A stretch of DNA of 64,000 nucleotides. Source: Pteria penguin. Lineage: Eukaryota > Mollusca > Bivalvia > Pterioida > Pteriidae. The stretch covers positions 29,220,534 through 29,284,533 of the forward strand of contig CM068587.1 of NCBI GenBank assembly GCA_035048485.1, read 5' to 3'. Positions within the stretch are counted from its first letter, which is position 1; every line of letters begins with the position of its first letter. The position numbers and the translations under genes were made by a program. Below are positions 1-64,000 of this stretch, one piece after another. The notes below the pieces were generated by a model. It made no database searches and had not been told where the DNA came from. It was given only the letters and a program-made list of their open reading frames with translations.

Positions 1-545
1 TATTGTTGCAAACGGACAACAAAACAGTAGCAGCGTACATAAACAAAATTGGGGGTACAAGGTCTCCTATTTTGTTAGATCTTGCGAGTCATCTATGGGA
101 CTGGACTTTTCAAAGAGAGATAACTCTAACAGCGAATATCTCCCAGGGCATTTGAATACAAATCCCGATTGGCAAAGTCGAACTTTTATCGATTCAAGCA
201 ATTGGAAACTAAATCGGTGTATTTTCACAAGTCTACAAAAAGTCATGGGTCATTTCTCGATAGATCTATTCACGGACAGAACAAATGCTCAGATGAGCAG
301 GTATTTCAGTTGGACACCAGACCAGTAGGCGGAAGCTACCGATGCTCTAGTCCAGCCTTGGGCTCCGGGCCTAACTTATGCTTTTCCCCCGTTTTGCCTA
401 ATAGGTCGATATCTTATGAAAGTGAAAGAGGGAAAATGTCAAATAGTTATTGTAACCCCGACATGGCAAACTCAGCCACGGTATCCTTTGATACTTCACA
501 TGTAAATAGAAACGCCGATTCTATTGCCAATGAATCTGAAAACTA
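1..545 (+). pseudogene. DIRS retroelement, RNase H region (fragment)
   Basis: Decayed pol segment of a DIRS-type (tyrosine-recombinase) retrotransposon. Read across two frames it shows the DIRS RNase H signature: a TDN...VAAYINK motif at the left edge, a GGTRSP stretch, then PGHLN followed by DWQSR, and downstream a YFSW.PDQ...ATDAL segment and a proline/tryptophan-rich VTPTWQ region. The frame changes at about 100 and 300, so no intact product is possible. The window starts inside the element, so the reverse transcriptase lies off the left edge. The order RNase H then recombinase is the standard DIRS order. Confidence 0.8.
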
Positions 546-769
546 ATATCTCCGACAGGCGACACTCACCCTCTCATAATGAACAAAACATTACAATTAG
601 CAGGATGGAAGGTCTCAGGCGATCCTACTCTACAAGAGGATTATCGGAGGAAGTTAAGCAACTTCTCTTCCGCGCCTGGCCTCCAGGTACAAAATCAGCT
701 TATGATAGTGCCTGGAAGAAGTGTGGCATAGCTGATGTATACAACGGGAAATGGGTCCCTTTTCAGCAC
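546..769 (+). pseudogene. DIRS tyrosine recombinase, N-terminal part, cut at 769
   Basis: The reading frame here gives the N-terminal core-binding region of a DIRS tyrosine recombinase: a GLR..Y...GLS segment, LL..AWPPGTKSAYDSAWKK, and, after a one-base frame change near 735, a stretch ending in a GPFSA motif. The match stops at about 769, exactly where the viral inverted repeat begins. The C-terminal half of the same kind of protein resumes in the same orientation at about 15,590, so one DIRS copy was probably interrupted by the viral element. About 400 bp of the middle is missing. Confidence 0.7.
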
Positions 770-972
770 ATTCTCCTACCGGGTGGATGATCTTGTCTCT
801 CTTCCTCGGGTTCTCTTTTCACGACCGTGGCGTTGTGTGGTACTTGTGGCTCAATTTTGATATCATCGCCCGACTCTCTATTTCGTAAGATAACACGGCC
901 GATGGCCGGCTCATGGATCGTGTAGATCAACCTTCTCTCCCAATCAATCGTGATTTTGATACTCGCTTCCAT
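770..972 (-). pseudogene. Truncated left copy of the terminal-repeat gene
   Basis: Left duplicate of the gene at 15,110-15,418. It starts at the same ATG (reads MEASIKITIDWERR) and keeps the first 67 or so codons with only two visible amino-acid differences (Asp/Asn and Leu/His), then runs into DIRS sequence and stops after a few foreign codons near 763. The Arg-rich tail ending in a CPLC motif and the histone-type stem-loop present on the right are lost. It is a casualty of the left-end truncation and is unlikely to give a normal product. Confidence 0.75.
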
Positions 973-1026
973 GTTGTCGAAAAAAAATAAAAATTTTTCA
1001 GGTAAAGTACTAGAACATATTCTGAA

Positions 1027-1230
1027 GTATATATACTAATGTAAACGCGGACGTGTAAGGAAACACCTTTTTGGTAACATAAACATTCTAATGTAAAACA
1101 TAAACAATTTAAATTCAATCTAACATAAAACGCGGACGTGTAAGGAAACACCTTTTTGGTAACATAAACAAAGTCTTGAAATATTCTCATTTTTGCGGAC
1201 GTGTAAGGAAACACCCTTTTTCAGTATAAA
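1027..1230. promoter_or_regulatory. Bidirectional promoter in left inverted repeat, three 20-bp motifs
   Basis: Three copies of GTGTTTCCTTACACGTCCGC lie on the minus strand at 1047-1066, 1132-1151 and 1195-1214. A TATA-like GTATATATAC at 1027-1036 faces the minus-strand gene at 972, and TATAAA at 1225-1230 faces the plus-strand gene starting at 1302. The arrangement is mirrored at the right end. The motif repeats are spaced 63-85 bp, each followed by a conserved TTTTTGGTAACATAAACA-like stretch. Confidence 0.75.
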
Positions 1231-1301
1231 TAATAAGATTTTTTCTAGAGAAGCGCCAGTTTTGAATCGAGATTTTTCGAATCAAGATTTTCGTATTAAA
1301 G

Positions 1302-1832
1302 ATGAGTTCTTTATACAGTATGGAGCAGTTTTCAATTAGATTAAGGGAAATTTCGGAGAAACACAGATTAAAAGCATTGGAGTTGGTGGAGATGGCCGAT
1401 AATTTGGATGAAATTGCTAATGAAATTAGCAATCTAATCGAAAAGAAAAGAGAGGAAGAACAGAAAAAGGAGACAAGAAGTACAGTTAGACAGGTGGTGA
1501 CCTTAAGACCATTTAGCTGGAGGCCCAATCAACATCACGGGCCTCCGAACTACCCGCCACCCCCTCCACCACCACAAGTACCAGTACTGACAGCAGCACC
1601 GGCAAGGCCACCACCACCGGTAAGACCACCACCACCGGCAGCGGCAGCACAACCAGCTCCTGTAGCGACAGAAGATTGGGAGGCTGAAATTCTATCACAG
1701 TCTCCCGAACCTCCGTTCCAGCCGGAACTTTTGCAGTTTACCTCCCGTCCTCTAGCAGCACTTTCTCGTGCTGCTAGAAGACGGGCATTGTCGTGCCCGG
1801 CGTGTGGCTCCCGCAATTGCAGGGGTCACTGA
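1302..1832 (+). CDS. Accessory protein: coiled coil, proline-rich middle, CPxC tail
   Basis: 176-residue product of unknown function. Residues 1-60 are charged and helical (coiled-coil-like, ending in KKREEEQKKE). Residues 75-125 are a proline/alanine tract with runs of prolines. The C-terminus is Arg-rich and ends in CPACGSRNCRGH, which could bind zinc. A TATA box lies 72 bp upstream inside the left inverted repeat. The first AUG downstream is used, and the gene starts just inside the repeat. It ends in a histone-type stem-loop rather than a poly(A) signal. Its tail resembles the ARRHCPLCW end of the right terminal gene, so the two may be related. I do not recognise a known family. Confidence 0.75.
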   Translation: MSSLYSMEQFSIRLREISEKHRLKALELVEMADNLDEIANEISNLIEKKREEEQKKETRSTVRQVVTLRPFSWRPNQHHGPPNYPPPPPPPQVPVLTAAPARPPPPVRPPPPAAAAQPAPVATEDWEAEILSQSPEPPFQPELLQFTSRPLAALSRAARRRALSCPACGSRNCRGH

Positions 1833-1854
1833 GTTCTTTAAAAGAACTAAAAAC

Positions 1855-1888
1855 GGCCCTTTTTAGGGCCACCATATCTTAAGAAAAG
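1855..1888 (+). terminator. Histone-type 3' processing signal (stem-loop plus downstream element)
   Basis: Twenty-two nucleotides after the TGA at 1830-1832 is a perfect 6-bp stem with a UUUU loop, GGCCCTTTTTAGGGCC (1855-1870), followed directly by ACCA and then AAGAAAAG at 1881-1888. The metazoan histone consensus is GGYYYU-UHHH-ARRRCC, then ACCA and a purine-rich element 10-15 nt downstream. No AATAAA occurs between the stop codon and the loop. Confidence 0.8.
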
Positions 1889-1970
1889 TAGCCAAATGGT
1901 CGATGCAATACTACAAAATTGAAAAGTAACTCGAGGGTTGATGCAATAACAAAAACACGGTAAGTCTTAT

Positions 1971-1987
1971 TTTATTATGATTTTATT
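1971..1987 (-). terminator. Poly(A) signals for the minus-strand genes at 2059-2945
   Basis: TTTATT on the plus strand at 1971-1976 and again at 1982-1987 gives two AATAAA hexamers on the minus strand, about 70-90 nt past the stop codon of the gene ending at 2059. This contrasts with the histone-type end of the convergent gene at 1302-1832. Confidence 0.55.
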
Positions 1988-2058
1988 ATGATTTTATTTA
2001 CATAGCAATGGCAGAATGTTTATCATTATTATTTTACATATTTCGACATACAAAATGT

Positions 2059-2334
2059 TTACACAGTCACTGGTCTTAATCTCATGAGTCTATCTTTCAC
2101 TCTATCTAAGGAGTCTTTGAATACATCGTTTCCGAATTTTCGGCACAGATCTTTAGTAAAGAGTTCTAACACGTATAGTTTTGTTTCGGACACTCTTCCG
2201 TCTTTAAACATGGCGATCACTACTTCGTGATAGTCCCTCAAGTTTTTGATTTCGGATAACATTTCTCTCCATTGCGAACGTCTAAGGATGGTTAAAGAGA
2301 ACCAAATCTGCCACTGTAGTAGTCTCGACAACAT
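2059..2334 (-). CDS. Small unknown viral protein
   Basis: 91-residue reading frame, helical and basic, with a hydrophobic start (LLQWQIWFSLTI). It starts 38 nt past the stop codon of the gene at 2373-2945 on the same strand and shares its promoter and poly(A) region, so it may be the second cistron or a piece of the same gene separated by mutation. No recognised domain. Confidence in translation is moderate because an alternative is that the upstream gene once continued into this frame. Confidence 0.45.
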   Translation of the reverse strand: MLSRLLQWQIWFSLTILRRSQWREMLSEIKNLRDYHEVVIAMFKDGRVSETKLYVLELFTKDLCRKFGNDVFKDSLDRVKDRLMRLRPVTV

Positions 2335-2372
2335 GACGGTAACTGATCGAGTTTCTATTACGACTCTGTCTT

Positions 2373-2945
2373 TTAAGAGAGCATTTTTTCGCCTCGATGT
2401 AAGGCTTCGTTATAGTTCCTACACTTCGAACAGATTTCTAACATGGGTTGATTTTGGTGATCTTCTTCCCCGATGCAATCGGGATGAACGGCGAAGTATT
2501 CCACTCGGAACGGCGTATGGTCGTCGTCTTCCGAATCGGATAGTTCTTGATTTTGCGGTTTGCTCATAGTGACATCCTTTTCTTCTTGATTTTGCGGTTT
2601 GCTCATAGTGACATCCTTTTTTTCTTCTTCGTATCGATAGACTCTGTGCATGGATATGATCGTCAAATCTTTCAAAGTCACGATCATTTCTTCCCAAGCA
2701 TCGTATACCAGATCGAATGCCTTGCGAGTGTTTTTGATATTGAGACATTGTAGCAGTGCTTTCAAGTTCACGTTACGCTTTTCAGGTTCGAAGCGTATAA
2801 ATAGATTCCACAACATCCTTTGAATGAGATCACTGGCACACTGGGTGTATACTTCTGCTGGCGACATAGCATAGACGAACTGTAAATTGATCTTGAGGTC
2901 ATTGAGCCCCTGTCCTTTCAGTTCCTCATTCAAGGAATGTAACAT
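2373..2945 (-). CDS. Unknown helical viral protein with a 13-residue tandem repeat
   Basis: 190-residue product. The N-terminal 110 residues look all-helical. Then come two tandem copies of a 13-residue unit (EEKKDVTMSKPQNQ-like; DNA about 2545-2625), an acidic DSEDDDH patch and a C-terminus with CSKC. The upstream frame stays open for some 18 codons beyond the Met used here, but no in-frame ATG is seen there. A minus-strand TATA-like TATATAAAATAG lies at about 3050-3060, and a cluster of AAGGTC half-sites sits further upstream. It is set apart from the structural block and probably belongs to a regulatory or host-interaction class (inference). No family recognised. Confidence 0.6.
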   Translation of the reverse strand: MLHSLNEELKGQGLNDLKINLQFVYAMSPAEVYTQCASDLIQRMLWNLFIRFEPEKRNVNLKALLQCLNIKNTRKAFDLVYDAWEEMIVTLKDLTIISMHRVYRYEEEKKDVTMSKPQNQEEKDVTMSKPQNQELSDSEDDDHTPFRVEYFAVHPDCIGEEDHQNQPMLEICSKCRNYNEALHRGEKMLS

Positions 2946-3049
2946 GCTGGCGAATCTCTGTCTGGCAAGGTGAACATGCTCCGGGTTTGGTGTGTCGAAC
3001 GAAGTATTTATGATGAATGATGATAATGACGAGTCTTGCTTTCTTTCCC

Positions 3050-3290
3050 TATTTTATATATCTGGTTTCGACCTTGAACTTGTACTTGATGACCTTGAAC
3101 TTGTTTTTGGGTTTTTCAAAATGACCTTGAACTTGTACTGAAGGTTCTGGACTTTTCCATACGACCTTGAACTTGGGTTTTTCAAAATAACCTTGAACTT
3201 GTAATGAAGGTTCTAGATTGTTCTGTACTGGATGACCTTTTTTGTCTATACGACCTTGAACTTGTTCTATTCAAATAACCTTGTACTTGA
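3050..3290 (-). promoter_or_regulatory. Promoter with six or seven nuclear-receptor-like half-sites
   Basis: GACCTTGAACTTG, or a one-base variant, occurs at 3070, 3091, 3123, 3163, 3189 and 3252, with a weaker copy near 3276. On the minus strand each reads CAAGTTCAAGGTC, containing the TTCAAGGTC(A/G) site bound by monomeric NR5A/ERR-type receptors. A TATA box at about 3055 lies between the cluster and the gene starting at 2945. The repeats may have arisen by local duplication, but the core is the conserved part. Confidence 0.55.
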
Positions 3291-3320
3291 GACAAACAAG
3301 AAGAATATGTTTTGAATCAA

Positions 3321-3326
3321 TTTATT
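3321..3326 (-). terminator. Poly(A) signal for the structural gene block
   Basis: TTTATT on the plus strand gives AATAAA on the minus strand, about 220 nt past the last stop codon (3544) of the protease region. The intervening 3' untranslated stretch contains the duplicated 100-bp segment. Confidence 0.5.
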
Positions 3327-3401
3327 GTCCCGCTAACACAACGTAAAGAACAAGGATTAGGACCGTCCCTTTGTTCTTCACTTACAATGCATATGTACAA
3401 T

Positions 3402-3501
3402 CAAATATCTGTCTCACTACTTTGTTTAAACTCTGCCATTACGGCTCGGAGCGATGTCTCCATCGTCCAAGTTTGGTTATTTCGGATACTCGACAAATAT
3501 T
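3402..3501 (-). repeat. 100-bp segment duplicated in inverted orientation (copy 1)
   Basis: The reverse complement of this interval is almost identical to about 13,200-13,300, the 3' end of the zinc-knuckle gene. It contains the short hairpin CGATG-GAGA-CATCG. Here it lies downstream of the protease block and about 75 nt before an AATAAA, so in both places it sits near the end of a transcript. Confidence 0.85.
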
Positions 3502-3543
3502 TTTGTTTGATTTATACATTTTAACATAATATCATACATAATA

Positions 3544-3741
3544 TCATACATAATTAATCAAAGCTAAAACTACAATGAACAATTGAATGGCTAAAATCAT
3601 GAGTATGGAAGAAGTCAAGTCAAGGCAGACGTCACAGCAGCGGCGGGATATACGAGATTCGACGCTTTCCGGCACAAGCAAGTCTGTTTCTTCATCGTTA
3701 AAGGTCTGAGTTTTCTCGGGATCACGTTCTCTCGATACCAT
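3544..3741 (-). CDS. Possible small membrane protein overlapping the protease 3' end
   Basis: A 65-residue frame overlaps the last 43 codons of the protease in another frame. It has an acidic, charged N-terminal half, then CCDVCLDLTSS and a clear transmembrane segment (SILMILAIQLFIVVLALI) at the very end. The hydrophobic run is more protein-like than the protease's own tail in the same DNA, which suggests this frame is real, either as a separate overlapping gene or as the normal end of the protease after a frameshift. It could be an anchor for a tail-anchored product. Confidence 0.45.
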   Translation of the reverse strand: MVSRERDPEKTQTFNDEETDLLVPESVESRISRRCCDVCLDLTSSILMILAIQLFIVVLALINYV

Positions 3742-4217
3742 TGGTAAATGAAACGATCGTTGTCTTCTTTCTTCCATGTCTTCTTGGACGGGATCGGTAG
3801 GTGATACGACATCAGCCAGCGCATCATATCTGGTGTGGGTACCTTTCGACTTCTGTGGTGTAGGTAATAGATACAGTAATGTCCGCACACGGGGGTATCC
3901 CAACTTTGATAAGATACGGTATTGTAGACTAGGCTTCGACTTTTGGATCGCATGAAACGTACGATATCGCCATATGCCCATGGTGGTAATCCGTAGGAAT
4001 CGAAATATTCGGCTATCCCGTCCTCTCCGAAGTGAACACACACCCAATGTTCTCCCGGTTTATCAGCTTCGTCCGTGTTGATGACGAAAGATCGTCCGTC
4101 GCTTCCAATGGGTAAGGCGTCTCGAGGATACATGCCTCCAAAATGAGGACTCACGTATGGATCGCGAGACAGAATATCGTACAGTTGATGGGTATCCAGG
4201 GCTTTAATAGTCGACAT
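3615..4217 (-). CDS. Adenain-type cysteine protease (virion maturation)
   Basis: Processes virion precursor proteins during maturation in adenoviruses and Polinton-like viruses. The catalytic set is visible in order: His in GEHWVCVHF (residue 73 of the longer frame), Asp in EYFDSYGLPPW (89), Gln in SYQSW (120) and Cys in PVCGHYC (127). The open frame reaches 4265, but I prefer the Met at 4217 (MSTIKALDTHQLYD), because family members start close to this motif and it leaves only a 14-nt overlap with the capsid gene upstream. The length of about 200 residues fits the family. No lesion is seen in the catalytic region; the last 25 residues overlap another plausible frame. Confidence 0.9.
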   Translation of the reverse strand: MSTIKALDTHQLYDILSRDPYVSPHFGGMYPRDALPIGSDGRSFVINTDEADKPGEHWVCVHFGEDGIAEYFDSYGLPPWAYGDIVRFMRSKSRSLVYNTVSYQSWDTPVCGHYCIYYLHHRSRKVPTPDMMRWLMSYHLPIPSKKTWKKEDNDRFIYQWYRENVIPRKLRPLTMKKQTCLCRKASNLVYPAAAVTSALT

Positions 4218-5535
4218 CGATTTCCCTCTGTTTGTTGATCTGTATGACGTTGTCGAATTCTGCATACACGATGCAATTGATGACGGTCGGTAACGCTGTG
4301 CCGAACTGAAGTTCGATGCGCATGTTACCCGTTTTTACCATGTGGAATTTATCGGCTACGTGTCCGTTCTGGTCCTTGGTGAAGTCGAATCCCCAAATGG
4401 CGAAACCGTTCTTGTATTCCTGGTAGGATATGTCTGGAGCCCAATCGTCGCCGATCCTTCCCAGGGATTGGTATAAGGACATGTAAGAACGCAGGTATAG
4501 ATTGTCGTCAAAGTTCGGTTCGTAGTGTTTGGTGTGTTGGACGTCTCCGTTCAAACTGATTTCTATTTTCTCCAGATCGAAGTGTCCGAAATCGAAGGGG
4601 TTCTGATTCAAAGCTCCGTTGTAGCCTGCATTTTTCGTCATGCAAAAGAATACCCGTTTGGGTAACTGTCCGGAAAACACGTTGTCCGTGATCTTCGAAC
4701 GAGTGCCCTGTGGAATGGTAAAGGATTTCACTTCCACGCGTCTTATGGGGTATTTGGCCGTCGTGGTGTTTAACATCTGATTGACTCCTAACAGTGTCGT
4801 AGGCATGAGTCTCACTTTGCGCACGAATAAGATCATCTGTTCGATGTGAATGTTGCCGTCCTCGTTTCCCATCAGACAAAACGACGCACGAGCCCTGTTG
4901 AATCTCAAGCGGACGTCCACGCCGTTGACGATGAAATTCCCTTGTTGAAACATGTCCAGATGTATGCGATCGTACAATTCCAACCATTTACTTTGATCGA
5001 TCTTCTCGTGACGTTTGATCAGACCGCTGTTGTAGCCGGCGGCAGTCTTGTCATCCTCGTACGGGTTGATGGCATTCATGCGTCCAGCTTGATCCGTGAA
5101 CCATAAGTCGGTACTACTGATCTGTTTCCTGAGGGTCTCAGGAGTGTACGAGAGTAAAGTCTCCAAATAAGCTCGATACGGATACGTGTCGGTGCTCGGG
5201 GTGATGGTCTTGCCGTTCATGGACATGTCAATCTGCGAAAACATGCTGTGCATGATGTTGTTGACGGGAGTGACCCGCATGTCGGCGGCTAAAGCCGTTC
5301 CGTCCGCTTTCGTGACCTTGATTTTCATGTAGACGAAAGTCTGAGAAAGATCCAAAAAGTCCTCCCCGTGTCCCTTGATATCGAATTCGATCGGGGCTGT
5401 CGGATTTCGATTGTCGATGGAACTCACGTAATAAAATTCTTCCCATTGGGCTTTCTCCAACACCGTCATGGTTTGTGGAACTCGATTCAACTGTAAGCCC
5501 TCCGTCGAACACTCGCAGGATTCTCTGTGCATCAT
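4204..5535 (-). CDS. Major capsid protein (Polinton-like, probable double jelly-roll)
   Basis: 443-residue intact frame. The N-terminal region has TAPIEFDIKGHGEDFLDLSQTF-type sequence, followed by alternating beta-like segments through to the C-terminal FGTALP...VYAEFDNVIQI. This is the protein commonly annotated F54H12.2-like in invertebrate genomes and regarded as the capsid protein of adintovirus/Maverick elements; the double jelly-roll fold is inferred, not seen. It is the longest intact structural gene. It lies between the core-protein gene, whose stop codon overlaps its ATGATG start, and the protease, the usual virion-gene neighbourhood. That it stays open while neighbours are broken suggests recent inactivation of the element. 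Confidence 0.85.
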   Translation of the reverse strand: MMHRESCECSTEGLQLNRVPQTMTVLEKAQWEEFYYVSSIDNRNPTAPIEFDIKGHGEDFLDLSQTFVYMKIKVTKADGTALAADMRVTPVNNIMHSMFSQIDMSMNGKTITPSTDTYPYRAYLETLLSYTPETLRKQISSTDLWFTDQAGRMNAINPYEDDKTAAGYNSGLIKRHEKIDQSKWLELYDRIHLDMFQQGNFIVNGVDVRLRFNRARASFCLMGNEDGNIHIEQMILFVRKVRLMPTTLLGVNQMLNTTTAKYPIRRVEVKSFTIPQGTRSKITDNVFSGQLPKRVFFCMTKNAGYNGALNQNPFDFGHFDLEKIEISLNGDVQHTKHYEPNFDDNLYLRSYMSLYQSLGRIGDDWAPDISYQEYKNGFAIWGFDFTKDQNGHVADKFHMVKTGNMRIELQFGTALPTVINCIVYAEFDNVIQINKQREIDVDY

Positions 5536-6152
5536 CTTAATCGAATATGTCTAACGTTCTTCTCTTGATAGATCTCAGTCTTTTCTTGGCAGATTTCAGT
5601 TTTCTCTGGATTGGTCCTGCGGATATTAGCGCACCCAACTTTCTTCTGACACGTCCTTTTCCAGACTGACGTTTCTTTCCGACAGCTCTTCTTTTTATGG
5701 GAGCCCGGGGCACCTGCTTTCTTGACCGGATTTGCACGTTTGACTCCTGCCGTGGTGGGAGTTCTTTTGACGGGATTATGACGTTTGACGACTTCTGTGA
5801 GAGCTCGTCTGACACCTTCCTCGGTCGGTCTGGCTCTCTTGGGTTTCGGCATCACCACGCTGGTGAATACGTCGGAAGGTGCCGACGACAGAATGTTGCT
5901 AGCCGTTTCTCTGCCGTGATGTAAAAAGGCATCTTTCCAGTTTCTTTTTCGATTCACGATGTCTAGTCCCGCGTTGAGTGCTCCTTTCAATACTTTCCTA
6001 CCCCCTTTTTTGAGAACGGACAAGGCTATATCCTTAAATCCCGATCCCGTCTGCCCTCTTCTTCGTCGTCCTTGACCTCCTTGTCCCATGAGTGCGGGTA
6101 AAATCGCTGGTAATACCGACTCAGCTATCGCCAATCCGGGGCCCATCATCAT
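5532..6152 (-). CDS. Basic virion core-like protein, C-terminus in two possible frames
   Basis: 206-residue frame. It opens with a hydrophobic stretch (MMMGPGLAIAESVLPAILPALMGQGGQ), then a GSGFKDIALSVLKKGG helix region, then a Lys/Arg/Pro-rich tail with KRTPTTAGVKR-type repeats, typical of DNA-binding or pVI/pVII-like virion proteins. An overlapping frame at 5537-5815 gives an even more regular Arg/Lys tail ending in RTLDIFD, the kind of ending I associate with this family, so a one-base shift near 5700-5800 is likely. Gene spacing is tight: its start overlaps the penton-like region and its stop overlaps the capsid start. DNA binding is inferred from composition. Confidence 0.65.
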   Translation of the reverse strand: MMMGPGLAIAESVLPAILPALMGQGGQGRRRRGQTGSGFKDIALSVLKKGGRKVLKGALNAGLDIVNRKRNWKDAFLHHGRETASNILSSAPSDVFTSVVMPKPKRARPTEEGVRRALTEVVKRHNPVKRTPTTAGVKRANPVKKAGAPGSHKKKSCRKETSVWKRTCQKKVGCANIRRTNPEKTEICQEKTEIYQEKNVRHIRLR

Positions 6153-6225
6153 TTTGGCGCAGACCTATCAGGGGACCCAAGCCCCGACCTCTCTGACGGG
6201 CCACCCCTCGATGAACAATCATGGT

Positions 6226-7217
6226 TTAAATGTAGCGCTTCTGACGAAAATGTAGTTTCATGATGACTTTGCCGTTGAAGAATCCCCAATCCGTCGTATA
6301 TATGGATGTCCAAGGTATCGAGGAGGGTTTTGGCCAGAGGTATGTATTCCACCAGGCGCGGTTCCCAATGTCCGTGCGAGTTTGCATCGGTGTCGACCCT
6401 TTGTTGTTTGAAAGGTACGATGCGTAAGAGCTGTAGGTTCTTGGATCCGACGATCTGTGATCGCGTGATGTTGTTATACAGGTACAGGGCACTCATTCCT
6501 ATGTAGAGATCCGGAGTCACTACGCCGTAGGTCGTCTTGGTCATCCACGAGGGATCCGAATCGATCGTGAATCCCAACATGTGCACCAGAGCCGGACATA
6601 ATCGGACGGGATAGATGAATTTGGTACCGTGATCGGGTCCCTTGACCAACAACTGTACTCGATTGAAGGTCTTCAAATACTCGAACTTCAGCTCTCTGAA
6701 ATCGGTCTCGTTTTCGTCTGCCAACCCTTTCAAGATGCTTCCGAATCCGTGTTTAAGTACGTGATTCAATTCCGCCAATACTCCTTCGATGGAACTGTAA
6801 AATCCCGTCATGATTTTGACTCGGTAGGTCACGCCCACGATGGGGATGCTGAAACTGGGGGGGGGGGGGAGGGGGCGATGGGAACACGTATGTCGGGACG
6901 GTCGGCGGCACTGAACGGTAAGCTGTTGGTGAGCTTTTCAATCTTGAAACGCTCAGAAGGACTCGGTGTCACGGAAAGTAACTGGGTACGATGATCTCCA
7001 TGTAGTTGCCTCCCTCTTTGACGTTTTCCACGGTGATGGGATAAACGATCTCGCTCAATCCTACTTCCCATTCCCCGTCGTCTAAGTCCATCATCTGAGG
7101 TAAGTGTGTACGGAAAGAAGACAGGGTGTTGTTCGGAAAGGTTTCCAAAGATCCATCGCTGGGTAATGTCATGTAGAAACTCATGTTAACGTCTTCTCCA
7201 ATCGCGATCGCATCCAA
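6226..7217 (-). pseudogene. Penton-like minor capsid protein, broken by frameshifts
   Basis: The N-terminal 82 residues (MSFYMTLPSDGS...GEWEVGLSEIVYP) match the start of the minor capsid/penton-like protein found beside the capsid gene in these elements. The frame is lost near 6985, again at a 13-G run (6857-6869), and again near 6290. Frame 6149-6838 holds the central part (VKIMTGFYSSIEGVL...), and a third frame ends naturally at 6226 with a GKVIMKLHFRQKR motif. All pieces are collinear. The homopolymer and the single-base nature of the shifts could reflect decay or consensus errors. Role: vertex capsid component (inferred from family and position). Confidence 0.75.
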
Positions 7218-7248
7218 TTTGATTGTTTCATCTTGGGACTGGGCATTA

Positions 7249-7530
7249 TTACCCCAAACTTCCGCTCAGCATCACCATCCAAAATTCTCTGTTGTCTTGT
7301 CCCAAAGCCAGACAAATGATGCCTGCCAAGATGACCGTCATCGCCGCGAACGCTTGGGTGAAAAATACGATCTCGCTTCTAGGTACCGCTTCGCCACACC
7401 ACTTCCATGAATGTACGATGTTATTGTTGTTGTTGTTGTTGATAGGTGGTATCGGACTCTCCTCTACGTCAATGCGATGAGGTTCTGATGAGGAATCCAT
7501 GAATCGAAACTGGGTGGATAACCTTTCCAC
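7249..7530 (-). CDS. Small viral membrane protein, probably frameshifted at its end
   Basis: 93-residue frame with a poly-Asn tract from a GTT/AAC microsatellite, then CGEAVPRSEIVFFTQAF leading into a hydrophobic segment (AAMTVILAGIICLALG) and a second weaker one. The CxxxVPRSE...FF pattern plus one or two membrane helices is a standard small gene next to the integrase in this element family. The stop comes directly after SGSLG, and a different frame continues for about 15 codons with an MPSPKMK-like tail, so the natural C-terminus has probably been lost to a one-base deletion near 7248. Function unknown; perhaps a virion membrane or entry component. Confidence 0.6.
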   Translation of the reverse strand: MERLSTQFRFMDSSSEPHRIDVEESPIPPINNNNNNNIVHSWKWCGEAVPRSEIVFFTQAFAAMTVILAGIICLALGQDNREFWMVMLSGSLG

Positions 7531-8587
7531 CTGACTAACGCTTCTCGAATGACGCGATTCTTTCCGATGCGGCGTTTTCTAGTTTCGATCACCTTTTCGA
7601 CTTCGTAGACGTCGTCCGACTTGATCACTTTCTGAAGTTCGCTTTCGTAAAACGTTCCTTCCAACTGTTCGCCGTGATCGTCTTCGAGGACGTAGACGTA
7701 CGGATAACGCCCCGTTACTCGACGTTTGTTGGTAAAGAGTTCCGTCGTCCAATTCGGTAAGTATCCCTTGGTAAACACGTGCTTGACTTTACTGATGCGC
7801 ACTCGATCTCCGACTTTGAACTTGGGTGGTTTCCCTTTTTTAGGTCCGAGGTTCTCGTAAGCGTATTGCCACACGTCGATGACGTTAGAGGGATTCACGT
7901 CGGCCGGTGCCCGTCCGATGGTCGAGTGACGGGATGTGTTGTAACTCTTCACGAATCTAGGTAAGACGTCCACGTATCGTCGAGTTCGCTTGTGAGTGAA
8001 ATATTTCCACATGCGTGCTTTCAAAGTCCTTTGAAATCGTTCCACCATGCTGGCTTTCGTATCGGTGTTGTTCGTGGTAAAGAAGTGAATGTCTCGTTCT
8101 TTTAACATGCGTTGAAAATCCTTGTATAAAAATTCTTGCCCTTATCCGATTGAAAACGTCTCGGATGTCGAGACTTGGCTCTTTTCAAGATGTTTAGAAA
8201 TCCTCAAATCATTTCCTTTCCAGTTTTGTTTTTCAGAGGTTCTACCCAGGCATACTTGGAAAACACGTCGATGACGCACAAGAGAAACGTCATCCCGTCG
8301 TTGTCGTCTTTGAGGTTTGACACGTCTGCTAGATCGGCTTGCCACTGTTCGTCCATGGTGGTCACCATGGTACGATTGCGTGGAAATCTACGTCTGATGG
8401 GTTTGTGAAGCGTATAAGTCGATTGCTCTCTCAGCCATTCTTCTACGTCTTGAACTTTAAGGAAACGGGTGCTAAACGTTTGGCTTGTCGGTACAGGTGT
8501 CGAACTCCTCCATATCCACCAGGTTGTCCCGGGTCGTAAAAGATGTCGCGTAATAGATCGGATAAGATTAACTGCCTCCGCCTAGCC
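7464..8587 (-). pseudogene. Retroviral-type integrase with C-terminal chromodomain, disrupted
   Basis: DDE integrase that would insert the viral genome. The N-terminal part starts at ATG 8587 and contains an HHCC-like beginning and a first catalytic Asp in a WQADLAD motif. The second catalytic Asp is in an FQSDKG motif. The Glu sits in KASMVERFQR within the intact 214-residue frame 7464-8108, which ends in a chromodomain (YEVEKVIETRK...VRWKGYPPSFDSWIP). Lesions: a frame change at about 8455-8460, an in-frame TGA at 8204-8206 and another frame change at about 8122-8130. The start overlaps the end of the upstream gene (8568). Inactive as read. Confidence 0.9.
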
Positions 8588-9431
8588 ATGATCTAGGACT
8601 GAACGTTATCCATCTCTTTTCCATCTCGGAGTGAGACTTGGGACTCTTGACGGACGTATTTAACGGTGAGGAAAATCCACCACCTTCCTCCTCCTCCTCT
8701 TTATCTACCGATCTCTTTTCTCGTACGGGGGATTTAGGAAGGAATGGCGTCGGCCTCTTTTCTCGCATGGACATCGGCGACGTGGTGATCTGTGAATCCT
8801 GTAGTGGTGGTGATGGTGGTGGTGACGGTGGTGTGACTTTGGGCGTAGGTGCCGTCTTCAAATGTCTGATGAATTTCGGGTTGCGGACGTAATCGCGAGG
8901 GACGTTGATTTCCCCTAGAACTCGAGTAAACATTTCTATTCCTTGTGGTCTGAATCCCTTACGATCCGTACTACGCACGGCATCTCTGATCAAGTCGATG
9001 ACGTTGGTGTTGGGAACGACTTTTCCGCGATACTTGACTTGTCCCTTTTCGTCCCAGGATAAGATCTGTGGATGGCGTTGAATGTGTTGAATCAACATCT
9101 TGGCTTTGGCACGCATGGGTTTAGGGGCGCTACTCACGATCTGTTCGATCAACCCTTCCTTTACCGTCGGATCTTCTGCCGCGACATCGGCATTTCCCTG
9201 AGTATTCGGTAACGTCGGTAAGTTGACGGGACTGTTTTGTTTCGTTTGATCCAAGTAGGTACGATAACGATACAAACTCTGTCCTATCAATGCATTTCTC
9301 TGGGATGGTGTTAAATCACTCGGTCCTTGCGTTAAAGCATCCAATTCTTGTCCCGTTCTTACGGCAGCCGTGACTTCGGGTGGATAAGGTAAAGGATGCG
9401 GTAAAGTCATGGGATCTCTACTGCGTTGCAT
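8568..9431 (-). CDS. Conserved Polinton-like protein of unknown function
   Basis: 287 residues, intact. An N-terminal helical region is followed by a conserved core (APKPMRAKAKMLIQH...SWDEKGQV...VIDLIRDAVRS) and INVPRDYVRNPKFI. A Pro/Ser/Thr-rich and Lys/Glu-rich tail then runs into the integrase start. This core recurs next to the capsid genes of this element family, where it is usually called hypothetical. Position between the pX-like gene and integrase fits a virion-associated or packaging role, but nothing in the sequence proves it. The tail includes a low-complexity Glu run encoded by TCC repeats on the plus strand. Confidence 0.7.
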   Translation of the reverse strand: MQRSRDPMTLPHPLPYPPEVTAAVRTGQELDALTQGPSDLTPSQRNALIGQSLYRYRTYLDQTKQNSPVNLPTLPNTQGNADVAAEDPTVKEGLIEQIVSSAPKPMRAKAKMLIQHIQRHPQILSWDEKGQVKYRGKVVPNTNVIDLIRDAVRSTDRKGFRPQGIEMFTRVLGEINVPRDYVRNPKFIRHLKTAPTPKVTPPSPPPSPPLQDSQITTSPMSMREKRPTPFLPKSPVREKRSVDKEEEEEGGGFSSPLNTSVKSPKSHSEMEKRWITFSPRSWLGGGS

Positions 9432-9482
9432 TTCTTCGTATAGAGCGTTAGGAACAAGACCATCTTTCGCGCCATGTTTTGT

Positions 9483-9845
9483 TTAACGTCCACCACCCGC
9501 TAATCCTCCCAGTACGGGTCCTAATAATGCAGGAAGTAGTGGAAGTAAAGGAAATATTCCTCCGGTCTGTCGTATCAACGTTTTTCGTCGATCTTTGATG
9601 CTTTTACCCGGTTTGACGAGTAGTCTCAACACCTGCTTCGTTGGCGCTAACTTGGCTTTCTGATGAGGAGTTAAAGGTACCACGCCTTTTAATACGTTCA
9701 AGATACATTCGCACAATTTGCAGATGCAGCTGTCTGGAGCTTCTCGTAGCATGGCCTTTTAAAACTTTTTGGAGTAAGAGGGATTTCCCAATAAACGGAT
9801 GAAATCCGCATGAGCTCGTAAACCTGCCGTTTCCTTTTTAACCAT
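9483..9845 (-). pseudogene. pX/mu-like small virion protein with an internal stop
   Basis: The frame from ATG 9845 reads an N-terminal helix (HADFIRLLGNPSYSKK), hits an in-frame TAA at 9759-9761, and continues in the same frame as LREAPDSCICKLCECILNVLKGVVPLT, a basic middle, and a hydrophobic Gly/Leu/Pro tail (GGIFPLLPLLPALLGPVLGG). This layout is the small pX-like protein that accompanies capsid genes in adintovirus-type elements. Only the downstream 89 codons from Met 9752 are open. A minus-strand TATA box lies at 9911-9916. A diverged paralogue is fused to the polymerase module in the next gene upstream. Confidence 0.7.
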
Positions 9846-9910
9846 GATGATGATGTTTCTCAGACTATGTGTCTTTCAGTAATGACACCATGTCGTATGT
9901 GTCGTCTCCT

Positions 9911-9916
9911 TTATAA
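9911..9916 (-). promoter_or_regulatory. TATA box for the pX-like gene
   Basis: TTTATA on the plus strand reads TATAAA on the minus strand, about 66 nt before the ATG at 9845. It supports 9845 rather than 9752 as the original start. Confidence 0.5.
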
Positions 9917-9934
9917 TATTTTTTGTGCAAAACT

Positions 9935-12046
9935 TTATACAGGTACCCAAGAGGAGGAAGAGGAGGAGGATGAGGAGGATCCACTGTCTCTTCTGAGTCT
10001 CAAAGGGGGCATGGGTTTCTTGAAAGCCTTGAAATAAGGCTCCACGTTAGCACCGAAGTTACGATTAGCCGCTTTTAACGCCATATGTGCTGCTGCACTC
10101 ATGATGGGCGGTGAATTGTTACGTCTTCGATTAGGTTGCGGTGCTCTTCTCTGACGATTAGGCTGTGCTCTTCTCTGTCTTCTCCGACGTTTAGGCTGTG
10201 CTCTTCTCTGTTTTCTCTGACGCTTGGGTTGCGGTGTTCTTCTGACACCGCGTCTGAGGGGAGGATTCTCCAAGGGATTTCTGTTACGTACTCGGTAAAA
10301 ACGCTTATTGTCGTTTTCACGTTGCGGCCATTGCATCATGTTGCGAATGATGACCCCACCCAAGAATCCAGCTCCACCTCGTTTCAAGATGAGACGTCGT
10401 CTTTCGTCGGGATCCGTGTTCCGATCGGCTATCGCCTGTAAGATATCGAAATGTTTCTTGACGAATTTTTCCGTCGGTTTGGTCATGGGCATGCTTCCGT
10501 TGATCATGTTCCTGGCCCCCATGCTGAACCAATTCAATAGAGATTTACGACCCTCCTCCAGTAGAAATTGTCTTCGTCTGGCATCTTTAGTCGTTTTCAA
10601 CTTTCTCAAGAGTTCTATCAATTTTCCCGAAGTTCTCGGCCGTGATCCTGGCATCTCGTCGGTTTGTCGAATAATGACAAACTTCTTAGGTTTAGGTTTA
10701 CGTTGTACGTAACAGAGATGGTCCTGTTCCACCACGGTCTTACAGATGGAACAGACGTGCTCTTTATCGCCGCAGCGGTGTATTTTCATCAGTACTTTAC
10801 TCATCCAACTTCCACAATCCCGGCATCTCGTCATGAGGTCGCATATGCTCTTTCCCACTTTGTTGGGTTTTAAATGGTTCCAATAACACTGCATGTTGGG
10901 AAAATGTCCTTTGCAGCTCTGACACGTGACCTTAGAATCGTCCTGGGGGCACGGTGGTGAATTCAAACAGTAGTTACACCTCACAGGACATTTCGTGCGA
11001 TGATCTTCCTTGTGGGTATACCCGACGTCGCAAAAGTCGCAGTAATGTTGACGTTCGATCAAACCAGTCATAGACGTGATGGTATCGTAGTGCTGGTTCG
11101 AATACAGGATATTCAGCATGGTGGGTCTCATGCTGTTTCTCACGTCCCCCTTGTACAGTAACTGTAGTTTTATCTTCTTAGCTTCTGTCAACTGATGGTG
11201 GATTTTCAATCTGTACTGTGGACACAGGACCGTCTGGAATTTACCCCATTCTACAGGTCCACACCCATGCTCTATGAACACGCCCGCTTCCTGACATAGT
11301 GATTTAGCTGCTCTTTCTTGATCACGGAATCTATCGGGAACTATCATACGAAACCATTTCTTTTTCCATTCTTGCATCTCTTTTGGGTCCGTGGGTTTCT
11401 GGGTTTGTAGACGGGCGACCACGATGGCTCTAGCTAGGCACATGTTGTCGGAATCGTTTACGATCCGAACGATGGATCTCTTGTCTTTCCTAAAATCCTC
11501 TTTATCGGCATGCAGATGTTTTGCCTTGTTACCTCCCGTTCCATAAGGCATCTCGATGTGAATGACGTCTATCGTTGTTTGCCCGTCTTCTAACTTAAAG
11601 TCTTCATTACTCTGTTGTACTTTCTGTATTTCGGCCAAGACCATTTCGCTAGACAAGTGTTGACTCGTGGTGAAAGGTACCCATACTTCGGACTTCAGAG
11701 AAGGGTGATTGATGATCAGTCTGATGTAGTCTTTGTCTTTGGCATGGCAATTACTTTTCAAATCGTTTACTAACGAATTCATGACCCTAGGTAGAAACCT
11801 CGGCAGGTGACCTGGAGATATCTCTCGAGTCAATGCTTTAAACTGTACGTTGTATCGTATACCACTGGTCTTGAATTTTCTGGACTTGTTTGATCGATTC
11901 AACTTGATGGTATAGAAATCTTGCGGTGTCTTGTTCATTTCCCGCAGGCGACGTCTAGCTCCTTCTATTCCACCATGTCTTTGTATCCATCGTCGTAGAA
12001 GCGTGCGAAACTTTCTCGATCTCAATAATTCTCTCGTGACTGGCAT
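9935..12046 (-). CDS. Polymerase-N-terminal zinc module fused to pX-like domain
   Basis: Open frame of 717 codons from 12088; I prefer Met15 (12046, MPVTRELL), because a TATAAAAAA box at about 12,095-12,100 is too close to the first ATG. Residues 15-345 match the N-terminal region of the protein-primed PolB of this element family (KRSIVRIVN..DNMCLARAIV). Residues 350-459 hold zinc-binding Cys/His pairs (CDFCDVGYTHKEDH, CNYC, CQSC, CRDC, CSIC). Where the exonuclease should start, the frame instead passes at about 465-487 into a second pX-like domain (residues 488-582: LIELLRKLKTTKDARRR...INGSMPMT...GGAGFLGG). An Arg/Gln/Pro repeat tail and a Ser run follow. No polymerase motifs are present, so it cannot polymerise DNA. 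It is either a deletion chimera or a new fused protein, for example a DNA-binding virion component. Confidence 0.75.
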   Translation of the reverse strand: MPVTRELLRSRKFRTLLRRWIQRHGGIEGARRRLREMNKTPQDFYTIKLNRSNKSRKFKTSGIRYNVQFKALTREISPGHLPRFLPRVMNSLVNDLKSNCHAKDKDYIRLIINHPSLKSEVWVPFTTSQHLSSEMVLAEIQKVQQSNEDFKLEDGQTTIDVIHIEMPYGTGGNKAKHLHADKEDFRKDKRSIVRIVNDSDNMCLARAIVVARLQTQKPTDPKEMQEWKKKWFRMIVPDRFRDQERAAKSLCQEAGVFIEHGCGPVEWGKFQTVLCPQYRLKIHHQLTEAKKIKLQLLYKGDVRNSMRPTMLNILYSNQHYDTITSMTGLIERQHYCDFCDVGYTHKEDHRTKCPVRCNYCLNSPPCPQDDSKVTCQSCKGHFPNMQCYWNHLKPNKVGKSICDLMTRCRDCGSWMSKVLMKIHRCGDKEHVCSICKTVVEQDHLCYVQRKPKPKKFVIIRQTDEMPGSRPRTSGKLIELLRKLKTTKDARRRQFLLEEGRKSLLNWFSMGARNMINGSMPMTKPTEKFVKKHFDILQAIADRNTDPDERRRLILKRGGAGFLGGVIIRNMMQWPQRENDNKRFYRVRNRNPLENPPLRRGVRRTPQPKRQRKQRRAQPKRRRRQRRAQPNRQRRAPQPNRRRNNSPPIMSAAAHMALKAANRNFGANVEPYFKAFKKPMPPLRLRRDSGSSSSSSSSSSWVPV

Positions 12047-12090
12047 CGTGACTGATAATTCGCGTTTTAATCTCGATCGCGTTTTCACGG

Positions 12091-12330
12091 GTTTTTTATA
12101 CGATTCCTATGACCTTGAAATGTCAAGGTCATTTGTAAAATTTTATTTCAATGTCAAGGTTGATGTGATCTAATACAAGGTTAACTTTAGAATAGAAAAG
12201 TCTAGAACATTCATTTCAATGTCAAGGTTATTTGTTAAATTTTATTTCAATGTCAGATTTTAAGGGTGAAGGACAGATTTTAAGGGTGAAGATCATTCAT
12301 ACCGTTTAAAAAGACGAGAGTAAACGATAG
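12091..12330. promoter_or_regulatory. Divergent promoter with palindromic AAGGTCA sites
   Basis: Lies between the fusion gene (minus) and the zinc-knuckle gene (plus). ATGACCTTGAAATGTCAAGGTCAT at 12,109-12,132 is an inverted pair of CAAGGTCA half-sites; further TCAAGGT copies follow near 12,155 and 12,225 inside a repeated TTATTTCAATGTCAAGGT unit. TTTTTTATA at 12,092-12,100 is a TATA box for the minus strand. TTTAAAAAG near 12,305 may serve the plus strand. CAGATTTTAAGGGTGAAG is tandemly duplicated at about 12,254-12,291. Confidence 0.55.
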
Positions 12331-12368
12331 ACTTCATTCTCGCTTTCATCACGCAAGAGAAAACAACC

Positions 12369-13310
12369 ATGGCTCAACCGAGGTTTCCTACTGCTACTGT
12401 TACTGCTGGTTCTTCTGCTGCTACCTTCATAGGCGAAACGACCATGCATCAACCAGAGATTCCTACCACCTTCATTAAAGATTTGATGCGTGACGAAGGG
12501 ATGCAGGACGATGATACTCTCATGTTACCTTCGAACGAAGAGGCTCTACTGACTCAATTGAAGAGCCTTGTCGCACAGAAACATCAGGTCGAGATGCAGA
12601 CCCTAAAAGAAAACCAAGATATCTTGACGAGTTCGCTAGCTACACTGCAAAAGACCGTGGAAGAAACCAAACTAGAAACCGTGCAAACCAATGTAGGCAT
12701 GGGTGAAATGAACTTACACGTTGCTGATGCCCAAAATATGTTACGTGAGATCAAGAAACGAATGGCTAACAAGAGGTACCACGATAATGATGATGACGAT
12801 GATACAGGCGAACCTAGCCGTAAGAAATTTAAATACAACAAAGTGGAAACGAACACTCCTAATAATGTGTATTTCCATTGTCAACAACCTGGACATTGGT
12901 TTAGACAGTGCCCTCAGAGACAACAACAACAAGCGATCAAGGGAAATTGTTTTCGATGTAACGAAGAAGGACATTGGGCTAACGAGTGTCCGCAGGCTCG
13001 ACAACCATCTAGTCCTGTAATCACGGAACCACCGAGTCCGAAAACCACTCCGAGTATGCCTCCTCCGAACACTCCTAACATGAAAGCTCCCAAGAAAGTA
13101 AAGGTTGCAGAAAAAAAAGGAGACGATACCCAAGAAAACGATGACCAAGAAAAACATCGCTTTGATCATGTAATGACATTATGTGTAAACAACAGAAAAC
13201 ATCTGTCGAGTATCCGAAATGACCAAACTTGGACGATGGAGACATCGCTCCGAGCCGTAATGGCAGAGTTTAAACAAAGTAGTGAGACAGATATTTTATT
13301 GATCATGTAA
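12369..13310 (+). CDS. Gag-like zinc-knuckle protein of the viral element
   Basis: 313-residue intact product. It has an N-terminal Thr/Ala-rich region, a coiled coil at about residues 55-145, an acidic DDDDD run with a basic KKFKY signal, then two zinc knuckles. The second (CFRCNEEGHWANEC) is canonical. The first (YFHCQQPGHWFRQC) has Tyr where the first Cys should be, so it probably binds zinc poorly. A Pro/Ser/Lys-rich tail follows. The last 45 codons run through the duplicated 100-bp segment, so the original stop was probably near 13,180. The start has a good context (ACCATGG). It has its own divergent promoter and AATAAA. Likely nucleic-acid binding (inferred from knuckles); role in the virus unknown. 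Confidence 0.8.
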   Translation: MAQPRFPTATVTAGSSAATFIGETTMHQPEIPTTFIKDLMRDEGMQDDDTLMLPSNEEALLTQLKSLVAQKHQVEMQTLKENQDILTSSLATLQKTVEETKLETVQTNVGMGEMNLHVADAQNMLREIKKRMANKRYHDNDDDDDTGEPSRKKFKYNKVETNTPNNVYFHCQQPGHWFRQCPQRQQQQAIKGNCFRCNEEGHWANECPQARQPSSPVITEPPSPKTTPSMPPPNTPNMKAPKKVKVAEKKGDDTQENDDQEKHRFDHVMTLCVNNRKHLSSIRNDQTWTMETSLRAVMAEFKQSSETDILLIM

Positions 13311-13330
13311 TGACATTATGTGTAAACGAT
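13161..13330 (+). repeat. 100-bp segment (copy 2) flanked by 28-29-bp direct repeats
   Basis: TTGATCATGTAATGACATTA and the bases after it up to GTAAAC occur both at about 13,162-13,190 and at 13,301-13,329. Between them lies the 100-bp segment whose reverse complement is at 3402-3501. Only the second direct repeat is read in the frame that gives the stop codon. The structure looks like an inserted or recombined block that lengthened the zinc-knuckle protein. Confidence 0.75.
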
Positions 13331-13382
13331 ATTTTTATTGATTATGTGTAAACGACAATTTTATTGATCATGTAATTATGTG

Positions 13383-13388
13383 AATAAA
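13383..13388 (+). terminator. Poly(A) signal of the zinc-knuckle gene
   Basis: AATAAA lies 73 nt after the TAA at 13,308-13,310. No histone-type stem-loop occurs here. Confidence 0.6.
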
Positions 13389-13482
13389 ACATGTCTTACT
13401 TTATCTCTATCGTTTGTCGTATTTTCTTAGTTAAGTTAAAAAAAAACTCGAGTTCTTTTCGTGACTGTGTGACGAAAATAGC

Positions 13483-13679
13483 TCGACCTTCACTTCTGAA
13501 TACATGAAAAAGGTGATGCCTTTGACGTCCGCAATTTGACAGTATATAGTCATTTACCCTGTATTAAGACTTCATTTCAATCGACCTTCACTTCTGAATA
13601 CATGAAAAAAGGTGATGCCTTTGACGTCCGCAATTTGACAGTATATAGTCATTTACCGTGTATTAAGACTTCATTTCAA
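13483..13679 (+). promoter_or_regulatory. Tandemly duplicated 98-bp promoter with ACGTCCGC cores
   Basis: Two near-identical copies (13,483-13,579 and 13,581-13,679), each with ACTTCTGAATACATGAAAAA, a GATGCCTTTGACGTCCGC motif (cores at 13,525-13,532 and 13,624-13,631) and a TATA-like AGTATATAGTC. The second copy ends at the start codon at 13,681. The ACGTCCGC core is shared with the 20-bp motif of the inverted repeats. Confidence 0.75.
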
Positions 13680-13680
13680 A

Positions 13681-13965
13681 ATGGATGTTGAAATAAGAGG
13701 TGTAATCACATTCAGAGTGGGAGACGAGGATATCAGTATCCATATTGGTCATCCGGGATGGAACCCTAGGCGTTTGTTTTGGTGGAGGATATTTAGACAA
13801 TTACTATCTAATAACCTCAATCACACCAACGACCAAGAAATGGCAGAAGAGTACGATCAGGAAGAAGAAGAAGAAATTATGGAATATAGCAGGCAGCAAG
13901 ACCAGGAAATAGAAAGGCTATTAAACTATGACCATCCAAGTTACCCTCCAGAGAGAGAAGAATGA
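13681..13965 (+). CDS. Small acidic accessory protein
   Basis: 94-residue product. The N-terminal half is beta-like and aromatic (GVITFRVGDEDISIHIGHPGWNPRRLFWWRIF); the C-terminal half is extremely acidic and helical (EEYDQEEEEEIMEYSRQQDQEIERLL). The start is fixed by the duplicated promoter ending right at the ATG. The transcript ends in a histone-type stem-loop 23 nt after the stop codon. No recognised family. It belongs to the accessory group sharing promoter core and 3' signal, and may be regulatory (inference). Confidence 0.7.
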   Translation: MDVEIRGVITFRVGDEDISIHIGHPGWNPRRLFWWRIFRQLLSNNLNHTNDQEMAEEYDQEEEEEIMEYSRQQDQEIERLLNYDHPSYPPEREE

Positions 13966-13988
13966 GAAGATTTTTAACATCATAAAAC

Positions 13989-14023
13989 TGCCCTTTTAAG
14001 GGCCAACCATATCTTTAGAAAAG
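13989..14023 (+). terminator. Histone-type 3' processing signal
   Basis: TGCCCTTTTAAGGGCC at 13,989-14,004: a 5-bp stem (the outermost sixth pair is mismatched) closing a UUUA loop, followed by AACCA and then AGAAAAG at 14,017-14,023. Same spacing as the other three copies in this element. Confidence 0.75.
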
Positions 14024-14204
14024 TAACCATAAGGTTGAAAACATTTAAACGAGTTCGTATCATTATTTCTAAAAAAAATGTTACCCGTTATACATTATAC
14101 ATTATACAGAAAAAACTTTTTTTTAAAAAACTTACATCTTTTATTCCTCGTCTTATTTTATTTCCTGAAAAGTCATAGTAAATAATTGTTGCATTCAACA
14201 AATG

Positions 14205-14244
14205 ACTACTTTTCGTAAAACTTTGGATGGTCCTTAAAAAGACC
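14205..14244 (-). terminator. Histone-type 3' processing signal (minus strand)
   Basis: On the minus strand, 22 nt after the stop codon at 14,267, GGTCTTTTTAAGGACC (14,244-14,229) forms a 6-bp stem with one G-U pair and a UUUA loop. It is followed by ATCCA and a CGAAAAG element near 14,214-14,208. The stem sequence differs from the other copies while pairing is kept, which argues for selection on structure. Confidence 0.75.
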
Positions 14245-14266
14245 TTTTTATTTTGATGTTGTTGAT

Positions 14267-14704
14267 TTACATCTCTTCGTCTTCTTTATTAGCTAACACC
14301 ATCTTAACTAACTCTCTGAGGCAGTGGCGTGTTTTCCCCAGCTCTTCTATTAGTACTTTCTGATTCGTCTCTAACACGTGAATGCGTCGCTGCAGCGCCC
14401 TTGTTGTTGTTAAACGGTTCTGCTGCGTTGAACTGATCTTAGGCAGCGCCGGCAGTGCAATGTTGGTATTCGGCTGCTGCTGCTGTTGCTTTTGCTGCTG
14501 TTGTTGTTGTACCTGTGCCTGTGTCTGTTGTTGTTGCGGCTGGGCTTGCTGCTGCTGTGAAAGTTGTGCCTGTTGTTGTGGCTGTTGATTTACTGTAGTG
14601 GGGATAGATGTTGTTTGCCCCCCTCCTGTCTTGTCCTGCATAGCATCGTCCTTCAATAACATTTCTAAAATGGTCTCGAAGTCAATATTGGTATTTAAAC
14701 TCAT
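14267..14704 (-). CDS. Gln-rich coiled-coil accessory protein
   Basis: 145-residue product. A short N-terminal helix (ETILEMLLKDDAMQD), a long Gln-rich tract at about residues 38-80, and a C-terminal coiled coil (LQRRIHVLETNQKVLIEELGKTRHCLRELV) ending in KEDEEM. The N-terminal LLKDDAMQD resembles FIKDLMRDEGMQD of the zinc-knuckle protein. TATAAA on the minus strand at 14,778-14,783 lies within the right inverted repeat, 74 nt upstream. The architecture suggests a transcriptional or assembly adaptor, but this is a guess from composition. Confidence 0.7.
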   Translation of the reverse strand: MSLNTNIDFETILEMLLKDDAMQDKTGGGQTTSIPTTVNQQPQQQAQLSQQQQAQPQQQQTQAQVQQQQQQKQQQQQPNTNIALPALPKISSTQQNRLTTTRALQRRIHVLETNQKVLIEELGKTRHCLRELVKMVLANKEDEEM

Positions 14705-14714
14705 TGTTGAAAGC

Positions 14715-15312
14715 GTAAATCTTGATTCGAAAAATCTCGATTCAAAACTGGCGCTTCTCTAGAAAAAATCTTATTATTTATACTGAAAAAAAAGGGTGTT
14801 TCCTTACACGTCCGCAAAAATGAGAATATTTCAAGACTTTGTTTATGTTACCAAAAAGGTGTTTCCTTACACGTCCGCAAAATGATAATATTTCAAGACT
14901 TTGTCATAGTACACTTAGGTTACCAAAAAGGTGTTTCCTTACACGTCCGCGTTTTATGTTAGATTGAATTTAAATTGTTTATGTTTTACATTAGAATGTT
15001 TATGTTACCAAAACGGTGTTTCCTTACACGTCCGCGTTTACATTAGTATATATACTTCAGAATATGTTCTAGTACTTTACCTGAAAAAATTTAATTTTTT
15101 TTCGACAACATGGAAGCGAGTATCAAAATCACGATTGATTGGGAGAGAAGGTTGATCTACACGATCCATGAGCCGGCCATCGGCCGTGTTATCTTACGAG
15201 ATAGAGAGTCGGGCGATGATATCAAAATTGAGCCACAAGTACCACTCAACGCCACGGTCGTGAAAAGAGAACCCGAGGAAGAGAGACAAGATCATCCACC
15301 CGGTAGGAGAAT
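14715..15312. repeat. Right inverted repeat of the viral element
   Basis: Reverse complement of 770-1291, differing by few substitutions and by one extra promoter-motif unit of about 70 bp (around 14,880-14,950). The inner end lies just before the start codon region at 14,704 and the outer match ends at 15,312, where the left copy is cut by DIRS sequence. Confidence 0.9.
14778..15054. promoter_or_regulatory. Bidirectional promoter in right inverted repeat, four 20-bp motifs
   Basis: GTGTTTCCTTACACGTCCGC occurs at 14,796-14,815, 14,859-14,878, 14,931-14,950 and 15,016-15,035. TATAAA on the minus strand at 14,778-14,783 drives the Gln-rich gene; GTATATATAC at about 15,046-15,055 lies 55 bp before the plus-strand gene at 15,110. 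Both target genes end in histone-type stem-loops. Confidence 0.75.
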
Positions 15313-15418
15313 AACACCACCCTGCCGGGTGGGTCACTTGGTAGATCGCCTACTAAATACTACAGCTAGACGAAGTGAGAGGAGAAAGGCACGTCGCCAC
15401 TGCCCCTTATGCTGGTAA
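15110..15418 (+). CDS. Terminal-repeat accessory protein with Arg-rich CPLCW tail
   Basis: 102-residue product, complete only in this right copy. The N-terminus looks beta-rich (ITIDWERRLIYTIHEPAIGRVIL). The middle is charged (GDDIKIEPQ...KREPEEERQDHPPGRR). The C-terminus is Arg-rich and ends in RRHCPLCW, possibly half of a zinc site. It is reminiscent of the CPACGSRNC tail of the product of 1302-1832. The start is fixed by the TATA element 55 bp upstream and by conservation in the left copy. A histone-type 3' signal follows. Function unknown. Confidence 0.7.
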   Translation: MEASIKITIDWERRLIYTIHEPAIGRVILRDRESGDDIKIEPQVPLNATVVKREPEEERQDHPPGRRITPPCRVGHLVDRLLNTTARRSERRKARRHCPLCW

Positions 15419-15435
15419 GGGACAGGGAAAAAAAC

Positions 15436-15470
15436 AGCCCTTTTAAGGGCTAACCATTTCTTTAGAAAAG
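15436..15470 (+). terminator. Histone-type 3' processing signal
   Basis: AGCCCTTTTAAGGGCT at 15,436-15,451: a fully paired 6-bp stem with UUUA loop, 17 nt after the TAA at 15,416-15,418, followed by AACCA and AGAAAAG at 15,464-15,470. The outer A-U pair replaces the G-C pair of the first copy, another compensatory difference. Confidence 0.8.
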
Positions 15471-15589
15471 TAAACTCAAGGTTAACAAGTACAATTTCCA
15501 CATTCAATCCAAGGTCAAGGACACTTTTTGAGTTCACCTTTAACCTACTATAGTACGTTTAGGTCAACTCAGTACACTCAGGGGTCAAA

Positions 15590-16146
15590 TGAGTGCAAAA
15601 TGCAATATCGGGGATCGTTACACTACTCATGACGAAACGAAATAGTTCTGTTATTTTTTCTTTGCCTGGTTTTTCTAAGACACAAAAAATCACAGTGTAA
15701 AACAGATATGTACTCAAAAATCGCCGACTCTAAACTTTGTATTTTAAGTTGTATAGAACATTATGAAATAAGAACTCAGAGTTTAAGGACAGAAGATAAT
15801 TTGTCGGATCGTCTCTTGCGTTCCACACGAAAACCACATAATGGTCTGTCCCCTCAAACACTTAGCAAATGAATTAAATGGATTATGGGACAATCTGGGG
15901 TTGATATAACTCGTTTTAATGCCCATTCATGTAGAATAGTTTCTACTACTAAAGCGGCGAATGCTGGGTTCCCCATCGAGGATATATTACATATGGCTGA
16001 TTGGAAGAAAGGTGTCCACATTTAATAGGTTTTATTATAGACTGTCTGTATCTAAGGGGATATCTTATTCCGAAAATGTTAGTGACTTAGAGAGTATTTA
16101 TAAGGCGGTTTTGAACATGCATTATTATATCTCACGAAATTGTTGA
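15590..16146 (+). pseudogene. DIRS tyrosine recombinase, C-terminal part
   Basis: Read with frame changes, this gives the catalytic half of a DIRS tyrosine recombinase: an FSLPGFSKTQK-like segment, a YEIRTQSLRTEDN region, LSPQTLSKWIKWIMGQSGVD, then the conserved FNAHSCR box with its catalytic His and Arg, and an ILHMADWKK...FNRFYY end. The final Tyr-containing stretch lies in the 61-codon frame at 15,961-16,146. Same orientation as the N-terminal half at 546-769. The break between them holds the viral element plus a loss of about 400 bp. The exact start of DIRS sequence is uncertain (about 15,560-15,600). Confidence 0.75.
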
Positions 16147-16812
16147 AATATAATTTTAGATTTTATGAGGGCGCGAAGCGCCCGAAATGAAATATTAATT
16201 ATATGAAATAATTGAAGTGAGATATAATAATGCATTCGCGCCCATTTCTTATCCCTCACATTTATGTACGATTTGAAATTTTTTGGTTGATATAAACATA
16301 TATAAAATCATCCATAATAATGTAATGTTTCAAATTGATCTCTTTATTTTCTAAATTTTTAGGGATGATCAATCTGAGGAATCTTGAGACATGTGTGAAC
16401 AGAACAGATGAGGAAACAGATCTCTGACATGGACAATATTCATTTTTATAATATGGACAAATCAAATTTATGAAAATTTGAATTGTATAATGATTTATGA
16501 ATAATTATGTTTAATTCTGATATTGAATTAAGTAGAAGTTAGAACTTGTATTCTTATTTATCATTTAATTTGCTCGCTATGAAAGTCAGCATGTATTCAG
16601 TCAGTACAAGGTATATAGCTACCGGGAGCATGCGCAGTGATAGAGATATCCCATTCTTTGGAGGTATTTAGGGGTGTTTATTTTTACTTCAAAGAGCTGG
16701 ATTTTTAAGTTGACTTGAAGTTCAATGCATTATTATAACTCACTTCAATTATTTCATATAATTAATATTTCATTTCGGGCGCTTCGCGCCCTCATAAAAT
16801 CTAAAATTGTTT
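16120..16812. repeat. DIRS terminal inverted repeats with GC-rich hairpin
   Basis: TGCATTATTATATCTCAC at about 16,120 is answered by its complement at about 16,205-16,225. The block 16,145-16,225, containing the perfect hairpin GGGCGCGAAGCGCCC, recurs inverted at about 16,725-16,812. The recombinase stop codon lies right at the left arm, the position expected of DIRS right-end repeats. The 480 bp between the arms (16,240-16,715) is AT-rich and shows no gene. Confidence 0.65.
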
Positions 16813-16969
16813 TAATCTTCACTTCTAGTGTATAACCTTAGTAACAATAAAGCCCAATTAAGCCTTTATTCCATCGTATTGAACGTTTTTGTTAGAGTTA
16901 TAGAGAAAGTAGCTTTTCAAAGCTTTTGATTATACTCATAATTCGCATTTAAGAGTTGAAGGGTTAGTC

Positions 16970-18060
16970 ACACAACAGTGACCAAGTATCTATGTAAGAA
17001 ATTAATATCTCACAAGCAAATTCAAAAAGACTTCATGAAACTATTGGGAAGGAGTCAACTTCTTATACTACTGATAAAATGGCTTGCTGAGTTAGAATGG
17101 GAAGGAAGAGCATCGAAGATGGTGAACGGTCTGGACATCCAAAGGAGGCTGCCACAGACAAAACGTTGTTATTGTACACACTATTGGCACGTGTGACAAA
17201 CGGAGAAACCTTCGAGATATGGCCAGAGCACTTGACATGAGTTCATTAGAGGCTGTTCAACCGATTTTAACTGACATCTTAGGCATCTCTAAGGACTCGG
17301 TAGGATGAGTCCCTAGAATGGTGACTGAAGATCAAACAAGAAACAGGAATGATGTTTCATTACATCTTTTGTATCAATATGAAGATGATCCCAAAGATTT
17401 TAGGTTTCGATTTGTCACTAAGGATGAAACTTTGGTTCACAATTTTAATTTCAAACCAAATGCAAAAGCCGAAAGTAACTGGTGTCAAGTGTCTTTCGCA
17501 CTAACAACAATGCACCACAGCGAACATTCATATACCCCAAGAACTCGGTGTCGAGACCAGGTGCCCGGGAGGAGTAATGTTCTCCTAAATTGCTAGCCAC
17601 ATCTGCCATGAATATCCTTATAAGAAACAAAGCAAGTTATGGAATTACCTTGGCTCACTTCCTTCAAAGAAATGCAAGATAGTTTGGGTTCTATCTTTAG
17701 GAAAATCAGGGAATAATCATGACTGATTTGCTTGAGGATAAATAGTACAACATATTGAAATGAGTTTAAGAGACTGCGTCAGCAGATTGCGAGAAAGAGG
17801 AAAGGAAAACTAATCGGAGTTGCTCTGCTCTTGCAGAATAATGCACTTTACAAGTTACAATGACGGCTTCGACAGAATGTTTAGCCCCATCAGACTTTTG
17901 TCTTACATGGTTAGAATTTTGGAAGTACTGAGGGTATCATGGACGCTGTATATGAGTACTTAGATGAACAGAATGAAGCATTATATTTTGAAGGTATACT
18001 GAAATTGGAACACAGATGATGGAAGTGAATTTTGATGAAAGGAGATAATTCTAAAAGAAA
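16970..18060 (+). pseudogene. Mariner-family transposase remnant
   Basis: Collinear pieces of a mariner transposase with many stops and frame changes. The helix-turn-helix region reads from about 16,980 (IQKDFMKLLG...) through a LARALDMS-like segment and ILTDILGISKDSV, the linker as VPRMVTEDQTRNR, and the first catalytic block as FRFVTKDETLVHNF (D preserved, 17,400-17,450). A later LLLQNNALY stretch stands for the QDNAPAH block, and the C-terminal part reads DAVYEYLDEQNEALYFEGI near 17,940. No intact frame exceeds about 90 codons, so the copy is old. Terminal repeats were not identified. Confidence 0.8.
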
Positions 18061-18595
18061 AATCATGATAATTCTGTCATTCCTGGGTCTTCCTAAGTAC
18101 GTGGGGCCGAAAATATTTGATCGTGCCTCGTAGGTATTAAAGTCCTTATCATTTATAGACAATGCATCATCAATATATTAAAATGTTAAATCAAAGGGTA
18201 TTGCCAGTTGTTTCTTATGTTGACACATGCTTTTGAATAAATTCAGCTTGGTACGAATAGAGGAACATATCAGTTAGCAAAGATGCACAATAAGTGTCCA
18301 AATGAATACCGTTGGTTAAGTGGAATAGTTGGTCACCAAAAAAAAAAAAACCCACATAAATATTTTCAATTAAAAAATTCCAGTATGTTCTTAATTTAGT
18401 TTTCGAGTTCTTAAATTAGAATCGCTGTCATCTTCTAACAAACTTTTTTCCCGATAACCCATCAGGATACATGTATATTCATATCTGGGAAAACACAAGT
18501 AATGTTATCCACTTGGTTGTGGGCATTCTAATTGGTTCAATTTCATATACAGATACATTCATGGCGTTCAGTCCATTTAAAATTACCACGGTCAT
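18061..18595. other. AT-rich interval, no gene seen
   Basis: Contains an A12 run near 18,340 and no convincing coding sequence. A short open frame at 18,471 has no recognisable features. Confidence 0.4.
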
Positions 18596-18961
18596 ATGTA
18601 TCCGTCTGAACTCGAGATCAAAGAAACGGCGGAATGCAACACTTCTGCTTCATACCTAGACAAACGTTTGTTTGTCACTATGACTAGTGAGCGAATCTCC
18701 CTATATGACAAACATTATGATGTCAATTCCCGTATCACTAATTTTACCATCCTGAGTAACAACATCCCGCCTTTGCCCGCCTTTGGCCGTTATAATTTCA
18801 CAACTTCTAAGCTAGCCAGAGCATGCTCTTCTCATAAATATTTTGTCCTTAGGTCATGGAGACTACCAAATAAAGTACCCAGAGATCTAGAGCTACAAAT
18901 AGGCTATTTTCAAATAACCGGAAAGGACCTTCAACCTTCTAGATTTAGCAAGCTATTTTAA
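18596..18961 (+). pseudogene. Reverse-transcriptase C-terminal fragment
   Basis: Open frame of 121 codons reading YPSELEIKETAE...SASYLD and ISLYDKHYDVNSRITNF, then LARACSS, matching the post-catalytic region of a retroelement reverse transcriptase widespread in invertebrates (probably Penelope-like, class not certain). The catalytic domain upstream is missing. Related copies lie at 27,690-27,960 and 39,940-40,790. Confidence 0.6.
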
Positions 18962-20155
18962 ACCCTTTTCTTTTTCTACGATTTCTATTTTTAATACCAG
19001 AATTAGTTGTCATTATAATAAATGTAAATTCAAATTTGAATGAAATAGGACAAATGCGGTAGCCTATATCACCAGGTACAGGACTTATATCGATCTTCCC
19101 GATATGAAGGCGTTATATTTTGGATATATACAAGTGAAGGACGAAGGAAATTGTGAGTAACAAACAGTTTTGATATTTTTTTCTACATTCCCGTCGAATC
19201 TCTCTATGGGAAGAATTCAGACCCAAGTCTCATGCTGCTTTGATCTGACATTTTCGACATAAAATTTTTATACCAGAGTTGGTTGTCTTTAGATAATAAA
19301 TGCATTAAAGGTCGAGTTCGTTTTATCGTGTAGCATAATTCGAAGAGCACCGAAATGTCTGTATTACTGAGTAACTCGACAGAGTGATACTTTTTTTTAT
19401 AACGGCACCGTGTCATACAGTTTGGTTTTGCGTACCTTGTTTCCATTCATCAAAATAATCAACATATGCTTTTCCTGGGAGTGCTCCAAGCGAACGTGTG
19501 GGTTTACACTTTGCGGAACAGAAAATCAGGACTCAACTCATGATAAGGTTAAACGCAAGACATATAACGCGGAATAACTCTTTTTCAAATGTGTGAAATA
19601 TACTTGAAAAAAAGCAATTCATGGAGTATATTTAACTAATATACTTATTTAAGTTAGAATATCTCACTCCCTTAAGTCTTTATTTATACGTATTCCTTGT
19701 CTGACGTTAATAGCGATGGAAATTATCACAAAAATTAAAGATACTTGAAATTTAATTAACACACTTATTTAAGTTAGAATTCTTCCCTCATGTAACTCTT
19801 TCTACGTATCGATGCCTTGCCTGAAGTTAATAGCGATGGAATTTACCATAAATACCATATTTTACTAGTGATAAATACTGAACGAGTAATCAAGTCTAAT
19901 GTAGATAACATGATGGTGTACCGATTATTGGGTAATAGTGATACAGTCTAAGTGCCAGTACCATGTGATACCGTTATCGCTTACAAAAATAGGACGTGAC
20001 AAAACATGTCCCATACTGCAGTCAAGGAAATTTGATACTCATAATTGGTTGATGACAGAAAACGGAGTGCATGGACTGGGCTAGTGTTTGATATTTAGAT
20101 TCTATATTCATCCATTTCCATCCTATTTTAAATGAATATTGTATAAAGTGTAGAA
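18962..20155. other. Intergenic; two imperfect direct duplications
   Basis: No gene seen. A block of about 120 bp containing ACTTATTTAAGTTAGAAT and GTTAATAGCGATGGAA occurs twice (about 19,632-19,730 and 19,757-19,850). An ATACCAGAATTAGTTGTC-like block recurs at about 18,996 and 19,270. These look like degraded repeats. Confidence 0.5.
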
Positions 20156-21008
20156 TACGAAAGTAACTTGATGAAATGCAACCGAAATATCCATGGCATA
20201 CTACGATTGACATACATAATCACTTGAAATCAGCGACATGGCTAAGTACTTGGGAGTAGTAAGCATACTAGGTACTCGGGAGTAGTAAGCATACTAGGTG
20301 TTTGGGAGTAGTAAGCATACTAGGTGTTTGGGAGTAGTAAGCATACTAGGTGCTCGGGAGTAGTCAGCATACTAGGTACTCGGGAGTAGTAAGCATACTA
20401 GGTACTCGGGAGTAGTCAGCATACTAGGTGTTTGGGAGTAGTAAGCATACTAGGTGCTCGGGAGTAGTAAGCATACTAGGTGCTCGGGAGTAGTCAGCAT
20501 ACTACCGGTAGGTACTCGGGAGTAGTCAGCATACTATGTACTCGGGAGTAGTAAGCATACTAGGTACTCGGGAGTAGTCAGCATACTAGGTACTCGGGAG
20601 TAGTCAGCATACTAGGTACTCGGTAGTAGTCAGCATACTAGGTACTCGGTAGTAGTCAGCATACTAGGTACTCGGTAGTAGTCAGCATACTATGTACTCG
20701 GGAGTAGTAAGCATACTAGGTGTTTGGGAGTAGTAAGCATACTAGGTGCTCGGGAGTAGTCAGCATACTAGGTAGTCGGGAGTAGTCAGCATACTAGGTA
20801 GTCGGGAGTAGTAAGCATACTAGGTAGTGAGGAGTGGTCAGCATACTAGGTACTCAGCAGTAGTAAGCATACTATGTACTCGAAAGTAGTAAGTAAACTA
20901 TGTATCCGTGGGCAGTCATTGTACGAGTAACTGATTTCAAGTGATTATGCATGTCAATAGTAGTATGCCATGGGTGTTTCGGTTGCATTTCATCAAGTTA
21001 CTTTCGTA
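20156..21008. mobile_element. MITE-like element with minisatellite core
   Basis: Two arms of about 77 bp, 20,156-20,234 and 20,932-21,008, are near-perfect inverted complements: both begin or end TACGAAAGTAACTTGATGAA and carry ATGCAACCGAAA and ATAATCACTTGAAATCAG. Between them is a 26-bp tandem array and no coding sequence. Terminal inverted repeats around a tandem core are typical of non-autonomous elements known in bivalves. Target duplications are not clear. Confidence 0.75.
20246..20910 (+). repeat. 26-bp minisatellite, about 25 copies
   Basis: Unit GGTACTCGGGAGTAGTCAGC plus ATACTA, with variants TGTTTGG, TGCTCGG and GTAAGC. Copies at the right edge are more diverged (from about 20,820), as expected for older marginal units. 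Confidence 0.95.
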
Positions 21009-21298
21009 ACCCTGGATTCGTTAGAGTGCCACGTACCAGTGAGAAGTCAGTACACTAGGTACACATGGGAAGTCAGCGTACGAGTCACCCTGGATTTGTT
21101 AGCTCAACAGGAACCTGTGAGTAGTCAGCATACTGGGTACCCATGAATAGTCAGCGTACGAATCACCCTGGATTCGTTAGAGTGCCACGTACCAGTGAGT
21201 AGTCAGTATCCTAGGTACCTGTGAGTCGTCAGTGCACCAGGTACCAGTGAGTAGTCAGTATACTAGGTACCCGTGAGTAATCATACAGTAACCCTGGA
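21009..21298 (+). repeat. Related satellite with ACCCTGGATTCGTTAG units
   Basis: ACCCTGGATTCGTTAG-type segments recur near 21,008, 21,087 and 21,167, alternating with GTACC(C/A)GTGAGTAGTCAG units related to the 26-bp core. The array is interrupted at 21,298 by a retrotransposon and resumes at 26,936-27,015. Confidence 0.8.
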
Positions 21299-21538
21299 AA
21301 AAAGATGTCACGTGACGTAGAGCGCAGAGGACGCATTTTTCAGCTCTCTCGTCTTATGACTAATTTAGTGGTTATATAACCGTTTTTCAACATTTTTCTT
21401 CAGTGGATTTACTATTTGTAGTGACAAAGTGTACAAAGACAACTTTTTGTGAAATTATTTTTCTGTAATATAGGATTTTCCATGCATGTTTTTCTTATAT
21501 TTTGGATTATATTGAACAGTTCTCATCCCTTTGGAGAA

Positions 21539-22928
21539 ATGGGTGACGGAAAAGAAGAGAATGTGATTGTGAACACCGAATCAAGTGCCGTTATTCGAAC
21601 ACTTAAGCCACTCTATATGAAGGACAGCGATATACAGTTGGGTGATCAAACGCAACGCATGACCGATTATGACATAATGGCCAGTGTTACAAAGCAGATC
21701 GGTGACGAACTTCATTGCCTACAATTGGATCGTAACTTGTGGCGTCTGTATCTTAAAAGTAAAGAGGCGAGAAGTAAACTTCTTCAAGAAGGACTGTCCT
21801 TAAAGAGTATCAGTGTATCTTTGTACGACACAAATCCCTACGCAGCGGGAATTACAAATCCGAACCAAACTACCCTGAAGGTACGTATTTGTGGTCTACC
21901 TTTATCCGTGGACGATTCAGCAGTGACGGAACTGCTTGAGGAGCTTAAGGTCAAGTCCACCAGTAAGCTCATTTACGAGAAAAATACGCAATCCAACCAC
22001 AAAACGTATGACCAGTGTTCTCAATGGTACTCGATTCTTTTACATGGATCCTTTAGAGGAAGGAAAATACTTACCAAGGAACAACGTGTGTGCCGGTCTC
22101 AGAGTTAGAATATATCACTACGGTCAACCAAAACAATAACTAGATTTAACCTGTACAAATTGCTGGAAAACGGATCACACAAAAAATTACTGCAAAAATA
22201 AAGCGTGTTGTAAAGTATGTAAAAAGGAAGGACATAGTCCTGGTGATGAAGCATGTGAGGAATATGACCAGCAGAAGAATCTTACTCCTTTCAACGGTAC
22301 TGGAGACGTATTGTCTAATTATTACCCATGTTCTATGGAAGTCTACGGCATTACGCACAAGTCAGCAGAGCACGCATATCAATAGGCGAAATCTATCAGA
22401 TGTGGTGACCTGGATGCGGCAAATAAAATCAAAGATGCACCAGATTCGTTATCCGCTAAAAGGATCGGCGACAAAGTGAAACCAAATCAAGAGTGGATAG
22501 AGAGTGAGATGAGTGTCATGGAAGAGATAATTGAAAACAAATGTGTACAAGTGCCACTATTCAATGAGAAATTACGATCGGCGAAACGCACCACAACCTT
22601 CGTGGAGACAACTTACAGCAACAAGTGGGGTTCAGGTCTTGATAGAAATGGCACTCTGAATACGAAACAATAGAAATGGCCAGGGAAAAATTCACTTGGA
22701 ATAATAATATCTAAAGTTGCGAAAAAGGTGCGAAAACGAAAACATAGCGACCAGTGGACCCGCCCGAAAAATAAGCAGAAAACGAAATCGAACTCAGGCC
22801 AAAGAGATATAGCCGTAATGCTATACAACCTTCGGGTTACCTCGGACACCGATTCCGTATCGGGCTACAATGCCACGGACAGCGATAGCTCAGATGCCGG
22901 ATCAGTGTCGAAACCCGGCGCTCTCCCT
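21539..22928 (+). pseudogene. Retrotransposon ORF1: RRM-like, CCHC, NADAR-like domain
   Basis: The ATG at 21,539 (MGDGKEEN) is the likely start; the open frame reaches back to 21,449. An RRM-like first part (TLKVRICGLPLSVDDSAVTELL) is followed, after a frame change near 22,000, by two CCHC-type clusters (CTNCWKTDHTKNYC and CKVCKKEGHSPGDEAC, about 22,150-22,260). A NADAR/YbiA-like domain then runs at about 22,285-22,655: FNGTGDVLSNYYPC, ITHKSAEHAYQ, KRIGDKV, and the ending KWGSGLD. Stops at about 22,137, 22,383 and 22,671. A Ser/Asp-rich tail ends at 22,929. NADAR proteins act on ADP-ribose-linked substrates; their role in a retrotransposon is unknown. Confidence 0.75.
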
Positions 22929-23072
22929 TAGGAACATTCCTACAGAGTTATCGTTCTTGAGGAAACGGACCTGAACTGAGTACTGGACTGCCCTTTATGA
23001 ACTGTGGACTGGACTTTCTACATGGTATGATCTATCTAATTAGTTGTAAAGATTTTTATGAATATAACATAA

Positions 23073-26000
23073 ATGAATCAATTTAATTGTATATCTATAA
23101 ATACTAATGGGCTAAATTCTCTCGAGAAAAGAAACAAATTATTTGAATGGTTAAAATTAAAAAATTTTGATTTGGTTTTCATACAAGAAACTCATTTTAT
23201 AGCGCATAAAAAAGAAATCTATAAAAGACAATGGGAAGGCAAAATCATTAATGCTTACTCAGACTCTCAGTTTAGTAGAGGTGTGTCTGTTTTTATCAGA
23301 AATGGTTTAGACATAGATATCACAGACAAATATGTATCAAATGATGGTAGAATTATTATATTGAATACTTCATTGAATGAAAAACTGTATACCTTTGTGA
23401 ATGTTTATGCCCCCAATGAGGAAAATTCTAAAGTAACTTTCCTAGATAATATCAAACGTAAAATAATGCAACATGCTAAATACCAAGAAAATATGTTCAT
23501 TTTTTGAGATTTTAATACTAACTTTGAAAAGAAAAATGATAAAAGTACTAAAAAATTAACCAAATTTTTATCACAATTAGATCTAGTTGATGTTTGGAAC
23601 AGTGTAAATGGTGACGTTAAGGGGTACACTTGGTGTGATAAAGATGACATACCAAAAAGTAGAATCGATTTTGTATTAACAAATCAAAGTAATGTGAATT
23701 ATGTAAAATCACTCATTGTAAGACGCGTACCTGGTAAACAAGGTCACGGACTTAGAATGACTGATCATAGATATTTAAAACTTCTGATAAATATAAGTAA
23801 TCTGAAAAGAGGTCCTGGTTATTGGAAACTAAACTCTGAATTATTAGAAAACAATGACTACAAAAAAGGAATTAAATCTATAATCAATAACTTAGAAAAA
23901 TGTGACCCACTCATAAGGTGGGAAACTTTCAAATGTAATGTAAAGGAATTTTCAATAAATTTTTCAAAATCATTAAGTTCAAAAGAAAAAAAAAACGACG
24001 CGTTGGTGACCTAGAAACTGAATTACATGAAATAGAAACGACAGCTTGCCAAAACATAGATATGAAACGTAAAAAAGAAATAGAAAGTGAACTTGACTTA
24101 ATACACTCAAGAAAAGCAAAAGGTGCGCAGTTACGCTCCAAGGTTAAATGGGTAACCGAGGGAGAGAAAAATACAAATTTCTTTTTATCATTAGAGAAAA
24201 AACACCAAGAAAACAATACGATACGGGAACTTCTAACGGAAAATGGAAATATACAAGGAAGTGGTGAAATAATCGATGAACTGCGAAATTATTATTCAAC
24301 CTTATATAAATCTAAGAATATAAAAAGCATCGATATTGACAATTATTTACAAAATTAAAAAATTCCCACTATATCGGAAAAAATGAAAAACCTATGTGAT
24401 CAGAGTCCTACCAAAGTTGAACTAAGGGAAGCTATTTTAGCTCTTAAAAAAAGCCCTGGAAATGATGGTTTGGTTTCGGAATTTTATCAAACCTTTCTTT
24501 ATGAAATTGAAGATATACTTTTTGATGTAATAAATTGTATTTATGAACAAAAAGAAATGAGTTTCTCACAACGTCTTTCTATTATTACATTGTTGTTTGA
24601 AAAAGGAAATCGAAAAATGTTAAAAAATTACAGACTTCTTAGTTTGACTAATACCGACTACAAAATAATAGCTGTCATTTTTGGTAGAAGACTAAGGACA
24701 GTGATTGATGATGTAATCGGACAGCAGCAATCAGCGTATATTAAAGGAAGAAACATAAGCGAAAATGCCAGATTAATTTAAGATATATTTGATTCTTGTG
24801 ATTTAAATGAGGAAAATGGAATTTTATTATTCTTAGATTTCGAAAAAGCATTTGATTCTGTTGAACATAATTTTCTGTTTAAAGTTTTAGAAAAATTCAA
24901 TTTCGGACAGAATTTTATTTCTTGGATGAAATTTTTTTATACAAAATCTATTTTTCGCATTAAAAATAATGGTTGGATTTCTGGATCATGTGACATGTCA
25001 CGTGGTATAAGACAGGGGCGCCCGATTTCGGCTCTTTAGTACCTTTTTGTTGCAGAAGTATTAGCTATAAAAATAAGAGAAAATTCTAATATTCGTGGTA
25101 TAACAATTAATGACGTAAAAGAAATAAAAACTATTCAGCATGCAGATGACCTCACACTTTCCGTAATGGATGAAGATTCTCTTGAAATATCACTTAAAGT
25201 AATAGACAATTTCTGTCAAGTTACGGGAACAAAGGTCAATTTAAATAAAACTGAATGCATCCTTCTGGGAGGCCTCAGACATAAATACAAAGAAATTTTC
25301 GGGATCGAAGTGACTGAGAAAGCTATTAAGTGCCTAGGCATATATGTAGGACACGATAAGACAGACTGTTATGAAAAAAATTGGACAAAAACACTAGATG
25401 ACATGCAAAAACTATTTGAGTCCTGGAAAAAACGAAATTTAACTCTATTTGGGAAAACGTGCATCATCAATTCTTTGGCAATTTCTAAATTTATATATAA
25501 ATCTACAGTTCTACCCTTTCCACATGAAGATTTTTTTAAAGAAAATTAAAACAGCAATCTTTAATTTTATATGGAACAAAACCGATAGGATTAAAAGAAA
25601 CACTTTAATTGGGAAAATAAAAGATGGGGAATTGGCGTGATAGATATCGAATCAAAGTTAAAATCACTGAAAGCATCTTGGGTTTCAAAACTATTTAATA
25701 AACGAGGTGTTTTGTTTGATAAAGTAGAAAGTTATTTGAAAAAATGTCATGTTCCGCCAGAATATGCCATAAAGACAAATGAAAAATATTTAGAAAAATT
25801 TGATTTAATAAAGCATCTTCCAATTTTTTTTATAAAGAAATGTTTTCTAGTTTTAATGAATGTAAAAAGATATCCCCGATAGATAGCATGTCATGCACTA
25901 ATATACTTCTACAACCATTATGGTGTAACACGCATATCAAATATAAAGGTAAAACTTTACATTTTCCAAATTGGATTAAATGTGGATTTCTTCATGTTAA

Positions 26001-26789
26001 AGATATTTTCGAATCTAACGGAGAATTTAAATCTTCAAAAGAATTTTTGATGAACTCAAAAATAAAAAGAACTGGATATGTGAACTAAAAATGATACAAA
26101 CGGCCCTAAAACATATTAAACGCATTCTTGAAAAGAAAGAAATTATAATACCCAATGTTTTTGATAAATATGCTTTTTCATTCTATACAGGTTACACAAC
26201 TTTTCTTGATAAAACTTGCTCTTTTTACTACGACAATCTCTTGAAAATCAGGAATAAAGCTTCAATTCATCAGTCCTCGCTCTCAAGAGACTTGATGATA
26301 GAAAGGTGTAAATGGCCTAATATATACTATTGTAAAATTAAGGCCATTAAGAATATGAGAATAGCAGAGTTTAATTACAAGTTATTGAACAATATTTTAT
26401 GTACTAATAATTACTTGTCAAAATGTAGATTGCGAGAAAATTGTTTTAGTGATTATTGTGAAAACTGTGTTGAAAATATTAAGCATCTTTTATTTGATTG
26501 TGGTCTATGTAGAAAAATTTGGAAGAAATTAGGGAAATTGATTAAATTTGATATTAAATGGAAACACATTATTGTTGGTTTTTATCAAGAGGTCAATGAA
26601 ACTACTACTTTTTTAAATGAAATTATTTCATTCATTGCCTATAGCATTTATAAATATAAAATGACAACCCGATTTGAAAAGAAAACAGAAAACGAAATAT
26701 CTTTAATATACTATGTAAAAAATGCTTTGATATTTATGAATTATATATCTCCTAAAGAATTTATTCAAAAGTTGATAAAATCAATTTAA
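23073..26789 (+). pseudogene. Retrotransposon ORF2: endonuclease and reverse transcriptase
   Basis: Endonuclease motifs in order: N in ISINTNGL, E in IQETH, NVYAPN, RIDFVL and TDHR at about 23,080-23,770. Reverse transcriptase: SPGNDGL, NYRLLSLTNTDYKI, the A-box FLDFEKAFDSVEH (about 24,833) and the C-box HADDL (FADD-type variant, about 25,140). The C-terminus has CENCVENIKHLLFDC (about 26,455-26,500). Stops interrupt at about 23,505, 24,356, 24,781 and 25,039, with frame changes near 24,000, 25,548, 25,880 and 26,088. The order and the endonuclease type place it in the L1/Tx1 group. Confidence 0.9.
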
Positions 26790-26935
26790 GAGTGTATGTA
26801 TATATGTGTATCTATGAGGATATATATGTTTACCATTTATGAGTGATGATTGTTATCAACTCCTCCTGAGCCGGGTTGAGTTGAATTGTATAAAGGGTTT
26901 ATATTGCAAATAAAAACTGAAGAAAAAAAAAAAAA

Positions 26936-27015
26936 ACCCTGGATTCGTTAGCTCACCCGGTACCCGTGAGTTTTCAGCATACTAGGTACCTGTGAATAAT
27001 CTGCGTTTCGTATGA
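26936..27015 (+). repeat. Continuation of the interrupted satellite
   Basis: CCCTGGATTCGTTAGCTCAC followed by GGTACCCGTGAG and CATACTAGGTACCTGTGAAT; same units as 21,009-21,298. Shows that the retrotransposon split one array. Confidence 0.8.
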
Positions 27016-27343
27016 GTTCAGTCACACCCACCATTATGTATAAGATCAGACTTTTAAAATCTATGTTTAAGCATTTAGTTATGCATAGTTTTCACATTTA
27101 TATTAATATTTTTGCCTTCATCACTATCATGAAAAGTACATATTGTATATTTAAATCAACATGTTTTTATGTTTGTTCATTTTTGTAATTTAGTTTTTAA
27201 ATTTTGTCGTGATACATTATAAACATAATTGATATCTCCTTTTCTTCATTTAAAACATTCAGCTTATATGATCAAGCTATTCTATATCATTCCAATCATA
27301 ACATTATATTCCAGTACTCAGTAGAAGTCCATATTATACATAT

Positions 27344-27631
27344 TTGGAGAATTCAACCAATGAATCTCAGGATACCAACATGTCTCCCAGGTTTAGTGTA
27401 GCTTGCATTTCATTAAATACTATTATGATGCAACGACTTGTGCTTGTATTAACGTTGGTAATTTTTATTAGTTTCTACACACTGGCATTCATTATGGAAT
27501 TAGTTCACTCACACATGTTTCCCTATTCACCACAAAATCGGCAATGGTATGAAAATAAATTTATCTCCACACCATATAATATGAATTATGATCATCTAAT
27601 AATGCGTCATTGTGATTCATATAGCGAATGA
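27344..27631 (+). CDS. Possible small single-pass membrane protein exon
   Basis: 95 codons with one strong membrane helix (RLVLVLTLVIFISFYTLAFIMEL), a short Ser/Asn-rich N-terminal part and a polar C-terminal tail. A possible splice acceptor (TTATATTCCAG) ends at about 27,312. The composition is more protein-like than other frames nearby. No homologue recognised, and the single-exon or last-exon status is a guess. Confidence 0.35.
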   Translation: MENSTNESQDTNMSPRFSVACISLNTIMMQRLVLVLTLVIFISFYTLAFIMELVHSHMFPYSPQNRQWYENKFISTPYNMNYDHLIMRHCDSYSE

Positions 27632-27689
27632 GGTTACACTCCTTTTTTCAATTCTATGAAGGGAACACAAAACTTTGATCAATTAAATA

Positions 27690-27965
27690 TGCTTTTATAA
27701 AAACGTAGAAGGGTCAAAAGCTCTGATGATTTCATTGCATCAGGTTTTAAAATAGTCAAACGCCTTCGCCATCGCCAAAATGGTCCTAAGATCATTACTA
27801 AGACAATTAGTCTTGTACTTGACCCCTTTATATATTTTTTGCACTCTGACTAACAGGGCGGTAGGGTCTCTATGACGGGCCCTTTCTAAACCTCCTCAGA
27901 GGAGATTACGTCCTACGCTTTGTCCCTATGACTGTTAAATGGAACAAGGACTTTAGCTCGCTTTT
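27690..27965 (+). pseudogene. Retroelement 3' end fragment (same family as 18,596 and 39,940)
   Basis: Reads SGFKIVKRLRHRQNGPKIITKTISLVLDPF, the C-terminal signature of the same reverse-transcriptase family as the copy at about 40,620-40,720, followed by a similar GGGCGGTAGGGTCTCTATGA 3' untranslated segment. Confidence 0.6.
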
Positions 27966-30655
27966 AGAAGAGCAGAGCACGGTAGACTCAAATTGACGTG
28001 AATTTCATATCTTAAATAGTTATGTTTTATCCGTTATACATTTGATGCGTGTATGTTATTATACATACTGGCGTGAAATAATAAGAACAAGCATAGTACT
28101 AGGAATCTGTGTTAGAGTTACAGTTGATTTCTTAAATTAATTAATCATAATTAACTCTTAAATGGAGTGATTGAACTTCAAATTTTTATCCTTCTCTCTG
28201 CCTGAAATTATTCAAATTAGGTAATTCCCTCACATTATCTACATTTAACAATTGGATTAGTGTAAAAACGCTTGCATTCTAAAATAATATGATTTGAAAT
28301 CCGAATTACGAATATTTGTGGCATTTCGAAAGGAAATTATTCGTCTCCTGCATCGTATTTCTCACATAATATACAAATGCGACTTTGCCTTAATTCACGT
28401 GTGTATCAACCGGATTCTGTGTTAAGATTACAAGAATTAGGAGTATGAATATAGTAATATTTTGTTTATGTATTTCATTCATTAATGTCGATAAGTAATG
28501 TTGAAGTGCAAAATTAACTACCACGTGTAGGTAGTATTCGCCTCGCATCACATATATGTAATTTCTAAATCTCTAGTTGCTGCACTCCACTTTTCCCACT
28601 AAGAATTTGAGCGTATTGCAAATGATTTGCGTTTAGCGTTTTAATTGAGAGTTGCAAACTGTAACCCTCTTGCATTTTTGGACTCAGCTACGCCACTGGT
28701 CAAACAAGATTTGGGCTCGCCAGCTTGAACTGTTTCGAGTTTTACATAATGCCCATTTCTTGAATGAGATGAGCTCTGAAACATTCCGAATGTATTATGG
28801 GATATGACTTTGGTTTTATCGAAAGTGATAATGCAAACTTCAGTGATGACACTAATGAAATTGCTATAATAATGTTTAAACAAATTAAATGTTATTATTT
28901 AAATATTAGTGTAACGTCACTGTAAATATCAGGATATCAGCATTTGAATTCCGTGGAGAAGCATATATAGATGAAATATTCTGTATTACTTTCTCACTTT
29001 AGGTACTTATCATACAAAAAACAAAAATCGAAAAATAAGATTTTACTCAGAAGCTTAAGATAAATCCTAAGAGGTATACTCCATGCAAAGTCACTTGCCT
29101 TGATCATCTTAGCGTTTGAAAATGAACCCCATTAAGAATACATTTTTAGATAATTTAAAAACATGCATAATTTTTTTTTAAACATAAAATAACATTTTTA
29201 CATGGGATCCTAAACACAAATAATTAATCTTACGAAATGTATATTCTAATTTTTTTTTATCGGGTATCTATATGTAACTTGAAAATCAACTGTAACAGTA
29301 GCGTAATTGCCATTGCTTATAAATGCTTTTTCATACATTACACATGTATGGTGAGATCAGTTCAATGATTATTGTTTCATCGTTATTTTAATTGTGCTCA
29401 TCCGTGCCAACGAGCAAGATTTATATAAGTTGTTAACTTGTTTCTTAATCGTTGTAAAATAAATAAAGTTTTAAAAAGCTATTTTACAGGAAAGTAATTT
29501 TAATGTTACTTATATGATATCCTATTTTATATATTTCTAATTCTATTTCTATTATTTGATAATTAACCTTATAAAATCCGTTTTTGTATTCGAACTGTCT
29601 AAAATTAGTACAAATGTATAACAGTTATTGGTTGATTAAAGTATGCTTGAATATTTTTGTGACAAAATAAGAAACAAGATTAGGTCAAAAGGTGAGTTGA
29701 TATAATGTGGCCAATACGTTCTAATAGTGTTTAGAATTTATACGTATATGTTGAAAAGGTGAAAATATGTCTTTGGGTTAATGAAACTAATGTATATTAT
29801 TGGAAAATTTTGAAGAAATGAATTATTGAATATAACTACAATTTGCCCGAATTCGTGTCATAATATTGGATCTATTTCTTAACATATTTAAGCAATAAGA
29901 AGTATCTATTCTATAGCCCATTCAAACTGTGCATATGGAGAAATTCAGCCCAATTTATTCATGAACTGCATATCACGTGATATGCAAATCATGCAGTCAT
30001 TTGAAAAAAAAGCCACGTGACTCAAAGTTTATGCCCCGCTTCTTTTGAAACAAACAATTTAATGTTTAATGTGCCCACATGAAGTTGTCTAAATAGTGTG
30101 AAGGTCTAGGACATGTCCTAATATGCTTTCCGTAAATGAAAATAAACGAAGCTGTTAAATTTTAAAATTAAATTTTAATTTTAACAGTTTTTGGAGTGAT
30201 TTACCCCTCGGTGCCTTTTTACAAAATTGTTGCAAATGTAGAATTTCCTAACTTCAGCTCAAAAAGGAACAGTTATGCAAAATTATGGAGGAAAATAATT
30301 GGGATATTCCGGATTTTCTAGTCCCTATTTTCCGTTATAGAATCTGGATTTTCAATTGTTTCTAAAGGATTTAATAGGACGCTTCGCTTCAAAAGTTGGA
30401 CTGAAAAGGAACATTGAATACAGAGGGAATAAAACTCATTATTGTTAGAACTACATTAGAAACAATAAGGAATTTGATTGCGAAACTGGATTTGTGTGAT
30501 TTCGTAGTGGTAAGTTTTCCATTTTCATTTCTTTTTTATTTATCCATAGAAGCTATACACGCTAGGTTATGATGGCTGGTTCATATCCAATATGGTCGCT
30601 ATGCAAATTAACAAAATGGACTTAATTTCCGCACATCTGGTGCTATAATCTAGTG
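27966..30655. other. AT-rich intergenic interval
   Basis: About 2.7 kb without a convincing gene. A perfect A/T palindrome (TTAAAATTAAATTTTAATTTTAA) lies near 30,160-30,185. A minus-strand AATAAA for the UNC5CL-like gene lies near 30,535-30,545. Confidence 0.45.
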
Positions 30656-31081
30656 TTATTTTCTAGTGTCTGTGTGTATTTCTTTCGGTAAAGTAATGCT
30701 GTTCTCCGAATTTGGTTTACTTCTTCGCAATAAAGAGGGATTTGATCTTAACACTGTGCAGTTTCCCTGGTTACTTAAAAACATTTTGACTAATTCGGCT
30801 GCATCGGGTCTCTCAATGTCCGTAAGTATTTCATTTAAATCCTCGTACGTTTTTCCTGTCTCAGTCAATCGTTTCAACAGTGCATCTGTCGGACTTTCCG
30901 TGCTAGTTCTGCTCTCTAACCAGGCGATTTCTTCGTTTTGAAGATTTAATTTTAACGCCAAATTTCTCCAATCACCGTGCGAAGAACCAGCGTCTGCCGG
31001 TACGTCCAATAGTAGAATCAGTTGCCGTTGTAATTCCCCCTCTGGGTCCTCGTTAAGTGGAACTATTGGAAGTGGCGACAC
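30656..31081 (-). CDS. UNC5CL-like gene, last exon: Death domain
   Basis: Terminal coding exon. It begins at 31,081 after the acceptor CACTAG and ends at TAA 30,656-30,658. It encodes a Death domain: LLLDVPADAGSSHGDWRNLALKL, ..EIAWLESR, SPTDALLKRL..TGKTYEDLNEIL and RPDAAELV, followed by a 35-residue tail. In UNC5/UNC5CL/PIDD proteins this domain recruits Death-domain adaptors for NF-kB or apoptosis signalling. It joins in phase 0 to the exon at 31,231-31,389. Confidence 0.85.
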   Translation of the reverse strand: MSPLPIVPLNEDPEGELQRQLILLLDVPADAGSSHGDWRNLALKLNLQNEEIAWLESRTSTESPTDALLKRLTETGKTYEDLNEILTDIERPDAAELVKMFLSNQGNCTVLRSNPSLLRRSKPNSENSITLPKEIHTDTRK

Positions 31082-31155
31082 CTAGTGCGAACATGAAGAT
31101 ACATATTTTATGATGATTAAAAGAAAGAAAAAGATTGGACACAAATGTACTGGTC

Positions 31156-31158
<3 letters not shown>

Positions 31159-31202
<44 letters not shown>
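31159..31202 (+). repeat. (GA)n microsatellite in intron
   Basis: About 22 GA units in the 149-bp intron between the last two exons of the UNC5CL-like gene, ending only 29 bp from the donor site of the upstream exon. Confidence 0.95.
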
Positions 31203-31205
<3 letters not shown>

Positions 31206-31230
31206 ATTGCTTGAATTCTTATGGACTTAC

Positions 31231-31389
31231 TTTAGTTTGTTCGTCGGCCATCTTTAGTCTTGATGTACTATCAGACTGTTGTTGCTGGAATGAATATTCA
31301 CATACAATCTTTTGTGGTCTTCCTTTCGGTGATAACACATACGTACAACTTGGGGTTAAATCATGCATGATCAGTTGATAATCTAACAT
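31231..31389 (-). CDS. UNC5CL-like gene, exon: end of UPA domain
   Basis: 53 codons between acceptor TTATTGCAG and donor GTAAGT. Encodes LDYQLIMHDLTPSCTYVLSPKGRPQKIVCEYSF and a polar linker (QQQQSDSTSRLKMADEQTK) leading to the Death domain. Phase 0 at both ends, consistent with neighbouring exons. Confidence 0.75.
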
Positions 31390-31943
31390 CTGCAATAACA
31401 TTCATCCAAATGTTATAAATGATACTACGACATGTTACGGGACGTGGTACTTTTTATACATCTCTTGTAAAAGTGTTTGATTGTTTGGTGCTGTATATAT
31501 GTTTTCAAGTTTTCAAACCGGATGTATCAACCAAACAAGAGACGATCATTTTCTCGAACATCTGGTTTCATTTTCGATTTCCAATGTTCCCTGACGATTA
31601 CGTTGTTATCCACGTCAAAGTAAAACAGAAACCAGTTTTCATATTTTATTGTTATCATTTTTCATGCCATGAAGTAAAAGAAAATTTATCGACTCATTTT
31701 CATTTCCTGTTCCGATTTAAGTTGTCATTTATAAGTGATTCGTTTGCATAGCTTACTTAACTTGTTTTTACCCCATGTTAACAGATTGAGTGATAACAGT
31801 ACTGCGTTTATGCGTGTTTACATTATATATGTATGGAAGCTTGTTTATGGGATTTATTTGTGTTAATCTGTTAATCTGTTATTTGTTTACATGATTGACC
31901 AGGTGTTTGTTTCATAATACAACATGTATATGTTTGCCTTTAC

Positions 31944-32096
31944 CTGCCGTTTATCTTTATCATCATCTAGTTGCCATTCATCTTCTTTGTATTTAGTAAG
32001 GTCGACAAATACATGTTTTCCGTTCTGGTAAACCAGAAGTGGTACTCGACTTTCAGCTTGCTGCCTTTTAAGTGTTTTCTCTTCTTCCTTCACATC
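31944..32096 (-). CDS. UNC5CL-like gene, exon: UPA domain
   Basis: 51 codons between acceptor AATTTTCAG and donor GTAAAG. Encodes DVKEEEKTLKRQQAESRVPLL and VYQNGKHVFVDLTKYKEDEW, typical of the UPA fold shared by UNC5, PIDD and ankyrin. The intron upstream is about 4.9 kb and contains a minisatellite, a SINE and a MITE. Confidence 0.8.
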
Positions 32097-32399
32097 CTGA
32101 AAATTAAAACTAACAGATAAGCACCTGTGTTTAAACTTAAAATATCCCATCTGAAAAATTTTCAATATGAATTTAAGATTACAGTCTGTAAAGAGAATTG
32201 ATGTCGATTGCATCAAACATACGCAAAAGGTATTAAGTTGAACATACCTAACGTTTAAAACGAATGAAGTAATAAAGAAATGTCTAAACCATATTTTAGA
32301 TAAGAACCTCATGAAAGGCCTATCGTTTGCCTGACTAATCACTGAATATAATGTATTTGATGTCCTACATTCAATTCATTTCTTCATTTTGAGACTTGC

Positions 32400-35300
32400 G
32401 TCTCATCAATGTAGTCAATGAGTATATACATACAAATACATCAATGAAATTAAGATGTATAAACATACAAATACATCAATGTAAATAAGATGTATAAACA
32501 TACAAATACATCAATGTAATCAACATGTATATACATACAAATACATCAATGTAAATAAGATTTATAAACATACAAATACATCAATGTAATTTACATGTAT
32601 ATACATACAAATACATCAATGTAATTAACATGTATATACATACAAATACATCAATGTAATTTACATGTATATACATACAAATACATCAATGTAATCAACA
32701 TGTATATACATACAAATACAACCAATGTAATTTACATGTATATACATACAAATACATCAATGTAATTTACATGTATATACATACAAATACATCAATGTAA
32801 TTAACATGTATATACATACAAATACATCAATGTAATTTACATGTATATACATACAAATACATCAATGTAATTTACATGTATAAACATACAAATACATCAA
32901 TGTAATTTACATGTATATACATACAAGTACATCAATGTAATTTACATGTATATACGTACAAATACATCAATGTAATCAACATGTATATACATACAAATAC
33001 ATCAATGTAATCAACTTGTATATACATGGAAATACATTAATGTAATCAACATGTATATACATACAAATACATCAATATAATCAACATGTATAAACATACA
33101 AATACATCAATGTATTAACATGTATAAACATACAAATACATCAATGTAATCAACATGTATATACATACAAATACATCAATGTAATCAACATGTATATACA
33201 TACAAATACATCAATGTAAATAAGATTTATAAACATACAAATACATCAATGTAATTTACATGTATATACATACAAATACATCAATGTAATTAACATGTAT
33301 ATACATACAAATACATCAATGTAATTTACATCTATATGCATACAAATACATCAATGTAATTTACATCTATATACATACAAATACATCAATGTAATTTACA
33401 TGTATAAACATACAAATACATCAATGTAATTTACATGTATATACATACAAATACATCAATGTAATCAACATGTATATACATACAAATACATCAATGTAAT
33501 TAACATGTATATACACACAAATACATCAATATAATTTACATATATAAACATACAAATACATCAATGTAATTTACATGTATATACATACAAGTACATCAAT
33601 GTAATTTACATGTATATACGTACAAATACATCAATGTAATTTACATGTATATACATACAAATACATCAATGTAATCAACATGTATATACATACAAATACA
33701 TCAATGTAATTTACATGTATATACAAACAAATACATCAAAGTAATTAACATGTATATACATACAAATACATCAATGTATTTAAGATGTATAAACATACAA
33801 ATACATCAATGTAAATAAGATGTATAAACATACAAATACATCAATGTAATCAACATGTATATACATACAAATACATCAATGTAAATAAGATGTATAAACA
33901 TACAAATACATCAATGTAATCACCATGTATATACATACAAATACATCAATGTAGTCACCATGTATATACATACAAATACCTAAATGTAATCAACATGTAT
34001 ATACAAACTAATAGATCAATGTAATCAACATGTATATACATACTAATACATCAATGTAATCAACATGTATATACAAACAAATACATCAATGTAATCAACA
34101 TGTATATACATACAAATACATCAATCAACATGTATATACAAACTAATACATCAATGTAATCAACATGTATATACATACAAATACATCAATGTAATCAACA
34201 TGTATATGCATACAAATACATAAATGTAATCAACATGTATATACAAACTAATACATCAATGTAATCAACATGTATATACAAACTAATACATCAATGTAGT
34301 CACCATGTATATACATACAAATACCTAAATGTAATCAACATGTATATACAAACTAATACATCAATGTAATCAACATGTATATACATACTAATACATCAAT
34401 GTAATCAACATGTATATACATACTAATACATCAATGTAATTTACATGTATATACATACAAATGCATCAATGTAATTTACATCTATATACATACAAATACA
34501 TCAATGTAATTAAGATTCATAAACATACAAATACATAATGTAATTTACATGTATATACATACAAATACATCAATGTAATCAACATGTATATACATACAAA
34601 TACATCAATGTAATCAACATGTATATACATACAAATACATCAATTTAATCAACATGTATATACATGGAAATACATCAATGTAATCAACATGTATATACAT
34701 ACAAATACATCAATGTAATCAACTTGTATATACATGGAAATACATTAATGTAATCAACATGTATATACATACAAATACATCAATGTAATCAACATGTATA
34801 TACATACAAATACATCAATGTAATTTACATGTATATACATACAAATACATCAATGTAATTTACATGTATATACGTACAAATACATCAATGTAATTTACAT
34901 GTATATACATACAAATACATCAATGTAATTTACATCTATATACATACAAATACATCAATGTAATCAACGTGTATATACATACAAATACATCAATGTAAAT
35001 AAGATGTATAAACATACAAATACATTAATGTAATCAACATGTATATACATACAAATACATGAATGTAATTAACATGTATATACATACAAATACATCAATG
35101 TAATCAACATGTATATACAAACTAATACATCAATGTAATCAACATGTATATACATACAAATACATCAATGTAATTTACATGTATATACATACAAATACAT
35201 AAATGTAATCAACATGTATATACAAACTAATCCATCAATGTAATCAACATGTATATACATACAAATACATCAATGTAATCAACATGTATATACAAACAAA

Positions 35301-35815
35301 TACATCAATGTAATCAACATGTATATACATACAAATACATCAATCAACATGTATATACAAACTAATACATCAATGTAATCAACATGTATATACATACAAA
35401 TACATCAATCAACATGTATATACAAACTAATACATCAATGTAATCAACATGTATATACATACAAATACATCAATGTAATCAACATGTATATACAAACAAA
35501 TACATCAATGTAATCAACATGTATATACATACAAATACATCAATCAACATGTATATACAAACTAATACATCAATGTAATCAACATGTATATACATACAAA
35601 TACATCAATGTAATCAACATGTATATGCATACAAATACATAAATGTAATCAACATGTATATACAAACTAATACATCAATGTAATCAACATGTATATACAA
35701 ACTAATACATCAATGTAATCAACATGTATATACATACAAATACATCAATGTAATCAACATGTATATACATACAAATACATCAATGTAATCAACTTGTATA
35801 TACGAACAAATTCAT
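32400..35815 (+). repeat. 35-bp minisatellite, about 97 copies, intronic
   Basis: Unit CAATGTAATCAACATGTATA plus TACATACAAATACAT, with alternating TTTACATG, TCAACATG and AATAAGATG subtypes. Several larger blocks repeat (for example AATCAACATGTATATACAAA with CTAATACATCAATG), indicating higher-order duplication. It fills most of the intron between the ZU5 and UPA exons. Confidence 0.97.
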
Positions 35816-36285
35816 CATACATCATTATATATACGAACATCATACAGATATAAACATAATGGAGGGAGAATGACATGGCATTCTTAATACACACATTGGC
35901 ACATAAACACATCATCATTACGAAGTAATAATTAAGTGATTTGATGGTTTTATGCACAATAAAATGGTAAAAGTGAAACTGAATTGGTAAGAAGTATACT
36001 AATCAAATATTAAAGATTACAGGTCTCTTAAATGTATTTACCCGATGCACACAATTCCTTTATATTATTCACACTAAAAAGTTGTACAATTTTAAGCATA
36101 GACGGTCTACGCCAATAATGATGTTTAACACATTTCTTTCTTAAGTCACAACAAGCTGGACATTTTAGGACAAAATGAAATTCAATTTCTATGTCACTAT
36201 GACATATTTTGCCATTATTCGATAGGAATGTTTGACAACGACCCGACTCCACCAACAAATTATGCAAAGACAGTCTAATTTTACA

Positions 36286-36455
36286 GGGGCAGGCTTAGTG
36301 TAGTGGTTAAGCGCTTGGCTTGAGGCGCCGACGATCTGGGTTCGAATCCCTGATTGCGCCACTATCATATGTATATGAGGTTGGTTACCTCCTGCTTTCA
36401 TGTCGCGATATAACTGAAAAATTGTTGAAAGCGACGTAAAACACCAATCAACCAA
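36286..36455 (+). mobile_element. tRNA-derived SINE with target duplication
   Basis: tRNA-like head with A-box (TTAGTGTAGTGGTTAAG) and perfect B-box (GGGTTCGAATCCC), then a body ending TGAAAGCGACGTAAAACACC and a short CAATCAACC tail. Flanked by TCTAATTTTACA (36,274-36,285) and TCTCATTTTACA (36,456-36,467), a 12-bp target duplication with one mismatch. Recent-looking insertion in an intron of the UNC5CL-like gene. Confidence 0.9.
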
Positions 36456-36479
36456 TCTCATTTTACAAATCTGGAGTGA

Positions 36480-36709
36480 GTTTCACTAAAGGTCGTAAGC
36501 CCAAACGTAGACGTAGACGTAAACTTTTGCTGAGAAATACTTGTCTCCTCCCTAAAGAGTTCCAACGTAACGTACACCTTTTACAAACTTTACCAATGTA
36601 ATTACCTATGAACATAGACTTAAAGAAAAATTCAATTGACGTACACGTAAATTTAGTCGCAAAGTTTACGTCTACGTCTACGTTTGGGCTTACGACTTTA
36701 GTGAAACAC
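36480..36709. mobile_element. 230-bp MITE with 48-bp inverted ends
   Basis: GTTTCACTAAAGGTCGTAAG at the left is matched inverted by CTTACGACTTTAGTGAAAC at the right. The arms continue through an ACGTAGACGTAGACGTAAAC segment (left to about 36,528; right from about 36,661). No coding capacity. Lies 25 bp from the SINE. Confidence 0.85.
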
Positions 36710-37002
36710 CCCACTGCTTCTTAAATGGCATAGGACTAGATTTACATAAGCAATATGTATATATAGATAAAACTCGGTAAGCATAGAGGAATACATCTCA
36801 CAGGGTATACAATTATTTGAGGAAAGAAATTTGAAGCAGAATTTAAACATGCGTATAAGTCTAACATTTCCAAGAGGTAATCAGCCAGTTATAATGTATA
36901 CCATAGCATTCCAAATACACTATTAAAAATTGAATGTTTGATAAGATAAGTCATAGCTGTCATACCCATTTGACTTTGAAGAATTTAAAACATGAAGATT
37001 AC

Positions 37003-38072
37003 CTGCAGTTTTGATGTGTAATGGTAGTCACTGATGCAATATATCTTTGTTTTAAACATAGCACCAGTCTGGAAAGGTTTTGTGAACGCTACCATATTGA
37101 CTGCCTTTGCTGCCACCTTACCCTGAGCGGACGTGCCAACCAATGTGAAACCTGTGAAATGGTGTAGAGCTAGCGACACGTGTGTTTCATTAATATCTTT
37201 ATGAGAATAATCTGCAGGTGTGATTGGTATCCAGTCATTTGCACTTTGGATATCTCCTTCCCGCTTGAGTACTGTCCAATCCCAATTTGATGTCACTTTA
37301 TGGGCACTATGTGGAAACGTTAAAGTTACTGGTTTACTGAATTTCAATGACGGTTGACACACTATAAGTGGACTGAGCAATGCCTGAGACGAAGTAAGAT
37401 TTGGTCGGAACCTCTTCTCCCACACTATACCAACGGATATGGGTGTAGGACGTTCTACCGCACCTGGGGGTATCGTCAATTTTATTTCGGAAATTGTCAT
37501 CACATCTCCCTTTGTTGAGACAGTTTTATTAACAAATATCCCGTTTGTATGCTGTACGTTTGAATTTGCTGACAAAGTATCAATGAGATACGATGTTGGC
37601 CTGCCTTCTACTGCTGAAAGTCGTTTAGTAGCAGCACTGACATCTTCATCTCTGTCTACTAAAGCAGTAACATCAATTTCGTCAACTGGGAATTGCAGGT
37701 TGTCTTTGGAGTCCTCTTGGTATACCATTTGTGCTGTTTTTACCAACTGCTCCATACCATGAGATTGTGTCGTATGGACGTTCATGACTTTAGAGCTGAA
37801 CACAGTAGTGTATCTCAATTTGCCGAGACCACTGCGTTGGGAGGTAGGACGTGATGAATCTTGTTCGTTGATTTGGGTGAAATCTTTAATCTCGTCTGTT
37901 GAAGATAAGTTGTATGGAGCAAGTTTTATGCAGAATTTTCGAAGGTCCTCTAACTCTTCCTTTAGGATGTAGATCTCTTCGTGGTGTTTTTTCAGTTTCA
38001 AGAAGAAGAGAATTGCTAGAATCACCAAGGCTACAATGAGTAATGCTAGGAAGAGGAATAAAATCACCACAG
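37003..38072 (-). CDS. UNC5CL-like gene, main exon: transmembrane segment and ZU5
   Basis: Long exon ending at donor CTGCAG|GTAATC (37,003) and starting after TTGCAG at 38,072; an alternative acceptor 7 bp upstream exists but would break phase with the upstream exon. It encodes a transmembrane helix at once (VVILFLFLALLIVALVILAILFFLKLKK), a juxtamembrane coiled stretch, a Ser/Thr-rich linker, then a ZU5 domain (ISEIKLTIPPGAVERPTPISVGI...SPLIVCQPSLKFSKPVTLTFPHS). The start of UPA follows (FQTGAMFKTKIYCISDYHYTSKLQ). The order TM-ZU5-UPA-Death matches UNC5CL, a membrane-anchored signalling protein. This could also be one of several lineage-specific paralogues. Confidence 0.85.
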
Positions 38073-38379
38073 CTGCAATCTGAAATCCAATTTTAGTCGT
38101 AATGTAAGATTCTGTTTGACATAATAATATTCTTTTCTTTAAGTTCTTTTTGAGTATTATTGATGTTATCTTACTGTGTTAAGCTATTAGCTTGTAATGA
38201 TTTTTAATGATCGAGAATGTGGGCCTGAAAATATTAAAAAAAAAAAACACCAATATAACTGATTTTAGTCACTTATATTGACCGTCTTTCTAACATAAAA
38301 TTGCTGTATTTCCTTCTTCATTAACTTATTATGATCATGAAGGTATCTGTCATTCAGCTGAATCAGATCTTTTCATATG

Positions 38380-38420
38380 AGAGAGAGAGAGAGGGAGAGA
38401 GAGAGAGAGAAGGGGGGGGG
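38380..38420 (+). repeat. GA/G-rich simple repeat
   Basis: GAGAGA run followed by a G9 run and GGGAAGGAGAG in an intron of the UNC5CL-like gene. Confidence 0.9.
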
Positions 38421-38462
38421 GAGGGAAGGAGAGCGAGGAGGTAATGCCACTGTGGCACTCAC

Positions 38463-38555
38463 TGTCGCAATTCACACTATAGGACCCGTAAAATGTAGAA
38501 GTGAAGCCAGATGCCCGTGATGAGTAAACATCTCCAGTTTGCTGAGATAAACCCG
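38463..38555 (-). CDS. UNC5CL-like gene, candidate exon before the membrane helix
   Basis: 31 codons between acceptor TTTGTAG (38,557) and donor ACA|GTGAGT (38,462). Enters in phase 1 and leaves in phase 1, which fits both the exon at 38,817-38,910 and the main exon starting at 38,072. Encodes a Ser/Gly/Tyr-rich peptide with one Cys (GLSQQTGDVYSSRASGF). It would be the extracellular side of the membrane segment. Confidence 0.55.
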
Positions 38556-38816
38556 CTACAAATATCCAAAAACATACAGAAAAATCAAAGACATATTACT
38601 ATACTGTATGTATAAAATGAAAGTATAACAAATTGTATGGAAATGGGCCCAGTCAAAAAATAATTCAGAACAAGGGTATTACAAAATTAAATTCAAATAA
38701 ACTCCTTTCCTTTTTTCAACTTGTGACCGAAAGCCATCAATATGAAATCTTGTTTCCTTCAGAAGATCACAGTAAAAGATTTATCCAGTTACGAAGAATA
38801 AAAAATAATTACCTAC

Positions 38817-38910
38817 CGTGTCTCCCTCCATTACTGTCCGTTATATTCTGTTTCAGTGCAATCTGATCTTGGAGTGTCTGAAGTTGAGCCGAGAAGATGT
38901 TCGGTGAAAA
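38817..38910 (-). CDS. UNC5CL-like gene, candidate upstream exon
   Basis: 94 bp between acceptor AAAATAG (38,911-38,912) and donor CACG|GTAGGT. Frame reads NIFSAQLQTLQDQIALKQNITDSNGG, a heptad-like helix followed by an N-glycosylation motif (NIT). Phase 0 in, phase 1 out. The first coding exon and signal region were not found. Confidence 0.5.
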
Positions 38911-39239
38911 CTATTTTCATCGAAACTGGTAATCAAAATATACCTGGAAGAATCTAATCCAATCGGAATCTGTCTAGAAGAATCGGATCCAATGATACAG
39001 TAGAGATATATCCGTTGATATGGTAACTATGAAGATATAAATAGCATTAATTTTGTGCACAAGAGCAAATGCGGATATATTTTGATGGATAGTATCTTCT
39101 GAAAATAATGTTAACTGGAACCGTCCCAACGGGATAAATATCCCCGTGGCAACAAAGTTGAATGACAAGTTAAAAGAGCCATAACTCTGAAAAAATGTTA
39201 ATTGAATTATCTCTCTTCATGAAAATCCTCATATAACGA

Positions 39240-39530
39240 CCAAGATGTAGCACGAAGACGATATGGCCAAGACAGGAATTTTGGCTAGGTATACACTGTT
39301 ACATTGACCTTGTTGATATAACATTGGCTCAAGATCATGACATACACTTGGGTCGTGGACAACATTTGTGTGAAACATTATCGGTACACGGTATAGCGCG
39401 AAGTAGTTATGGCTTAGTCAAAAATTTTGGCTATATGTACATTGTGACCTTGACCTTGTATATATGACCTTGGTTTAAGGTTATGACACACCTCTGGGTT
39501 GTGTACTACAAATGAACTAAATCCGAGTTG
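39240..39530 (+). repeat. Dispersed repeat rich in AAGGTCA/TGACCTTG
   Basis: Units of the form ACCTTGACCTTGT...GATATGACCTTGGTTTAAGG, then GTTATGACACAC; resumes at 41,340-41,960, on the other side of a reverse-transcriptase fragment. Confidence 0.6.
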
Positions 39531-39659
39531 TTTTTTACGCTTTGAAATTCTTAAATATTACCATCAAAAGCACGTGACTACTGATAATACTGACGTTTCA
39601 GTTATAGAATTTCAATTACGACAAATCGAAGAGCAAATTTGTTTTTAAGTATAAAGTAG

Positions 39660-39765
39660 ATATCACTGTTTTCCCTTCCTTGTTTTGGTTTTTTTTTGGG
39701 GGGGGGGGGGGGGTTTTTTGGGTTTGTTTTGTTTTGTTTTGTTTTGTTTTTCATTTTAATTAAAA
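39660..39765 (+). repeat. Low-complexity T/G tract
   Basis: T9 then G16 then T6 runs followed by repeated GTTTT units. Confidence 0.95.
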
Positions 39766-39939
39766 CTAAAATGTTGTTTCTGATACGCTGGTGTTTCAAT
39801 AGAGAATCAAAAATATATATCAGATAACTGAGGATTTTTCTCAAACAAACAATATAACTCTTATAAATATTGAACCTGTAACGAGTTATGTAATGACATC
39901 ACCTTTTTAATGAACAATATTCATATACAATCTAGTAGC

Positions 39940-40790
39940 AAAATTTATCAACAGGTGATTGGAATTCCCATAGGCACGCTCCTCTTATCGCAGATTTATT
40001 TTTGTATTGTTATGAGAGGGATTTTATGCAGTATATTAAAAAGTCTAGACGTTTCGACCTAATTGATATGTTTAATGACACTTCTAGGTATTTAGTTGAC
40101 ATTTTGATAATACATAATCCTGAGTTTGAAAATTATATATCTAGTATTTATCCATCTCAACTTTAACTAAATAAAGCCAATATTTGTGATAAAGGAACAC
40201 CTTTTTTCGATTTAAATATTTAAATCATTGATAACAATATTCATACCTACATGTATGATAAACGTGACGACTTTGGATTTACTATTGTAAATGTTCCTTA
40301 TTTGAATGGCAATGTACCAAAACTCCCATCGTATGGCATTTATATTTCTCAATTGGTTAGGTTCGCTAGAGCTTGCACTAACGTTTTATACTTTCACTCT
40401 AAAAATTACAAATCACTTCGAAACTGTTCACTCAGGGATACAGATACCATAAACTTAAGAAATTTTTGGGATTTCACAGATCATATTCAAAACTTATATC
40501 TAAATTCGGAAATATTAGTTTTAAGCAATTTGTGTCTAGCGGAATTTCCCATCCCAATTCCTACGGTGATCTGGCTTACACATTTAAAAAGGTCAGATAT
40601 TTTGATAACTTCATTTTGTCCGGATCTAAAATTGTTAAACGTCTTCTATATCGACAATATAACCCCAAGATCATCGCTAAGACTATTGGTCTTGTATTTG
40701 GCCCTTTTACAGCTTGATCGTTCCACACTAACTAACAGGACGGTTGGGACTCCATAACGGGACTTGTCTAAAACTTTTCAGAAAATATAT
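39940..40790 (+). pseudogene. Reverse-transcriptase fragment with degraded YxDD box
   Basis: Frames read QVIGIPIGT (conserved box B of the family), ADLFLYC-like and DTSRYLVD (YLVD in place of YIDD), then YPSQL, the LYDKRDDFGFTIVN segment and ISQLVRFARAC. A GISHPNSYGDL and SGSKIVKRLLYRQYNP end follows, with several frame changes. Same family as the fragments at 18,596 and 27,690; probably Penelope-like or a related endonuclease-poor retroelement (class uncertain). A typical ACAGGACGGTTGGGACTCC 3' segment follows the coding part. Confidence 0.7.
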
Positions 40791-41339
40791 GGTCCTGAAC
40801 CAGTTCCCCTCTATTAGTCGGGACTCCTACAGATCAAGGATATGAGCTCTCTTCCAGACCAGAAGCACAGTTACCTCATGTTGATGTCGCTTTATATAAT
40901 CTTATTCTTCATTACAATCAGTGTTTATATATTCTATCACCTTTCAAATTGAAATATCTATGATGATCCTTTATCTCTATATGGAGGATTATTTAAAAAT
41001 TTTAAATGTGTTTCTTTTGATAGTACTGCATTTGCGATGAGTGGGAATATCGGCCTGCAACCCGGTTAACCACACCAATTGAGTACTGTTTGTTATTCAT
41101 TTGACAGTCCTAAGTCGGTACCGATTCTGTCGTATAATCAATATTTTTGTAATGTTATTTCATGTATTTCATTACTTGTTACCGATCTTTATTGCACATC
41201 CCCTCAGTGACTTCTGATCTAATCCTTTTGTTTTAACCTATCATAAAGAAACTTGTTTAAATCACGGACAAACAATTCCTCTAAATTTTAAGATTTTATT
41301 GTAAAAGAAGCAAATCTCCTAAACAGCTTATTGTGTGAA
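40791..41339. other. Retroelement 3' untranslated and intergenic sequence
   Basis: No gene. The first part resembles the 3' untranslated region of the reverse-transcriptase fragment; the rest is AT-rich. Confidence 0.4.
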
Positions 41340-41960
41340 ATAGTATCAGTCTGCGAAACCGTTATGGCCCAGACAAGAATTTTGACTATGTGTACAATGT
41401 GATTATGACCTTGTTGATATGGTCTTGGTTCAAGGTTATGACACTTACTTCGAGTCATGGACAACAATTGCGTGAAATATATTCAGTCCAAGAAGTAAGG
41501 CAAAGTAATTTTGATCCACACAAGACTTTTGTACACGGTAACCTTGACCTTATAGATATGACCTTGGTTCAATGCCATGACGCATCCTACACAACTGTGT
41601 AGGATGGAATCAGTTTGCGACTTTGGCCTTGTAGATATGACCTTAGTTTAAGGTCATGACACACTCTTGAGTCTTAGACAATTGTGTGAAATATTTCTGG
41701 TTAATGATGTAGCAAAAAGTAGGTATGGCCTAAAGAAATATTTTGGCTATGTACACTGTAACCTTGACTTTGTACATGTGGTCTTAGTTCAAGGTTATGA
41801 CATACCATAGGGTCATGGACAACGACAATATTGCATGAAGACGTTATTACCGGTCAAGGTTATGAAAAGACAGGCGGACGGACAGAATAGCGGACAGACA
41901 AACGGACGGACATGGTGATTCCTATGTACACCCTCAAACCTTGTATGCGGGGGATATAAT
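41340..41960 (+). repeat. Dispersed repeat rich in AAGGTCA/TGACCTTG (second block)
   Basis: At least four divergent units of CCTTGTAGATATGACCTTGG, TTCAAGGTTATGACAC and similar, ending in a GGACGGACA-type tract and CTTGTATGCGGGGGATATAA, an ending I associate with abundant mollusc repeats. Confidence 0.65.
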
Positions 41961-42560
41961 AATGCAGAAAAAGGCAATCCTTATGTGTCTTATTCTATGT
42001 TATTTTCTGTATGACAGCTGATCGCTTCGTACTTATTGTTGTTTGTAACTGATCCGGTTATATCTAATCCAGTAATGTCTGAAGAATGGTCATTTGAGAA
42101 TGACTAAAATATCCAAAGCAATTCTTGTATGTATTATATATCTACTCCAAATATTATAACTTTCCGAATAACTGTATGTTTCCCAAATATCACAAATGTA
42201 ACATTAATAGCAATTCTGTGCGCAAACTTTCCATCTGAACACCTTAAATATTAAAGTGACTAGAAAGACCTAGGTATGAGGTGAAAACTTCCTTATTGCT
42301 CCTCATTATCTTGAGTTCTAACACGTTATAACGTTACTAGGGACATCGTGAACGCATAATGACTCGTTTACAGGAATTCATATCATAATCATGTGCACTA
42401 GCGCAATGTAAATTTACTAGTTTCCCTGTAGGTGAAAAAAAAACGTTAAAGTAAAAAGAGTACTACAGGTAGCTGGTTTTATTGAAACTTTTAAATGGCT
42501 TTGATAACTGTTCAAGAGGAGGTTTTCAGATACTTCTATCTGACCTTTTTCAAATTTTTC
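41961..42560. other. AT-rich interval, no gene seen
   Basis: No coding sequence, repeat array or RNA gene recognised. Confidence 0.4.
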
Positions 42561-43360
42561 GTAATGCTGAATGTCATACTCTGAATGTCACACTCTGAAT
42601 GTCACACTCTAAATGTCATACTCTGAATGTCATACTCTGAATGTCATACTCTGAATGTCGTACTCTGAATGTCGTACTCTGAATGTCATACTCTGAATGT
42701 CACACTCTGAATGTCGTACTCTGAATGTCACACTCTGAATGTCACACTCTGAATGTCACACTCTGAATGTCATACTTTGAATGTCATACTCTGAATGTCA
42801 CACTCTGAATGTCACATTCTGAATGTCACACCTGAATGTCATACTCTGAATGTCACACTGAATGTCACACTCTGAATGTCACACTCTGAATGTCATACTC
42901 TGAATATCATACTCTGAATGTCACACTGAATGTCATACTCTGAATGTCACACTGAATGTCACACTCTGAATGTCATACACTGAATGTCACACTCTGAATG
43001 TCACACTCTGAATGTCATACTCTGAATGTCATACTCTGAATGTCACACTCTGAATGTCACACTGAATGTCACACTCTGAATGTCATACTTTGAATGTCAT
43101 ACTCTGAATGTCACACTCTGAATGTCACACTCTGAATGTCACATTCTGAATGTCATACCTGAATGTCATACTCTGAATGTCATACTCAAAAATGTCATAC
43201 TCTGAATGTCACACTCTGAATGTCATACTCTGAATGTCATACTCTGAATGTCACACTGAATGTCACACTCTGAATGTCATACTCTGAATGCCATACTCTG
43301 AATGTTATACTCTTAATGCCATACTCTTAATGCCATACTCTTAATGTTATACTCTGAAGT
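42560..43360 (+). repeat. 14-bp minisatellite
   Basis: Unit CTCTGAATGTCATA with CACA and CGTA variants and occasional 12-bp units lacking CT; about 57 copies. The last five units drift to CTTAATGCCATA. Confidence 0.97.
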
Positions 43361-45688
43361 AGTAAATTTCCATAATTGTGTATATATGCACAACCACTGT
43401 AATTGCCTGAGATAAAGCTTTCAAGACCTATGTATTTTATTTCTGTATAAAATACATTGATCCGTGACGTCATAACGCCCCAAATTTCACCCACTTTTCA
43501 ACACAGAAAGCGATGTTTGGCAGACTTTTGATTGTTAAGCTTAGGACGTCATAATGAAAGGTTCGACATTTCCAACCTTGCGTGAGGTCATTAAAGTCGT
43601 ATTTTGCGCTAAAGTGCTTGACATTCGACGAAAGTATGTCATTCTGGATCAATCGGAACACCGTCGCCATTTTTTTTTACCAAAATAGACTCGGAAGCCC
43701 CACGGCGCAGCGATATATACCAAATCGCTTCAATTCTAGGAGCACTTTGCGAAATGAGGCGAAAAAAAGTTCTTAGGATTGTTTTTGTAATTTAGGATAT
43801 GAGAAGTTCAGTATGAAATGTAATACCCGTTTTGATGAATATTATACAATCGTAATGGTAATTCAGTAATCGTAGCAAATTTCACATTTTTATTTTAAAT
43901 GTTAAAGCATTGGAAACGAATCAGAGGAAATTCGAAGTGACATTTAACCAGTGCACGTGTGTAGACTCCGACATGAAAAATTCATACTAGTTCACCCATT
44001 CAGAGAGAAGAAAATTAGACAAAAGCAGGCAATAAGCATAATTGCCTATTTCAGTGCAAACATGACAGGCATGTTGATCATGTTGGCCATGTGTGTTTAC
44101 ATAACAATTGGAAGTAGTCCCAATGGCTGACTACGTAGTACGTACGAGTCGTATTTGCGTACGGAAATGGACGAGTTGTTACGATTGATTCTGGATAAAC
44201 GTTACGATGTCATGGGACACCGGCTGTTTCTTTCAACTTAAAACTTCCCTCCGGAATGATTTAATGATGCACTTTATAAATAGGAAATGGAAGTTTCCAG
44301 TATGATAAAACGCGCATTATATCTAATAAATGCATCAGCCATTGTACTTTATTCCTGCATGAAAACACAAAATAAGACACTTATTCTATATATGTATTCA
44401 TCATGGAAGGATAAACATGATGGATTTCATTTTTAAAAAATGGTTTCGTCTTCATCATTTACTCTTCAGAAAAAGATATCTTTCTCATGTATGAGGAAAT
44501 TGAGAAACGAGAATACGCACATTAAAAAATATTAAATAACATTGACTGTAATGCAGTTTCTACACTTTAGAGGGTAAATTAAAGTAAAAACAGTCAATCA
44601 GTGGGTGTGTCCTAATAACATTTTAACAATTCTTGTGATCTCTTAGTGACTTCTCAGATATTAAAAATCTGGTTTCAAAAGTATATCAGTGTTTAAAAGT
44701 TTAATAAGGAAATAACGCCTACCGTACTTCGTTCTATTCGCCCAATAGACCTCCCTGCACTGTTGCCCTACCCTCTTATATGCATTATCAAATACCTCAT
44801 ACAAATCCATGTTTGTTGAATATTTCAATGTTTCTGTCAAATTTACTTCCTGTTTGTCAGCGGGAGTGGTATTAAAGAGTTCATGCATACCTCAGGTAAT
44901 ACTTCTATATTTCATCCATTCATTCATTCAAAGGCTATGGGTTTTTTATTTTATCATGACGTAACTACTATAACTAGAATCTAGTATATACATTAAGTAC
45001 GGTGTATTAAGGATACAGGTGTTGATCATTTAAGTATTAAAGTGTTAATAGATAAAGTATCAATTTTGTGTAGCTATGAAACTTGCTCTACAATGGTAGT
45101 TTACAGATCTCTCATAAATCCAATGCTGAAATATATCTAAGTGGGGGCGGCCCTCCCATTCTCTTACCTAAATTTTTTGTAATCCTGTCCACTCATTTGT
45201 ATAATTTGGGCACGCAAAGCCGATATAATGAAAAAAATGTACTGCTGCAAGACAGTTAAATGCTATTTCAAAGCTGCCACAACGGTCTTATACAAACGAG
45301 TAAGGCGCTTACATGTACACTTATTAGGTAATGCCCCATTATTTTGTCGCGTGACATTGTAGATTATTTAAACTGGCACAAGTATATCCAAAATTTCAAA
45401 CGTTATTTAGAAATATATATACTACGAATTGAATCACATTCCTTTTATCTGGGATACCAGCATTTCCATGCAATCCAACCGATCAATATTTTTGTCATTG
45501 GATAAAACAAGTGGTTGACATATTTTAAGGCAATATATACAATATTCGTAGAGAATATGGGGGTATGGACAAGGAGGGTTGTTCTCCCCTGTTCCATTCA
45601 TACTTATATCTTGCATTCTTTTTATCATTCCTTATCTCGCCTTCCATCATCTTTTCGTCCTCTTTACTTCATACTCTCTCCGTCCAGG
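43361..45688. other. Intergenic, one weak exon candidate
   Basis: Mostly AT-rich. The only coding-like stretch is the minus-strand segment at 44,716-44,890 listed separately. Confidence 0.4.
44716..44890 (-). CDS. Weak candidate host exon
   Basis: A frame of about 55 codons between a possible acceptor (TTACCTGAG) and a donor (TACG|GTAGGC) reads FNTTPADKQEVNLTETLKYS, DLYEVFDNAYKRVGQQ and YWANRTKYG, with two N-glycosylation motifs. It lies upstream of the UNC5CL-like gene on the same strand, but its phase (1 out) does not fit the next known exon directly. No domain recognised. Confidence 0.25.
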
Positions 45689-45832
45689 AAGTTTGGAATT
45701 GACACAGGACCTTGTTTTGTACCGTCTCATCAGGCAGACAACACAAGTGTACACATGGCGGGAGTCTAATCTGGGAGCTTTTGCTTTTGGTCACGAGCCG
45801 AGCACTTCATCCACTGAGTTACATCGGTTTCG
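45689..45832 (-). mobile_element. Degenerate tRNA-derived SINE
   Basis: On the minus strand: GATGTAACTCAGTGGATGAA, then GTGCTCGGCTCGTGACC and GAGACGGTACAAAACAAGG, similar to the SINE at 59,797-60,097. The B-box is eroded. Confidence 0.55.
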
Positions 45833-46298
45833 TGGGAAAAAGATTTAACTCTTCCCCATTCATCAGATTAGGAATGGTTTGAAGAGTATCAGGGTAATCT
45901 AATAACATTTTATAAATTATTATTATTATTGAAATATTGCGACAATCTGACACTTAAAATTTACTTTGTGAAGGAGTAATGTGTTGATTTATGCTGGCTT
46001 ATTAGTTTGATTATCTTTTTTATGTACGTTCACATCTAGATTTTTTAACTGATGACGTTAGACATGAAACTAAACATGAACATTTTAACCTTTGCAACAG
46101 ACTCACTCGAAGCAGTGAAAGTCTACACTAACATGACCGATAGACGTGACACCGGCGAGTTACCGAAGAGGCGAGGATTGGAACTTGCCGGATCTGAGTC
46201 AAGAACACATCATAATTTCTATATTGGTATGTTTAAGTATTGGTTTGGCATGACAATGCTTACATACTGGAAAGATCCGATAATATTCGCTTCAGTTG

Positions 46299-46353
<55 letters not shown>
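46299..46353 (+). repeat. (TA)n microsatellite
   Basis: About 27 uninterrupted TA units. Confidence 0.97.
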
Positions 46354-46357
<4 letters not shown>

Positions 46358-46649
46358 GTAATGTTTTGTCGGACATGAAGCCTTTTTCATCAGGTTAAAT
46401 ATGTAATCCTTGTGTTTGATTTTCTTTCTTCTTTCCTCTCAGAATATTATCTCCGCTAAATAAAAGTTGGTCGGAAATGATGTCACAGCATTGTGAGATC
46501 GAGATGCCGAGTTTACAGGTTAATACAGCGTTTCCATGCAGTTTTTAACATGTTAACAATGAGTGATCAGGGATTGGAGAGGCAAAGAGTATCGATTGAA
46601 AACAGAAACAGGGGCAATGTCTTTCCATATTACTTGATACGACTTGATA

Positions 46650-46955
<306 letters not shown>

Positions 46956-47039
46956 ATAATTGTCATCCAGAGAAAGGAGCATTACGTCGAATACATATGT
47001 TTAATTTGCACAAGTTTGGATAGATGGTGAAAACACGTA

Positions 47040-48627
47040 CGATATACTCAAATCAATCACTAAAAGAATATTTCAAAACTTAAAAATAAGAATATCACAT
47101 GAACAAATTTCTAGGAGATTGATGCAGATGTTACCAGCCACCTGAAACAATTATATTTCTTTCTTGCATCTTTGTCCTTCAATCTGAACGGGTAATCCAT
47201 TTGATGTGTTTTCTTTACTACTACTGACATGCATTCTATTAAACTGCTTCATATGCTAAAGTGGGACCTCCAAGCTTTTACCTACGTATTTATTGAAAAT
47301 TTCAACTATGTCCACCGCAATACATTTTTGTGAGCTCAATGGCGTAGGAGATGGGACATGTGCCTCCCTCCCCTCTTTTCAAGGGGGGGGGGGGGGGGGG
47401 GGGGGGCCACAAGTGGGTTGGTGTCTGTGTACCCGTATTTGACGTAACTGAATATTTTTTCAATATTCGGATACCTTTTTCATTATTATCATTGTATTAT
47501 TATATTTATTATTTTATTTCTTATTTATTTTATCCTTTTTTCTTTGCTGGTCAATATTCTGAAATGTGGTGCCCCATTTTCTTTTCAATCCACGCCACTT
47601 GAATGTCATGTACATCTCAAGATTATATGATCGCGTTCCAAAATATCGATTATCATTTTGGTACGAGGGACCTGAAACCGTATGAAATATCTATATCGAC
47701 CAAAGAATTTGGAAACAATTTCACTTCATGGAAGTAGCCTAGCCTTCTCAAGGACGGATCTTCGTATTTTAGAACATGCCCTGGCATTGCATGTATTTTG
47801 AAATGAAAACGCCTTAGACAGGAAAGGACGGTATGTTGCTACTCTGGAGGGGAAAGCTGGTGATACTGAAATTACAATCGCCAGGTATGTTATAGAGAGA
47901 GGTTTATAAAGAGCATCACCATAGACAGGAGTCCGTGATATTAATGAGAAATGTATAGTTCATTACATTTATTAATAATAATGATAATAATTCATAATTA
48001 TTATGAAACCAATCCACTCACTGATTGATAGATATATGATCGAACACTCCTTGATATCCTTTATGAAATATTCATAAACGTGTTGGTGTGTACCCAAATA
48101 GTATAGTTTCACCTATACTGTAATTACATCTGAAGTGCCGTCTCTCTATACACTAATTGTAAGGTAATACAAACAAGTAATCTGCAAATTTAACTTCCTT
48201 TGCTCACTTTACTTTATATGTTCTTTGCATATGGCATTAAAGACATTATCAGGATTTCATAATCGGCGTGTCTACAACTCAGGTGTTAAATCTGTTAAGG
48301 ATGTTTTCTTTAGATAAATGTAAAAGTAAAAATCTCATCACGTTAGTTGATATTATTCGAGTCCTTAACTAGGAAATATTGCAATCCTATTGTAAACTGT
48401 GCTACATTTTGCTTTGCATATACTATCAATCTATTACGGAAGTAACAGATGCGAATTATGATATAGATATATCTAGAGTAAACGAATTATGGAATCAATC
48501 TTTTATCAAGGCTGCATATCTGGTTCAGTTTTTAGTTCCTACATTAGCTCTTCAACTTTAATACTTACAATATTTGTGCGACAAGCTCACCAGGGCGGTA
48601 ATGACTGACCTCGTTTTTATATATATA
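47040..48627. other. Intergenic with G-run and repeat debris
   Basis: A G22-type run at about 47,384-47,406. Flanking AATGGCGTAGGAG and ATTCTTTTCAATCCACGCCA-like segments look like a degraded dispersed repeat. No gene seen. Confidence 0.45.
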
Positions 48628-48757
48628 TGGTTGGTTGGTGTTTTGGTGTTTTACATCGCTTTCAGCAATTTTTCAGTTATATAGCGACTTGGAAGAAGAA
48701 CGTTACCAACCCCTTAAACATCGTCGGTGCCTAACCAATGCACTAAGTCTGCTCCCC
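48628..48757 (-). mobile_element. SINE copy, internally deleted
   Basis: Inverted relative to 36,286-36,455: GGTTGGTTGGTGTTTTGGTG at the tail end, ATCGCTTTCAGCAATTTTTC in the body and CATCGTCGGTGCC with CACTAAGTCTGC at the tRNA-like head. Part of the head is missing. Confidence 0.75.
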
Positions 48758-50226
48758 ACTTTCATTTATATGTATATAATATATTTAATGAGTTTCTTAG
48801 ATAATAGCTATTTGAAATTAATAATGAAAGTAAAATTTTCTATCCATAGTAGTCAATGGCAGATGATTGAGATTTATTGGGGATGCAATTTTCCCTCTCG
48901 TTTAATGTAAAAAATTTCCCCAAAGCGGTTATTTTGATCACCAAAGAGTTGATTTTTTTTCACTTCTGTGATGATATCCATTATGAAGAATCCAGAATAG
49001 ACACTTAAGTTTTCAAACACAAACACTCAGTTACACAAATTTTCAGCCATTTTATGCTTATGCTTTTGTCATGATTCAGCATGCATTTTACAGTTCTCTG
49101 TAACATGGTCGTTTTCTCTACACTTGATAAAGGTCAGGTGGATAAAAATTTGTGTACCTGGGTGTTTGTGTTGTTTTACTTATATTGGACTTTCCTTTGG
49201 AGGACTTTGAAGACTCTATACTTAAGTATTCTATGTCAAATGAATGTATATGGATTCCACTGTGTGATGCATTATTCTATTTAAGTCATATTACATATAT
49301 CACTTATAGTTTATATAAAAACACGTAATCACTTAGGCAAATACTTTCAATCACTCTTGCAGTAATTATAGAAAATTAAATTACCGATGCACATTTTTCA
49401 TTCTTGAATAGACATTATTCTTGTTTATTTTCTTTACACACCGTGGATTATTAGCAAAGGTTTGTCTGAACGCAGTTCATACTGACTTCTTGCGTGATTC
49501 TGTTCAGGTTAACCATTGTTGTTCATGTCGATGACAGATGTACTTGCTCTGTAGTGATTTGTTACAACCATCCGTGAAAATGAATTGATGATTTTCTGTA
49601 GTAGTGAGATTATGCAAATGATTGCGACTGCGATTTAGTCCTGTGATATAATTGTAATGGTGCATTTGTACCAGCTATGTAGTACATGGAGAGCGTGTAC
49701 ATCCCCATGAGATGAACAGTGAAGCGGAATGTTAAAGATATTAATGAGATCATTTGAGATAATAGATATAATGGTTAATGCCAGTAGTCGATTACTATAG
49801 AGTGCTAGGCAATGACCTATATAGCAACGATATCTATCTCTTCTACTAACTGTTACTCAGGTCGTCAGGAATGACGCGATATAGAACGCTTACAGAGGAC
49901 GGAATCAGTAACTATGACAAGGTAATTCTTTTTCTTTTCAACATCAAAACACGTTTTAGAATTATTTAAACATAAATTGTATTTCGTTCCACATTTTACA
50001 AAGTCGTTTTGTGTACGTTTGTGATGCTCTTTATGTTCTTATTCTGTTTTTCATTTTGACTTTCCGTTTGGTCTGTCATATATGGAGTCAGACATCTTAT
50101 TTCTGTCACATTATTATTACTATTTTTTTGTATTTATTCTAAAGGTGGAAAAATATTAATTTCGATAATGTGAAAAATTTCTACTTGTCCTATAAACTTA
50201 TTAAACTGTTTTAAAAGACTACACAC
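48758..50226. other. AT-rich interval; possible 5' exon near 49,920
   Basis: No coding sequence seen. A possible non-coding first exon ends at donor CAAG|GTAATT near 49,921, in the right orientation for the small gene at 51,838-52,184 (speculative). Confidence 0.3.
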
Positions 50227-50451
50227 CAGGGTCCGGCGTCGTAAACTGAGAATATACTTAAGTCAAAAATTCATATTCTCCTGTTCATCAATGAATTAAT
50301 AATAGAGATTTGGATTTTATTTAGTTTTATCCTACTGATAGATAGAATTTAACCATTCTGCATTAAAATTTATTTAAACGTTTCATAATGGAATAAATTA
50401 AAATGAATTTTTTGACTTAAGTATATTCTCAGTTTATGTCGCCGGACCCTG
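50227..50451. mobile_element. 225-bp MITE with 49-bp inverted ends
   Basis: Starts CAGGGTCCGGCGTCGTAAAC and ends with the inverted GTCGCCGGACCCTG; the arms extend through TGAGAATATACTTAAGTCAA. No coding capacity. Confidence 0.85.
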
Positions 50452-51837
50452 TAGACAATACATTGGCGTAATTTTTTCTTAATTTTGTTTCATAAAGAAA
50501 GCGATATTTTACTCGGCTATATAAAGAAAATTCCATGAACATGCATTTTACATTTCGATTTAAACGGTCAATAAAATATCAATATTCATTCATTTGATGT
50601 TGTTTAATTCAAAATATTATTGATTATTGCTTCAGTACATTTACGAAAATCATAATGCTACCATAATCAGTTAGCTCCGTGTAGACTATTGCTAGTGATG
50701 CAAGATAATACATGGATTTTGGTTTAAACATTTTCGTCATTCGTCATTTCGTAATTAATTTGTTCTTCAAATATTTATTGATTGGAATTCTACAGTTTTG
50801 ATCTTGAGCACCATTAGGGAGACATTAGGTGTATAAATGCGCATATGGTGCACTAGGTTAATACGCATATATATGACTTTATATCATTATGTCTACTGGA
50901 TCGATATTGCTACTGATACAATGATACGAGGGTGTCATTAGGCAAGTTGTCAGTGCGTCTGTATTGGCCCGAAAGATATATATCAAATTCACTGTTATAA
51001 AAATTAAAACTAATGAATATCTATAAAATTTATAAACATTTTCTTGGAGGGTTTATTTGGTTTTAACATTATTCAACTTAATTCTTACCCTAAGGAGTAT
51101 CTACTTCATACATATCTATGTCTATATATGGACTATTTGGCTCTTACATTTAAGTCAATACACAATTTTCACGTTTTACATGATACAAGGGGCCTTATGC
51201 CCAACAATATTTTTTTCCTACGTTTTTCCATTATAACGTAAATGCTTGGACTGTTATGTCATTGTAGAATGACGCAAGTCTGAGCGGATATACATCAAAT
51301 GTTGAGCATTTAATGAGACATGAAATTAATATGAAAGGATCTATTTAGTAAGTAGTTTCATCTTCAAATATTTATAATATGGATTTCCACAGATTTGGAT
51401 TTGACCATCACTGAAGAGACATTAGTTATCGAAATTGGCATGGGGTACACTAACTGCATAGGCGGATCTAGAAAGTTTTAGAAGTGGGTTGCAGCCTCCC
51501 ATGACCAATGTTTTGCACTTTTCGGTCCAGAAAGGGGATGCGATCATAAAAATGGTCGAAAATGACTTTGTTGGTAAAATTTTCCTATCAAAGGGGGGAG
51601 GGGTGTTGCAGGGGTTGCAACCTCCCCCCTCGAAACTCGACAATGAACTAAATACAGGTATATGTGTTCTTATATTTACAGTTTCTCTTCCTTTACACTA
51701 GATCTCACCTCGTATTACTTTGAGTATATGTCCATTGTGGTGTGGTTTTGTGAGTATCTTAGTGAAAAAATACATTACATTATTATGTTACATAAGTTTA
51801 AATTCTATGATCATATGTAAATCTTTGTGATCTTTCA
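50452..51837. other. AT-rich interval with repeat debris
   Basis: No gene seen. A segment at about 51,470-51,640 with GGGTTGCAGCC and GGGGTTGCAACC looks like a degraded dispersed repeat. Confidence 0.4.
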
Positions 51838-52184
51838 GATGTACAGACAAAAGTAGTAGGCATATAACAAAAGATACCATCGTCTACCAACAGTGAAATA
51901 ACGGTTACACACATGAGTTTACCATGTTTGAAATAATGAAAACGAGCGTTAATGGAGAGAGCGCCAGGAAAAGAGACTTCCCCGATCGCACGCCATCTCG
52001 TAGAGGTGGGGCTGTGCATTATATGTCGCACTCTACTCAGTTCGAGGTGCTATGTAAGAAACCACTTGTAAGACTGCTGACTACTATCGGATTTCTCGTT
52101 ATCGTTTTCATCTCGGCTTTCATTTTTGGTGCTTATTACTTGTATCATTGGAAACCGCACAAGTCTCTCCAGCAAATGGTATAG
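51838..52184 (+). CDS. Small single-pass membrane protein (ATG 51,924)
   Basis: 86 codons starting at 51,924 (or Met5 at 51,936) with a basic, Ser/Arg-rich N-terminal part, one strong membrane helix (LLTTIGFLVIVFISAFIFGAYYLY) and a short tail. The exon probably begins after the acceptor TCTTTCAG at 51,838, giving an 86-nt untranslated stretch. Positive charges before the helix suggest a cytosolic N-terminus. No family recognised; could be a small host gene. Confidence 0.5.
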
Positions 52185-55100
52185 AATATATGAGTCTGCT
52201 GACACCCTTAATCATAACAAGAATAATTTATTGTTTATTATTGTTTATTAAAGTGGAACACGTTTGCTGGAAGAACTATCTTGTGCAAAACGATACAAAT
52301 GGTGTAATTGTCTGTGAGATATTATTGAAAATATAATATAAGAATATTATTTCAACACATTTATACATAAATAGATTGTCTCAAATTATGGTAACGTGTA
52401 AATAGATTTTTAAATGACATATACTGTGTTAAAATATTTTGTCCGGCATTCATATAAGATGTGGTTAATCAAATAGGAACCCTTACTCCAGTTAGGCACA
52501 TGGTAGTGTCTACGATTCAATCATTTTTAGATACCAGCAAATGGAAGAGAAAGAGAAAAAAAAAACACACACACACACAAGGAATTTAATTGATGGAATA
52601 GAAATGATAACAGAAATACATGCATACTCCTTGCAATAAGTAATTTTCAAAATAAGTAGTCAAGTGTGCAGACAATAAGGAAGGTATAAATAGAAAGGTT
52701 TATATGAGTAAATTTTCACGAATCATAATGGATTTGTGATATTATATTTAAAAGAGTAATGTTTTATAAGACTATAATTATTCAGGTGATTTACCTTTTT
52801 ATACTGTACTTTTTTTTTAAATTCTTTTATACCATTTTCAAACTGTACTGCTTATATGAATATCAAGTATAAACGGTTTTCATATCTTATGTAATAATAA
52901 TGGTCATGAATGATAATGAAAATTATCGTTATCCTCTACGTACTTCTGGGATGTCTCAAATCAATTAGACTTAAATAATATCCTATATAAAGTTATGTTT
53001 CAAAACCAATGACAATCCCCACTTCCATTAAATATTAATCAATTTACAATAAAAAACTCGAGGAAGGGGAAAAGTAGGTTAAGATGTTATGGGAGAGTTG
53101 TTTTCATGTAGACATATTACACAAGTCTGAAGTTCAGCTTAAACATGGGATTGCACGTTTTGCCCTCAGTTATAAATAATTTCGGCTTCTACTCTTCGCA
53201 GTCAAAACTTTACATAACGAGTTTGGAAACAAAATCATCATGAAGCAATGATAAATGCAGGACCAATGCCAATCATAGAAGAACACAAAGGCTGGTAGGC
53301 AATACTATCTTTGTGACTGGTTTATGTTCCCTGTTTTTCATCTTGTTAGTGTTAATAATGAAATAAACGGGTAGATAAAGCATTATCCAATATCACACTA
53401 CCTAAATCATTAGCATAGCGTTTCATGTGATATCTTTTAGAAACACCTTGATCATATTTCAATATACATGTATTCAACAATATCATTTTCTTGTTAATAT
53501 GTAAATACAGTACATATATACATGCTTTAATGTGGTGCACCATGTATCTTATAACTGTATATTTTCTTTAATTTCCATAATTTTTATTTGGTTTACTGAA
53601 TATAGTGTGAAATAAGCAATATATTCACCAGTGGTTCTTCATCTTTAAACATGTTCGACGTAATCGTAAAAATGTGGAGTTGAATGACATTTCATTCATA
53701 TTGTTTAAATCTTAGGAATATTGAACGGTATCATACTTATCAATTCAAAATTAAATCCAAGATATAATGTAGGTCTGAATAATCTAATAAACTAGGGTAA
53801 CTAATGACATGTGATAAACATGAGATCATTATTGTGGACTAATGCTGTAAGAGATCTACAGTCGCACATTTTTCATTGTAACCAAAGTAATAATGAGAAT
53901 AATAAAATATATATTATGCAAGTGACAGAGGAAAGAATCATGTTATACAAAGACAACAAAGCACTCCCATCACGTTCTATTTTCTCTGATTTCCATTACC
54001 TGTCAAGATAACGTAATACTAGGCATTTCATTAATATATTCAGGATTATGGTTCAATAGATATATAAAATATATACATCTGAATTTCAATCATTTTATCG
54101 AAGAAAAAAAGGGAAAAAAGACAATTGACTCTGTTGTACAATAAAAGTCGCAACAGACGTACGAGAGACATAACGCAGTATCGACTTCAGACGGTCGAAT
54201 AAATCCTTACTCATTGGGTATGGTTCTTCGGTTTAAGGGCCACCTTCCTATTCACACAAACGCAGTACAGTCAGAGGACGCTCATTTAAACGATTTATCA
54301 ATAATTGTGCATACAGAAACAAGGAACAACTTATTGCTCAAGAGGGCATATCAATACCAGCACTAATAGTACTAAGATTACGCTGCAATCCCGTTACAAA
54401 CAGGACGTTGAACTCCCATGCATTTAACATATTTGATTAACAGTTTCACAGGCACTACTTTCCAACTTACTGTTAAAACAGGCATACATATAAAAGTTTT
54501 GCTACAAGAAATTCCCAACATTCCTAACTAGGGGTTAACGTCATTATTGAACCGATCTAAAATAATCTGTTACAATTCATTGTCTTACAAGGAAAGAAAT
54601 TAAAATGAAGTTACAAAGTGCTTAACTGCATAATGTTTTTGGGCATTGACCATATGGAAATGAAGGCGAACAAAATATTTTAAGATATTAAGTTTGTTCC
54701 GTTGTACGATCAGTTCTCTACACTGTACATAAAGGTATAAAAGTATATACAACATGAACTAATAATTCGTAGAAGTATTTTATCTATGTAGACCGGAAAA
54801 AGAGCACTAGCTGGTTAGCAGGAATTGTAGTGCAGGTCATTTAATATGTATAAAGAACGATGCCATCTCCTTCTGATATGAAAGTTTAGATTTTGACAGA
54901 GATTAAAGAATAGATTGTCACATAGCGTTTTGTCAAACTTAAAGTACACCACTAAATTTGTAAATCAATTTTTAAACAATAAACTTCTTGAATGTTTTAT
55001 CCCCCCTCTCTCTGTCTCTCTTCTTTGAAAACGGGGGAGGAGGGGTGTTAACATATGACTTATTCAATTATCAATAGCATTTTAAACGAAATAAATATTT

Positions 55101-55194
55101 AGATTAAATTAATGAATGATTATCAATATTATTGATACATGGTGTAGAATATTTTATGTATGACTTGCAACAGACAACCCGAAAATATAAAGTT
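52185..55194. other. AT-rich intergenic interval
   Basis: About 3 kb with no convincing gene. Holds a short (CA)n tract at about 52,562-52,580 and a CT-rich stretch near 55,000-55,030. Confidence 0.45.
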
Positions 55195-56460
55195 TATGAA
55201 GAGGATTTAAAATGTAAATTGACAATGTAAAAATCATGAAAACGATTTAAATTGTGAAATGAAAATGTAAACTGCATGACAATGATTTGAAATGCAAAAT
55301 GACAAAGTAAACTGCATGACAACGACTTGAAATGTAAAATAAAAATGTAAAATGACAATGTAAACTGCATGACATCGATGACCATGTTGACTACACGATG
55401 ACCATGTTAACTGCATGATGACAATTTTGACTGAATAATAACAATGTTAACTGCATGATGACAGTATTAACTGCATAATGACAGTATGAACTGCATAATG
55501 ACAGTATGAACTGCATAATGACAATGTTAACCGCAGTGCTAATTACACAATGACATTTCACTACATGATAACATTTCCAACTGCATAATGACCAAGATAA
55601 CTGCAGTACGCAAATTTTCTATTTATACAGCTTCACTGTAGCAAATTGAAAAGGTTAAGTAAAAAGTAGCAAAGTTAATTGTAAAGTGAAACTGTTGTTA
55701 GCTAAATGACACTGTTAGCTGCTCATAAACAATGCTCACTGCGAAACAAATGTGGTAATGTAATGTCTACAATTACAATAATAATTGTGTAATAACACTT
55801 ATCAGCATAGTGGCAATGTTAACTTATAGTGACAGTGATCACTTATAGTGATGGTGATTAATGCATAGGAATGTTTAAACATGGTATGAACCATTTACAG
55901 AAAGGTGATGTAATCTGCATGGTGAAAATGGTAAGTGCATTGTTAAGATAGTAGTGTATAGTAACAAACGATGTATCAAAATTGTTATTTGCTCTTTAAC
56001 AACATTAACTGCATATAAAAACAAAAATCGTTGTATAGTGACAAAGTTATTAAAAAGTGACAATGTTAACTGCATAGTGACTTCTTTACCATAGAGTGAC
56101 AATAGCGTAAAGAGGAACAAAAGTGACACATTTAACCCCAACCGTAAATATGTTAGCTACATAGAGAAGGCATGGACTGCATAATAATAAAGATATGGAG
56201 TGCATACTGAAGATACGAACTATATAATAAAGATATAGATAGAAAAGATGTGTACTGTAGAGTAAAGATATGGATTGCATGATAAACATATTGCTTACAT
56301 AGAAAAGATTAAAAAAAAGATATGGTTTGCATAATAAACATAAGGATTACATAGAAAAGATATGGACTGCATCGTAAAGATATGGAGTACATAATAAACA
56401 TATCGACTGCATATTAAAGAAAGTTAAGATATGGACTGCATCCCCAAAATTGTAACTACA
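55195..56460 (+). repeat. Degenerate tandem region, about 18-24-bp units
   Basis: Recurring AACTGCATGATGACAATGTT-like units, clearest at 55,260-55,560, then degrading into GACTGCATA..AAAGATATGGA units up to about 56,450. Spacing is irregular, so this is an old array. Confidence 0.65.
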
Positions 56461-56740
56461 AACATGTATCCGCAAGATACAAGATTCACCGAACATTTTT
56501 TTATTTCTCGATTTCATGTTGCAATGACTGACTACTTTCTCCCAAATAAGAATAATGCACGAAATAAAGAGTCCACTAAAAGTTTTTAGATAGTTTACAA
56601 TAATTGCATAGATTTCTCCAAAAGTTTCGTGCTATATTTTTGGCAGTTGGAATTATATTATACAAAGACGACCTATTCGAACTCTTGGATAACGGATTAT
56701 TATCCTCTATGAATAAACACAGAATCATATTATCTATGTA

Positions 56741-56992
56741 TCAATGCGTCGTCATACCGTTGGTTTGTTCGATTAAAATACTTGACATTTTGTCAGCTGT
56801 GTTTGAACCGTTATGTTTGACGCTATCATTTGGATGATGTATATTTGAATTTGAGTTCTCCACCTCTTCCATGATGAGTTGCATTCTTTTTATCATGAAG
56901 TAAATCAGAGTTCTCCAAGCTGTTCGTAACTCTTCCGTATAAACATCAACCAAAAGTGAAGAGAACCCTTCATCAATAGCAGGCCAGAGACG
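56741..56992 (-). CDS. Globin gene, last exon (G and H helices)
   Basis: Begins after acceptor CTTTTTAG at 56,992 in phase 0 and ends at the stop at 56,741. Encodes RLWPAIDEGF, VDVYTEELRTAWRTLIYFMIKRM, the typical AW..L...I end of the globin fold, then a 40-residue polar tail unlike a minimal globin. A minus-strand AATAAA lies near 56,500. Confidence 0.85.
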   Translation of the reverse strand, partial: RLWPAIDEGFSSLLVDVYTEELRTAWRTLIYFMIKRMQLIMEEVENSNSNIHHPNDSVKHNGSNTADKMSSILIEQTNGMTTH

Positions 56993-57496
56993 CTAAAAAG
57001 GTATTATAGTTATTGATAAAGCATTAAGTAGAATTGGATTTTACAATTTCTTGATTGGAACAAAAATATGGTATCTATTATGTTTTTTATTCGAAATTTT
57101 TACACAGCTATATAGCGTACTTATGGCTTATAATTAACAATACACTAAGACATGCATGCATATACTGGTATTATATTCAATGAAATCTTAAATATCAGTT
57201 AAAAGAATTGTAAAAACATTGTAAACAAAACATAATATTTAACCACAGGTGTGTAAATCCAAACCATCACTTTTACTTCCCGTGTGCACAAGTTTGGTTT
57301 CTTTTTTTTCTTTTTTTTTTTGTCATTGACGTCAGCTATTCAGAGCAGACATTAAAGGTCCGTTTTTGACATGTTCCCACTGTTTTATAATCTTAGTAAC
57401 TATATTTTTACCTTAGGATATGTAAAAAGCACCTATGTACCACAGATTGTAGTATTGTAGTTATATATTATGAGATAGAGAATTTCTAACACTTAC

Positions 57497-57734
57497 CTCC
57501 AGCATGTAGGGCTGGACATGACACTGAAGATGTCGCTGTCCAACGTAGTTGAGATAATTGGTGATGGACTGAGGATAATCAAGTTTATCCACTACAGTTC
57601 CGATGCCTTTCATGACTAACATCACGTGATACTGGAGATTCCCGTCGTTTGTATTCATGATGGTGTTGTCATCGTTATTTTGAAACACTTTTGGGAACAG
57701 TTTGATAGTTTCCCGGTCTTCCCTCTTGAAGAAT
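57497..57734 (-). CDS. Globin gene, central exon (B/C to F helices)
   Basis: Starts after acceptor TATGTTTAG (phase 2 in) and ends at GAG|GTAAGT (phase 0 out), joining the exon at 56,992. Encodes FFKREDRETIKLFPKVF with the CD1 Phe, HVMLVMKGIGTVVDKLD with the E7 (distal) His, and YVGQRHLQCHVQPYMLE with the F8 (proximal) His, so haem binding is expected. The sequence type resembles invertebrate neuroglobin/globin-X-like proteins. The exon with helices A-B was not found upstream in this window. Confidence 0.85.
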
Positions 57735-59051
57735 CTAAACATAGCAAAACATATTTCCTTCTTAAAGAAGAAATGAACTAAACTTTCATTTCAGAACATG
57801 CAAAACTAACAAAGATGTGTAAGTGAAATACAAAAGCCCCCGCTGAAAAAATAATCTTAAGAGGACAAAATTTTGAAATGGAGAAAGGTGAACAGACAAA
57901 TAAGTTGACAAAAAGACAGACGAATGAATGGATGGATAAAACGCTATATAGAAAATTAGTGTGAAATTATTTCTTTGATTTTCTGATGTTTCATATGCAA
58001 ACAAACACTAAATTATATTCATTACAATACGCGTCCACACAGACATCATAATACTCATAGTGTTGGTATCATACTAAACTTCTAGTGTTATGTAGTGCTG
58101 TTTATATTTCCCTGATGGGCCGATGGGAAATTCTGTTCGGCTGATAGTGAGTTGTGCCAAGTACACCGTCAAACGACAGCTGTTGGATCTACATATGAAG
58201 AAATCAATTAAAGCAATGAATGCCTATCCTCTTCATGTTTGGGTAATTTGATGTATTGGTTTATCATTGGAAACCACATCGGGATTGTTTCACCTGTACA
58301 ATGGCAGTCAATGCTCGGTGATAAAAATCATTGATCCGAAAGTAGCCTATCGACATGGCTGACTTTCACATTTACCCAACTAGGTTTCGAATCCAGTACT
58401 TGATAGGAAACTACAATGAGCTCCAGCAAAGCGCTTTGTTCCGAACAGTCATGTAGAGGTTAGAGAGAATACCAGCACTATAACCCACCCCGCCTCCATG
58501 ACCACACTCCCCATCCATTTTGCCAGTTTTGCTGTATGACCTTTTCAACAATTTAGTGACAATACTAGCCTATACACGACACAATATGATTTTGACAAAG
58601 CATCTTTGTTGTTGTATACGTAACAATTCAGACTGCGTTCAGAATGCATACATGTCAATGACAATAACAATTCCTCTTTCCCGTTTGACATCTCCATAGG
58701 AGGAATAGATCTACGATAGTAAGCTCTATTTACCATTTACAAGAAACAAAACAAAACAAAATTAAAAAAAAAAACCCAACTAACTACATATTTTCTTTCT
58801 CCTTCATCTTGTCATGATTTACTATTTGTAACCATCACCGCGTTTCGACAGCAAGGGCACCATGATTATAAAAGAAGTGAATTTACTTTGAGGAAGTTAG
58901 ATAAATCGTGACAAACTGGTTATGACGACGTATCCCCACCCCCCAAAATAGAAAATTCTATAATATACAACCATGCCTTGCTATATACATATTCACAAAG
59001 TCTGGGAACACTGCTTCATAGGACAGTAAGACGCGAAAATGTGCAATATGT
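57735..59051. other. Intron or intergenic of the globin gene
   Basis: No first globin exon recognised on the minus strand. AT-rich, with short A runs near 58,740-58,775. Confidence 0.4.
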
Positions 59052-59344
59052 TAAGGGAGCAACCATTTCGATTTTATGGGAGAGGAGGAGGGGGCAGGAA
59101 GGCTTTGCAGAAATAAAAATTTCTGGCTTGCAATATAAGAAAAATAAATCTTCCGGCCCGAAGGGTCGGTAAAAAAAAATCCAGACAAGGGGTCTGTGAA
59201 AATGGAAGTGTAACGGTAGTGGCCCGAAAGGCTGCTGGAGATTCGGAAGGGCCGCCGAAACTTTTTCGTACTTCTAATCTCATCCCCCAAACGAACATTA
59301 AATTTCATGGATAAGTGGGAAAATTTCCCAGCTATGAAAATAGG

Positions 59345-59441
<97 letters not shown>

Positions 59442-59503
59442 GGCTCACAAGAGTCTTCCTGCCCCCTCCCCCACAATAAAGAACAAATTCTTGCTCCCTA
59501 ATA
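59052..59503. mobile_element. MITE-like element carrying a (TA)n tract
   Basis: TTAAGGGAGCAACCATTTCG at the left and, inverted, TTAGGGAGCAAGAATTTG at the right, with both arms continuing to a GAGGGGGCAGGAAG segment. A (TA)n run at 59,349-59,439 lies inside. Arms are imperfect (about 45 bp). Confidence 0.6.
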
Positions 59504-59650
59504 TAGGCTATAATGAAGCTATATTACGATATGTTTGAGGCAAAAGTATTTGTGAAAGTATATACATTAAGGTTATTGTAACTAGGTCACACGTTCAATT
59601 GGACAACGGGAAAAGTGAATATGGTTAACAATTAATGCATCTGTCATTTA

Positions 59651-59750
59651 CAACATACGGTCTATCACAAAGTTTAAATGGATCCAAGAGGTGCATAACA
59701 CCATTGTTCTTCTTGGATCCATTTAAACTTTGTGTTAGACCATATGTATA
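59651..59750. repeat. 36-bp inverted repeat (hairpin)
   Basis: ACATACGGTCTATCACAAAG with TTTAAATGGATCCAAG, then about 28 bp of spacer, then the near-perfect inverted copy ending GTTAGACCATATGT. Could be a very short MITE or a collapsed element end. Confidence 0.85.
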
Positions 59751-59796
59751 TAACTATACCATCGTGGCTAATATACACTCCATTTTGTCCTCTTTA

Positions 59797-60097
59797 TTGA
59801 TTAATTGATTGATTGATTATTGGTTTACGTCACTTCACGATTATTTCACATACACGTGTATATGGTGATGGCATCTGCCTGATGTATTGCATAGAAATTT
59901 ACACCTTTACAATCGACCCATTCGAAGCAGCAAGGGACCGTTTACGTACAAACGCCTACCGTGACTCGGGACTTCGCTTTTTAGGTCTCATCCGAAAGAC
60001 AGGACACCGGTGTGCACGAGCTCACGTCGGGAGTTGAACCAGGGACCTCTCGGTTACGAACCGAGCGCCTCATCCAGTGAGATACACCGGGTCTCTC
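59797..60097 (-). mobile_element. tRNA-derived SINE
   Basis: On the minus strand the head has an A-box-like TATCTCACTGGATGAG and B-box GGTTCAACTCCC, then a body with TCTTTCGGATGAGACC and GACGTAAACCAATAATCAAT, ending in a short (ATCA)n tail. Member of the same group as 45,689-45,832. Confidence 0.8.
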
Positions 60098-61837
60098 TTT
60101 TTTATCCTTGATGAAAATTTCAAAAGTTGAATATAATTGCTTCTCAGTATTTAAAACCTGTTCATAAAAGGGTAAAAATGCAGAAGTCGTAAAGTTGACC
60201 GCCATATGAAGACATCTATCTTGTACGTAACAGCAAACACAGTAGTCTGAGTCAGTAATGTTGATGGATTCTATAAAGTGGGACGTGAAATATTATCTGT
60301 GAAAATTCAGTGTAACATCAAACTCCAGCTAAGAACAAAGCCATTTTTCTTATTAACAATGCACATTTTGTTAAGAAAAATTGCAGCCACGTAACTAAAG
60401 ACATTTGATAGTTGCCAGTTCACAGTGTTCCACATCTCAATGTTACATCTTTTACTTTAGTTCATGTTTTTAAAACAAAAATCCCCCCAAAATAGTATAT
60501 GAAACGTCCCAAACATATTAAATAATTTTAAAAGCAAAATTGAATACAAAGCTATGTCGAGAATGTTTTATTAAAAGTCAGAGCTGGAAATCATTGTAAC
60601 ATGATCTGGCTACTTCTCAAGTATCAGGGTATGTAGTGTAAACATATCTTCGTAGGGGAGTCCGTCACGATGTCATCTATTATTTATTATAACATGCCAT
60701 AGAACTGTGCACATACAAGACTAAACAGACAGGATCAAAGAACACTCAGTGAGCATAAGCTTCATTCATTTACTTCGTGGTATCTATAAATAAAACCCCT
60801 ATGTAGAATTAATCGAAATAAAGAAAACAACGTCGTGACCCCGATTAAATGATGCAAAATATATATCGTAGAAAAGGGGCGATACAACAACTTTTGCCAA
60901 AGGAGTTTGCGCCCTCTGGCGGGTGCAAATGTATATGTTTCTTTCAGGACAAGGGTTGCACCATTTAAGGATAAAATGTACGAAAGCGGAAGCTTTTTGT
61001 TCTTCAAATGTGGCACAAAATTAGTTTTTCGGTAAAGTTTCTGAAGTGCGTGTGGATGGGATGGAATGGGGGTTCAGCCCCTCCCCTTTTCCTTTGGATT
61101 GTCCTAATTAGGTTTTTGTATTATTGATAACGGGTTTTTTTCATTCACTATGCCCCTTGTATACAAAATACATTGAGGACAAATTCCATTTTCTTTTGAA
61201 ATGTCCCTATTATCATTCTTAAGGAGAAAATATTTTAAGAAATATTGCTTTACTGAACCCCTTGTCTTTATATTAGTACAGCTTTAAGAAAGTACTTTAT
61301 TGACGCTAACAGGGTTTTTTTTTTTCATCTTTATTGTGACAACATTACAAAACAGAAAAAAAGGAAACAACAGAAAACAGAATAAAATACGAAATAGAAC
61401 CATTGATGTTTTCATTATTTAGCGCCTGGAGAGAAACTAACGATTAGAAATTCCGAAAATGATTAATTTTGTGAATAGATTTAAAGTCAAATCAAACATA
61501 AAAGACAATGAGCGTAGGAAAGTTCTTCTTATACGAAATCTTTAAAAAGTTTAGTATCATCATTTATCACGTTTTTCTTCTTCAGCACAAATTTACGGAT
61601 AAGACACCATCTCATGAGTTTAGATTATCACTCATTCTCACTATGATCGTAGTTTTACATTATGGCACGAAGAACTTTTTCAGTTGATAACACTGGAGTA
61701 CGAATAAATCTACTCCAAATATTTACCGAATAATAAGCAACTCTTAACTTTTTATAAATTTTAATTTCTCATGCTCCCACTGCAATGCACGTCCATCTCT
61801 TCTCCCGCAAAAATGTCCATTGTTATATATTTAAATT
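60098..61837. other. AT-rich intergenic interval
   Basis: No gene, RNA gene or ordered repeat recognised; a T11 run near 61,314. Confidence 0.4.
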
Positions 61838-64000
61838 TATTGTATAGAGCAGCCCGGTTTATGTATGAACTTAGTGTATAGAGCAGCCCGGTCTATGTAT
61901 AAAATTATAGAGCAGCCCGGTCTATGTACATTGTATAAACTTATTGTATAAATCAGTCCGATCTATGTATGAACATAGTGTATAGAGCAGCCCGGTCTAT
62001 GTATAAACGTAGTGTAAAGAGCAGTCCAGTCTATGATTAAACTTATTGTATAGAGCAGCCCGGTTTATGTATAAACTTATTGTAAAGAACAGCCCAGTCT
62101 ATGTATAAACTTATTGTATAGAGCAGCCCCGTCTATGTATTAACTTATTGTATAGAGCAGTCCCGTCTATGTATAAACTTATTGTAAAGGGCAGCCCGGT
62201 CTATGTATAAACTTACTGTAAAGGGCAGCCCGGTCTATGTATAAACTTATTGTAAAGGGCAGCCCAGTCTATGTATAAACTTATTGTAAAGAGCAGCCCA
62301 GTCTTTGTATTAACTTATTGTATAGAGCAGCCCCGTCTATATATTAACTTATTGTAAAGAGCAGCCCAGTCTATGTATAAACTTATTGTAAAGAGCAGCC
62401 CGGTCTATATTATAAACTTATGGTAAAGAGCAGCCCAGTCTATGTATTAACTTATTGTAAAGAGCAGCCCAGTCTATGTATAAACTTATTGTAAAGGGCA
62501 GCCCGGTCTATGTATAAACTTACTGTAAAGGGCAGCCCGGTCTATGTATAAACTTATTGTAAAGGGCAGCCCAGTCTATGTATAAACTTATTGTAAAGAG
62601 CAGCCCAGTCTTTGTATTAACTTATTGTATAGAGCAGCCCCGTCTATATATTAACTTATTGTAAAGAGCAGCCCAGTCTATGTATAAACTTATTGTAAAG
62701 AGCAGCCCGGTCTATGTATAAACTTACTGTAAAGAGCAGCCCGGTCTATGTTATAAACTTATTGTAAAGAGCAGCCCGGTCTATGTATTAACTTATTGTA
62801 AAGAGCAGCCCAGTCTATGTTATAAACTTATTGTAAAGAGCAGCCCAGTCTATGTATTAACTTATTGTAAAGAGCAGTCCGGTCTATGTATTAACTTATT
62901 ATAAAGAGCAGCCCAGTCTATGTATAAACTTATTGTAAAGGGCAGCCCGGTCTATGTATTAACTTATTGTAAAGAGCAGTCCGGTCTATGTATTAACTTA
63001 TTGTAAAGAGCAGTCCGGTCTATGTATTAACTTATTGTAAAGAGCAGCCCAGTCTATGTATAAACTTATTGTAAAGGGCAGCCCGGTCTATGTATTAACT
63101 TATTGTAAAGAGCAGTCCGGTCTATGTATTAACTTATTGTAAAGAGCAGTCCAGTCTATGTATAAACTTATTGTAAAGAGCAGCCCGGTCTATGTATTAA
63201 CTTATTGTAGAGAGCAGCCCAGTCTATGTATTAACTTATTGTAAAGAGCAGTCCGGTCTATGTATTAACGTATTGTAAAGAGCAGCCCAGTCTATGTATT
63301 AACTTATTGTAAAGAGCAGCCCTTTTTATGTATAAACTTATTGTAAAGAGCAGCCCGGTCTATGTATTAACTTATTTTAAAGAGCAGTCCGGTCTAAGTA
63401 TTAACTTATTGTAAAGAGCAGCCCAGTCTATGTATTAACTTATTGTAAAGAGCAGTCCGGTCTATGTATTAACTTATTGTAAAGAGCAGCCCGGTCTATG
63501 TATTAACTTATTGTAAAGAGCAGCCCGGTCTATGTTATAAACTTATGGTAAAGAGCAGCCCGGTCTATGTATTAACTTATTGTAAAGAGCAGCCCGGTCT
63601 ATGTATAAACTTATTGTAAAGAGCAGCCCGGTATGTGTATAAACTTACTGTAAAGGGCAGCCCGGTCTATGTATAAACTTATTGTAAAGAGCAGCCCGGT
63701 CTATGTTATAAACTTATTGTAAAGAGCAGCCCGGTCTATGTATTAACTTATTGTAAAGAGCAGCCCGGTCTATGTATAAACTTATTGTAAAGAGCAGCCC
63801 GGTCTATGTATTAACTTATGGTAAAGAGCAGCCCGGTCTATGTATTAACTTATTGTAAAGAGCAGCCCGGTCTATGTATTAACTTATTGTAAAGAGCAGC
63901 CCAGTCTATGTATTAACTTATTGTAAAGAGCAGCCCGGTCTATGTATTAACTTATTGTAAAAAGCAGCCCAGTCTATGTATTAACTTATTGTAAAGGGCA
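61838..64000 (+). repeat. 34-bp satellite running off the window
   Basis: Unit TATTAACTTATTGTAAAGAG plus CAGCCCGGTCTATG, about 63 copies in view, with CAGTCC/CAGCCC, ATAAAC/ATTAAC and occasional TTATAAAC (35-bp) variants. Left-edge units are more diverged. Blocks of several units repeat together (about 62,180-62,360 and 62,490-62,660), showing higher-order duplication. Confidence 0.97.

Follow-up and report, generated by a model that had tools for sequence, protein, structure and literature searches.

Metazoan replication-dependent histone genes carry a characteristic 3′-end signal, a stem-loop (RF00032) and a histone downstream element, which is read by SLBP and U7 snRNP. A different kind of hairpin end is found in mimiviruses and their virophages, where RNA terminates at a palindrome of no fixed sequence and is then polyadenylated. 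Replication-dependent histone mRNAs are described as the only known animal mRNAs that have a stem-loop end instead of poly(A) (PMC6303110; PMC10388802). Here we describe a Polinton/Maverick lineage of Pteria penguin that very probably closes four small genes of its own (g1–g4) with the host's version of this signal. We found no published report of histone-type 3′ ends on such viral genes in the open-licence literature, and none of the Polinton/adintovirus titles and abstract openings surveyed mentions four histone-ended accessory genes with a common box. The window, that is, the whole stretch analysed, is 64 kb; the host genome (838 Mb) was searched for element copies and histone genes.

The element and its four stem-loop genes

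The element is a member of a large Polinton family in the P. penguin genome (Table 1). A sequence-only reading of the window had called it an integrated DNA virus, which stands, and had spoken of Polinton-like viruses; an integrase piece with a chromodomain, a double-jelly-roll capsid protein and terminal inverted repeats fit Polinton/Maverick better. The best structural matches to the capsid protein model (pLDDT 78.6) include the capsid proteins of iridovirus, Sputnik and mavirus. The integrase ORF is a C-terminal piece whose chromodomain lies above the cut-off (E 1.4e-8) and whose rve_3 match, at only E 0.016, lies below it. A protease and a PolB N-terminal region are putative further points of agreement with Polintons; a 716-aa ORF gave no Pfam polymerase match when a protein-primed DNA polymerase B was sought. 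In many genome copies g4 occurs in opposite-strand pairs, often 18–19 kb apart, sitting in both inverted repeats of the pair. Because the window's copy, whose left arm is truncated, is ~4 kb shorter than many of these spacings, its polymerase B gene may have been deleted. The g1 protein has 107 matches across the host genome, no convincing family and no outside homologue at E<=10; an additional small palindrome lies directly 3′ of the g1 stop codon.

Table 1. Features of the element, with positions in the window
Feature	Position	Strand	Details
Left terminal inverted repeat	770..1300		ends at 770 within reversed, incomplete g4 copy (start codon near 972)
Box copies in left inverted repeat (3)	1047, 1132, 1195		
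g1 ORF	1302..1832	+	176 aa, proline-rich; basic stretch and CPAC close to C-terminal end
g1 histone-type stem-loop	1855..1870	+	GGCCCU UUUU AGGGCC, then ACCA
g1 histone downstream element	1882..1891	+	AGAAAAGTAG
Three AATAAA past left minus-strand gene block	1971..1998	-	first bases 1998, 1987, 1976
Major capsid protein	4204..5535	-	double jelly-roll fold by model
Integrase, C-terminal part, with chromodomain	7464..8108	-	rve_3 weak
AATAAA past zinc-knuckle (CCHC) gene	13383..13388	+	72 nt past gene 12369-13310
Two further box copies, upstream of g2	13512..13631	-	GCGGACGTNNAAGGNANCACC; 13512-13532, 13611-13631
g2 ORF	13681..13965	+	94 aa, acidic
g2 histone-type stem-loop	13989..14004	+	outer T-C mismatch, then AACCA
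g2 histone downstream element	14017..14025	+	AGAAAAGTA
Two AATAAA downstream of g3	14140..14162	-	on g3 strand; first bases 14162, 14145; in other copies too
g3 histone downstream element	14207..14215	-	CGAAAAGTA
g3 histone-type stem-loop	14229..14244	-	GGUCUU UUUA AGGACC, then AUCCA
g3 ORF	14267..14704	-	145 aa, Q-rich
Right terminal inverted repeat region	14707..15312		4 boxes; includes g4 start
Box copies in right inverted repeat (4)	14795, 14858, 14930, 15015	-	
g4 ORF	15110..15418	+	102 aa; C-terminal basic stretch and CPLCW
g4 histone-type stem-loop	15436..15451	+	AGCCCU UUUA AGGGCU, then AACCA
g4 histone downstream element	15464..15472	+	AGAAAAGTA

The sequence-only reading had placed four stem-loops 17–23 nt past the stops of accessory genes, each followed by an A(C)CCA-like flank and an (A/C)GAAAAG element. 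The window bears this out at all four places and on the strands claimed: the stop-to-stem gaps are 22 (g1), 23 (g2), 22 (g3) and 17 nt (g4), and each stem-loop precedes an ACCCA-like flank and (A/C)GAAAAGTA(G/A), with the downstream element beginning 12–14 nt past the stem. These four are the only matches to Histone3 (RF00032) at E<=5 in the 64 kb; their cmscan scores against Rfam (33.3, 28.4, 26.6 and 22.7 bits; E-values 8.4e-6, 5.9e-4, 0.0029 and 0.077 over 4227 families) all lie below the gathering score of 34, a value that g4 exceeds in two other copies (41.6 bits). A degenerate consensus composed after the sites had been seen (NGYYYU-UUUH-ARRRCN) occurs exactly four times in the window, at these sites, and on average 0.16 times (maximum 3) in 300 dinucleotide shuffles; with the CCA flank and GAAAAG added, the window still holds four and the shuffles none (0/300). 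As a control, the canonical 19-nt pattern was found exact in two contigs of the IMG/VR collection, both phage-like and with the match inside reading frames. Two stems in the window are imperfect: the outer pair of g2 is T-C, so that five pairs form, and one pair of g3 is T-G. In the set of 16 copies examined, both oddities are confined to the window, the 15 others having GGCCCT/AGGGCC in g2 and GGTCCT/AGGACC in g3.

The four genes also share a box, GCGGACGTNNAAGGNANCACC, present nine times in the 64 kb and every time adjoining them, where 0.03 copies are expected for this motif, which was written from its own sites. A common box beside all four suggests one coordinately controlled gene set, perhaps early.

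Match to host histone genes and retention across copies

Host H4, H1, H3 and H2B (C1 repeat unit), H2A (C4) and an H1-like gene (C9) end in the same stem-loop type with (A/C)GAAAAGTAG. Aligning seven viral and eight host 3′ ends gives 21 invariant columns, including all eight of GAAAAGTA; the stop-to-stem distance is 17–27 nt in viral copies with an intact stop and 26–38 nt in host histones. At the level of sequence, the viral 3′ signal is the host's own histone signal, with host capture as its likely origin. The U7 snRNA profile RF00066 gave no match, but none in controls either. A non-histone host gene family has such an end as well: a tandem 116-aa family (C2:70.6 Mb and others), with no convincing Pfam family, carries the same stem-loop type 20–21 nt past the stop, together with CGAAAAGTAG.

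Across element copies (all counts include the window's own), the g4 stem-loop is present at 52 of 52 different loci, drawn from the 30 top-scoring loci and a 24-locus set (52 distinct in total). The full g4 signal is found at all 30 of the former and the stem-loop at all 24 of the latter, which cover 72–100% amino acid identity; GAAAAG is exact at 50 of the 52 loci and altered at 2. The g1 signal is kept in 30/30 close copies, and the stem-loops of g2 and g3 in 16/16 each, one g2 copy being without a stop codon. Related elements, checked at the same positions, hold stem-loops after all four genes, and stem bases do vary while pairing is mostly kept, as had been claimed: in an alignment of 15 intact sites, pairing holds in 98.8% of cells, four of the six pairs have changed on both sides, and the covariation score was reached by 0/500 shuffles. 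At the outer g4 pair, for instance, the 24-locus set divides into 15 with G-C and 9 with A-U. Because host histone genes share the stem-loop type, flank and downstream element, and because the signal is retained after four genes in many copies, the claim of histone-type 3′ ends on these viral genes is strongly supported.

Retention is lower in older copies. Among the 20 g1 places that are old or decayed, a stem-loop with downstream element is scored at 13 (with thresholds chosen afterwards) and lacking at 6; at 1 further it is visible by eye on the opposite strand. Among six divergent g2/g3 places the g2 signal is kept in four and the g3 stem-loop in two, and a divergent g2 copy (L007) has a broken 5′ arm; a 2-kb piece adjoining a Polinton capsid gene of distant similarity (39% identity) held no such signal. 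Many copies are young, so shared descent accounts for part of the conservation. Recent copies, the loss at 6 of 20 old g1 places and the similarity of the g1, g2 and g4 ends over 58 nt (71–86% to the reference) would all suit a history in which one host histone 3′ end was copied to four genes and spread with the element, without present function. We nevertheless judge this quite improbable: stem and flank are not the same in the g3 and g4 types, yet both types keep pairing and retain G-C as second pair, U-A as top pair, the UUU loop and the downstream element. Most old g1 copies, at 35–82% protein identity over longer matches, still carry their ends, and none of the 15 other copies has the odd pairs seen in g2 and g3 of the window. 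Mean conservation in the 24-row g4 set points the same way, if modestly (stem-loop 0.95 and GAAAAGTA 0.97 versus spacer 0.85 and next 40 nt 0.89).

Polyadenylation signals and other readings of the hairpins

Other viral gene blocks in the window end with AATAAA, unlike g1, g2 and g4. Neither AATAAA nor ATTAAA was found within 200 nt past the stem-loop in 30/30 copies of g4, 15/16 of g2 and 11/12 of g1 (56/58 pooled), and 6 of 7 host 3′ ends likewise lack both. For these three genes the histone-type end is, on these signals, probably the sole 3′ end. Because AATAAA follows the g3 stem-loop by 66–67 nt in 16/16 copies, g3 is possibly not exclusively histone-type and may have two 3′ ends, the stem-loop with poly(A) as fallback. 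The g3 motif also suits a reading in which SLBP is bound for translation or stability only, the mRNAs being mostly polyadenylated farther downstream; both ends are used by H2A.X genes (PMC7807067). Extended to all four genes this is quite improbable, given the 56 of 58 copies above and a downstream element that is kept though of use for cleavage alone.

A poly(A) or termination hairpin of the mimivirus and virophage type, with RNA ended at the palindrome and polyadenylated, would accord with a capsid protein whose modelled fold relates it to those of virophages, and with the second small palindrome just past the g1 stop. Here, however, loop, flanks and downstream element match the host histone signal and other gene blocks end in AATAAA instead, which makes such a hairpin very improbable. 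Palindromes acting in DNA, for replication, packaging or recombination near the element ends, are scarcely credible: g4 does lie within terminal inverted repeats, where palindromes are common, yet the stem-loops lie in ORF sense 17–27 nt past the stop in the copies measured, the loop is asymmetric with the downstream element on the same side, and g2 and g3 are outside the repeats.

Meaning and comparison with known systems

If the four genes are closed by the host histone pathway, as we prefer, the stem-loop would be bound by host SLBP, the downstream element would pair with U7 snRNP and CPSF73 would cleave between the two. The viral mRNAs would remain without poly(A), and therefore would accumulate and be translated mainly during DNA replication; like the sequence-only reading, we infer that these mRNAs lack poly(A) and are confined to S phase. 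The signal suggests that the virus couples part of its gene set to the phase in which the cell copies its DNA. We lean towards a fuller version, in which box and SLBP/U7 signals make the four genes a regulon under the host histone mRNA pathway, viral DNA synthesis sustains their mRNAs, and the match between downstream element and U7 acts as a host-specificity lock.

If true, this would break the rule that in animals histone mRNAs alone end thus, and would make the histone 3′-end pathway usable for non-histone messages. It would give viral genes an S-phase switch with no need of a viral protein, and would offer natural variation in the stem, the flank and the downstream element to set beside the host versions. 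RNA libraries selected for poly(A) should miss genes of this type, so such viral genes may have been overlooked.

With the metazoan histone signal, the ends described here share the 6-bp stem, UUUN loop, G-C second pair and U-A top pair, an A-rich 5′ flank, an ACCCA-like 3′ flank and a host-type GAAAAGTA element, a nearby stop codon and the usual absence of AATAAA; they differ in standing on non-histone viral genes, in that their processing is predicted and in the AATAAA that g3 retains. The host 116-aa genes, unlike the viral ones, form a tandem array; reading through pieces of these loci brought no viral gene to notice. Polinton/Maverick elements and adintoviruses have in common with this element the terminal inverted repeats, the integrase piece with chromodomain and the double-jelly-roll capsid protein, and what sets it apart from them is a group of four accessory genes whose 3′ ends are of histone type and which have a box in common.

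Stem-loops past four genes and their host counterparts

A sequence-only reading of the window had placed stem-loops behind four small ORFs (g1–g4) of the integrated element, and both a check of the sequence and matches to the Rfam Histone3 family (RF00032) at E ≤ 5 confirm them there. Histone3 accounts for 4 of the 47 matches when the full window is searched against all families (cmscan, E ≤ 5), and all four are the g1–g4 stem-loops; every one falls short of the 34-bit gathering score (best 33.3), and a scan of the window at that score returned no stem-loop. The consensus NGYYYU-UUUH-ARRRCN, drawn up with the sites already known, occurs 4 times in 64 kb versus a mean of 0.16 and a maximum of 3 in shuffles (n = 300). 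Each 3′ end has the stem in its predicted fold (g2 with five pairs); as whole 67–68-nt pieces, g1 (z −2.8) and g3 (z −2.1) fold clearly better than shuffles, g2 (z −1.2) and g4 (z −0.6) not clearly so.

Histone-type stem-loops of the element (window coordinates)
Gene	Stem-loop	Strand	Distance past stop (nt)
g1	1855-1870	+	22
g2	13989-14004	+	23
g3	14244-14229	-	22
g4	15436-15451	+	17

A second palindrome, GTTCTTTAAAAGAAC, lies directly 3′ of the g1 stop (1833–1847) and is identical or slightly different in length in close copies. The g1 coding sequence itself holds a long near-perfect hairpin (1744–1785; z −7.1, 0/200 shuffles equally stable), the source of mir-16/mir-15 matches (1740–1789) that we rejected as below the gathering score (mir-16, 30.5 bits).

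Searching the 838-Mb host genome that contains the window with Histone3 gave 75 scored matches out of 119,946 candidates, 73 above the cut-off. Among the loci read, which are some of these, a stem-loop followed by (A/C)GAAAAGTAG ends genes that we take, by their sequence, to be H4, H1, H3 and H2B (a 6.7-kb repeat on C1), H2A (C4) and an H1-like gene (C9); a match on C14 (L015) has no ORF found ahead of it. Where measured, host histone stem-loops lie 26–38 nt past the stop, and ATTAAA follows one of seven host ends checked (H4, at 167 nt). Aligning 7 viral and 8 host 3′ ends (intact sites that we picked) leaves 21 invariant columns, GAAAAGTA among them. Because host histone ends share the stem-loop and the element, and given these invariant columns, the viral signal is, by sequence, the host's own histone signal and not a generic hairpin. 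The sea-urchin-type downstream element is CAAGAAAGA; a literature search for it gave, among the matches listed, unrelated papers only.

The host search also encountered a non-histone ORF of 116 aa in tandem array (C2:70.59–70.68 Mb and C2:80.2 Mb; loci L008–L010 and L016–L018), beginning MKATRICKKSPAK and ending SDSEMED, with some units shorter. The array has 51 scored stem-loop matches at a spacing of ~1.39 kb, and the units read carry a histone stem-loop plus CGAAAAGTAG 20–21 nt past the stop; a relative (46% identical; L005, C3:31.08 Mb) has the same kind of 3′ end. The ORF has no convincing Pfam family, and may be a gene of the host that carries a histone-type 3′ end without encoding a histone.

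Retention and covariation across copies

The Polinton expansion in the host genome is large and partly recent: there are at least 150 scored g4 matches (out of 219 candidates; 145 without internal stop), 107 for g1, 101 for g2 and 100 for the capsid protein, 55 of the last near full-length at 91–100% identity to the window's, all four counts being lower bounds that include gene fragments and the window itself. Many g4 matches form opposite pairs, often 18–19 kb apart (16–25 kb in the pairs compared), and g4 is therefore located in both inverted repeats.

The sequence-only reading had proposed looking for stem-loops at the same positions in related elements, and across copies they are kept past g1–g4. 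The signal is present in 30/30 best-scoring loci for g4 and likewise for g1 (30/30), and the g4 stem-loop in 24/24 of a set chosen to span 72–100% identity, with exact GAAAAG in 50/52 g4 loci (the 30 and 24 sets, two loci common). Sixteen of the 30 g4 loci extend to g2 and g3: here the stem-loop lies ≤25 nt past the stop in 15 for g2 (the other, L039, lacks the stop and retains the stem-loop) and in all 16 for g3. Twelve extend to g1: in 11 of these the stem-loop lies ≤25 nt past the stop, and the twelfth, L036, lacks the stop. These sets contain the window's own copy, except the 12-locus g1 set, as the right-end locus stops short of g1. The window's defects (T-C in g2; T-G and ATCCA in g3) are missing from the 15 other copies. 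Divergent places retain the g1 signal in 13/20 by score, plus one by eye on the opposite strand, the g2 signal in 4/6 and the g3 signal in 2/6, the pieces possibly not always reaching g3; at one locus, L007, the g3 and g4 ends are intact and the g2 stem is broken. We set aside a first divergent-g1 count (19/20 with a protein match; 9 regex matches, 3 with the downstream element) in favour of the score-based one because its anchoring was poor and some of its matches were to the GTTCTTTAAAAGAAC-like palindrome past the stop.

As many of the copies are young, retention counts by themselves make the case look too strong; sequence comparison between copies gives better evidence. In the 24-locus set, 15 loci have G-C as the outer g4 pair and 9 have A-U. 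Across the 15-row viral and host alignment 98.8% of cells pair and 4/6 pairs are changed on both sides (reached by 2/500 shuffles); the alignment leaves out L007's g2 end with its broken stem, and these pair counts therefore lean towards structure. No shuffle (0/500) reaches the alignment's covariation score. Conservation over the 24 g4 rows is 0.95 for the stem-loop and 0.97 for GAAAAGTA versus 0.85 for the spacer and 0.89 for the next 40 nt, a modest difference.

Polyadenylation signals and the surrounding element

AATAAA follows the left minus-strand block (1976–1998) and the zinc-knuckle gene (13383), and lies 288 nt beyond the putative protease ORF. Mid-block minus-strand genes have no AATAAA ≤450 nt from their stops, the exception being an ATTAAA 241 nt past the 716-aa ORF; g1, g2 and g4 in the window are likewise without AATAAA within 450 nt. 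Within that distance g3 has three AATAAA/ATTAAA-type signals, one immediately before the stem-loop. Since its copies carry AATAAA 66–67 nt past the stem-loop in 16/16 and a second at 83–84 nt in 13/16, the sequence suggests a dual 3′ end for g3.

The element is called a Polinton/Maverick. Its capsid protein (4204–5535, minus strand) has 1155 homologues, of which the organism-named ones among 120 listed are from oysters and a clam, suggesting a bivalve host, and its model matches the double-jelly-roll capsid proteins of iridovirus, Sputnik and mavirus; an integrase fragment bears a chromodomain, and we presume a protease and a PolB N-terminal region from resemblance. Inverted repeats lie at 770–1300 and 14707–15312, the left ending abruptly within a g4 copy. 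The flanks resemble a DIRS-type retroelement (translation judged by eye), in which, or to which, the element appears to be inserted or fused; recombinase-like frames were seen by eye on both flanks (770 and ~15600). The end of the zinc-knuckle gene (13187–13306) has a 120-nt inverted duplicate (92%) on the opposite side of the element (3393–3512), and short CCTTGAACTTG-like repeats, partly inverted, flank the minus-strand gene block (3069–3290 and 12119–12255).

A box, GCGGACGTNNAAGGNANCACC, derived from the sites themselves, occurs nine times in the window (expected 0.03), always adjoining g1, g2, g3 or g4, and is absent from an 8-kb host histone piece. IMG/VR yielded no relatives via the capsid protein, the capsid alignment or the 716-aa ORF, and no instance of the element-specific stem-loop pattern; the canonical pattern hit two phage-like contigs, within reading frames, and we rejected these hits as chance. 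One 2-kb piece of a distant Polinton (capsid 39%), possibly outside the gene region, has no stem-loop.

Gene products, probable mechanism and known systems

Neither Pfam nor PHROGs (nor NCBIfam, for g1 and g4) gave a convincing family for g1–g4, the g3 matches to TFIIA and similar looking like low-complexity Q-rich ones. For g1 and g4, a search for homologous proteins elsewhere gave no match at E ≤ 10; each of the two carries a run of basic residues and CPxC close to its end. An early regulatory role for g1–g4 is our guess.

We observe the signal, its position, its agreement with the host and its family-wide retention. From established histone biology, SLBP would bind the viral stem-loops, U7-guided CPSF73 would cleave at the viral ends, and the mRNAs would be made without poly(A), with S-phase-linked stability. 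A U7 search of the host genome gave no match, nor did its controls. What stands of the sequence-only reading is the signal type on viral genes, through host agreement and retention; its claims of poly(A)-free, S-phase mRNAs keep this conditional form.

In the open-licence literature, the titles and abstract openings among the matches listed describe no virus or Polinton whose genes have histone-type ends. A 2024 animal-virus survey describes histone-like proteins in adomaviruses and, by term search, leaves stem-loops unmentioned (PMC11071296). Excerpts on the bivalve Lucina describe a stem-loop in all histone mRNAs and purine-rich elements in some only (PMC6210712). For Hydractinia histone mRNAs the set of features seen or expected here is described together: a stem-loop 6–17 nt past the stop, a downstream element, expression in S phase and the lack of a poly(A) signal (PMC5011920). 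This class of signal is already known; its placement on four viral non-histone genes appears to be new.
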